NCBI RefSeq assembly: GCF_010725055.1 | Contig: NZ_BJKB01000026.1 | Location: forward strand, 3,655-43,501 | Reading direction: 5' to 3' | Source of the DNA: Gelidibacter japonicus | GTDB lineage: Bacteria > Bacteroidota > Bacteroidia > Flavobacteriales > Flavobacteriaceae | DNA: 39,847 nt | Shown here: one piece after another, positions 1 to 39,847 of the stretch | Position numbering within the stretch: the stretch's first letter is position 1 | How the letters are laid out: each line of letters starts with the position of its first letter | Program-made: the position numbers and the translations under genes | Notes under the pieces: generated by a model | The model's database searches: none | What the model was told of the DNA's origin: nothing | Seen by the model: the letters and a program-made list of their open reading frames with translations, nothing else

Positions 1-2
1 CA

Positions 3-1406
3 ACTTATATAGAAGGAGGCGATGAGAGTATTAATTATGCAGAATTGTCTGATCATATCATAACACCTGAAATAAAAGAGGATGCCATTAAAACAAAAGG
101 ATATTTTATTTATCCGAGTCAGCTTTTTGTGAATGTTGCCAAAACAGCAAATACCAATACGAATCTAAACACCGATTTAAAATCCATTTTTGACGCGATT
201 GAAGGTTCTGCCAATGGTTATCCATCCGAACCTGATATAAAAGGATTGTTTGCCGATTTTGATACGACCAGTTCGCGATTGGGAAATACGGTTGAAGGCA
301 AAAACGACCGGTTAGCCAAAGTTTTAAAAGGTATAGAAGCATTAAACTTTGGAAATTTCGAGGACAATCAAATTGACCTTTTTGGTGATGCTTATGAATT
401 TCTGATTTCCAACTATGCCGCCAATGCCGGAAAATCGGGAGGTGAGTTTTTTACACCGCAACACGTATCCAAACTCATTGCGCAATTGGCCATGCACGGA
501 CAGACTTCCGTCAATAAGATATATGATCCGGCAGCAGGATCGGGTTCCTTGCTGTTGCAAGCCAAAAAGCATTTTGACAACCATATTATTGAAGAAGGGT
601 TCTTTGGGCAGGAAATAAACCATACCACCTATAACCTGGCGCGTATGAATATGTTTTTGCACAACGTGAACTATGACAAATTTAATATCGTTCTGGGTGA
701 TACGCTTCTTAATCCCCAGTTGGGCGACGATAAACCCTTTGATGCCATTGTGTCCAATCCGCCCTATTCCCTACAATGGATAGGAAGTGACGATCCTACT
801 TTAATAAACGACGATCGTTTTGCACCTGCCGGGGTGCTGGCTCCTAAATCAAAAGCCGATTTTGCCTTTGTGTTACACGCCTTAAGTTATCTATCCAGCA
901 AAGGAAGAGCGGCGATTGTTAGTTTCCCGGGTATTTTTTACCGTGGGGGTGCGGAACAAAAAATAAGAAAATATTTAGTAGATAATAATTATGTAGAAAC
1001 CGTAATTTCTGTAGCGCCGAATCTGTTTTTCGGAACGACTATAGCGGTAAATATTCTGGTGCTCTCTAAAAATAAGACCGATAATACCACGCAGTTTATA
1101 GATGCAAGTGGCGAGGGTTTTTTCAAAAAAGCAACCAATACCAATGTGTTGACCGATAAACACATTGATAAGATTATGAAGTTATTTGATACCAAAGAAG
1201 ATGTGGATCACATAGCAGTCTCGGTGGACAATGACAAAATTGCTGAAAACGATTATAACCTGTCGGTTACTTCTTATGTGGAGGCAGAAGATACGCGGGA
1301 GTTTGTTGATATTGTGGAGTTAAATGCAGAGATTTCCAAAACAGTGGCGAAGATTGACAAGCTACGTGCGGATATTGATGAAATTGTAAAGGAGATTGAA
1401 GCATGA
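3..1406 (+). CDS. hsdM: Type I restriction-modification methyltransferase subunit HsdM (5' partial)
   Basis: Modification subunit that methylates adenine at N6 using S-adenosylmethionine, in complex with HsdS. The reading frame is open to the window edge, so the true start lies upstream; a TTG at 45 is only the first in-frame start-like codon. Visible motifs are the SAM-binding DPAAGSGS (from nt 525), the preceding GEFFTP, FGQE after it, and the catalytic NPPY (nt 756-767), in the order of N6-adenine gamma-class methylases. A C-terminal helical region rich in Lys/Asp/Glu fits the HsdM-HsdS interface. About 467 codons are visible, slightly under the ~500-520 usual for type IC HsdM. The stop overlaps the hsdS start as ATGA, indicating translational coupling. 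Confidence is high for family and role; the start is outside the window. Confidence 0.96.
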
Positions 1407-2563
1407 GTTATATAGAGAAATTATTGGAGGGTGTTGAGGTGGAGTGGAAAACCTTAGATGCAATTGCTACTATAACCATTGGTGAATTTGTACGAAAAGA
1501 CAGTCAAGATGAAGCTGCCGAGTTCCCTGTATATAATGGGGGGATTTCCCCAACAGGATACTACCATAGATACAATAATACGGGAAATAAAATAATCGTT
1601 AGTGCGAGAGGTGCAAATGCAGGTTTTGTAAATCGTATTTCTAAGCCATATTGGGCTGGTAACAGCTGTTATTCAATAGGTATATTGGATCTAAATATTG
1701 TGGATTGGATGTTTGTTTACTACTATTTAAAAATAAATGAAAACAAGTTAATTGGTAGTCAGCAAAAAGGGGGAATTCCTGCTATTTCAAAAAATCAAAT
1801 GCAAATTTTTCAAATCCCAATCCCACCCATTTCTGTTCAAAAAGAAATTGTTCGTATTCTCGATACCTTTACAGAGCTTACAGCAGAGCTTACGGCAGAG
1901 CTTACAGCGCGTAAACAACAGTATAGTTTTTATAGAGAAGAGTTGTTGCGCTTTGAGGAGGGAGAAGTGGAGTGGAAGACTTTGGGGGAGGTTATTAAGA
2001 AATCATATTCTGGAAGTACTCCTAAAGCAGGTGATCCGAAATATTATGAAAATGGCACAATTCCTTGGCTAAGAACTCAAGAGGTTCGATTCGTAGATAT
2101 CGAAAGTACAGAAATGAAAATCACTGATTTCGCTGTAAAAACCACGTCAGCAAAATGGATTCCTGTTAATTGCGTAATAATAGCTATTTCAGGAGCTACT
2201 GCAGGACGTTCGGCTATTAACAAAATTCCATTAACTACTAATCAACACTGTTTATGTTTAGATATAGATCCAAAAAAAGCATTTTATAGATATGTTTTTC
2301 ATTGGGTTTATCTAAACTATCAAAATCTTAAAAATTTAGGGCGAGGCGCAAGAGGAGATCTTAATTCAAGTATCATAAGAAATTATAAAATCCCCATCCC
2401 ACCCCTCGAAGAACAAGCCCGCATCGTCTCCATTCTCGATAAATTTGACACGCTCACCAGTTCCATAGCTGAAGGTTTGCCTAAGGAGATAGAGTTACGT
2501 AAAAAACAGTACGAATACTACCGAGATTTGTTGTTAACTTTTCCAAAACAAGAACACCAATGA
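1403..2563 (+). CDS. hsdS: Type I restriction-modification specificity subunit HsdS
   Basis: DNA-recognition subunit shared by the methylase and endonuclease complexes. The 386-residue protein has the classic two-half layout: target recognition domain 1 (about residues 10-145), a central conserved helix region (about 145-190), recognition domain 2 (about 195-340) and a C-terminal conserved region. The two conserved regions are internal repeats: IPIPPIS...QKEIVRILD and [17 protein letters not shown], each followed by a Lys/Gln-rich KQQYSFYR or KKQYEYYR segment. Each recognition domain is preceded by VEWKTL. The central spacer carries a TAEL repeat (residues 157-169). Flanked by ATGA overlaps with hsdM and hsdR. 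The recognition sequence cannot be read from this alone. Confidence 0.95.
1874..1909 (+). repeat. Three tandem 12-bp repeats encoding the TAEL spacer of HsdS
   Basis: Three consecutive 12-bp units GAGCTTACRGCR (1874-1885, 1886-1897, 1898-1909) encode [12 protein letters not shown] in the helix between the two recognition domains. In EcoR124I and its variant, two versus three TAEL repeats in the same place set the spacer length of the recognition site (N6 versus N7). The same change here could alter specificity by unequal crossing-over or slippage. The repeats are seen directly; the functional parallel is from the type IC family. Confidence 0.9.
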
Positions 2564-5500
2564 GTAATTACAAAAGCATAGCGGAAACCAATAATTTCAT
2601 CGTTCTTGATAAATACACCAAGTATTCAGAGGCGCAAGAAGCATCTGCTGTCTATCAAACAGAAGCGGCATTGGAGCGGGAATTCATTCAGGATTTAATC
2701 AATCAGGGATATGAAAATCCAACCCATCTTACTTCTATTGTAGCCATGCTGGCCAATGTTAGGGTGCAATTGCAAACACTCAATAATATGGTGTTTACAG
2801 ATGGCGAATGGGCGCGTTTTGTGGAGGAATATTTGGATAAGCCAAGTGATAACCTTGTGGATAAAACCAGGAAACTGCACGATGATTATATTTACGATTT
2901 TGTTTTTGATGATGGGCATATTCAAAACATTTACTTGGTAGATAAGCAGCAGGTTGCCCGGAATAAAGTGCAAGTAATTTCGCAGTTTGAACAGAAGGGA
3001 ACCAATGCCAATCGATATGATGTTACTATTTTAGTTAACGGCTTGCCTTTGGTGCAGGTAGAATTAAAAAAGCGGGGGGTGGCAATCCGCGAAGCCTTTA
3101 ATCAAGTACACCGTTATACCAAGGAGAGTTTTAATAGCAATACTTCTCTATTTAAGTTTTTACAGATTTTTGTTATTTCCAATGGTACTGACAGCCGCTA
3201 TTTTGCTAATACTGTAGAGCGAAATAAAAACAGCTTTGATTTTACCATGAACTGGGCAAAAGCGGATAATACGCTTATTAAAGACCTGAAAGATTTTACG
3301 GCCACATTCTTTCAGAAACACACCCTATTAAATGTGCTTCTCAATTATTCGGTATTCGATACAAGTGATGTACTTCTTGTTATGAGGCCGTATCAAATTG
3401 CAGCTACAGAAAGAATCTTATGGAAAATAGAAAGTTCCTATCAGGCGAAAACTTGGTCTAAACCTGAAAGTGGCGGTTTTATTTGGCACACCACTGGCTC
3501 GGGTAAAACACTCACCAGTTTTAAAGCGGCACGACTCGCCACACAATTGGATTTTATTGATAAAGTATTCTTTGTGGTAGACCGTAAGGATCTGGACTAT
3601 CAAACCATGAAAGAGTATCAACGTTTCTCTCCGGATAGTGTGAATGGTTCGGACAGTACTGCAGGCTTAAAGCGGAATATTGAAAAAGATGACAATAAGA
3701 TTATTGTCACCACGATTCAGAAATTGAATAACCTGATGAAAGGTGAAAATGATTTAGACATTTATCAAAAACAGGTAGTTTTCATTTTTGATGAAGCCCA
3801 TCGCTCCCAATTTGGAGAAGCTCAAAAGAATCTTAAAAAGAAATTTAAAAAGTATTATCAATTTGGCTTTACAGGAACGCCGATTTTCGCTCAAAATGCT
3901 TTAGGATCCGAAACCACAGCAAGTGTATTTGGTCGTGAATTACATTCGTACGTTATCACGGATGCCATTAGAGATGAAAAAGTGCTAAAGTTTAAAGTGG
4001 ATTATAACGATGTACGTCCACAGTTTAAAGGAATAGAAACCGAAATCGATGAAAAAAAGCTAAGTGCTGCCGAAAACAAAACAGCTTTGCTTCATCCTGC
4101 TCGTATCAAAGAAGTATCTCAATACATTTTACAGAATTACAGACAGAAAACACATAGAACCAAAGGTGGAAACAGTGGCTTTAATGCCATGTTTGCAGTG
4201 AGTAGCATAGATGCGGCAAAGGCTTATTATGAGGAATTAAATAATTTACAAAAGGAAAGCGATAAGCCATTAAAAATAGCGACGATTTTCTCCTTTGCAG
4301 CCAACGAAGAGCAAAGTGCCATAGGTGAAATATTGGATGAAAGCTTTGAGCCTACTGCCATGAACAGCAGTGCAAAAGAGTTTTTAACTAAAGCTATTGA
4401 AGATTATAACAACCTATTTAAAACCAGTTTTGGCGTTGAAAGTAACGCATTCCAAAACTATTATCGCGATCTGGCAAAACGTGTAAAAAATAAAGAGGTT
4501 GATCTGATTATTGTAGTAGGTATGTTCTTAACGGGATTTGATGCACCTACGCTCAACACATTATTTGTAGATAAAAACCTGCGCTATCATGGTTTAATGC
4601 AAGCCTTTTCGCGTACCAACCGTATTTTTGACGCCTCCAAAACCTTTGGTAATATCATTACCTTCCGTGATTTGGAAAAAGCTACCATTGATGCCATTAC
4701 ATTATTTGGAGACAAAAACACCAAAAATGTAGTCCTTGAAAAGAGCTATAAAGAATATTTGGAAGGCTTTACAGATATTGTCACTGGGGAAGCGCGAAGA
4801 GGTTATACAGAAGTGGTTAAGGAACTGAATGAAAGGTTTCCGGATCCTGACGAAATAGCTACCGAGGCAGATAAAAAGGATTTTACAAAACTCTTTGGAG
4901 AATACCTGCGTGTTGAAAACATACTACAGAATTACGACGAATTTGTCCATCTTAAAGCACTTCAAGAAATAGACATTAACGATAAGGAAGCTCTTGAAAC
5001 CTTTAAGGAAAAACATTTTATAACAGATGAGGATATAGCCTCCATGCAAAAGATTGAAATGTTGCCTGAAAGAACTGTGCAGGATTATCGATCTACTTAT
5101 AATGATATCCGCGATTGGTTAAGAGAGCAGAAAAAAGGAAAAGAAGCAGAAGAATCAACTATTGATTGGGATGATGTAGTCTTTGAAATTGACCTGCTTA
5201 AATCGCAAGAAATAAACCTGGATTATATTCTTGAATTGATATTTGAGCAAAATAAAGAGACCAAAGATAAAGCGTCTTTAACTGAAGAGGTTCGTCGGGT
5301 GATTCGTGCAAGTATAGGCAACAGAGCAAAAGAGAGTTTAGTAGTTGATTTCATTAATGATACTGACCTTGACAGCATTCAAGATAAAGCGAGCATTATA
5401 GATGCGTTCTTTTCCTATGCCCAAGAAAAACAGAAATCCGAGGCTACAGAATTAATTGTAGATGAAAATCTAAATGAGGAAGAAGCAAAACGCTATCTGC

Positions 5501-5667
5501 TTGCCTCTTTAAAGCGGGAATTTGCCAGTGAACACGGGACAGAACTCAATGCTATTTTGCCGAAAATGAGTCCTTTGAATCCACAGTATTTGACAAGAAA
5601 GCATAATGTTTTTCAAAAGATAGCTTCGTTTGTGGAGAAGTTTAAAGGGGTTGGGGGCCAAATTTAA
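2560..5667 (+). CDS. hsdR: Type I restriction endonuclease/translocase subunit HsdR
   Basis: ATP-driven DNA translocase and nuclease of the type I complex, 1035 residues, close to the length of EcoR124I HsdR. The nuclease core is YDVTILV...VQVELKK, giving D154, E168 and K170; the spacing equals that of the EcoR124I PD-(D/E)xK site. Helicase motifs follow: Walker A TTGSGKT (residues 311-317), DEAH (411-414), FTGTP, and GFDAP...QAFSRTNR (motifs V/VI). The C-terminal third is helical and charged, as expected for the HsdM-binding region. The start overlaps the hsdS stop as ATGA. The frame appears intact, so the system is probably active. Last gene of the + strand operon. Confidence 0.96.
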
Positions 5668-5682
5668 ATTTTTTATAGAAAT

Positions 5683-5706
5683 AACCCCTCCAGGTTTGAA
5701 GGGGTT
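5683..5706 (+). terminator. Hairpin downstream of hsdR, possible bidirectional terminator
   Basis: AACCCCT (5683-5689) pairs with AGGGGTT (5700-5706) around a 10-nt loop, 15 bp after the hsdR stop. The downstream T-run is short (TTTG). It lies between convergent transcripts, with hsdR on + and the histone-like gene on -, so it may serve both. Moderate support only. Confidence 0.5.
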
Positions 5707-5729
5707 TGTGATTGTAATTGGATTATAAG

Positions 5730-5784
5730 AAGCATTAAAATTCTAATTGCTTTGCTTAGAATTTTCACAACGTTCTTAATGCTT
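5730..5784 (-). terminator. Nested inverted repeats at the 3' end of the histone-like gene
   Basis: Two inverted repeats are nested. The outer arms are AAGCATTAA (5730-5738) and TTAATGCTT (5776-5784). The inner arms are AAAATTCTAA (5737-5746) and TTAGAATTTT (5756-5765) with a 9-nt loop. The outer right arm overlaps the stop codon of the gene at 5783-5959. In its transcript this would fold as a 10-bp hairpin on a 9-bp base with a bulge on one side. It is a probable 3'-end structure (terminator or stability element), but no clear T-run follows it. Confidence 0.45.
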
Positions 5785-5959
5785 ATTTCTTTGATTCCGC
5801 AATGGAAACCTTACGGAATTCCTTCAATAGTTTCTCTAATGCCAATGACGATTTTCTAGCTCTTGTTCCCGCTGATTTATTTCCGCTTTCTAACTGCGAT
5901 TTAGCGTCACTTTCAAATGATTCAAAAGTGCTTTGCATGTTCTCAATAAGTTCTTTCAT
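5783..5959 (-). CDS. Histone H1-like (Hc1-type) small DNA-binding protein, 58 aa
   Basis: A short gene starting MKELIENMQSTFES and ending FRKVSIAESKK. The central GNKSAGTRARKSSLALEKLLKEFRK is characteristic of the flavobacterial 'histone H1' family related to chlamydial Hc1: a helical, Lys/Arg-rich protein thought to bind DNA non-specifically and condense the nucleoid. The full length of 58 residues is normal for the short Bacteroidota members. It is a single-gene unit convergent with hsdR, with the nested hairpin over its stop. An AT-rich leader lies upstream. Family recognition is from the sequence; the DNA-compaction role is family knowledge. Confidence 0.88.
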   Translation of the reverse strand: MKELIENMQSTFESFESDAKSQLESGNKSAGTRARKSSLALEKLLKEFRKVSIAESKK

Positions 5960-6365
5960 AAAATTTGTCTTTTAATTTATTTTAATGAGCGAAAATATGG
6001 TTATTCAGCCTAAATACCCTGCAATAGTTCAATAAAATTAGGCGTATGGCTATTTCATCAAAGTTTCTATGATTTCTCGCTAATTCCTTTTAAAACTTCT
6101 ACTCTATTTCTAATCTTGTACTTATCTAGTTCTATATTTAAACAATCTACCTGATCAGGATATCCTCGCAGCTGAAATAATCGGGAATAATGAGACGGGA
6201 CTGAATAGTTTTAGAGAAAAAATGGAAAGGATTAATTGAGAGTTGAAATGAAGATCACTGTTACGCAGAATTAGCTAAGCACAGGAATTTGACTAATTTA
6301 AAAATTTATTAATTGGTTTTTCTCAAAGGGGGCGTCGGTTGATTAAAACATTTTACCAACAAAAA
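5960..6365. other. Intergenic region with a decayed ORF and a copy of a 22-bp repeat
   Basis: No intact gene is visible. On the - strand, 6067-6210 is an open stretch of 47 codons plus stop without a start codon; its translation includes LFQLRGYPDQVDCLNIELDK and reads like a real protein tail, but I do not recognise it. An exact copy of a 22-bp sequence from the end of the MtfA-like gene lies at 6340-6361. The region may be a recombination scar. Low confidence for the remnant. Confidence 0.4.
6340..6361. repeat. 22-bp direct repeat, copy 1
   Basis: Begins TGATTAAAACATTTT and is identical over 22 bp to 8706-8727, which is coding sequence near the 3' end of the MtfA-like gene. The two copies are 2366 bp apart in the same orientation and bracket the porin-like and yceI genes. 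Flanking bases do not match beyond the 22 bp. Confidence 0.85.
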
Positions 6366-6403
6366 AACCTCATTCATTTAGTGACTACTAAATAAATGAG
6401 GTT
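6366..6403 (-). terminator. Rho-independent terminator of the barrel/yceI transcript
   Basis: The 17-nt arms 6366-6382 and 6387-6403 are complementary with one mismatch around the loop GACT. On the - strand the hairpin is followed by seven T (complement of the A-run at 6361-6367). It sits 26 bp past the stop of the outer-membrane protein gene at 6430. A textbook intrinsic terminator. Confidence 0.9.
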
Positions 6404-6429
6404 AGTTACTATTAACAATTCTCTGTTTG

Positions 6430-7698
6430 TTAGAAACTAATTACAGCCTCAGCCATTAATCCATTGAATTTGCCCTCATTAAGGATGCTTCCAACGTTGA
6501 AACCATCATACTTTTGATTGACATATTCAGCTTTAAGGAGAATGTTTCTGGTCATAAACCAGCCTGCTCCTAATTGAAATCTTGAAATTTCCACATCACT
6601 TCCACTGATATCCTCAGAATCTACTTGGTTATAACGACCACCTAGGTAGAAGTTTTCGGTGTTACCGAATCTATAGATCAATTCAGCAGCATACTGATTT
6701 GCAACTCTTTTTTCTGGTTCAGCAGCACCTTTTCCTTTTGCTGATTCCACTGTTCCGAAGAACTCCAATCCTTTATACTTTATGAAAGGATTAAACATGA
6801 TAGCAGTTATCTGATTGCTCAACCTTGGGTCATAGCGACCAGATCTAAAAGAAGTTTTAGTTGTTGCAGTTGTAGGTGAAAGCACTAAATAATATCTAGA
6901 GCCTGCTCTATCTGCACTGTAAAGGTATGAATTGGCAACTTTACCTGTGTTGTATATAGAGCCAGTCAATCTGAATCGTAGATCATCATTAATTTGTTTA
7001 TCATAACCTAATTTCGCTAAAAATGAAGCACCACCCGTATCAGGTTTATCCACAGATTGATTCAATTTACCGTTAGAAAAACCTACCATTCCGATGAATC
7101 CATCACGTTGATAGTAAACTTCAGCACCTACTTCTGTGGTAAACCCATCCATGATCAAGTTTCCTACAAAAGGGTTATAAATTGCTTGAGCATTATCAGT
7201 TCTTCTGAAATGCGCATCTCCATAGTTGTTTTCCATGTGTCCAACTTTAATGGTAGCGTACTTCATGATATCTTCCATAAAACCTGGCTTTATAAACTCA
7301 AGCTTATCAATTTGAAAATACCCTCCTTTTACATAAGGTTCTGGGTGGTTTCGTGATGACAAATAGGTGCGCAAATGCATTCTAATTCCATCATATAGTG
7401 CCACATCCAAATCAAGGTTTGCTGTCGCCAAGTTAAAATTTGAACCGATTGCAATCAAATCAACTGCTCCAGAGTTTTCATGATCTACCGCTTGAAACTG
7501 AAGGGTAGATGAGCCACCAATTCTCACTTTTACATTTTCAAACGTAGAAATAATATCTTTTGAAGCTTCAAAAACATTAATTCCGCTTTTGTCTGGTTCT
7601 CTGTAATTGTCAAGACTTCGATTGTTTTTTTGAGCGTAAGTATGAACTCCTACAAGAAGTAATAATGCGATTGCTGAGTTTTTAATAATTGTTTTCAT
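6430..7698 (-). CDS. Outer-membrane beta-barrel (porin-like) protein
   Basis: A 422-residue secreted protein with a clear signal peptide (MKTIIKNSAIALLLLVGVHTYAQ, cleavage after YA). The remainder alternates short hydrophobic and polar strands rich in Tyr, Phe, Arg and Gly, and ends in VISF with a terminal Phe, the usual C-terminal signature of outer-membrane barrels. Length and strand density fit a barrel of roughly 16 strands. It may be a porin for small anions or organic solutes; the substrate cannot be read from the sequence. It lies 23 bp after the yceI gene, likely in one transcript, and is closed by a strong terminator. I do not recognise the exact family. Confidence 0.75.
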   Translation of the reverse strand: MKTIIKNSAIALLLLVGVHTYAQKNNRSLDNYREPDKSGINVFEASKDIISTFENVKVRIGGSSTLQFQAVDHENSGAVDLIAIGSNFNLATANLDLDVALYDGIRMHLRTYLSSRNHPEPYVKGGYFQIDKLEFIKPGFMEDIMKYATIKVGHMENNYGDAHFRRTDNAQAIYNPFVGNLIMDGFTTEVGAEVYYQRDGFIGMVGFSNGKLNQSVDKPDTGGASFLAKLGYDKQINDDLRFRLTGSIYNTGKVANSYLYSADRAGSRYYLVLSPTTATTKTSFRSGRYDPRLSNQITAIMFNPFIKYKGLEFFGTVESAKGKGAAEPEKRVANQYAAELIYRFGNTENFYLGGRYNQVDSEDISGSDVEISRFQLGAGWFMTRNILLKAEYVNQKYDGFNVGSILNEGKFNGLMAEAVISF

Positions 7699-7721
7699 AA
7701 TTATATGTTTAATTTATTTTA

Positions 7722-8309
7722 TTATTTATTTAGAATGGTATTGAATTTAATAGTTACTTCATCTCCGGTAGAAATAGTGCCAAGAAGAGCTTTAGGAGGA
7801 TCTATGCCATAATCAGTCATTTTAAAGGCTTTCTTGCCTTTTAAAGTCACTTTATTGGAGGTAGCGAGTATGTCTAAGCTTATGTTTTGTTTCTTAGTCA
7901 CTCCAGCTATGGTCAAATTTCCAGTGACTTCAACTTTATAGTTATCATTTCCTGAAGCTTTAATTTCTTTTACCTCAGTGAGCTGAAAGATAATGGATTT
8001 GTGTTTTTCTGTATTTAGGGCTTTATAAGCGTTTTTGTCCATTCCGCCTTTACCACTTTTAAGGCTTTCAGACGTAACCTCAAGGGTCAATTTTTCGATC
8101 TTTAATTCATTTGTAAAGTTTAAGACTATTTGACCTTTTTGTTGTTTGGCATCAATATCCCAATCATGTAGACTTGAGGTTCCGGAAACAGTAAGTTTAG
8201 AATCCTGGTTATTCAAATTATAGGTTTGTGAATAAATTTGTGGCGTCGATAAGATGAGCATAACCAATAGGCTCAATAGATTTTTAGTAATATTTTTACT
8301 GGTTACCAT
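7722..8309 (-). CDS. YceI-family periplasmic lipid-binding protein
   Basis: YceI proteins form a lipocalin-like barrel binding isoprenoid or other lipids in the periplasm. The sequence shows TYNLNNQDSKLTVSGTSSLHDWD, a typical YceI opening, then alternating strands with ...GTISTGDEVTIKFN at the end. I place the start at 8309, giving MVTSKNITKNLLSLLVMLILSTPQIYSQ, a clean signal peptide. A longer frame reaches 8378 but adds a second hydrophobic segment and runs over a probable operator palindrome. About 195 residues, normal for the family. Precedes the barrel gene in the same transcript; Bacteroidota often pair YceI proteins with respiratory or outer-membrane functions. Confidence 0.85.
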   Translation of the reverse strand: MVTSKNITKNLLSLLVMLILSTPQIYSQTYNLNNQDSKLTVSGTSSLHDWDIDAKQQKGQIVLNFTNELKIEKLTLEVTSESLKSGKGGMDKNAYKALNTEKHKSIIFQLTEVKEIKASGNDNYKVEVTGNLTIAGVTKKQNISLDILATSNKVTLKGKKAFKMTDYGIDPPKALLGTISTGDEVTIKFNTILNK

Positions 8310-8683
8310 AATAGTATGCTTTAATAATATGATGCAAATTTGGGCAATAAATAGCCAATAAATCATGATAAATATCATTGTTGAAAATGAAGAAATAATA
8401 GTGTAATATGTGGGGAAGTAGATAGTAGGGAATAAGAAAAAATACAGATATCTATTTTGCTTCTGTTAAGGAAAAAAAATGTTTTTATTCAAAAAAAAGT
8501 ATGAGCTGATTTGAACTTGAAAAAAAAAAATTAGGAACAGAAGGGTATTTAAATAATATCCCAACGATTAAAGTTAAGAGGCCGAATGCCAACTAAACCC
8601 AGCGTTCTAACAATAAATTAAGCAATTCTGAAGACTCTAAATCCAACTCACTTTCACTTCTAATTTTTTCGATTAAAATCCCT
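8310..8683. other. AT-rich intergenic region with a possible protein-coding remnant
   Basis: Contains runs of A (8471-8478, 8491-8498, 8520-8530) and the promoter region of yceI. Just past the MtfA-like stop, on the - strand in another frame, is an open stretch ending in the stop at 8593-8595. Its translation includes IEKIRSESELDLESSELLN and looks protein-like, but it has no start and I do not recognise it. No RNA gene seen. Confidence 0.4.
8365..8378. promoter_or_regulatory. FNR/CRP-like palindrome upstream of yceI
   Basis: ATGAT-AAAT-ATCAT is a perfect palindrome about 56 bp before the yceI start. Its TGAT-N4-ATCA core has the spacing of FNR-type sites (TTGAT-N4-ATCAA) from the CRP/FNR superfamily. 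Its place upstream of yceI and the barrel gene suggests control of that pair, perhaps by oxygen or redox state. The palindrome is seen; the regulator is inference. Confidence 0.4.
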
Positions 8684-9439
8684 CTAATTAACTTTGACCA
8701 ATTTCTGATTAAAACATTTTACCAACATTTTATAGAGCTCTGGATGCTTCCTTTTAAGTAAATCTGGACGCTCGAAAAAATATTCCGAAGCTACCGCAAA
8801 AAATTCAGCTTGATTTGTACCTCCATATTTTCTAATATCAGATTTGTTGTCATTTATGGCCTCCATTTCTTTGTGGATTAAATTTAACCAAGGAATAGTG
8901 TATTGATGTTCTAACAACCGCTCTGGTACTCCATCTACTCTATCATCCATTTTATCAATAAGATGTACAAATTCATGGATTGCAGTATTGCTTTTATCAG
9001 TTGTATTATTGAAACCGTGATACAACGCTTTCTTTGATAAAATCATTTGCTTCTCAAAACGTCCGTTCCCGACTATTCCTCCAATATTACGTGAGTTATC
9101 CTTACTGCTAAATTGCATATCCTCATTAAAATTATCTGGATATAAAAGTATTCCGCTTAAATTGGTGTAATGCCATTCTTTAAAGCCAAACACGGGTATT
9201 ACCGCACTCGCAGCAATTAGAATTTTATCGAGCTCTTCCAATTCCAATTTCACTCCGTCAATATAGACTTCGCTCAAAAATTGCATCATTCGCTGTTGAA
9301 AAACAAGTTGCCTGCCTTTAGAAAGATTTCTATAATAAAGAACATTCTCCAACAATAATTTGTGCCAATGATATGGAAAAGGTTGGACTCTCCGACGTTT
9401 TGCTTTTCGATAAAAATGAATAACAAACAGGAGAATCAC
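8684..9439 (-). CDS. MtfA-like zinc metallopeptidase, probably 5'-shortened
   Basis: Related to MtfA (Mlc titration factor A), a zinc-dependent peptidase. The active site is visible as AIHEFVHLIDKMD (HExxH zinc ligands and catalytic Glu) with a downstream Glu-bearing AEFFAVASEYFFE as the probable third ligand region. The N-terminus begins at a GTG with only about nine hydrophobic residues (ILLFVIHFY) before KAKRRR, half of the usual membrane anchor, and a TAG stop lies two codons before. This suggests the 5' end was lost, possibly where the metal block at 9477 joined. Its 3' coding sequence contains one copy of the 22-bp repeat. Metal-binding enzyme, but no reason to think it is a metal-resistance gene. 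Confidence 0.82.
   Translation of the reverse strand: MILLFVIHFYRKAKRRRVQPFPYHWHKLLLENVLYYRNLSKGRQLVFQQRMMQFLSEVYIDGVKLELEELDKILIAASAVIPVFGFKEWHYTNLSGILLYPDNFNEDMQFSSKDNSRNIGGIVGNGRFEKQMILSKKALYHGFNNTTDKSNTAIHEFVHLIDKMDDRVDGVPERLLEHQYTIPWLNLIHKEMEAINDNKSDIRKYGGTNQAEFFAVASEYFFERPDLLKRKHPELYKMLVKCFNQKLVKVN
8706..8727. repeat. 22-bp direct repeat, copy 2 (inside the MtfA-like gene)
   Basis: Identical over 22 bp to 6340-6361. Here it encodes part of the C-terminal VKCFNQ of the MtfA-like peptidase, so this copy is likely the original and the other a displaced fragment. Confidence 0.85.
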
Positions 9440-9476
9440 AACCTAAATTAAAACATAAGCCATATTGAAAGAGGAA

Positions 9477-9689
9477 TTAATCCACAGGTTCAGCTTTAAA
9501 GCCTACTTTTTGCAATGTTGTCTTTATATCTTCTTCTGAAGCACCATCACTTTCTATGGTTAAAATTTTATCAGGATTGGCGGTATCCACTTTCCAACTT
9601 TCAACACCTTCTTGCTTATTTAAAAAAGGAGTTACTTTTGAAACACAACCACCACAATTGATATTCGTTTTAAATTTTAAAGTTTTCAT
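9477..9689 (-). CDS. copZ: CopZ-like heavy-metal-associated (HMA) chaperone
   Basis: A 70-residue single HMA domain with the ferredoxin-like betaalphabetabetaalphabeta pattern. The metal loop is INCGGC (C12, C15), a CxxC variant lacking the usual Met before the first Cys. It binds Cu(I) in the cytoplasm and passes it to CopA. It lies 23 bp after the CopA ATPase gene and is the last metal gene of the run. The length is typical for CopZ/Atx1-like chaperones. The C-terminal KVGFKAEPVD fits the fourth-strand end. Copper is the likely metal from the neighbour; the domain alone does not exclude others. Confidence 0.88.
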   Translation of the reverse strand: MKTLKFKTNINCGGCVSKVTPFLNKQEGVESWKVDTANPDKILTIESDGASEEDIKTTLQKVGFKAEPVD

Positions 9690-9712
9690 CGTATTTGAAT
9701 TTATAATTAATA

Positions 9713-11971
9713 TTAAAGGTTTACTCGTTTAAGTCTTAAACTATTTGCAACTACAGAGACACTACTGAATGCCATTGCTGCTCCTGCAATCATTGGGTCT
9801 AATAAGAACCCATTTACTGGATACAGAACTCCTGCCGCAATTGGGATTCCAATAATATTATAGATGAACGCCCAAAATAGATTCTGACGTATGCCCAATA
9901 CGGTTCTTTTTGATAGTTCCAACGCTTTAGGAATGGATTGCAAATCTGATGTTATCAAGGTCATTTTCGCGACGTCCATTGCTATGTCTGAACCTTTACC
10001 CATTGCGATACTCACATTGGCTTGTGCCAAAGCGTGGGAGTCATTGATACCATCGCCAACCATAGCAACTATTTTTCCTTCCCCTTGTAATTTCTCAACA
10101 AAAGCGGCTTTTTCAGAAGGCATTACTTCTCCTTGATAATTTGTTATCCCTAATTGTTTTGCGACAGCAGCTGCGGTTTTATTATTATCTCCCGTAAGCA
10201 TATAGACCTCAATGCCTCTTTCTTGAAGCGTTGCTATGGCCTTTTTTGAAGTTTCCTTAATCTTGTCTGCAATAGCGAGTATCGCCAACACCTCTTTTTC
10301 ATTGCCAAGGAAAATGACTGTTTTCGATTGCTCTTCAAGACTTTCTGCTGTTTGCATCAAGGAAGTATCGATTTGAATATTTTTCTCAAGCATTAGTTTA
10401 TGATTTCCAACATAGTATTGTGAACCATTTTCTGTTTGAGCTTTTACACCTTTGCCTGTAATGCTTTCAAAAGAAGTCATTTCAGCTTTTCCAATATTCT
10501 CATCCTTTAAGTGATTGACTACCGCTTCTGCCAAAGGGTGTTCTGATTGTGCTTCTATTGCCAAAAGAATTTGCTTGTATTGATTTTGATCTTCAAGTTT
10601 ATCCCTCCAAAATATATCAGTTACTAAAGGTTTTCCTTCCGTAATTGTGCCAGTTTTATCAAGAATGACAGCATTCACTTTATAACCGAGTTCTAAACTT
10701 TCGGCATCTTTTATAAGAATATTATTTTCAGCACCTTTTCCGATACCCACCATTATGGCGGTAGGGGTCGCCAACCCCAATGCACAAGGACAAGCTATTA
10801 CCAATACAGCTACAGAAGTCAATAAAGCTTGAGAAAATCCGTTTTCGCCACCAACTGACATCCAAACAATAAATGTAATAATAGATATACCTAAAACGAC
10901 AGGAACAAATATTCCAGCAATTTTATCTACCAGTTTCTGAACAGGCGCTTTGCTTCCTTGTGCGTCCTGAACCATTTTAATGATTTGGGACAGCAAGGTT
11001 TCTCCACCTACTTTTTCGGCAGTAAACTGGAAACTACCTTTTTGGTTTACCGTTCCTGCGAAAACTTTTTCATCCTTTGTTTTTTCTACAGGAACAGGCT
11101 CTCCCGTAATCATACTTTCATCAACATAAGAGCTTCCTTTGGAAACTTCTCCATCCACAGGAATCTTCTCTCCTGGACGTACCAATATCGTCTGACCTAC
11201 TTGAACAGCCGAAATAGAAATTTCCTTTTCTTCCCCGTTTTCAATAATCTTTAGCGTTTTGGGTTGTAAACCCATCAGCTTTTTAATGGCTGAAGAGGTA
11301 TTGGATTTTGCCTTTTCTTCCAAGAGTTTCCCCAAGGAAATAAAGGTTATAATGACAGTAGCCGCCTCATAATAGACGTGAGGCTCGATACCACGACTCA
11401 ACCAAAATTCAGGAAAAAAGGTGTTGAAAACACTAAACAAAAATGCAATTCCGGTACTCAAGGCCACCAAGGTATCCATATTCGCCTTACCGTGTTTGGC
11501 TTGCTTGAAAGCATTGATAAAAAAGCTACGACCAAACCAAAATAGAATAGGGAAAGCCAATAGTAAAGAAATCCACTTACCTGGTTCCCATTGCATAAAA
11601 AACATTCCTAATACAAAAATTGGAAGCGTAAGAATGGCTGACCAAATAGTGCGATTTTTTATGTCTTGATAGTGCTTTTGCTGTAGTTCTTGTTGTACTT
11701 CCGAAGGATTCTCCGCATCAATGATAATATCATAGCCCACTTCGCGAAGTGCATTTTGAAGTTGATTAGGACTCAACTCTTTGTCGTACTCTACAAGAAC
11801 AGAGCTATTGGCAAAATTTACGCTTGCATCAAAAACGCCTTTCGTATGTTTTAATACAGATTCAACGCTTGCTGCACACGATGCGCAGGTCATTCCTGTA
11901 ACCGGGAATGATTCTTTTATTCCTTGTTTATGGCTCTTTTCTTTGGTTTCAAATATGTTAATTGTCTCCAT
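9713..11971 (-). CDS. copA: CopA, P1B-1 copper(I)-exporting ATPase
   Basis: Exports Cu(I) (or Ag(I)) from the cytoplasm using ATP. Domains in order: an N-terminal HMA domain with GMTCASC (C29, C32), membrane helices 1-4, an actuator with TGEPVPVEK, the ion-binding C394-P-C396 in [11 protein letters not shown], the phosphorylation site D438-KTGT, the nucleotide-binding SEHPLAEA, the hinge [13 protein letters not shown], then two helices with YN and MAFSSVSVV. The CPC + YN + MxxSS set is the P1B-1 signature. 752 residues is normal for a single-HMA CopA. Probably co-transcribed with copZ. An 11-bp direct repeat lies upstream (12033-12064). Confidence 0.96.
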
Positions 11972-12032
11972 AGTCCTATTCTAATTTGTACTCTGCAAAT
12001 TTCAGGATTAAAAGACTTTAATGTATTATGTT

Positions 12033-12064
12033 ATTTGCTGAATGATTTGTAGAATTTGCTGAAT
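12033..12064. promoter_or_regulatory. 11-bp direct repeat with 21-bp spacing upstream of copA
   Basis: ATTTGCTGAAT occurs at 12033-12043 and again at 12054-12064, two helical turns apart, about 62-93 bp before the copA start. Tandem half-sites two turns apart are the usual layout for AraC-family activators, and an HMA-AraC regulator is encoded at 28292-28858. The repeat is seen; the binding is inference. Confidence 0.4.
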
Positions 12065-12093
12065 TCGGTTCATCTATTGCAAAAGCGTTGTAT

Positions 12094-12276
12094 CTAAACA
12101 GATATAAAATACTTTAGGAACTGTAAGAACAGTACAAAGCAGATTAACAGGATAACAACGATTAGAATACCAATCCAAATTATTTTATCTTTTTTGGTAA
12201 TGCTATTTTTTACAGACGGTACTTTAGTGTTTTTTTTATTTCGTCTATCTCGTCTATTTCGTCTATTTTCTAACAT
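12094..12276 (-). CDS. Tiny basic single-helix membrane protein with ITKKDK motif (copy A)
   Basis: A 60-residue protein with three parts: a very basic N-terminus (MLENRRNRRDRRNKKNTK), the motif ITKKDK just before the membrane, and one helix of about 25 residues (IIWIGILIVVILLICFVLFL). By the positive-inside rule the N-terminus should be cytoplasmic. It shares the basic head, ITKKDK and single helix with copies at 12389-12533 and 28871-29047. The basic head is partly encoded by three 9-bp units (ATYTCGTCT on the + strand, 12238-12264). It lies between the cadmium-type and copper-type ATPase genes. I do not recognise a named family. By analogy with small membrane proteins that bind P-type ATPases (such as KdpF or MgtS) it may act on CopA or CadA; this is inference. 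Confidence 0.72.
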   Translation of the reverse strand: MLENRRNRRDRRNKKNTKVPSVKNSITKKDKIIWIGILIVVILLICFVLFLQFLKYFISV

Positions 12277-12291
12277 AGAATATCATTTTTG

Positions 12292-12375
12292 CTATGAACC
12301 AACCAACCAATCAACCACTTCCACTTCATCTGCTGTAACCCCAAAAATTATATTCTCGCAGTTAATCAATGCTTA
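12292..12375 (-). pseudogene. Remnant containing a near-copy of the cadA 3' end
   Basis: The + strand bases 12319-12340 match 12547-12568 at 20 of 22 positions (both contain TTCCACTTCATCT). The latter encodes the last residues of the P1B-2 ATPase (LQKMKWK); the former in the same frame gives LQQMKWK followed by unrelated residues. So a fragment of an ATPase 3' end seems to sit just before copy A of the tiny membrane protein, as the intact ATPase sits before copy B. A GGTTGATTGGTTGG low-complexity run follows. Probably a footprint of module duplication and decay. Confidence 0.4.
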
Positions 12376-12388
12376 TGAATATTCCCTT

Positions 12389-12533
12389 TTAACACAAAAA
12401 GTATAATAGGATTGCGGCTATTACCACAAAAACTATTGCAAGAACCCCAAAGAACTTATCTTTTTTTTGTGATTTTGTTATTCGATGATTTACTAACCTT
12501 TTTATTTCTTTTATTTCTCTGTTTTTGATACAT
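12389..12533 (-). pseudogene. Tiny basic membrane protein with ITKKDK motif (copy B), frameshifted in an A8 run
   Basis: Begins ATG at 12533, 9 bp after the P1B-2 ATPase stop. In frame it reads MYQKQRNKRNKKVSKSSNNK then ITKKR-stop (25 aa). The mRNA has eight A at the ITKK codons (T-run 12461-12468 on +). Reading it as seven A gives ITKKDKFFGVLAIVFVVIAA and a full 47-residue protein ending LLYFLC, matching copies A and C in basic head, ITKKDK and helix. The span is 145 nt, one more than a whole number of codons. Options are a true pseudogene, a sequencing length error, or transcriptional/ribosomal slippage on the A8 run that restores the long form. Confidence 0.7.
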
Positions 12534-12542
12534 TGTTTTTGA

Positions 12543-14510
12543 TTATTTCCACTTCATCTTCTGCAACCTAACAGCATTTAAGATAGCCAACAAAGCCACT
12601 CCCACATCTGCAAATACAGCTTCCCACATTGTTGCCAGACCGCCTGCTCCCAAAATAAGTACCACAGCTTTTACTCCAAAAGCAAGCGCAATATTTTGAT
12701 ATACACTACGTCTGGTTGAACGTCCTATTTTAATTGCCTTGGCAATTTTGCTTGGTTGGTCTGTTTGGATGATAACGTCTGCGGTCTCAATGGCGACATC
12801 GCTACCTAAACCACCCATTGCAATACCTACATCACTTACTGCCAAAACTGGCGCATCGTTGATGCCATCGCCAATGAACGCCACTTTGTTATCGTTTTCG
12901 GACATTAGTTTTTCGACTTCCTTCAATTTATCTTCTGGAAGCAATCCGCCTTTTGCGGTATCGATGCCCATTTCTTTTGCGACTTGTTGCGTAATGGAAT
13001 CCTTATCGCCTGAAAGCATTATGATTTTGGAAATTCCTGATTCCCTAATTTGCTCAATGGCTTCGTGTGCATCATCCTTTAGCTCGTCTGCAATGATTAC
13101 ATAGCCTGCAAATTTGCCTTCAATGGAAACCATCACGATAGATTCTACAATGTTGTCGGTTTCAGATGGAACTTCGATATTGTTTGAAATCATCAATGGT
13201 TTATTCCCAACCAATACGGTTTTGCCGTTTACTGTTCCCTTTAAGCCTTTTCCTGCTATTTCACTTACTTCGGAAGCTTGAAAATCTTTGCCATCAGCTT
13301 TATATTCCATAATGGCCTTGGCAATGGGATGGGTGGATTGTTCTTCCATCGCTATTAGGTATTTCATCATTTCGGCTTCGCTCAATGACCCATCCCTTAA
13401 AACAATATTTTTTATCTTGAAAACACCTTTGGTCACCGTTCCCGTTTTATCCATAACTACGGTATTTACCTTCGTCATTTCATCCAAATAAGATGCGCCT
13501 TTGAACAGAATACCATTTTTTGAAGCTGCTCCCAATCCACCAAAATAGCCCAACGGAATAGAGATAACCAAAGCACAAGGACAGGAAATAACCAAGAAAA
13601 TCAAGGCTCTATATAACCAATCGCTAAAGACATAATCGTCCACAAAAAAGTAGGGTAGAAATGTCAGGGCAATTGCCAAGAATACCACGATAGGCGTATA
13701 GATTTTTGCAAACTTTCTAATGAACAATTCGGTCTTTGATTTCCGTGCGGTGGCGTTTTGCACCATATCCAAAATTCTTGCAATAGAACTATCCTTAAAT
13801 TCTTTGGTAGTTTCTATTTCAATTACACCGTCCAAGTTTATGCTTCCAGCAAATACTTTTTCTCCTTTTGCAATGGTGTCAGGTTTGCTTTCGCCCGTTA
13901 ATGCTGCGGTATTGAACGAGCCTTTTTCGGACAATAAAATACCATCCAAAGGAATTTTTTCGCCCACACGGACTTGCACCTTTTCGCCAATAGCAACGGT
14001 TTCGGGATTTACAGAAACATAATTGTTGTTTCTATAGACGAGGGCTTCATTAGGTCGTACATCCAGTAATGCCTTGATGCTTCCCTTGGCTTTTTTAACG
14101 GCGGCACTTTGAAACAATTCGCCTACTGCATAAAACAACATTACTGCCACACCTTCGGGATATTCGCCAATGGCGAATGCACCTATGGTTGCGATGGACA
14201 TCAATAAAAACTCGGTAAAGAAATCGCCATTTTTGATGCTTTTCCAACCTTCAACAATAACGGGAAACCCAACGGGAATATAGGCTACAACGTACCAAAT
14301 TATTCGGACCCAACCCGTGAAAAATGGGAAGGCATCGAAAAAATCGACGGCAATACCCGCAATCAGCATTACAAAGCTGAAAATTGCTGGTACATAAACT
14401 TTAAATTTCACTATGCTTTCTGCGCTGCTTTGGTTGTGGGCATCATTGCGCTTGTGAGTATCTGAAGAAGTTTTATTCAAATCTCTTAAATTGACTTTCT
14501 TTTTTTTCAT
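12543..14510 (-). CDS. P1B-2 ATPase, Zn(II)/Cd(II)/Pb(II) exporter (ZntA/CadA type)
   Basis: Exports divalent soft metals from the cytoplasm. There is no N-terminal HMA domain; the protein starts with a Lys-rich tail, some His and Asn, and goes to the membrane at about residue 38. Motifs: actuator TGESKPD, ion site C310-P-C312 (SCPCALVISIPLGYFGGLG), D354-KTGTVT, STHPIAKAI, GDGINDAPVLAVSDVGIAMGG. The last helices show the Lys of FGVKAVVL and the Asp of FADVGVALLAILNA, the K...DxG pair diagnostic of P1B-2. 655 residues fits an HMA-less member. 32 bp after the YceI-like gene; the first of the tiny membrane protein genes follows 9 bp later. Confidence 0.95.
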   Translation of the reverse strand: MKKKKVNLRDLNKTSSDTHKRNDAHNQSSAESIVKFKVYVPAIFSFVMLIAGIAVDFFDAFPFFTGWVRIIWYVVAYIPVGFPVIVEGWKSIKNGDFFTEFLLMSIATIGAFAIGEYPEGVAVMLFYAVGELFQSAAVKKAKGSIKALLDVRPNEALVYRNNNYVSVNPETVAIGEKVQVRVGEKIPLDGILLSEKGSFNTAALTGESKPDTIAKGEKVFAGSINLDGVIEIETTKEFKDSSIARILDMVQNATARKSKTELFIRKFAKIYTPIVVFLAIALTFLPYFFVDDYVFSDWLYRALIFLVISCPCALVISIPLGYFGGLGAASKNGILFKGASYLDEMTKVNTVVMDKTGTVTKGVFKIKNIVLRDGSLSEAEMMKYLIAMEEQSTHPIAKAIMEYKADGKDFQASEVSEIAGKGLKGTVNGKTVLVGNKPLMISNNIEVPSETDNIVESIVMVSIEGKFAGYVIIADELKDDAHEAIEQIRESGISKIIMLSGDKDSITQQVAKEMGIDTAKGGLLPEDKLKEVEKLMSENDNKVAFIGDGINDAPVLAVSDVGIAMGGLGSDVAIETADVIIQTDQPSKIAKAIKIGRSTRRSVYQNIALAFGVKAVVLILGAGGLATMWEAVFADVGVALLAILNAVRLQKMKWK

Positions 14511-14542
14511 TAGTTTGATAATAATTTTATTTTAATTCACAG

Positions 14543-15085
14543 TTATTCCAATCTCAACACCAATTGCGCAAACTGCACTTCTATGGTATCATCGATACCC
14601 TCTATTAAGAAATCCAAACCAGTATTTGAAACCAATAATTGTCCGGTTGCACTTATCAAGCAGGACATACTTACTCCTTGTTCTATATGGGTAATGGTTG
14701 CTTTAAATTGTGATTTAAAGGATTTTCCTTGATAAGTAACATCTATCAGCCAATTAAAGTTGATAGGGTCGTGCCGTTTTGATAAAAAATCCTGTGATGG
14801 AATAGTGCCCGTGAACCGAAGCATCAAAGGGGCTTCCTGCTGTTGTAAAATGGTATTGATTTCAGGAATATCTGTTGATAAAGTCTTAAGGTCGAATACA
14901 CCATTAACCACTTTGGAATCATAATCAAGATATAAGGCCAATTTATGGCTTTCTGCCTTGACGGGTTTAGAGTTAACCAAAGTCATCATCATAATATGAC
15001 CTTCTTCAGTTGTATAAATTTTTTGGGCGTTTACTTTATAATAACTAACCAACAAGATTATTAAAATACAATGTTTAACATTCAT
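14543..15085 (-). CDS. Secreted YceI-like domain protein
   Basis: About 180 residues after choosing the start at 15085 (MNVKHCILIILLVSYYKVNAQ, a good signal peptide; an upstream start at 15154 would bury it). The mature part resembles the YceI beta-barrel plan: KIYTTEEGHI...ESHKLALYLDYDSKVVNGVFDLKTL, ...PLMLRFTGTI..., ...GLDFLIEGIDDTIEVQF. The match is weaker than for the gene at 7722-8309, so I give it only as YceI-like. Encoded directly before the zinc/cadmium ATPase gene with 32 bp between, probably in the same transcript. May bind a metal or lipid in the periplasm; not determined. Confidence 0.6.
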   Translation of the reverse strand: MNVKHCILIILLVSYYKVNAQKIYTTEEGHIMMMTLVNSKPVKAESHKLALYLDYDSKVVNGVFDLKTLSTDIPEINTILQQQEAPLMLRFTGTIPSQDFLSKRHDPINFNWLIDVTYQGKSFKSQFKATITHIEQGVSMSCLISATGQLLVSNTGLDFLIEGIDDTIEVQFAQLVLRLE

Positions 15086-15191
15086 AATATCCATCTTTAA
15101 TTGTATAATTAAAAAATAGCAGCTTCTACTTTTGCTTTTAATGCTATTAATCATTTTGCTTTAAGAAGCATCATAAAAGCTGCCTACTATT

Positions 15192-15211
15192 AATTAAGTT
15201 TTCACTTAATT
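15192..15211. promoter_or_regulatory. Perfect 8-bp inverted repeat with 4-nt loop
   Basis: AATTAAGT-TTTC-ACTTAATT in the 170-bp gap between the 88-aa membrane protein and the YceI-like gene. No T-run follows on either strand, so an operator or mRNA processing hairpin is as likely as a terminator. Confidence 0.35.
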
Positions 15212-15255
15212 TATTTTAAATAAAAAATTTCACTCTTTCACATAACCACTTACCG

Positions 15256-15522
15256 CTATTTATTATCTATATCCTTTTCTCTTTTACCGAAATAATACAT
15301 CAGAGCAACACTTGCACCTAATAGTCCAAACAGAATATTCTCGAAAATTTGATTCCCATTGATATTCACAATTTCAATGAAATTATTTATTAAATATTGC
15401 CACCAATTAATTTCATAATTCTGACTGCTAATCGTGAAAATTGTTATCCCCAAAGGTTGAAGGATAAAAACACCTATGGCAAACCCAATTAGTATGGTAA
15501 TAAGAATATTCTTTTTATTCAT
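15256..15522 (-). CDS. Small two-helix membrane protein, 88 aa, unknown function
   Basis: Two hydrophobic segments are visible: about residues 6-32 (ILITILIGFAIGVFILQPLG) and 62-80 (FENILFGLLGASVALMYYFG), joined by a loop with NYEINWWQYLINN. The C-terminus is charged (KREKDIDNK) and probably cytoplasmic. I do not recognise a family. It lies 24 bp downstream of the SpoIIAA-like gene in the same orientation, so it is probably expressed with the metal cluster. No metal-binding motif (no Cys, no His) is present. Confidence 0.65.
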   Translation of the reverse strand: MNKKNILITILIGFAIGVFILQPLGITIFTISSQNYEINWWQYLINNFIEIVNINGNQIFENILFGLLGASVALMYYFGKREKDIDNK

Positions 15523-15546
15523 CGTCTGTCTTTTACGGAAGTAAGC

Positions 15547-15906
15547 TTACTGGCTCTCAATCCAACTTTTGGCATCTTCCTTTTGGTCTATATTGAAATA
15601 CTTAATTTCGGCGTTGGTAAAAGGCTTCATAAATTGGGTTATCCATTCTTGCCATTTTTTATCTCCTACCATTGCTATTTTTTCATAGTCTCTGGCGTGG
15701 GCCGTATCCATTTTGAGGTCTTCCCATAAACTAGGCAAGTCCCAACCCGTAAAATTGTCCATCTCAAAATACCAACGAACCTTCATCCCCTTGTCCAGTA
15801 TAGCGTGGATAAGTGGATGGATTTTTTCGATGTCTTCTTTTCTCAATTTGCCCGAAGCTTTTGTTGCAACAATATTTTTTTCCTTTAACTCAATTATCTG
15901 TAACAT
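15547..15906 (-). CDS. SpoIIAA-like protein 1
   Basis: 119 residues of the SpoIIAA-like family (STAS-like fold). Visible hallmarks: an opening strand with ...NIVATKASGKLRKEDIEKIHPLI, the aromatic FEMDNFTGWDLPSLWEDLKMD, then KIAMVGDKKWQEWITQFMKPFTNAEIKYF and a C-terminal DAKSWIES. Family members are small soluble proteins of unclear function, often annotated as possible lipid or ligand binders. A second copy (20528-20890) in the same cluster has the same layout (MQNFEGW, VGSVKWQEQFTEALLPF, DAKEWIKK). 23 bp separate it from the 58-aa gene upstream. Its presence in metal operons is context only. Confidence 0.85.
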   Translation of the reverse strand: MLQIIELKEKNIVATKASGKLRKEDIEKIHPLIHAILDKGMKVRWYFEMDNFTGWDLPSLWEDLKMDTAHARDYEKIAMVGDKKWQEWITQFMKPFTNAEIKYFNIDQKEDAKSWIESQ

Positions 15907-15929
15907 TTTATATAGTTTTTAATTAATTA

Positions 15930-16106
15930 TTATCCTTCTAAATCGTAAAACCATTCTTCAGCCATTACAATTGCTTTTTTGATGGCCTTTTCTTTTGAAA
16001 AGTCTTCCTTTTCGATTAATTCTTTCGCAATTTCAATTGCCTTTTTTCTTACCGATGGATTAAGGGTGTCAAGCTCTGCTCTAAATTCTTCAAATGTCCA
16101 GTCCAT
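15930..16106 (-). CDS. Small helical protein, 58 aa, unknown function
   Basis: Start ATG at 16106, stop at 15930. The product begins MDWTFEEFRAELDTLNPSVR and continues as Lys/Glu/Ile-rich amphipathic helices, ending AEEWFYDLEG. No membrane segment, no Cys. It sits between the APC permease (10 bp) and SpoIIAA-like protein 1 (23 bp) in tight same-strand order, which supports it as a real gene. It resembles short Bacteroidota proteins of unknown function found beside transporters; I do not recognise a named family. Confidence 0.75.
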   Translation of the reverse strand: MDWTFEEFRAELDTLNPSVRKKAIEIAKELIEKEDFSKEKAIKKAIVMAEEWFYDLEG

Positions 16107-16116
16107 AAAAAATATA

Positions 16117-17433
16117 TTAGTGGTTAAACAATTCCTTTTCCTTTTCGGGGTCTATATCTTTTTTTTCTCTTTTATCCAAAAAATAATCCAGCAAGATACC
16201 TACTACAATCGCTCCCACAAACGCGGCATAAACTTTCCAATCAAATTGTATGACCAAAGAGAGGCTTATGATTATCGCCAAAATTGGCAGTATCGGAACT
16301 TTCCCAACAGATAAAGGAACTTTAAAGGGCCTGTCTTTATCTGGTGCTCTGAAACGCAATACGATAAGGGCAATGTTCACGGCGACAAAGACGAGCAACG
16401 CACCCAATGACGACATTCCCGCTACGATTTTAATATCGCCCAATAGCATAAAACCCGCAACTGCCGCCATAACCACAATGGTAGTAACCCACGGCACTTT
16501 ATGTGCATTGGTTTTGGTCATAAATTTCGGAAGTTCGCCCACGCTTGCCATTCCAAACAGCAGCCTGCTGATAGAGATAATACCGCTAAAGGCCGCATTG
16601 GCAGTAGCAAAAAGTGCTGCGACCGCCAATGTCACGGGCAACCAACTGTTGAGATTTGATGCCGCAAGTGAAAGTGGCGAATCTACTTTTGCCAGTTCTG
16701 ACGGGTCGGCAATGTTAAGTACCGTAAAAGCTATGAGCAGATAGATAACGGTTGTAAAAACCATTGTCAGTAGAAAGGCACGAGGAATGGTCTTGCCAGA
16801 GTTTTTTACTTCAGAACCCAATGCAGCCATATGCTCAAAACCTGTATAGACAAAAAACAAGGTTGCGGTAGCCGCCAAAGTACCGGAAAAGGATTCAACT
16901 TTAAAAAATTCAGCCTTTGGCGGGCCAGTTTCTGCAAGCCCGACCACAATAAGAATGAACAATCCCAAAAGTTGTATGCTAACCATTATAATATTGGCAG
17001 TAGATGATTTCTTGATTCCCGTAATGCTTATCAATGAAAGAATTATCAATACGCCATAACTTATCAATAGGGAAGGCACACTAAAAAAAGTGTTGAAATA
17101 ACCTGAAAAGGCCAGCAATACAGCGGCTATCGTGGCAGAACTGTGAAAGGCAATTGTCCAGCCAGTGAGAAAGGAAGGAATGTCAATTTTCGGAAACGCT
17201 TTGCGTACAAAAATGAATTCGGCACCTGCATTGGGATAGGTAGAGGATAACTCTGCATAAGACAATGCCGAAACGCTGGCAGCAATTGCAGCGAAAACAA
17301 AACTCAACCAAAGGTCGGTACCTGCTTGTCCAGCTGCTGCGCCTATGACAGTATATATTCCTGCACCCACGATAGTGCCTACTCCATAAAAGGTAAGGCG
17401 AATTGTTCCCAATGATTTTTTTAATTCTGCCAT
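16117..17433 (-). CDS. APC-superfamily amino acid/polyamine permease
   Basis: 438 residues with about 12 membrane helices. The first helix carries GVGTIVGAGIYTVIGAAAGQAG, the unwound substrate-binding motif of APC transporters, followed by ALSYAELSSTYPNAGAEF, a conserved APC stretch. The C-terminus is charged (DKREKKDIDPEKEKE). It probably imports or exchanges an amino acid or cationic amine; the substrate cannot be read. It is unusual as a member of a metal-efflux run: the upstream gene is a Fur-family regulator (81 bp gap holding an inverted repeat) and downstream are the 58-aa and SpoIIAA-like genes. It could supply a metal-chelating amino acid such as His or Cys, or move an amine; inference only. 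Confidence 0.88.
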   Translation of the reverse strand: MAELKKSLGTIRLTFYGVGTIVGAGIYTVIGAAAGQAGTDLWLSFVFAAIAASVSALSYAELSSTYPNAGAEFIFVRKAFPKIDIPSFLTGWTIAFHSSATIAAVLLAFSGYFNTFFSVPSLLISYGVLIILSLISITGIKKSSTANIIMVSIQLLGLFILIVVGLAETGPPKAEFFKVESFSGTLAATATLFFVYTGFEHMAALGSEVKNSGKTIPRAFLLTMVFTTVIYLLIAFTVLNIADPSELAKVDSPLSLAASNLNSWLPVTLAVAALFATANAAFSGIISISRLLFGMASVGELPKFMTKTNAHKVPWVTTIVVMAAVAGFMLLGDIKIVAGMSSLGALLVFVAVNIALIVLRFRAPDKDRPFKVPLSVGKVPILPILAIIISLSLVIQFDWKVYAAFVGAIVVGILLDYFLDKREKKDIDPEKEKELFNH

Positions 17434-17456
17434 AATATTTTTTAAGTTAGAGAAGG

Positions 17457-17514
17457 TGGAAGAAACCTGAACCTGACCATTGGACCCAAGGGTTCAGAAT
17501 TCTGAAACTTCCAT
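17457..17514 (-). promoter_or_regulatory. Inverted-repeat structure between the Fur-family gene and the permease gene
   Basis: CTGAACC (17467-17473) pairs with GGTTCAG (17491-17497), and the outer TGGAAG pairs with CTTCCA close to the Fur-family stop. No T-run follows on the - strand. It may shape transcript stability or attenuation between the regulator and the permease. Confidence 0.35.
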
Positions 17515-17952
17515 CTAATATTTTTGCCTGCATTTTTCACATATTCCCTTTAATATCAGGTTCACATTTCTCACTTCATAATCGTCTGGCAAGCTTTCTT
17601 TCGATATCTTATTCGGTAAACAGATTGTTCTTCTGCAATCGGTACAATGAAAATGCAGATGTAAATCTATACCGTATTTATCTTTGGCGTTTTCATCAGA
17701 AATAGCATATTTTGCCACTCCGACCCCATCATTAATCTGATGAATCAGCCCTTTATCCTCGAAAATCTTGAGATTTCGATAAAATGTCGTTCTGTTTGCT
17801 GTTTTATTGGTTTCGCTCTTTTGAACAAAAGCCTTTTTCAAATCGGAAAAGGACACGGCACTTTGCTTCCTTTTCAGGAACTTGTATATCTTCAACCTCA
17901 TTTGAGTAGGTCGAATACCGTGATTTAATAGTATCTTTTCCGTTTTAGTCAT
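17515..17952 (-). CDS. Fur-family metalloregulator 1 (Zur-like)
   Basis: 145-residue DNA-binding repressor. The N-terminal winged helix contains GIRPTQMRLKIYKFLKRKQ and the recognition region NRTTFYRNLKIFEDKGLIHQI. The C-terminal dimer and metal domain has HLHFHCTDCRRTICLP and KGICEKCRQ, two CxxC pairs for the structural zinc and the HxHxxC sensory region. A Fur-family paralogue is encoded at 20935-21357 with the same plan. It lies 50 bp downstream of the P1B-4 ATPase gene. The zinc sub-type (Zur) is favoured by the CxxC pairs and the zinc-type neighbours, but Fe, Mn or Co sensing is not excluded. Confidence 0.88.
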   Translation of the reverse strand: MTKTEKILLNHGIRPTQMRLKIYKFLKRKQSAVSFSDLKKAFVQKSETNKTANRTTFYRNLKIFEDKGLIHQINDGVGVAKYAISDENAKDKYGIDLHLHFHCTDCRRTICLPNKISKESLPDDYEVRNVNLILKGICEKCRQKY

Positions 17953-18002
17953 TGCAATATTAATTCAAAAGCAAACCCTTTTTTCAAAACATATATTTGA
18001 TG

Positions 18003-20531
18003 CTATTTCTTATAAGCCAAAAGCCTTAACGCATTAAAAACCACAAGTAATGTTGAGCCTTCGTGGATGACCACTGCAATACCGATATTGGCCCAACCCA
18101 TAATGGTCGATGGGATAAGCAATGCCACAATACCGAGGCTTACCCAAAGGTTTTGCTTGATAATTGCCTTTGCCTTCCTGCTCAAGCCTATGGCAAAGGG
18201 CAGGGTTTCCAATTTATCGGCCATTAGGGCAATGTCTGCAGTTTCCAAGGCCACATCACTGCCCGCTGCACCCATTGCGATACCTACTGTGCTGTTTGCC
18301 ATTGCAGGGGCATCGTTCACACCGTCGCCTACCATTGCGACTTTGGATTCCTGTTCTTTTAATTTTTTAATGGCATCTACCTTTTCCTCTGGCAACAGGC
18401 TTCCCCAGGCATCGGTCAACCCAATTTCTTTAGCAACGGCATCGGCAACCTTTTGATTATCCCCGGTTAGCATTATCATCCGCTTGATACCGATTTCCTT
18501 TAATTTTTTCAGTGTTTCCTTGGCCGCTTCCCGTGGGGTGTCCATCAGGGCGATGATACCTATATATTCTTTGTTCCTTCTTATGAGCATCGTAGTATTT
18601 CCACCACCTTCAAGTTCTTTTACTTTATTCGATATATCTTCGGATGGTTTTGCTTCATCGAGGTCTTCGTACAAGTCAAGGTTTCCAATATAGATTTTAT
18701 CCTTGCCCAAAGAAGCTTTGATACCTTTTCCGAGAACTGCTTCCAAATCTGACGCATCGATAATATCAGTACCTTTCAGACGCTCTTTCCCATCCCTTAC
18801 GACGGCTTTGGCCAAAGGGTGGTCGCTCAAGTTTTCAACGGCAACGGCTATCTTTAACAGTTCATTTTCTTCAATATCCCCCAATGGTACTACTTCGGTA
18901 AGTTTGGGCTTGCCTTCGGTAAGCGTGCCTGTTTTATCAAAAGCCAAAGCGGTTATGACCCCTAAATCCTCAAGTGGTCGCCCACCTTTGATGAGCACGC
19001 CGCCACGTGCTGCCCTTGCCACACCGCTCAATACGGCACTTGGTGTTGAAATGGCCAGTGCACAGGGACTTGCAGCTACCAATACCGCCATTGCACGATA
19101 AAAGCTGGCACTAAACGGTTCGTCAATGACCAGAAAGGCAAAGAGTAGGATACCAACCAGTATCAGTACGGATGGCACAAAGTATTTTTCGAACTTATCG
19201 GTCAGCAGTTGCGTGGGGGACTTCTGGGTCTGTGCCTCGTTGACCAATTTGACCAGTCGGGACAGGGTAGAGTCTTTGGCTTCTTTGATTACCTTTATTT
19301 CCAGCGTGTTATTACCGTTGATAGTTCCGGCAAATACCCGATTTTCATCCTTGATATCATCGTCTGCCGAATAGTCCCTGCCTGTATCTTCCACGGGAAG
19401 TTTATCCACGGGTACACTTTCCCCAGTAATAGGGGCCTGGTTTACACTGCTTTTTCCGTTGACCACGACGCCATCTGCGGATATTTTACTATTGGGCTTG
19501 ACCACTATAATATCGCCAATACTCAATTGCTCAATTCCAACTTCTTCGGTCTTGCCATCTTTTTTAAGCAATGCTGTTTTTGGTGCAAGGTCTGCAAGCG
19601 CAGCAATGCTTTTTCTTGCTTTGTTCATTGCGTAATGTTCCAAGGCGTGCCCAAGGCTAAATAAAAACAACAACAGTGCACCTTCTGCCCATTCTCCCAG
19701 AATGGCGGCACCAATGGCAGCGACCAGCATTAAAAAATCAATTTCAAAACCACCCTTGGCCACAGTTTGAACCGCTTCCTTGGCCGTAAAGAAACCACCG
19801 AAAAAGTACGCGCCAATGTACAAAGTAAGACTGACCCAATCCGGGATGGATTCCACATAAGAAAGCCCGAAACCTATCCCGAGAAGTGCCCCACAGATAA
19901 TGGAAAAAATAAGCTCCGTATTTTTACCGAAAACCCCACCGTGGGCGTGCTCTTCTCCTTCCTCGTGGGTCTCGCCCTCCTTGTGCTCGTGGCCCTCTGT
20001 GGAAGTTTGCTCTTTAGTATCTTCCTTCTTTGAACGTTCCTGTTTTTTTTTGGATGCTTCGGTGTAATTATTTTCGTTTGAAGAACTCCGCTTAACCTGA
20101 AGGTCTTCCTTTTCAATCTGTTTACTTATTTCATCAAAATTTGTTTGCTTTTTATCAAACTCAAGGCGCACCATTCCAGAGACCGAAACGGAAGCCTCCA
20201 AAACCCCATTGATTGCCAAAAGACTTTTCTCTATGGAACGTGCCTGTCTTGTATGTCTGATTCCTTTAACCTCTATGAGCAAATGCCCGTATTTTTCGGT
20301 AATCTCGGCACCCGTCTGTTCTGCGAGAGATTGAATGCGGTCTATAGAAATGATATCGGGGTCATAATGAAAACAGAGCTGTGGTGTGTCATCTTCCTTT
20401 GTATCGGCAACGTGTACTTTTTCGATGCCCTCTTTAGCCTGTAATTCTTTTATAAGCCGCTCAACACAAGTATCTTTTTCGTTTGGAACTTGCGGAAGGA
20501 TAACTGGAATTTTTAGTTGTATTTTTTTCAT
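18003..20531 (-). CDS. P1B-4 type heavy-metal ATPase with His-rich N-terminal region
   Basis: 842 residues. The N-terminus holds two ferredoxin-like HMA folds (about residues 1-75 and 80-150) in which the CxxC motifs are lost (RHTRQAR in the second). A Lys/Glu linker and a His/Glu stretch follow (GHEHKEGETHEEGEEHAHGG, about residues 176-195). Core motifs: TGESVPVDK, the ion site S488-P-C490 (ASPCALAISTPSAV), D532-KTGTLTEGK, SDHPLAKAV, GDGVNDAPAMANSTVGIAMG, and near the end H823-EGST. SPC plus HEGxT defines P1B-4 (CoaT/PfeT/CtpD kind), exporting Co, Fe(II), Ni or Zn. The start overlaps the SpoIIAA-like stop as ATGA. The His-rich tail replaces CxxC as the likely metal-binding regulator region. 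Confidence 0.93.
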   Translation of the reverse strand: MKKIQLKIPVILPQVPNEKDTCVERLIKELQAKEGIEKVHVADTKEDDTPQLCFHYDPDIISIDRIQSLAEQTGAEITEKYGHLLIEVKGIRHTRQARSIEKSLLAINGVLEASVSVSGMVRLEFDKKQTNFDEISKQIEKEDLQVKRSSSNENNYTEASKKKQERSKKEDTKEQTSTEGHEHKEGETHEEGEEHAHGGVFGKNTELIFSIICGALLGIGFGLSYVESIPDWVSLTLYIGAYFFGGFFTAKEAVQTVAKGGFEIDFLMLVAAIGAAILGEWAEGALLLFLFSLGHALEHYAMNKARKSIAALADLAPKTALLKKDGKTEEVGIEQLSIGDIIVVKPNSKISADGVVVNGKSSVNQAPITGESVPVDKLPVEDTGRDYSADDDIKDENRVFAGTINGNNTLEIKVIKEAKDSTLSRLVKLVNEAQTQKSPTQLLTDKFEKYFVPSVLILVGILLFAFLVIDEPFSASFYRAMAVLVAASPCALAISTPSAVLSGVARAARGGVLIKGGRPLEDLGVITALAFDKTGTLTEGKPKLTEVVPLGDIEENELLKIAVAVENLSDHPLAKAVVRDGKERLKGTDIIDASDLEAVLGKGIKASLGKDKIYIGNLDLYEDLDEAKPSEDISNKVKELEGGGNTTMLIRRNKEYIGIIALMDTPREAAKETLKKLKEIGIKRMIMLTGDNQKVADAVAKEIGLTDAWGSLLPEEKVDAIKKLKEQESKVAMVGDGVNDAPAMANSTVGIAMGAAGSDVALETADIALMADKLETLPFAIGLSRKAKAIIKQNLWVSLGIVALLIPSTIMGWANIGIAVVIHEGSTLLVVFNALRLLAYKK

Positions 20532-20890
20532 TTTTTACTATTTTTTTTTATCCATTCTTTGGCATCGTCTTTTTCTTCTGGCTTATAAAATTTTATATGA
20601 GCTTCTGAAAAAGGAAGCAATGCCTCGGTAAATTGCTCCTGCCATTTAACGCTACCCACTAAAGCAACACGCTTTAAATGCGTTTCATTCGGAAGATTCA
20701 ATTCAATGCCCTTCCAATAGGCACTTACCGTCCAGCCTTCAAAATTTTGCATTTCAATGTACCAGAACACTTCCTGATAGGCATTTATATGTTCTGTTAA
20801 GACCGGTATCAAGTTCTCATAATCCTTGGCATCCAGCTTGTTTTCAGCCACCATATATACCGTAGCTTCTTTTTTATAGATTGTTATCAT
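20528..20890 (-). CDS. SpoIIAA-like protein 2
   Basis: 120 residues, paralogous to the gene at 15547-15906: MITIYKKEATVYMVAENKLDAKDY, FWYIEMQNFEGWTVSAYWKG, VALVGSVKWQEQFTEALLPF and DAKEWIKK align along the whole length. STAS-like soluble fold, biochemical role unknown. Its stop overlaps the start of the P1B-4 ATPase by 4 bp (ATGA), so the two are translationally coupled, which strongly suggests a shared job. Upstream, 44 bp away, is the Fur-family regulator 2 gene. Confidence 0.86.
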   Translation of the reverse strand: MITIYKKEATVYMVAENKLDAKDYENLIPVLTEHINAYQEVFWYIEMQNFEGWTVSAYWKGIELNLPNETHLKRVALVGSVKWQEQFTEALLPFSEAHIKFYKPEEKDDAKEWIKKNSKK

Positions 20891-20934
20891 TGCTCATTAT
20901 TTATAAATGATGATTGAATTGAAAAACCTAAAAC

Positions 20935-21357
20935 TCAACCCAAATTATCGCTGCATTTTTCGCAGATACCTTTTACCACCAAATTAATATCTTCGGTAAT
21001 GTAGCCATCGGGCAAGCTGATATGCGGGATTTTATGTTCTGTTAAACAGACCGTTTCATTACAGTTGTTGCAATGAAAGTGCAAATGAAGGTCGTTGCCG
21101 ACCTCGCATTCACAGTTCTCTTCGCAAAGGGCGTATTTTATAACACCTGTCCCATCCTCAATTTGATGTACAATACCTTTTTCCTCAAACGCTTTCATAG
21201 TCCTAAATAGGGTGCTTCTTTCACTGACCTTAAAATCCTTTTCCAAATCGCCAAGACTGATGGCCACCTCTAATTCTGCTAAACGCTTATAAGTCATAAG
21301 GCGCATAGCCGTAGGTCGTATCCCTTTGCTTTCAAGTAGTTGGACTATTTTTTCCAT
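20935..21357 (-). CDS. Fur-family metalloregulator 2 (Zur-like)
   Basis: 140-residue regulator paralogous to the one at 17515. Winged helix: GIRPTAMRLMTYKRLAELEVAISLGDLEK and RSTLFRTMKAFEEKGIVHQIEDG. Metal domain: HLHFHCNNCNETVCLTE and KGICEKC, plus an extra ENCECEV stretch with two Cys. It lies 15 bp after the PII-like gene and before SpoIIAA-like protein 2 and the P1B-4 ATPase, so it probably controls this operon. Two Fur paralogues in one locus suggests separate sensing of different metals or thresholds. No clear Fur box was picked out by eye. Confidence 0.87.
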   Translation of the reverse strand: MEKIVQLLESKGIRPTAMRLMTYKRLAELEVAISLGDLEKDFKVSERSTLFRTMKAFEEKGIVHQIEDGTGVIKYALCEENCECEVGNDLHLHFHCNNCNETVCLTEHKIPHISLPDGYITEDINLVVKGICEKCSDNLG

Positions 21358-21372
21358 TTGTGATAAAGTGTT

Positions 21373-21711
21373 TTATAGGTCGTACCGTTTTAAGGAATCT
21401 CCAGTTTTAATCTGAAAGGCATCTTCAATATTTGCTATATATATAATACCATCTCCAGGCCCGTCGGTTTTGGCGTTGGCTATAATTGTTTCAATGGCCG
21501 CTTGGGCTTCCTCATTTTGGCAGACCAGTTCCAACTTAACCACTGGACTATCTGTTACGTGAAAATCCAACGACGGTCTTGCACCTTTTGATTTGAATGC
21601 GCCAGTGCCTTCTGCTTGTGAAAGGGTCATACTTTTGAACCCATTATCAGATAGTGCTTCAATGACTCTTTGGATTCGGTTCGGTTTTATAAATGCTTTT
21701 ATTTCCTTCAT
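21373..21711 (-). CDS. Divergent PII-family signalling protein (metal-efflux-associated type)
   Basis: 112 residues with the PII betaalphabeta-betaalphabeta plan: MKEIKAFIKPNRIQRVIEALSDNG, LDFHVTDSPVVKLELVCQNEEAQAAIETI, then the B-loop region TDGPGDGIIYIANIEDAF and a C-terminal TGD. Classical PII proteins bind ATP/ADP and 2-oxoglutarate and control ammonium uptake. Here the T-loop (GAFKSKGARPS) lacks the Tyr that GlnD uridylylates, and no glnA or amtB is nearby. A PII subgroup encoded next to CzcABC/CusABC-type RND pumps has been described (PII-NG); this copy follows czcB and fits that context. A regulator of the pump or of metal-linked metabolism is likely; mechanism unknown. Confidence 0.82.
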   Translation of the reverse strand: MKEIKAFIKPNRIQRVIEALSDNGFKSMTLSQAEGTGAFKSKGARPSLDFHVTDSPVVKLELVCQNEEAQAAIETIIANAKTDGPGDGIIYIANIEDAFQIKTGDSLKRYDL

Positions 21712-21737
21712 ATTATGAATTTTTTAAATTTTTAATC

Positions 21738-21810
21738 GATTTTGAACCGAGCCTGTTTTCTAATTTTTAACTAACCAATTAAGACGATAAACAAACTCGG
21801 AATCAAAATC
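21738..21810. promoter_or_regulatory. Long imperfect inverted repeat between czcB and the PII-like gene
   Basis: Arms 21738-21759 (GATTTTGA..CCGAG...TGTTT) and 21789-21810 (AACAAA.CTCGG..TCAAAATC) pair over most of 22 nt with small bulges around a 29-nt loop. No T-run follows on the - strand. Located in the 115-bp gap where expression of the PII-Fur-ATPase run would separate from czcBA, so it may be an attenuator or an operator pair. Confidence 0.4.
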
Positions 21811-21826
21811 TTTGATTATTATTGAA

Positions 21827-23080
21827 TTAATGTCCGTGTTCCAGTTCGCCTTTAACCATTTCCGAAGACAGGTTATAAGCTCCTTTTATGACCACTTTGG
21901 CAACCGTTGAAACTTCGGCAGGTAAATTGACTTCAACAAAGCCCAAATCAGTAATACCAACCGTTACGGGTATCATTTTAAATTTCATTTTGTTCGCTTC
22001 CATTGCTTCATCTTCATCCAAAATAAAAATAAAGGATTGCTCGCCTTCTTTTATAATGGCAGCTTCCGGTACGGCAAAACCCTTTTTTTCGCCCTGCACT
22101 ATGCGTCCTTCCACGTACATACCCGGCAACAGGTTTTTATCCTTGTTCTCAATGTCTGCAAGGACTTCCAATGCTTTTGGGTCAGTATTGAAGGTTTTGC
22201 CAACAGACCTAACGGTTGCCTTAAGCAGTTCGTCCGGACGAGAAGCCGTTGAAAAATATATCTGTTGCCCTTTCTTGATTTGCTTTATGTCCTTCTCATA
22301 TACTTTGAAGTTGACATAAATCTTTGAATTATCGCTTATTGAGAACATTTTGGATTGTTGTGCCACATAATCGCCCAGACTAATCATTACTTCATCCACA
22401 TAGCCACTTATGGGCGTGATAATGGGAACTGCGGAATATATTTGGCCTTCAGCCACCTTGTCCGGGTTGATGCCCAACAGTCTCAATTGGGAACGCAAAC
22501 CATTGACGCTGGATGTTGTGGAACGAAATTTTGACTGCGCCATCTGAAATTCCTTGCCAGAAGAAACACCTTTATCATAAAGAGTCTGCTTACGCTCAAA
22601 ATCCTGTTTCAAAAAGACCAGTTCATCATTTTTTTCCTGATAATCCTGTTGAATTGCAATGATATCTGGATGCTCAATATACGCAAGCACCTGTCCTTTG
22701 CTTACGTTATCTCCAGGTACAACTTTTATGGAACTCACATTTCCACCAACAAACGGACTGATGTTCGCCTTGTCCTGTGGGTAAAGTTCCAGCGTACCCG
22801 TTACCTTAATGTTGTTCCCTAAATTCCGTTCCTCCAGAGGTTTCATTTCCAAACCGATGGTTTCAGCCTGTTGCTTTGTAAGTTCTACAACGCCTTCTTC
22901 CTCACTATGGCCTCCTTCTTCTTCGTCGTGACCTTCTTCGCCGTGTGCATCTTCGCCACCTGCTTCGGTTTTTGATACGCCTTCAGCTTCGTTATGCCCA
23001 AGTTCAGATTTTTGGCCATCGTTACAACTCATAAACATAAGTGTAAATAATACGGTACTTACTAATAGTATATTCTTCAT
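21827..23080 (-). CDS. CzcB-type RND efflux periplasmic adaptor (lipoprotein)
   Basis: 417-residue membrane-fusion protein bridging the RND pump and the outer-membrane channel. The lipobox is visible in MKNILLVSTVLFTLMFMSC (Cys19), so it is likely lipid-anchored in the inner membrane. A His/Glu-rich run follows (about residues 37-65: GEDAHGEEGHDEEEGGHSEEEG), a probable periplasmic metal-binding stretch. Then come the lipoyl half-motif IEHPDIIAIQQDYQ, a coiled-coil hairpin (about 130-200), SGYVDEVMISLGDYV, and a beta-barrel and membrane-proximal domain. It lies 17 bp after the fused CzcA-CzcC gene and forms one unit with it. Zn/Cd/Co specificity is favoured by the partner pump. Confidence 0.92.
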   Translation of the reverse strand: MKNILLVSTVLFTLMFMSCNDGQKSELGHNEAEGVSKTEAGGEDAHGEEGHDEEEGGHSEEEGVVELTKQQAETIGLEMKPLEERNLGNNIKVTGTLELYPQDKANISPFVGGNVSSIKVVPGDNVSKGQVLAYIEHPDIIAIQQDYQEKNDELVFLKQDFERKQTLYDKGVSSGKEFQMAQSKFRSTTSSVNGLRSQLRLLGINPDKVAEGQIYSAVPIITPISGYVDEVMISLGDYVAQQSKMFSISDNSKIYVNFKVYEKDIKQIKKGQQIYFSTASRPDELLKATVRSVGKTFNTDPKALEVLADIENKDKNLLPGMYVEGRIVQGEKKGFAVPEAAIIKEGEQSFIFILDEDEAMEANKMKFKMIPVTVGITDLGFVEVNLPAEVSTVAKVVIKGAYNLSSEMVKGELEHGH

Positions 23081-23097
23081 TTTTCTTCTTTATTATA

Positions 23098-26000
23098 TTA
23101 TAGATTACCCAACTGATATTGTACCTCAATAGATTGTTGGTTGTATTGATTGATGTATTCCAAATGTGTTTGCTTTATCCTGATGGCACTGTTAAGGATG
23201 GTTATATAGTTGACATAATCTATTTCGCCTTCCTTGGATGCCAATTCTGCGGTGGTTATTTGTTCTTCCGCCAAAAGCAATGCGCCTTCTTCATAATACT
23301 GCAATATTTTCCGCGTTTTTTCAAGGGATTTGAACAATTGCGACACCTGGCTTTCGGTGGTTGCCTTTTGTTCCAAATATTGGTTTTCTGCGACCATTGC
23401 ATCTGCCTTGGCTGCCTTTATCCTCGATTTCTGCGGAAAAAACCATAACGGAATACTAATACCTGCCTGATAGGTATTGAATCCAGAAACATCATCCACT
23501 ACTTGCCTTCCAAACGATAAACTGAATTTCGGTAGGAGTTGCGATTTTTCAACACCCACATTTGCTTTACTTACTTCGGCGTTCTGCAACGCATATTGCA
23601 ATATTGGGTTGTTTGCTACCGAGGTAGAATCCAAATTTGCCATAAAATCCAATGGCTCGTAAAAATCGTTCACCGTTTCAATGCTTTCATCCGTTCCCAA
23701 ATACTGTTTTAAAGCACGTTTGGCAATTTCAATATCATCATAGGCTTGTTGTTTTAATACTTGTATTTGCTGATATTCCGAAGATGCTGCAATAAATTCC
23801 AATTTCCCGGTTTCCCCTGTTTCATAACGCAATTCAGCAGCCTCCCTAAAATTAATATAAACACTATCCAGCTGTTCTGCAAAACGCAACTGTGCCTTGT
23901 AATAATTAATTTGGTCATAGGCTTGCATCACATTGCGCACCAACTGTTGTTCATTGGCCACATAAAACTTTTCTCCCAAGGCAATACGCTCTTTGTAAAA
24001 CTTCGATTTTGAAAATCCTGAAAGCAAATCAATGTTGCCCTGTTGCACACCAATGGTAGTCTGTACTCCGGGAAGATTATTGCCATATTCTTCCTTTCCC
24101 GTAAAAACTTGCGTACTGCCCAAGTCGAAACTTGTGCCTTTCATAGCCTGTTCACGTTCTATAAAGGCTTGACTTTCTTTAAGAGAAGGATAATTCTGTT
24201 TTGCCAAAGCGATGGCCTCATCCACGGTCAAGGTTTTTGGAATTGTTCCATCTGCATTGGTGTCTTGGGCAAAAGCAGTTCCAGAAGCCATCAAACCGCC
24301 AACCATCAATAATACGGTTACAATGTTAGTTGATTTGTTGACATAGCTTATAGCTCCATCGTTATTGTTTCGTTCTTTTCTCGATTCGAGCCAGTAATAA
24401 AGAATAGGAATAACCACCAAGGTCAGAAAGGTTGCCGTAAGCATTCCTCCAATCACTACTGTTGCCAATGGTCGTTGTACTTCGGCACCACCAGAGGTGG
24501 AAACCGCCATTGGGATAAAGCCCATAATTGTTGTAATGGCTGTCAATAAAATTGGACGTAAACGTTCGTGCGTAGCTTCGTATATACGTTTTTTTATATC
24601 TGTCATTCCACTGTCTTTTAGTTCATTGAATTTGTTTATAAGAATCAAGCCGTTTAATACGGCAACTCCGAAGAGTACGATAAACCCGACTCCCGCCGAA
24701 ATACTGAAAGGCATTCCACGAATCCACAAAACGAAAACGCCACCTATGGCTGCCAAAGGTACCGCCATATAGATCATCAAGGCTTGTGAAAATGAATTCA
24801 AAGCAAAGTAAAGCAGAACAAATATTGTTATTAAAACGATTGGGACTACGATCATCAATCGGTCTGACGCACGTTGCAGGTTTTCAAATGACCCTCCGTA
24901 AGTAACATAATATCCCGGTGGCAGTTTCACTTCCGTTTCCAGTTTTTGCTGAATCTCCTCAACCATCGATTTTACATCTCGCCCACGAACATTGACACCA
25001 ACCGAAATACGCCGCGAGGTATTGTCCCTTGAAATCTGCATTGGTCCTGGTTTGTAACTGATGTCCGCGACTTCCTTTAAAGGCACTTGCGCTCCGTTTG
25101 GCAAATCGATATACAAATTCTTAAGGCTGTTGATGTCTTGCCTAAAGTCTTCCGCCAAACGAATGACTACATCAAAGCGTTTTTCGCCCTCAAAAATCAC
25201 ACCTGCGGCTTCTCCTGAAAACGATGCACTCACATAATCATTCAGCTTGTCAACGGTTACTCCGTATTGAGCCATTTTTGCGCGGTTATACACCACGGTC
25301 ATTTGGGGCAAACCACTTGTAGCCTCTACGTTAAGGTCTGCAGCACCCGGAACTTTCCGTATGACCGCAGCAATTTCCTGAACCTTATCTGCCAACACGT
25401 TTAAATCTTCTCCATATAATTTGATGGCTACGTCCTCACGAACGCCAGTCAGCAATTCATTAAATCGAAGTTCAACAGGTTGTGTAAACACAAAGTTTAC
25501 ACCAGGCACTACTGAAATTTTTTCTTGTATTTTTTCTATGAGCTCCTCCTTACTATCTGCGGAAGTCCATTTACTCTTGTCTTTTTCAAGAATAATGTAA
25601 CTATCCGCAATATCCATAGGCATTGGGTCTGTTGGTATTTCGGCCACACCAATCCTTGAAACTACCGTTTTTACTTCTGGAAATTCATTGATTAAATTCT
25701 GAAGTTTTTTTGAAGCCTCAATAGATTCTGTAAGACTGCTCCCTGGTTTTATCAAGGCTTGAAAGGCAATATCGCCTTCATCAAATTTCGGGACAAATTC
25801 TGCTCCCATATTGCTAAATACAAATCCTGCAATTAATAGCAATGAAACCGCTCCTATAACCACACCAGCCCTAAAGCGAAGTGCAAAATTAAGTATGGGT
25901 AGATACGCGCGATTTAAAAAATCCATAATTTTATCGCTTATCCTATCCATCTGGTTTTCAAATTTGGCAAACCAACTATTTTGATTTTTAGCAGGTTTTA

Positions 26001-27513
26001 AAAATAAGGACGACATCATTGGTACGTAGGTAAGGCAAAGAATAATTGCCCCTAAAACGGCAAATCCAAAAGTGAATGCCATAGGTCGAAACATTTTTCC
26101 TTCTACACCTGTCAAAAACAGAATCGGTGTGAAAACAATGAGTACGATTAATTGACCGAAAAAGGCAGAATTCATCATTTTACTTGCAGAATCGTAGGTT
26201 ATTTCATCCATCTCGGATTGTCCTATGATAGCCTTGGATTTTTTCATCCGTTGATGTATGTGGAAAACCGTACCCTCAACTATAATTACCGCACCGTCAA
26301 CAATAATCCCAAAATCAATTGCACCCAATGACATCAGGTTTGCCCAAATGCCAAATTGTTTCATCAAAATAAATGCAAATAATAAGCACAAAGGGATTAT
26401 CGAAGCAGCTATCAATCCTCCACGGAAGCTCCCCAAAAGCAAGACCAAAACAAATATAACAATAAGCGCTCCTTCTATTAGGTTTGTTTTTACGGTACTT
26501 GTGGTTCTTCCTATCAATTCACTTTGACTTAAAAACGTATCTATGTAAACGCCTTCCGGTAAGGATTTTTGGATTTCTACAATGCGCTTTTCAACATTTT
26601 CTATAACGTTACTTGGACTTTCGCCTTTCAGCATCAGTATTTGTCCACCAACAGATTCGTGGCCATCTTGGGTAAACGCACCATATCGCACCTGATTCCC
26701 ATAGCCCACTTTTTCAGCGACATCCCGCACTAAAACAGGGCTTCCGTTTTGTGTGGTTACAACGGTGTTTTCCAAATCTTCAATGCTACGCGCCAAACCT
26801 TCTCCGCGAATGAAATTTGCTTGGTGGTTTTTCTCGATATAAGCACCACCTGTATTGGCATTGTTCACTTTCAGGGCTTCAAAAACCTGATTCATTGTAA
26901 TGCCAAAACTTTTTAATTTATCAGGATTTATGGCCACTTCATATTGTTTCACATACCCTCCAAAAGCATTGACCTCGACGACTCCGGGGACTAATGCCAT
27001 TTGTCGTTTTACAATCCAATCCTGTATGGTACGAAGCTCCATAGCATCGTATTTATCTTCGTAGCCTTCTTTTACTTTTAGGGTGTATTGGTAGATTTCG
27101 CCCAGACCCGTAGTTATTGGTGCCATAAATGGTGTGCCGAAGCCTTCGGGGATTTCTCCAGCAACTTCGGTTAATTTCTCCTGCACCAATTGCCGGGGAA
27201 GATAAGTACCTGCCTCGTCCTTAAAAACAATGGTAACCACAGAAAGACCAAAACGGGAAACGGAACGCAGCTCGATAACGTCAGGAAGGTTTGCCATTGC
27301 CAATTCTACCGGATAGGTAACAAATTGCTCAATGTCTTCAGTACCTAAATTTGGGGCAACTGTAATAACCTGTACTTGGTTGTTGGTAATATCGGGTACA
27401 GAACCCAGATTTATAGTGGCCATAGACCAAATGCCCGTACCTACAAGTGCCACTATAAAGAGCCCAATAATAAACTTGTTATTAATGGAAAATGAAATGA
27501 TTTTGTTAATCAT
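23098..27513 (-). CDS. CzcA-type RND metal pump fused to its CzcC/TolC-type outer-membrane factor
   Basis: 1471 residues carrying two proteins in one chain. Residues 1 to about 1050 form an RND heavy-metal efflux pump (12 helices, two periplasmic loops). Helix 4 carries GAID400FGIIVD406GAVIIVE413, the same Asp/Asp/Glu spacing as the proton-relay residues of Cupriavidus CzcA, favouring Zn/Co/Cd (or Ni) over Cu. After SRKERNNND a hydrophobic segment VTVLLMVGGLMASGTAFAQ (about 1064-1083) looks like a signal peptide with AFA/Q cleavage. The rest (to 1471) is an outer-membrane-factor domain with TLTVDEAIALAKQNYPSLKE and long periplasmic helices. Start at the ATG of MINKIISFSINNKF. Such fusions recur in Bacteroidota. 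Whether the chain is cut by signal peptidase is unknown. Confidence 0.93.
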   Translation of the reverse strand: MINKIISFSINNKFIIGLFIVALVGTGIWSMATINLGSVPDITNNQVQVITVAPNLGTEDIEQFVTYPVELAMANLPDVIELRSVSRFGLSVVTIVFKDEAGTYLPRQLVQEKLTEVAGEIPEGFGTPFMAPITTGLGEIYQYTLKVKEGYEDKYDAMELRTIQDWIVKRQMALVPGVVEVNAFGGYVKQYEVAINPDKLKSFGITMNQVFEALKVNNANTGGAYIEKNHQANFIRGEGLARSIEDLENTVVTTQNGSPVLVRDVAEKVGYGNQVRYGAFTQDGHESVGGQILMLKGESPSNVIENVEKRIVEIQKSLPEGVYIDTFLSQSELIGRTTSTVKTNLIEGALIVIFVLVLLLGSFRGGLIAASIIPLCLLFAFILMKQFGIWANLMSLGAIDFGIIVDGAVIIVEGTVFHIHQRMKKSKAIIGQSEMDEITYDSASKMMNSAFFGQLIVLIVFTPILFLTGVEGKMFRPMAFTFGFAVLGAIILCLTYVPMMSSLFLKPAKNQNSWFAKFENQMDRISDKIMDFLNRAYLPILNFALRFRAGVVIGAVSLLLIAGFVFSNMGAEFVPKFDEGDIAFQALIKPGSSLTESIEASKKLQNLINEFPEVKTVVSRIGVAEIPTDPMPMDIADSYIILEKDKSKWTSADSKEELIEKIQEKISVVPGVNFVFTQPVELRFNELLTGVREDVAIKLYGEDLNVLADKVQEIAAVIRKVPGAADLNVEATSGLPQMTVVYNRAKMAQYGVTVDKLNDYVSASFSGEAAGVIFEGEKRFDVVIRLAEDFRQDINSLKNLYIDLPNGAQVPLKEVADISYKPGPMQISRDNTSRRISVGVNVRGRDVKSMVEEIQQKLETEVKLPPGYYVTYGGSFENLQRASDRLMIVVPIVLITIFVLLYFALNSFSQALMIYMAVPLAAIGGVFVLWIRGMPFSISAGVGFIVLFGVAVLNGLILINKFNELKDSGMTDIKKRIYEATHERLRPILLTAITTIMGFIPMAVSTSGGAEVQRPLATVVIGGMLTATFLTLVVIPILYYWLESRKERNNNDGAISYVNKSTNIVTVLLMVGGLMASGTAFAQDTNADGTIPKTLTVDEAIALAKQNYPSLKESQAFIEREQAMKGTSFDLGSTQVFTGKEEYGNNLPGVQTTIGVQQGNIDLLSGFSKSKFYKERIALGEKFYVANEQQLVRNVMQAYDQINYYKAQLRFAEQLDSVYINFREAAELRYETGETGKLEFIAASSEYQQIQVLKQQAYDDIEIAKRALKQYLGTDESIETVNDFYEPLDFMANLDSTSVANNPILQYALQNAEVSKANVGVEKSQLLPKFSLSFGRQVVDDVSGFNTYQAGISIPLWFFPQKSRIKAAKADAMVAENQYLEQKATTESQVSQLFKSLEKTRKILQYYEEGALLLAEEQITTAELASKEGEIDYVNYITILNSAIRIKQTHLEYINQYNQQSIEVQYQLGNL

Positions 27514-27601
27514 AGAAAAAGTATTAATTCAGTTTAAACATCGCAATGCAAAGAGATGCAATGCGTTTATGATGCGATACTTACTTTTAAAAGCATCACG
27601 G

Positions 27602-27619
27602 TAGGATATAGCTATCCTA
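27602..27619. promoter_or_regulatory. 7-bp perfect inverted repeat upstream of the pump gene
   Basis: TAGGATA-TAGC-TATCCTA in the 117-bp gap between the small secreted protein gene and czcA. On the - strand a T-run comes before, not after, the stem, so it is not an intrinsic terminator for that strand. Candidate operator or processing hairpin. Confidence 0.35.
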
Positions 27620-27630
27620 AAAAAACTGAA

Positions 27631-28026
27631 TTATACTTTAGGGGGTTGGAAAAGCGATTCCAGATATCTGGAAGTGAAGTTTACTTTATGTAAGTTAAAC
27701 TGTTTTTTCTCTTCAAACTTTAGTCGATTGGTTAAAGCCGAATTGTTGTTCGCAATAATTAATACTAAAGGGTGACAACATTGATGATGGGAATGGACTG
27801 GTGTATTCTCCTTATCTGGGTTATTATGATGCCCTTCATTTTTTGCATCATTGTCAATGTAATCTTCAACTACATATTCAAGGAAAGAGTCTCCATAAAC
27901 TTTATGGTCTTGATAATGGGTAATAATGCTTGAAATTTCTTTAATTGGTCCACAAAAGTCCATATCAATGCTAATTCCCTGAAAAAAGAATAAAATTGAC
28001 ATTGATATGGAAAAGAATATTTTCAT
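27631..28026 (-). CDS. Small secreted His/Cys-rich protein preceding the RND pump
   Basis: 131 residues from the ATG at 28026 (MKIFFSISMSILFFFQG, a signal peptide). A TTG start 12 bp upstream is less likely because a TAnnTTTG promoter element overlaps it. The middle is His-rich (EGHHNNPDKENTPVHSHHQCCHP), with paired Cys next to His, a likely metal site in the periplasm. It ends YLESLFQPPKV; small secreted proteins ending in a QPP motif are common just before RND metal pumps in Bacteroidota. No enzymatic motif. Likely the first gene of the czc transcript and possibly a periplasmic metal binder or sensor; exact function unknown. Confidence 0.65.
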   Translation of the reverse strand: MKIFFSISMSILFFFQGISIDMDFCGPIKEISSIITHYQDHKVYGDSFLEYVVEDYIDNDAKNEGHHNNPDKENTPVHSHHQCCHPLVLIIANNNSALTNRLKFEEKKQFNLHKVNFTSRYLESLFQPPKV

Positions 28027-28035
28027 AAATTTTGA

Positions 28036-28043
28036 CAAAGATA
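28036..28043 (-). promoter_or_regulatory. Bacteroidota -7 promoter element (TATCTTTG) for the czc transcript
   Basis: The - strand reads TATCTTTG, an exact match to the Bacteroidota -7 consensus TAnnTTTG, 10 bp before the ATG at 28026. Transcription would begin within a few bases of that ATG, giving a very short leader. The -33 region carries a palindrome instead of a clear TTTG. Confidence 0.5.
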
Positions 28044-28055
28044 CAAATTAATCGA

Positions 28056-28070
28056 TGCACAGGTTGTGCA
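28056..28070. promoter_or_regulatory. TGCACA-GGT-TGTGCA palindrome, probable operator
   Basis: A perfect 15-bp palindrome with 6-bp arms, 12 bp upstream of the TATCTTTG element and so across the expected -33 region of the czc promoter. Binding of a dimeric regulator here would block or guide RNA polymerase. Candidates are the Fur-family proteins of this locus or the HMA-AraC protein; not decided by sequence. Confidence 0.5.
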
Positions 28071-28085
28071 AAGATTATTCAGATG

Positions 28086-28295
28086 TTAGCAACAATATTT
28101 ATTTTCTTGAATTGGTGGACAAGGAACTGTTCCATAAGAACAAAACACACAACAATCTCCATCATAAGGCTTCAAGACTGTTTTACAATTCTCACACTCG
28201 TAAAAGAATTGACAAGCGTTTGTTGGCATCTCTTCTACTTTTTTGTGTCCGCAGTTTGGACAGGTAATCTCTGATTTTAATTGAATTTTCATCAA
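28086..28295 (-). CDS. GDCCVxC-domain protein (Cys form)
   Basis: 69 residues with ten cysteines. The first part is zinc-ribbon-like (ITCPNCGHKKVEEMP and YECENCKTVLKP); the second carries the invariant GDCCVFCSYGTVPCPP and the protein ends NKYCC. This family is known as 'GDCCVxC domain-containing (seleno)protein', with selenocysteine replacing a Cys in some bacteria and frequent placement near mercury or copper genes. Here all positions are Cys. The start overlaps the stop of the HMA-AraC gene by 4 bp (ATGA), so translation is coupled. Probable cytoplasmic metal or thiol chemistry; the reaction is unknown. Confidence 0.85.
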   Translation of the reverse strand: MMKIQLKSEITCPNCGHKKVEEMPTNACQFFYECENCKTVLKPYDGDCCVFCSYGTVPCPPIQENKYCC

Positions 28296-28858
28296 ATCTC
28301 ATCTAATGACTTACGGTTTTTGTCAATTGCTTTTTTAAACTGTGAAGGTGTCATTCCTGTAACTTTTTTAAATTGGTTACTCAAATAGGCCACACTACTG
28401 TAATTCATTTTAAAGGCTATTTCACTCAAAGTTAATTCATCATAAACTATTAGTTCCTTGACACGTTCAATTTTTTGGTTGATGATGTATTGCTCAAACG
28501 TGATACTTTCTACCGATGAGAATAGAGAACTTAAATATTTATAATCAAGATGAATATTCTCGCTTATATAATCTGCCCATTTAAAATCCAGCCCCTCGGA
28601 AGAATGATGAACTTTATCTACAACTAATGTTTTCATCTGTTCAATAAGTTGACTTTTACGGTCGTCAATCAAACTAAATCCTGAGTTTTGAAGCGCTTTG
28701 CAAAGACCGTCCTTGATATTTGCACTTAATGCTGAAACCAATTTAACCTCCCCCAATTTGATAGAAACATACGGTATTTCAAGTTGTTCCAAAATATTGG
28801 ATACTGCCGAGATACATCTAGGGCAGACCATATTTTTAATATGGATAATCTCATTCAT
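28292..28858 (-). CDS. HMA-AraC fusion transcriptional regulator (probable copper sensor)
   Basis: 188 residues. The N-terminal half looks like an HMA domain: IIHIKNMVCPRCISAVSNILEQL with a CxxC pair (C12, C15), then two strand segments and NSGFSL. The C-terminal half is an AraC DNA-binding domain with two helix-turn-helix units: ITFEQYIINQKIERVKELI and LTLSEIAFKMNYSSVAYLSNQFKKVTGMTPSQFKK. A metal-binding input domain fused to AraC output suggests direct sensing of Cu(I) and activation of copper genes. It overlaps the GDCCVxC gene and lies 12 bp after the tiny membrane protein gene (copy C). Cu is favoured by the CusB and CopA neighbours. Confidence 0.86.
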   Translation of the reverse strand: MNEIIHIKNMVCPRCISAVSNILEQLEIPYVSIKLGEVKLVSALSANIKDGLCKALQNSGFSLIDDRKSQLIEQMKTLVVDKVHHSSEGLDFKWADYISENIHLDYKYLSSLFSSVESITFEQYIINQKIERVKELIVYDELTLSEIAFKMNYSSVAYLSNQFKKVTGMTPSQFKKAIDKNRKSLDEI

Positions 28859-28870
28859 ATAATACTCGTT

Positions 28871-29047
28871 TCAAAATAACGTTAATCCTGATTTGTATAA
28901 AGAATAGTAAACAGCAGCTATTGCAGTAACCACAAAAATCAATACTATCACAACTAAAGCTACAATTTTATCTTTTTTTGTAATATCACTTTTGGGCTGA
29001 TGCTTTTTCCTTTCATTTTTTCTTCTATTTCTCCTGCTTTCACTCAT
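28871..29047 (-). CDS. Tiny basic single-helix membrane protein with ITKKDK motif (copy C)
   Basis: 58 residues from the ATG at 29047 (MSESRRNRRKNERKKHQPK); an upstream in-frame ATG at 29071 is possible. Basic head, ITKKDK, then a membrane helix (IVALVVIVLIFVVTAIAAVYY) and a short tail. It matches the copies at 12094-12276 and 12389-12533 in order and motif. It lies between cusB (73 bp) and the HMA-AraC regulator (12 bp), all on the same strand. No Cys or Met-rich metal site is seen, so a structural or regulatory interaction with a membrane transporter is more likely than metal binding. Function not known. Confidence 0.75.
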   Translation of the reverse strand: MSESRRNRRKNERKKHQPKSDITKKDKIVALVVIVLIFVVTAIAAVYYSLYKSGLTLF

Positions 29048-29120
29048 TATCGTTCGCCGTGATAAAACCAAGATTACTTTATGGTCTTATTCAGATTACA
29101 AAATCAGTTCAGAATTATTT

Positions 29121-30905
29121 CTATTTTATCGTCACACTTACCTCACCACATTTTAACATTGCTGCTCCATAATATGGGTTGCGAATTTCTGTTTCTAAAC
29201 TTAACCAGACCGCACCTTTGTCATTATTGGCCATTGGACAAAACTCAACATACACTTTCTGATCGATACCAAAAAGCTGCACACTACTGATCATATGGGC
29301 AGAAAGGTGCTTGAAATGGTCTCTTTGTGTAGCGATTTCCGAAGTACTCTCAATAGCACTTGCAGAGGCCTTTAGCTCGTTTTGAATTGTCATCCAATGG
29401 TTGTGCGCTTCTTCATCAGATAACAATTTCATGTCAACTTTATTTAAGGATTGGTTCATTCTCTTTCCTGCTTGTTGAGCATTTGTGGGATCATCATTTA
29501 CGAGAGCATCTTTCAAAAGAATATAATCATCAAAAACCTGTTTTAATTGATTCTGAAACTTGTTCGAAACGGCAATCCTTTCTTTCATTTCTGAATGATC
29601 GGTTGTTCCTGAATTGTCTGACTGCACTCCCAAATGACCTTCATGACCAGTCATTGTCTTACCTCCTTCTGCATTCATCATGCTTTTCTTGCCCTGTAAC
29701 TGAGCCGCTGCATCTACGGTAAATGTGCCATTGGCAACCACTTCTTCCCCATTGGACAAACCGTCAACAATAGTATAATTGTCTCCGTTTTTTGCGCCCA
29801 AGGTCACTTCCCGCATCTCGAAAATGGGTTCGTTAGGATTGGTTTTCACATATACCAAAGATCTGTTCCCCGTCCAAAGCACGGCGGAAGCTGGAATGCT
29901 TATCAAGGATTTATTATCAGCATTTTTTGGCATCTGCACTTTGGATGTAACAAACATTCCAGGTTTAAAAAGTCCATCTTTATTATTTAAATTTGCTCTT
30001 ACTGAAATAATTCTGGATTGGGTATTCAAAATCGGGTCAATAAAAGATACCGTAGCCTCAAATTCCTGGTTGGGATAAGCATTGGAGGTTACCGTTAATT
30101 TCTGCCCCTTCGTCAGCTGTGAAATCTGATTTTCATAAGCATCAAACATTGCCCATACAGTTCCCAGATCACTGACTTTCACAATGGGTTGTCCCTGTTT
30201 AACGTAGTCTCCTTCCTCCACCATCTTTTCTGAAACCGTACCGGAAACCGTCGCATAAATGGGGAAATTCTCTTGTATTTTTCCAGTAGACTCGATTTGA
30301 TCGATTTGGCTTTCCGAAAGTTTCCACAGTTTTAATTTATTTTGGACCGCTTGATATAAAGTAGGTTGTGATTCTTTCATTGAGGCCGCGGTTAAAAGTT
30401 CTTGTTGTGCTGCAACAAGAGCCGGAGCGTAGATGGTTGCCAATAATTGTCCTTTTCGGACTTTTTCACCAGTAAAACTGACGTTCAGTTTCTCTATACG
30501 GCCTTCAAAGTAGCTGGCCTGAACCGCATTAGTTTCTTCATTGGGCATAATCTTCCCAGAAAGCAACAAGGAGTTTCCCTCCGTTTCAGAGACATTTCCT
30601 ACCTTAACAGTTTGAATATTGGATAGAGCCATCGCATTATTGGTCATCTTTATCTCATTCAGAGCAAGGCCTTCACCTCCTGATTCCGCAGGTATTAAGT
30701 CCATTCCACAAATAGGACAATCTCCCGGTTCTGGTTGCATGATTTGTGGATGCATGGAACAAGTCCACATTTGATTAGAAGCAATTTCTTCTGAATGATC
30801 GTGGTCTGCTGTGGTATTGTTTGAAGTCTCACCACCAAACAACAGAAAGCCTCCCAACATGCCAATAATCAAGGCAACACCTATGTAAATGATATTTTTT
30901 TTCAT
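29121..30905 (-). CDS. cusB: CusB-type RND adaptor with N-terminal HMBD and C-terminal DUF3347 domains
   Basis: 594 residues, longer than a usual adaptor (~400). The N-terminus has a membrane anchor (IIYIGVALIIGMLGGFLLFGG), then a heavy-metal-binding domain WTCSMHPQIMQPEPGDCPICG (C49, H52, C63, C66), then a standard adaptor: IYAPALVAAQQELLTAASM, a helical hairpin, YATVSGTVSEKMVEEGDYV, a beta-barrel and the C-terminal domain with VDGLSNGEEVV. After a His/Met linker comes a DUF3347 domain (about 450-594) with VYVEFCPMANNDKGAVWLS and IRNPYYGAAMLKCGEV. The HMBD and DUF3347 ends probably collect periplasmic Cu(I) for the pump, like CusF in enterobacteria. Cooperates with CusA (38967) and the TolC-type gene (37723). 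Confidence 0.93.
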   Translation of the reverse strand: MKKNIIYIGVALIIGMLGGFLLFGGETSNNTTADHDHSEEIASNQMWTCSMHPQIMQPEPGDCPICGMDLIPAESGGEGLALNEIKMTNNAMALSNIQTVKVGNVSETEGNSLLLSGKIMPNEETNAVQASYFEGRIEKLNVSFTGEKVRKGQLLATIYAPALVAAQQELLTAASMKESQPTLYQAVQNKLKLWKLSESQIDQIESTGKIQENFPIYATVSGTVSEKMVEEGDYVKQGQPIVKVSDLGTVWAMFDAYENQISQLTKGQKLTVTSNAYPNQEFEATVSFIDPILNTQSRIISVRANLNNKDGLFKPGMFVTSKVQMPKNADNKSLISIPASAVLWTGNRSLVYVKTNPNEPIFEMREVTLGAKNGDNYTIVDGLSNGEEVVANGTFTVDAAAQLQGKKSMMNAEGGKTMTGHEGHLGVQSDNSGTTDHSEMKERIAVSNKFQNQLKQVFDDYILLKDALVNDDPTNAQQAGKRMNQSLNKVDMKLLSDEEAHNHWMTIQNELKASASAIESTSEIATQRDHFKHLSAHMISSVQLFGIDQKVYVEFCPMANNDKGAVWLSLETEIRNPYYGAAMLKCGEVSVTIK

Positions 30906-30916
30906 TGTTTATTTTA

Positions 30917-31399
30917 TTATTTATTATTCTCTAATCGTTTAATCATTGCTTTCATTTCTGCAATTTCTTTTTCCTGTGCTTTTATTATGTCTTCAGCCAA
31001 TTTCTTAACTTCCGGATCTTTAATGTCCGCTCGTTTACTGGTTAAGATGGCGATAGAGTGATGCGGAATCATAGCTTTCATCCAGAGTACATCGCCAATA
31101 ATGGGAGCTTGAGCTCTAACAAGTCCTAATGCACTTGTGAATAGTATGATACTTCCCAATACAATTGCAATATTTTTCTTTTTGTTTTGATACATCTTAC
31201 GCATTGCCACAAACATTATAATGGCCATGGCAGCTATACCCAAACAGCTCATATAAAACCGAGTAAGACTGAAATAAACATGATCTATTTGATAAGTGTT
31301 TAGGTACATAGTAATATACATTGCAAGAAAAGATGCGGCGAGCATCAAAATGAATTTTGTATAATTGCCTTTGCTTGGGTGTTGATTTGAATGTTCCAT
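30917..31399 (-). CDS. DUF305 membrane protein (copper-associated)
   Basis: 160 residues: three membrane helices (about residues 16-33, 48-66, 78-95), then a DUF305 domain with MIPHHSIAILTSKRADIKDPEVKKLAEDII. The MIPHH motif with Met/His residues is the family's likely metal site. DUF305 proteins (for example CopM of cyanobacteria) bind copper in the periplasm. The N-terminus is His/Lys-rich (MEHSNQHPSKGN). 11 bp before cusB, probably co-expressed. The topology would place the DUF305 domain outside the cytoplasm; inferred from helix count. Confidence 0.86.
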   Translation of the reverse strand: MEHSNQHPSKGNYTKFILMLAASFLAMYITMYLNTYQIDHVYFSLTRFYMSCLGIAAMAIIMFVAMRKMYQNKKKNIAIVLGSIILFTSALGLVRAQAPIIGDVLWMKAMIPHHSIAILTSKRADIKDPEVKKLAEDIIKAQEKEIAEMKAMIKRLENNK

Positions 31400-31419
31400 C
31401 GTTTTCGAGTTTTTGGTTA

Positions 31420-32130
31420 TTATTTACTTACTTTCTTTTTTATTTTTCTAATCGTCGGAGAGGAAGTGTACCACAGCAGGAATCCACTTAGCACTGTAAT
31501 TAATCCCAGGAGAGAAAACACTCTTAACACAATGGTATTGAAATTGTCGCGCGTGTCATAATCCATTGTGTGGGTCATCCACAAAAAGTCGAACCATCGC
31601 CATGCTCGATGTCTTACGGTCTGGAATTTTGCATCGTTTACCGATACATAAGCCTTTAGGGCTTCATCGGTATCATACGAAATAACGTAGGCAGGCAATA
31701 GCTTTTCCCGATATTCGTGATAGTCGTCCACTTCGGTTATTTTTTGAATATTTGCCACTTTCATACCTTCTTTCATATAATTTTTGGCTACAGATAAGGC
31801 TTCTTCTTCGGAAATATATTTTTTAGCTTCCCCAGTTTTCGCATTGTACAATTGTTGTTTGTTTACCCAGTAATAAGGCTCTGTGTTGATCTCTCTTATT
31901 TCGATACTTCTAATGCTTTCAGAACTATTTATTTTTGAAGGGCTTATGAGATCATCAAACGCCTTTGGCACATAATCTAAATTGCGAAATTGATCACCAT
32001 GAATATCGTCTATGTTCGTCCAACTAAAATACATTCCGCTGATGGTCCAAAACAGAAATTGTATCCCTAAAAAGAGTCCCAAATATCTATGGGTTTTTCG
32101 TATTTTGATTGCTGTTTTCCTCTTTACCAT
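31420..32130 (-). CDS. PepSY-associated membrane protein
   Basis: 236 residues. A first helix (YLGLFLGIQFLFWTISGMYFSW, about 17-38) carries the typical PepSY-TM opening with a conserved HRYLG start, then a periplasmic part with a PepSY-like unit (EEALSVAKNYMKEGMKVANIQKI) and a last helix (VFSLLGLITVLSGFLLWY, about 207-225). RHRAWRWFDFLWMTHTMDYDTRDNFN is characteristic. PepSY-TM proteins are linked to iron or copper reduction and haem environments. Conserved His (H16, HRAWR, THTMD) could ligate haem or metal. It lies 20 bp before the DUF305 gene. Role in copper reduction is inferred. Confidence 0.82.
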   Translation of the reverse strand: MVKRKTAIKIRKTHRYLGLFLGIQFLFWTISGMYFSWTNIDDIHGDQFRNLDYVPKAFDDLISPSKINSSESIRSIEIREINTEPYYWVNKQQLYNAKTGEAKKYISEEEALSVAKNYMKEGMKVANIQKITEVDDYHEYREKLLPAYVISYDTDEALKAYVSVNDAKFQTVRHRAWRWFDFLWMTHTMDYDTRDNFNTIVLRVFSLLGLITVLSGFLLWYTSSPTIRKIKKKVSK

Positions 32131-32155
32131 TTATTGATTTGATTGAAAATTGAAA

Positions 32156-32737
32156 CTAACATTGAAAATTAAAGCTAACAATGACCTTTTCCCAAGCAAG
32201 TGATATCGTTCCTTCTTTGTCATTAGCTTTCACAATCTTATATTCTAAGTGTTCTATTATTTCATTTGAAATTTTTGGCTTCACTTTAAATCGTAAAACA
32301 TCGTTCTTTTCATTGTAATCATCTTTCCCGTGTTGATCCCAATCGGAATTAAAAATAATGGTCCATTCATCTTTTGAAGGAATAACGAAAAATCCATATT
32401 TTCCAGCAGGTAACACAATATCATTTATAATTAAATCATTGTTGGTTTCTATCCAAGTCGCCATATGTGCACCAGCTTGCCACACCTGATCGTAAGCCAA
32501 CAGACCTCCAAAGATCATTCTATCCCTAACGCCAGGTGATGAATAATCGATACGTATTTTAGTATCCCCCAATATTCCCAATGTTGAAGTATGTGGACTT
32601 AATACTTTTTGTGGTGGCTTCGATATAATTTCAGTTTGCGATTGTTCAGGAATTATTTCAATTTCCTTTTCTTCTTGTTTGCAGGCCGTCAAAACAAGGG
32701 TACATAACAATAGGCTCAAAGGGATGCGTAGTCTCAT
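32156..32737 (-). CDS. DUF2911 lipoprotein
   Basis: 193 residues from the ATG at 32737 (MRLRIPLSLLLCTLVLTAC, lipobox Cys19); a start 45 bp upstream would add a charged tail before the signal peptide and is less likely. The mature part contains RIDYSSPGVRDRMIFGGLLAYDQVWQAGAHMATWIE and PAGKYGFFVIPSKDEWTIIFN, the DUF2911 hallmarks. Function of the family is unknown; it is common in Bacteroidota. Here it opens the PepSY-DUF305-cusB run (25 bp to PepSY), so the group may act in copper handling at the envelope. A near-palindrome lies upstream at 32789-32807. Confidence 0.84.
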   Translation of the reverse strand: MRLRIPLSLLLCTLVLTACKQEEKEIEIIPEQSQTEIISKPPQKVLSPHTSTLGILGDTKIRIDYSSPGVRDRMIFGGLLAYDQVWQAGAHMATWIETNNDLIINDIVLPAGKYGFFVIPSKDEWTIIFNSDWDQHGKDDYNEKNDVLRFKVKPKISNEIIEHLEYKIVKANDKEGTISLAWEKVIVSFNFQC

Positions 32738-33471
32738 AAGGTTTATTTTTTTGCTTTTATTTCTTTGAAAATGATTTTTCATTATTTATTCGAATTTTAA
32801 AATCGAAAGAAGCAACTTCTTTCATAACCATAGGGCAAGTTCTCCCGACCATTTGGTTTATTACCTTGGCATAAACATAAATTTCTGTCGTAAAACCAAA
32901 CTATCAACGTGATCATCATTGTGCCTAACAAAGAGAAAGGCCTAACTAATAAACCAACAAAATAGATTTTCCCTTTCTCTTATTAGGACTTAGTTTTTAT
33001 TCTTGACTTGTAAATAATTCAGGAACAACTATAAGCGTTGATTTATTTTACAATTTTACAGCCGGTTTTATTTTTAAAACTTCTAAATTTTGACAGTCCA
33101 ATCCGAAGAGCTAAAAACACCTGAAATGAGGGACAAACACTATCAACCAATTAACTAAACATCTACCCCTCAAAATCAAGTATTTATCAATAAACTTCTC
33201 TTCATCATAAATTCATAATGGTCTTTGGTAGTCAGGCATATACAAAAGACTTCAAACATTTAATCGTTCTTACTATTTGGTGTCATTCAATGAAATCAAC
33301 TTTTAAAGTTAAAAATATATTGTGCCTGAAATGGGAAGGTTTTAGCACTGACTATCAAAAATGTGCTCCTTCCCCCGACAGGACTTACTATCCTGATATC
33401 CTAAGCATCCTATAATCTTCTGTTAACTAATAAACCAGAATATCGATTAAGGATGTTCAAGGAATGGATAT
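32738..33471. other. 734-bp intergenic region without a convincing gene
   Basis: Separates the DUF2911-PepSY-DUF305-cusB run from the DUF3347-haem-MCO run. Visible structures: a near-palindrome TTCGAATTTTAAAATCGAA (32789-32807) close to the DUF2911 start; an inverted repeat AAGAGAAAGG (32931-32940) with CCTTTCTCTT (32972-32981); and arms with GATATCC...CATCCT (33395-33411) against AGGATG...GGATATC (33450-33472). A 65-codon + strand frame at 33218-33415 has no recognised homology and opposes all neighbours. It probably holds the promoter of the cusB run and possibly a small RNA; unproven. Confidence 0.5.
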
Positions 33472-33966
33472 CTATTGAATAGTTTTTTGAACTTTTCCGC
33501 ATTTAAGCATGCCACTACCGTAATACGGATTTCTAACTTCCTTACTTGTACTTAACCACGCGCTACCTTTATCATACATTGGACAAAATTGTTCGTACAA
33601 AGTGTTTTTTGTCCCTGTAATGGCCACCATATCTGTAATATCCTTACTCAACATCTTAAAGTGCTCCCGTTGATGGTCTATGGCACTTTTGGCAATATGT
33701 TCTGCGTGTTCGGTAGCTGCTTCAATAATATCGGCTAGCTCTTTTTTATCTTCCTTTGAATATTTACTCAAATCAAACGCCTTAAGAGCGGCAACCAACT
33801 TAGTGCCAGATTGTGCCGCTTTTTTAGCGTCATCTCCTACCAAAGCATCTTTTAAACTAAAGTAGTCACTTAATATGGCTTCTGATTTTACGTCGCCACT
33901 TTGTGCATTTGCAAAAGAAACTACTAACAATAGCATTGCTGCCATACTCATTTTTAATTTTTTCAT
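33472..33966 (-). CDS. Secreted DUF3347 protein (copper-associated), copy 1
   Basis: 164 residues, signal peptide [22 protein letters not shown], then a single DUF3347 domain. Visible core: [45 protein letters not shown] and [19 protein letters not shown], ending [15 protein letters not shown]. The paired Cys (FCPM, LKCG) with Met and His neighbours are the probable metal ligands. It is strongly similar to the gene at 34442-35071 and to the C-terminus of CusB (29121). Likely a free periplasmic copper carrier. 22 bp after the haem-protein gene; last gene of its run. Confidence 0.88.
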
Positions 33967-33988
33967 TTTTATTGTATTTAATTATTGT

Positions 33989-34441
33989 TTATAAACTGTC
34001 TTTTAATTGTGTGATAAACTTGTTCATTTCTACTACCTCTTCCTTCGTAAAAATGGCATCTTTATGAATCAAGGTATAAGAGTGCAAAGGCATTTCGCCA
34101 CTTTCAATTTGTTTGATAATTGACCGTAACTTACTTTTCTTTCTTCGGTTGGATAAGGAATCCCATTCGCTGAAATTAAGTTCAGCCTTACCTTCTTTGA
34201 TATGATCCTCCAAAAACCAAGCAGCAGGTTGAATCTTATTATACCAAGGGTATTGTGTATTGTTACTGTGGCAATCATAGCAGGAAACCTGTAACTTTTT
34301 CTGAATAGTTTCAGGAACATTATTGACCCGCATAAAATCAGTTGCTGGAACAATGCTGCTTTGATTGCGTTCTGTGGGAATAAACTGAATCCCCACAAAC
34401 GCTACCAGTAATATTATTGCTATGGTTTTTACAATTCTCAT
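33989..34441 (-). CDS. Haem-binding (c-type, CxxCH) domain protein
   Basis: 150 residues with an N-terminal anchor (VKTIAIILLVAFVGIQFIP) and the haem-attachment motif SCYDCHSNNTQYPWYNKIQP (CxxCH). The following AAWFLEDHIKEGKAELNFSEWDSLS and SGEMPLHSYTLIHKDA match the Bacteroidota haem-binding domain family; the Met of GEMP is a candidate axial ligand. Periplasmic, electron-transfer-like. It sits between two DUF3347 genes and abuts the upstream one with no gap (stop at 34442, ATG at 34441). It may serve copper redox chemistry with the multicopper oxidase; inference. Confidence 0.87.
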   Translation of the reverse strand: MRIVKTIAIILLVAFVGIQFIPTERNQSSIVPATDFMRVNNVPETIQKKLQVSCYDCHSNNTQYPWYNKIQPAAWFLEDHIKEGKAELNFSEWDSLSNRRKKSKLRSIIKQIESGEMPLHSYTLIHKDAIFTKEEVVEMNKFITQLKDSL

Positions 34442-35071
34442 TTAGTTAATCTCCTTTTGTACTTCCCCGCAATTCAACATTTTACTTCCGTAATAAGGGT
34501 TTTTAATGTCCTTGCTCAAACTTAACCAGGCACTACCTCCATCATACATTGGGCAAAACTGTTGGTATAGGGTGTTCTTTGTTCCTGTAATAGCAACCAT
34601 ATCGGTTACATCTTTGCTCAACACTTTAAAATGCTCTCGTTGGTGATCTATGTCGCTTTCAGAAATATGCTCAGCATGCTCAACAGCATCTTCAATAATA
34701 TCTGTTAACTCTGTTTTTTGCGAATCTGTATAATTTGAAACATCAAGATTCCCGAAACTCAATGCTATTACCGCTCCAAGTTCTTTGGCTTTTGCATTAT
34801 CATCTGCAACCAAAGCGTCCTTAAGATTGAAGTAGTCATTTAATACGGCTTGTGGACTACCATCACTACCCATAGCCATTTCTTTTTTCTCTCCATCGTG
34901 ATGACCATCACCGTTATCGTGATTCATTTTTGAATGATCTTCTCCACTATTCATTTCTGAATGATTTCCGTCAGTACGGTCTTGTTCTTTGTTGCTGTCC
35001 TTACAAGACACAGCTGTTAAGGTCATAAATGCTATTGCAACTATACCTAATGTTGATTTTAATCTGCTCAT
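34442..35071 (-). CDS. DUF3347 lipoprotein with His/Met-rich segment, copy 2
   Basis: 209 residues from the ATG at 35071 ([23 protein letters not shown], lipobox Cys); a longer frame to 35131 lacks a good start context. After the lipid anchor comes a His/Met/Asp-rich stretch ([20 protein letters not shown], then [13 protein letters not shown]), a probable Cu(I)/Cu(II) binding tail, then a DUF3347 domain with [14 protein letters not shown] and [16 protein letters not shown]. It aligns closely with copy 1 through [22 protein letters not shown] also appears in the multicopper oxidase of this cluster, pointing to a shared copper motif. Outer- or inner-membrane lipoprotein. Confidence 0.88.
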
Positions 35072-35154
35072 TTTGTTTTTGATTTTAATTATTGATATTT
35101 GATTTAAATTTTGTTGTAACGCTACAGGCAACTTAATTATCTTCTTGTTCCTAT

Positions 35155-35340
35155 CTATTTTGATTCTATGTTTTGCTTAATTTCTTCATATTCCTCTTTG
35201 GTTATTTCTCCTTTTGCGTACCTCTCATTCAATACGTCCATAGCCTTTGAGCTTTTATTTATTTTCTTGCCTCTTGCATAAATAAGAACACCTATAACTA
35301 TAACACCAAAAACGATTAAAAAATCCCAATTGTAGTCCAT
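35155..35340 (-). CDS. Small membrane protein with SHOCT domain
   Basis: 61 residues: one membrane helix ([18 protein letters not shown]) and a C-terminal SHOCT motif ([25 protein letters not shown]). SHOCT units are short oligomerisation modules, often at the ends of membrane proteins. 18 bp after the multicopper-oxidase gene and 83 bp before the DUF3347 copy 2 gene, all same strand. Small SHOCT proteins are frequent in copper clusters of Bacteroidota and Proteobacteria; function not settled. Confidence 0.85.
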
Positions 35341-35358
35341 AATTTTATTTTTTAATTA

Positions 35359-37671
35359 TTAAAATCTCACCGTTAGCCCACCACCTGCACCAAAACGGTT
35401 GTCGTAGCTTGCCATCAATGAAAAGTCTCGTGATAAATAATATTCCACTCCCGCATTCCAGACAATTTCCTTTGCGTAATTATTTCCGAAGGGAAGGCTA
35501 TCAACCCATCCAAAATCTGCCTGATATTCATACCTTCCAAAAATGGCTGTTCTTGGAAAAATCAATAGTTCACGGGTCAAGCTAATTTGTGGTCTCAATT
35601 TGCTGTCGATACGGACATCAAGATTGAACAGATACGGTGTTAAAAATCGAATCCCGGCGATAGCGGTGGTCGAAATATCATCCATACTGTCTGCCATTTC
35701 ATTTTCAGCTTTCACCCCACCGAACACTCTAAAATAATCATGTAGATAACGCTCATAGGTCACTTCGGCTTCCAAATTTTGGTTCCAGCCGTATTCTGCG
35801 GAAATATTGAATTGGTTTCGAATATTGGATGTAACAAACTTAAATGAAGCCATATGTGAGGCTGCCTCAAGCATCGACCAAGCATAAAACTCGTCTGCTT
35901 CCTTGATTAAATGCTTTACTGGATGTTCTTCCATTCTTGGGTCACGTGGCGTCTCATAACTCACCACTCGTGCCATTCCACTCATCATATGATATAAGAT
36001 ATGACAGTGAAAAAACCAATCACCATGTTCGTCGCCTTCGTTTCCGCTGAATTCGATGGTCACTTCTTGCATCGGCGCAACATTAACGGTATGTTTTAAA
36101 GGGGAGTATTCCCCATTTTCATTGACAACTCTGAAAAAATGACCGTGCAAGTGCATGGGATGATGCATCATGGTAAGGTTATTAAAAGTTATCCGAGTTA
36201 TCTCTTTTCCACTTATTTTAATATCATCTGTCTCACTTAATGGAACGCCGTTCATACTCCAGATATATCGGTTCATATTTCCTGTGAGGTTCAAAAGGAT
36301 TTCCTTAACAGGAAGTTCTTTATCATAGGTCGTTGGTTCTGGCGATTTCAGATAGTCATAATTGTATTCTGAAAACATACTCATACCTTCCATTCCTGAA
36401 TGGTCCATTGCCATTCCCTTTTCAGCTTCAGTGGAATCCTTTTTCATTGCCATTTTGGAATGATCCATTTTGGAATGATCCATTTTCTCATCCATAGCAG
36501 CCTCTTTGGAAGTTTCCATCTTCATTTCATCCATTTGCATTCCGTATTCTTCCTTCATTTCATAGCGCTCATCCTTTTTTGGACGGAATTTCAAAGCGTG
36601 GGCCCCCATTTTCATATCCATTTTTGCCATCTCCTGCATCATCTCAATCTTATCAGGTTTTGCTATAATTTCTGCAGGAAGCACCTCTCCTTTTCCAAAA
36701 TACGCTGTAGCTATCCCAGAACCATCCTGTGCCATTGCCCGTAACTCAATCTTCCCATGATGAGGAATAGTGATTATAAAATCATAGGTTTCGGCTGTAG
36801 CTATGAAAGTTTTAGGATGTTCAACGGGAACAACATCAACCCCATCAGCAGATACTAATAAAGGCTTTTCCCCTCCAATGGTCATCCAAAACTGAGAGGA
36901 AGCAGAACCGTTTATGACTCGTAATCGTACCTTCTCACCTGGTTTATAATTAGGATATTCTTGAGTTTTCTCTCCATTGACCAAAAATGCGGGATAATAC
37001 ACGTCGGCAATGTCTGCGCCACCCATCCGTTGTCTCCAGAAATCGAGCTGTGCACTGAACGCACCACGGGCAATGACCTTATTCAAAGGTGTTGCCGTTC
37101 CCTTCTTCATTTGATACCATTCGTTACCGCGCTTAAGATTTTGCATGATGCGGTGCGGATTTTCATTGGTCCAATCAGATAACATGACAATTAAATCATG
37201 GTCATAATCCAAGGTTTTTTCCTTTGGATGGATCAGCAAGGAACCAAAAACGCCACTTTGCTCTTGGAGCATGGTGTGGGAGTGGTACCAATACGTTCCC
37301 GACTGTCTGATAGGAAATTCATATTTAAATGTGGTTCCAGCTTTAATTGGAGGTGTTGTCAAATAAGGTACACCGTCAAAAAAATTGGGTAACAAGAGTC
37401 CGTGCCAGTGAATTGAGGTTTCAACGCTCATTTCATTTTTCACGTAAATCACCGCATATTCGCCTTCGGTAAATTCCAAGGTTGGTCCTGGAATGGTTCC
37501 ATTGACGGTCATTCCCTTAACCTGTTTTCCGGTTTTATTGATCAATTCGTCTTTGATCACCAAGGTATATTCACGAACCGGTAGATTATCACGATTGCCT
37601 TCTACTATTTGTGCAGATAATTGGCTACAACCTATTAAAAGCAGTATTGTAAAGAATTTTAGATGGTTCAT
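35359..37671 (-). CDS. Multicopper oxidase (CopA/PcoA type) fused to a CopB-like outer-membrane barrel
   Basis: 770 residues, longer than a normal CopA/PcoA oxidase. After a signal peptide (MNHLKFFTILLLIGCSQLSA) come three cupredoxin domains with the copper ligands: HWHGLLLP, YWYHSHTMLQEQ, H504-PMHLHGH, and HC556HILYHMMSGM (type 1 site with axial Met). A Met-rich insertion (about residues 345-430) carries DHSKM repeats and KMDHSGMEGMSM, like PcoA. After VVSYETPRDPR a second part (about 590-770) reads as beta-strands (FNISAEYGWNQNLEAEVTYERYL) and ends GGGLTVRF with a terminal Phe, matching the PcoB/CopB barrel. So oxidase and outer-membrane partner are one chain. It oxidises Cu(I) in the periplasm. 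Confidence 0.92.
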   Translation of the reverse strand: MNHLKFFTILLLIGCSQLSAQIVEGNRDNLPVREYTLVIKDELINKTGKQVKGMTVNGTIPGPTLEFTEGEYAVIYVKNEMSVETSIHWHGLLLPNFFDGVPYLTTPPIKAGTTFKYEFPIRQSGTYWYHSHTMLQEQSGVFGSLLIHPKEKTLDYDHDLIVMLSDWTNENPHRIMQNLKRGNEWYQMKKGTATPLNKVIARGAFSAQLDFWRQRMGGADIADVYYPAFLVNGEKTQEYPNYKPGEKVRLRVINGSASSQFWMTIGGEKPLLVSADGVDVVPVEHPKTFIATAETYDFIITIPHHGKIELRAMAQDGSGIATAYFGKGEVLPAEIIAKPDKIEMMQEMAKMDMKMGAHALKFRPKKDERYEMKEEYGMQMDEMKMETSKEAAMDEKMDHSKMDHSKMAMKKDSTEAEKGMAMDHSGMEGMSMFSEYNYDYLKSPEPTTYDKELPVKEILLNLTGNMNRYIWSMNGVPLSETDDIKISGKEITRITFNNLTMMHHPMHLHGHFFRVVNENGEYSPLKHTVNVAPMQEVTIEFSGNEGDEHGDWFFHCHILYHMMSGMARVVSYETPRDPRMEEHPVKHLIKEADEFYAWSMLEAASHMASFKFVTSNIRNQFNISAEYGWNQNLEAEVTYERYLHDYFRVFGGVKAENEMADSMDDISTTAIAGIRFLTPYLFNLDVRIDSKLRPQISLTRELLIFPRTAIFGRYEYQADFGWVDSLPFGNNYAKEIVWNAGVEYYLSRDFSLMASYDNRFGAGGGLTVRF
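36453..36482 (-). repeat. Tandem 15-bp repeat encoding DHSKM in the multicopper oxidase
   Basis: Two perfect copies of TTTTGGAATGATCCA (+ strand) at 36453-36467 and 36468-36482 encode consecutive DHSKM units in the Met-rich copper-binding segment. Further degenerate units lie on both sides. Copy number may vary by slippage. Confidence 0.8.
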
Positions 37672-37708
37672 TGTTCTGTTTTTTAAAATTATTAGGTAAC
37701 CGATTTCA

Positions 37709-37726
37709 TTGATAAATAGTTATCAA
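37709..37726. promoter_or_regulatory. TTGATAA-ATAG-TTATCAA inverted repeat at the tolC-type gene's stop
   Basis: Perfect 7-bp arms with a 4-nt loop; the right arm overlaps the stop codon of the outer-membrane factor gene. In the 51-bp gap before the multicopper-oxidase gene. It could be an operator with CRP/FNR-like TTGAT...ATCAA ends or a weak terminator or processing hairpin. Confidence 0.4.
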
Positions 37727-38961
37727 TTCGTTCCCGTAAAATAATCAATGATGCTCACTTGATGAAAATATGCACCGATCGCATCGATACGATTCAATTG
37801 AAAATTCAACTGCAATTCCTGCACATCCAAAACCTCTCTAAAATCTATAGTGCCCGTCTCATAGTTTTTAAACAATATTTCGGTCGCGTTATCTGCTTGT
37901 TTCAAATTCTTGTCCTGAGTTTCCAAACTGATACGCGCTGCATTCCTGCCTCTAACCGCGGTTTGCAATTGTGCAATCAAGGAATTTTGGGAAGCTTGCT
38001 TTTGAACCTCCAAGGCTTCATGTTGGATTTTGTTCTGTTTTGCGATGGATTTATATTTCTTATTGAATATTGGTATCGAAAGTGTTACCATTGGCATCAA
38101 CATATTTGGCGCTTCGTTGTATAGCATATACTCCATCCCTACACCAAACCCCGGCGCACTCTCTTTTTTATTGAGCGCATCGGCCTGGGAAACCACCTTG
38201 TTCAGTTCCTCAAATTTTCGCAATTCTGGATGCAAACTAAGACTGGCAAAATCAATGTCACTATCCTTTTCGGGCATGATTAAGCTATCTACAATTGAGA
38301 TCTGGGCTATTTCATCGCGGTTCATTATTTTATTGAAAGCCGTCAGTTCTGCGGCGTAATCCTGCTCCAACACTAATTTTCGTTCCATCAGCTCATTTTG
38401 TCGCATCTGCAGTCGCAACACCGAAACCGCAGAAGTTTGTCCCACCTCCACCGAGGTTAATGCCATCCGCTCATAAACCTGTAGAAGTTGAATATTTGAA
38501 TCCAAAACCTCTTGCTTTTTAGTTATTTTATATAAGCGGTAATAGGATTGTGACAAAACCATGGCGATTTTTCTTTTGGCGATTTCGATCTCCAAAAAAT
38601 CCGCATCGGCCATTGCCGCGGCATAGTCGCCACGAGCAGAAACAGTTCCAAACCAAGGCAGCATTTGCATCACTGAAAACTGTCCTTGTTGCATCATGGG
38701 CATCTCGCTTCCGATCATATACCCTCCTGAAAACTCGGTATCGGGAAGTGTGTTGGTCTCCGATATCTTTTCCGTAGAAATTGCATATTGCTTTTCTACG
38801 GCCTGAATATTCGGATTGTTATTTATAGCCTCTTCAATATAGGTTTCCAATTGCTGACCTTGAGAAGACCAACCAAAAAATAGCAGCGCAACAAGACATA
38901 ATCCTCCAAAGCGGAACTGCTGAAAACGCAAACGAATGGTTGTATTTAAATTTAGATTCAT
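37723..38961 (-). CDS. TolC/CusC-type outer-membrane factor
   Basis: 412 residues. The N-terminal FGGLCLVALLFFGWSSQGQQLETYIEE is a signal peptide followed by the OMF opening (YIEEAINNNPNIQAVEKQYAI). Long amphipathic helices of the periplasmic tunnel are visible, with the duplicated pattern of the family (VGQTSAVSVLRLQMRQNELMER and YETGTIDFREVLDVQELQLNFQ). Met-rich spots (SEMPMMQQGQFSVMQML, APNMLMPM) suggest copper. Length is normal for CusC/TolC. It ends 5 bp... from the cusA stop side and belongs to the cusA-cusC transcript. Forms the outer channel of the CusCBA system with the adaptor at 29121. Confidence 0.9.
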   Translation of the reverse strand: MNLNLNTTIRLRFQQFRFGGLCLVALLFFGWSSQGQQLETYIEEAINNNPNIQAVEKQYAISTEKISETNTLPDTEFSGGYMIGSEMPMMQQGQFSVMQMLPWFGTVSARGDYAAAMADADFLEIEIAKRKIAMVLSQSYYRLYKITKKQEVLDSNIQLLQVYERMALTSVEVGQTSAVSVLRLQMRQNELMERKLVLEQDYAAELTAFNKIMNRDEIAQISIVDSLIMPEKDSDIDFASLSLHPELRKFEELNKVVSQADALNKKESAPGFGVGMEYMLYNEAPNMLMPMVTLSIPIFNKKYKSIAKQNKIQHEALEVQKQASQNSLIAQLQTAVRGRNAARISLETQDKNLKQADNATEILFKNYETGTIDFREVLDVQELQLNFQLNRIDAIGAYFHQVSIIDYFTGTN

Positions 38962-38966
38962 TATTT

Positions 38967-39845
38967 CTATTGTTTTTTAAGAATTCTTAGCCGTCTTTTC
39001 AATTTTGCTTCGCGTCTCCAACTGAAGAGTACAGGAACTACAAAAAGCGTAATCAGCGCAATCAACATGCCGCCAAAACTCGGAATGGCCATCGGGATCA
39101 TGATATCACTTCCCCGGCCGGTAGAGGTCAAAACTGGCAACAAGGCCAAAATAGTGGTGGCCGTAGTCATCAAAGCGGGACGTATCCTTTTATTTCCTGC
39201 TTCTACCACTGAAGCACGGATTTCCTTGACATCTTCAGGGTCGTTTTTATCAAAGGTTTGGGTGAGATACGTTGCCATCACCACACCATCATCCGTAGCA
39301 ATCCCGAAGAGGGCAATAAATCCTACCCAGACGGCCACACTCAGGTTTATGGGATGCATTTGGAACATCTCCCGCAAGTTTTCTCCAAAAAAGGTGAAAT
39401 TTAGGAACCAATCCTGACCGTAAAACCAGATCAGCAAAAATCCTCCGGCAAAAGCAACGGTGATTCCTGAAAATACTATCAGTGAAGTAAATACAGAACG
39501 GAACTGGAAATAAAGGATTAAAAAGATGATCCCCAAGGCCAGAGGCACGATCACGGAAAGTGTTTTCTCGGCGCGCAATTGGTTTTCATAAGTTCCCGTA
39601 AATTGATAATTGATCCCTTTTGGAACAGTGAGTTCTCCATTTTCAATCTTTTTTTGAATTAAGGCCTGTGCATTCTCCACGACATTGACTTCTGCGTAAC
39701 CTTCCAATTTATCGAACAAGACATAACCCACCAAAAATGTGTCCTCACTTTTGATCATCTGCGGCCCCTGCTCGTAGCGTATTTCTACAAGTTCTCCCAA
39801 TGGTACTGGATTGCCTTTTTCTACCGGCACATAGATATTCTTAAG
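38967..39845 (-). CDS. cusA: CusA-type RND metal pump, C-terminal part (5' partial)
   Basis: Only the last ~292 residues are in the window; the frame runs to the edge (...LKNIYVPVEKGNPVP), so the gene continues to the right. Visible are the end of the second periplasmic loop (GYAEVNVVENAQALIQKKIENGELTVPKGINYQFTG spanning several strands) and helices 8-12 with VWVGFIALFGIATDDGVVMATYL and MTTATTILALLPVLTSTGRGSD. The helix-10/11 sequence differs from the Czc-type pump at 23098 (GVAVLNGLILI), and the flanking copper genes favour Cu(I)/Ag(I). A GTG at 39830 is an internal Val, not a start. Transcribed with the OMF gene 5 bp downstream. Confidence 0.9.
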   Translation of the reverse strand, partial: LKNIYVPVEKGNPVPLGELVEIRYEQGPQMIKSEDTFLVGYVLFDKLEGYAEVNVVENAQALIQKKIENGELTVPKGINYQFTGTYENQLRAEKTLSVIVPLALGIIFLILYFQFRSVFTSLIVFSGITVAFAGGFLLIWFYGQDWFLNFTFFGENLREMFQMHPINLSVAVWVGFIALFGIATDDGVVMATYLTQTFDKNDPEDVKEIRASVVEAGNKRIRPALMTTATTILALLPVLTSTGRGSDIMIPMAIPSFGGMLIALITLFVVPVLFSWRREAKLKRRLRILKKQ

Positions 39846-39847
39846 AT

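What the first reader, a model, noticed from the sequence alone, without database searches (positions are those of the whole stretch)
12094..29047. A family of three tiny basic membrane proteins (ITKKDK family) tied to metal ATPases and a copper regulator
Copies at 12094-12276, 12389-12533 and 28871-29047 share an Arg/Lys-rich head, the motif ITKKDK at the membrane edge and one transmembrane helix, yet differ elsewhere. Two sit between a P1B-2 and a P1B-1 ATPase, the third between cusB and an HMA-AraC regulator. Small membrane proteins are known to bind and protect P-type ATPases (KdpF, MgtS), so these may be partners or regulators of metal ATPases. I know of no named family with this pattern.
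Basis: partly seen in the sequence, partly recalled or inferred. Interest (0 to 1): 0.75.

Follow-up and report, generated by a model that had tools for sequence, protein, structure and literature searches.

The report
Small membrane proteins in metal-efflux operons
Marine flavobacteria carry an unnamed family of tiny, strongly basic, single-helix membrane proteins whose genes sit mostly inside heavy-metal efflux gene clusters, so they are probably helpers of those clusters; what they do is untested.

Summary
The family is real, but only two of the three window copies are intact. Copy 2 (12366-12533) is a pseudogene: one extra base in an A-run, one missing base further on. Profiles built from relatives alone link copies 1 and 3 (E 2.7e-12 and 2.2e-10), above shuffle controls. 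No credible Pfam, NCBIfam, PHROGs or PDB match. Of 71 members in 44 genomes, 66 lie within 5 kb of a metal-panel gene and 49 within 5 kb of a P-type ATPase, against about 2% by chance for ATPases. The tree has two halves: one mostly follows P1B-2 ATPases, the other mostly sits between a CusB-like adaptor and an AraC regulator. The reverse link to ATPases is weak: 8 of 83 P1B-2 orthologues were seen to carry the gene. Orthologues of the AraC regulator carry it in 16 of 16 cases at 69% identity or more, in 0 of 15 more distant loci. Best reading: an optional single-pass membrane helper of metal-efflux operons, not an obligate ATPase subunit. Its molecular partner is inferred, not shown.

The parts
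12094..12276 (-). copy 1 (type A): intact 60-aa basic single-helix protein
   Evidence: family HMM E 3.7e-22 in the window scan (this profile includes the window rows)
12366..12533 (-). copy 2 (type B): pseudogene with one extra and one missing base; head, helix and tail remnants in separate frames
12315..12338 (-). stretch LQQMKWKW between copy 2 and copy 1, like the 3' end of the P1B-2 gene (LQKMKWK); suggests tandem duplication of ATPase 3' end plus small gene
   Evidence: eight codons, so suggestive only
28871..29047 (-). copy 3 (type C): intact 58-aa basic single-helix protein
   Evidence: HMM E 5.2e-28 (this profile includes the window rows)
12543..14510 (-). P1B-2-type ATPase (CPCALVISI; class by recalled motif), 9 nt upstream of copy 2
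   Evidence: Pfam E1-E2_ATPase
9713..11971 (-). CopA-like P1B-1 ATPase, 122 nt downstream of copy 1
   Evidence: Pfam HMA and E1-E2_ATPase
29121..30905 (-). CusB-like membrane fusion protein with HMBD and DUF3347, 73 nt upstream of copy 3
28292..28858 (-). AraC-family regulator with an HMA-like N terminus, 12 nt downstream of copy 3
   Evidence: Pfam HTH_18 and HTH_AraC, no HMA match; weak CopZ match
23098..27513 (-). CusA-like RND pump with a C-terminal outer-membrane efflux domain, same strand, same cluster

Best explanation
A family of single-pass membrane proteins (49-63 aa in the 31 rows of A3) that are accessory factors of flavobacterial metal-efflux operons. Shown: homology; a strongly basic N-terminal head (net +6 to +13) before one hydrophobic helix; purifying selection; two lineages that mostly keep to their own operon position. 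Inferred: head in the cytoplasm (positive-inside rule, recalled) and helix in the inner membrane, where it docks on an efflux membrane protein made from the same operon (P1B-2, SPC-type P1B, CDF or CusA, or for type C the Cus complex or CopA) and tunes its stability or activity, as MgtS and MgtU do for Mg P-type ATPases and AcrZ for AcrB. It is optional, not a core subunit.
For: 71 members in 44 genomes: metal-panel gene within 5 kb 66/71, P-type ATPase within 5 kb 49/71 against about 2% by chance; with near-copies removed 28/31 and 20/31. The nearest upstream gene of 90 aa or more is co-oriented in 69 of 69 members that have one, the downstream one in 62 of 71. Tree: one branch with support 99/94 parts the adaptor/AraC half from the P1B-2 half; context needs 7 changes against 24.1 shuffled. 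Median dN/dS 0.29 (A), 0.32 (B), 0.22 (C) over 47, 42 and 256 pairs. AlphaFold model: helices 3-15 and 24-52, mean pLDDT 83.5, pTM 0.43. Divergent members also lie just after P1B-2 (L238, L239) and near an adaptor (L242). Precedents: passages of PMC10710835.
Against: P1B-2 orthologues: only 8 of 83 were seen to carry it. Type C tracks the AraC regulator at least as closely as any transporter (AraC 61/65, adaptor 57/65; 16/16 regulator orthologues), and a P-type ATPase is within 5 kb in 29/65 of the named set. One family beside different transporter classes is odd for a specific docking partner. Copy 2 and some relatives have decayed. Single pairs reach dN/dS 0.50 (A), 0.70 (B) and 1.04 (C). 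No expression or interaction data.
Confidence: 0.42

Rival explanations
1. Type C is a membrane tether or anti-activator of the AraC regulator whose gene follows it, usually within about 40 nt; metals release or recruit the regulator. Types A and B would do a similar job for other regulators.
For: Regulator orthologues of at least 69% identity: 16 of 16 have the small gene just upstream; the 15 fetched loci at 46-56% identity have none. Where neighbours separate, AraC is kept without the adaptor 5 times and the reverse once in the named set, 4 times and never in the first set.
Against: These cases are few and include near-copies and the same genomes in both sets. The 27 members right after P1B-2, the two type D copies and the CDF-linked copy have no such regulator within 700 nt downstream.
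Confidence: 0.17
2. A general membrane-surface helper (basic head binding anionic lipid or ribosomes, RAMP4- or YqjD-like) that aids insertion of large pumps; operon linkage reflects dosage with the pumps.
For: Members lie beside P1B, CDF and RND/adaptor genes, and near a ZIP gene; conserved polybasic head and no conserved metal ligand.
Against: The two lineages mostly keep separate operon positions, which a general helper would not need. The RAMP4 match has E 1.6; the YqjD comparison is recalled.
Confidence: 0.15
3. Translational leader or sensor: translation of the small ORF controls the next gene, as in CutF.
For: Short gaps to the downstream AraC gene. CutF-like ORFs lie upstream of metal genes (PMC9973294, passages).
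Against: No CxxxC and no PP near the end in 56 distinct frames. For types A and B the next gene of 90 aa or more varies and starts 24 to about 515 nt away.
Confidence: 0.07
4. Cargo hitchhiker or small membrane toxin carried by metal islands, with no role in metal handling.
For: Several type A/B copies lie next to an RteC-like gene (RteC by Pfam for L049; others by length); copy 2 and two relatives are broken; patchy distribution.
Against: Co-oriented operon positions in both lineages and purifying selection.
Confidence: 0.12

Closest known systems
MgtS / MgtU / MgtR (small partners of Mg P-type ATPases)
   Same: Tiny membrane proteins linked to P-type ATPases; the review says that MgtS protects MgtA and MgtU protects MgtB from FtsH-mediated degradation (PMC10710835 passages).
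   Different: No credible library match; a regulatory peptide, 2mc7, which I take from memory to be MgtR, comes up in the PDB search at E 1.4, chance level. Here a 25-32-residue polybasic head and several transporter classes.
AcrZ and WatS1 (small modulators of RND pumps)
   Same: Small protein acting on an RND pump (PMC10710835 passages); types C and D lie in CusB/CusA-type clusters.
   Different: No credible library or PDB match; here P1B ATPases are neighbours too.
KdpF (KdpFABC)
   Same: Small membrane protein in an operon with a P-type ATPase (recalled).
   Different: KdpF is a regular member of its complex (recalled); here 8 of 83 P1B-2 orthologues were seen to carry the gene.
CutF / DUF2946 proteins
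   Same: Small ORF close to metal genes (PMC9973294 passages).
   Different: [quoted passage not shown] a cleavable signal was not tested.

Membership tests
Obligate P-type ATPase small subunit (KdpF-like) | present with every orthologous ATPase | tested here: not met
   8 of 83 listed P1B-2 orthologues. Stretch seen downstream: about 1.5 kb for 30, about 0.9 kb for 50; three of the eight have the gene only 1.0-1.4 kb away, so a similar case among the 50 would be missed. The procedure finds all 8 known positives.
Obligate P-type ATPase small subunit (KdpF-like) | sequence match to a known small-subunit family | tested here: not met
   none among the Pfam, NCBIfam or PDB matches listed
Small single-pass transporter regulator (MgtS/AcrZ kind, by way of working) | one transmembrane helix, under about 65 aa | tested here: met
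   31 representatives, 49-63 aa, mean hydropathy of the best 19-mer 2.57-3.56; model helix 24-52
Small single-pass transporter regulator (MgtS/AcrZ kind, by way of working) | gene linked to a transporter | tested here: met
Small single-pass transporter regulator (MgtS/AcrZ kind, by way of working) | binding to the transporter and effect on its level or activity | not testable with these tools
   needs wet-lab work
CutF-like translational sensor | Cu-binding CxxxC | tested here: not met
   0 of 56 distinct frames
CutF-like translational sensor | C-terminal proline-rich motif | tested here: not met
   PP in the last 15 residues: 0 of 56; any proline in the last 8: 2 of 56
CutF-like translational sensor | cleavable Sec signal | not tested
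   no signal predictor on hand
Any curated family | match over the curated cut-off | tested here: not met
   window copies 1 and 3: none reaches its cut-off in Pfam or NCBIfam. For the 31 A3 members the tables give E-values only: best 0.00085 (Pfam), 0.00025 (NCBIfam), 0.0052 (PHROGs)

The most novel reading that the evidence does not exclude
One family of polybasic, membrane-anchored mini-proteins serves as a shared adaptor for different kinds of metal pump (P1B-2, SPC-type P1B, CDF, CusA/CusB) and for an AraC-family metal regulator, having split into lineages each fitted to one operon position; it would be a common post-translational layer of metal efflux in marine Bacteroidota.
Probability: 0.25. 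Interest if true: 0.75.

Novelty: new variant of a known kind. Interest (0 to 1): 0.52.

Why it matters
The small transporter regulators in the passages that I read (PMC10710835) come mostly from E. coli and Salmonella, each acting on one or two pumps. Here one family, unnamed in the libraries searched, spreads over several pump classes and a regulator in marine flavobacteria, with intact, decayed and missing versions in relatives. That makes a possible post-translational layer of Zn, Cd and Cu efflux directly testable by deletion in a cultured strain.

Tried and rejected
Rejected: three intact copies. Rejected: the partial B copies in G344 and G364 as further frameshifts; they stop at contig ends. 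Rejected: composition alone (the shuffle test, 56.4 against 29.9 bits, is partly circular because the real rows trained the profile). Rejected: obligate ATPase subunit. Considered: programmed slippage on the A-run of copy 2; unlikely, because a second indel further on also shifts the tail and relatives are open.

Weak rows (E above 1e-10, 24 rows) were left out of the counts: two are window copy 2, two are contig-end pieces, 11 were fetched, nine were not examined. Of the 11, five look like divergent members (L238-L242), two are broken copies (L243, L244), one is uncertain (L246), two are chance hits in long frames (L245, L247) and one gave no hit with the better profile (L248).

No plasmid matches. 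The promoter and terminator scan of 11900-14700 gave no more than shuffles. Paper searches listed no description of the family; they cover the open PMC library only. The phylum sample gave 4 of 395 genomes, all of the same family; the output does not show how many of the 395 lie outside it.

Caveats: my gene caller ignores genes under 90 aa; the panel consists of window proteins; many loci are near-copies; the named set was found with type C rows, so its agreement in context is partly by descent, and many of its genomes are also in the first set. Starts were set at the methionine near the basic head, so the conserved start is partly my choice. Tree: 58 columns for 56 rows, 17 of 53 inner branches open, long branches flagged.

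Full report
Observation. All genes concerned are on the minus strand. Copies 1 and 3 are intact frames of 60 and 58 aa. Copy 2 stops at ITKKR*. Against four intact relatives it has an extra base in the A-run and a missing base further on; head, helix and KGNIHKH tail remain recognisable in separate frames. Gaps: 9 nt from the P1B-2 stop to copy 2, 122 nt from copy 1 to CopA, 73 nt from the CusB-like gene to copy 3, 12 nt from copy 3 to the AraC gene.

Is it a family? A first search with copy 3 found matches at E <= 0.01 in 8 of 98 related genomes. A profile of 14 rows found matches at E <= 1e-3 in 57 of 397 same-family genomes. I kept the strong places (E below 1e-10) plus three places and fetched about 9 kb on each side where the contig allowed (56 regions). 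With the window they hold 71 frames at E < 1e-12 in 44 genomes, 42 of which were in the sample of 397. Weaker rows are not in these counts (see Tried and rejected). Type A and type C profiles built without window rows find copy 3 and copy 1 at E 2.7e-12 and 2.2e-10, above all 2000 composition-keeping shuffles in each case.

Where do members lie? Panel gene (P-type ATPase, CusA, CusB-like, AraC, multicopper oxidase, TolC-like) within 5 kb: 66 of 71. P-type ATPase within 5 kb: 49 of 71; within 2 kb: 41 of 71. The 44 genomes hold 272 P-type ATPases in about 167 Mb, so at most about 2.0% of positions lie within 5 kb. Among 31 representatives under 80% identity the counts are 28 and 20. The five outside the panel are L053 (cut by a contig end, type A); L089 and L090 (in L089 a DtxR-like regulator and a ZIP transporter follow; an ATPase match lies 5.5 kb upstream in both); and L091 and L094 (in L091 a universal stress protein lies just upstream and a Na/Ca exchanger further up). 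By neighbours on the same strand: P1B-2 within 400 nt upstream 27; adaptor within 300 nt upstream and AraC within 700 nt downstream 26; AraC without adaptor 4; none of these 14, which includes two contig-end cases and three with P1B-2 1.0-1.4 kb upstream.

Named set. A scan of genome contigs (84,980 species) with type C rows gave 64 loci: Zunongwangia, Leeuwenhoekiella, Galbibacter, Aequorivita, Aquimarina, Winogradskyella, Mesonia and others, plus Membranihabitans maritimus (Saprospiraceae) and a MAG titled Cytophagaceae, both with copies 90% identical to copy 3, which suggests recent transfer or, for the MAG, binning error. All 65 frames found in them lie within 5 kb of a panel gene; a P-type ATPase is within 5 kb in 29. 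Adaptor upstream 57 of 65, AraC downstream 61 of 65.

Reverse test. Of 83 P1B-2 orthologues listed for 199 genomes (E <= 1e-150), 8 were seen to carry the small gene downstream: window, G203, G056, G139, G119 and G100:C5, and divergent copies in G116 and G176. In 50 further regions of about 0.9 kb there was none, by profile or by a search for any basic single-helix ORF; both procedures find the known positives. Three of the eight have the gene 1.0-1.4 kb away, so such a case among the 50 would be missed. For the AraC regulator, 16 of 16 orthologues at 69% identity or more have it (15 loci, the sixteenth); 0 of the next 15 loci at 46-56% do.

History. One branch (support 99/94) parts a 27-row half (25 adaptor/AraC, 2 other) from a 29-row half (22 P1B-2, 7 other); types A and B are subgroups of the latter. 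Between copies 2 and 1 lies LQQMKWKW, like the ATPase end LQKMKWK; L066 has the same stretch and L049, L050 and L052 have similar ones, L067 not, which suggests a tandem duplication. L080 and the second copy of L077 join a B-like head to an A-like tail at TTKKDK, as expected from recombination between copies.

Protein. Head 25-32 residues with net charge +6 to +13, one helix, tail of 2-16 residues; Cys in 5 and His in 17 of 31 representatives, 12 of them with a His in the last eight residues. The model shows a short basic helix 3-15 and a long helix 24-52. Median dN/dS is 0.22-0.32 (pairs with at least 4 synonymous differences and pS up to 0.6; single pairs up to 1.04), which supports translation and function.

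Mechanism. Shown: coding, selection, linkage, two lineages. Inferred: topology, docking on a pump, tuning of its stability or activity. Patchy presence and the spread over pump classes argue for a modulator rather than a subunit. For type C a link to the AraC regulator is a serious rival.

Literature. PMC10710835 and PMC9973294 were seen as passages; other papers as search listings with the starts of abstracts. KdpF facts, the positive-inside rule and the YqjD comparison are recalled.

Noticed in passing
window 27631-28026 (-): 131-aa protein with a signal-like start, HSHHQCCHP and an end LFQPPKV, just upstream of CusA; weak NCBIfam HYC_CC_PP match under its cut-off (E 0.0021). Short proteins with PP near the end also lie beside CusA in L222 and after P1B-2 in L143, L145, L148, L160 and L164. 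They recall CutF-type translational copper sensors (PMC9973294, passages).
   Followed up: partly
window 28086-28292 (-): GDCCVxC domain (seleno)protein, NF041374 at E 3.6e-31, between the AraC regulator and the PP-ending ORF.
   Followed up: no
L049 9604-10455; similar genes in L050-L052, L067, L102: An RteC gene (PF09357 for L049; the others judged by start or length only) follows type A/B copies: the metal cargo seems to sit next to conjugative-transposon genes.
   Followed up: partly
L222 7923-8180; L061 4001-4219: A divergent type (D) with a tail ending in HxH, one gene upstream of CusA.
   Followed up: partly
window 23098-27513 (-): CusA-like RND pump (Pfam ACR_tran) with an outer-membrane efflux domain (OEP) in the same protein.
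   Followed up: no
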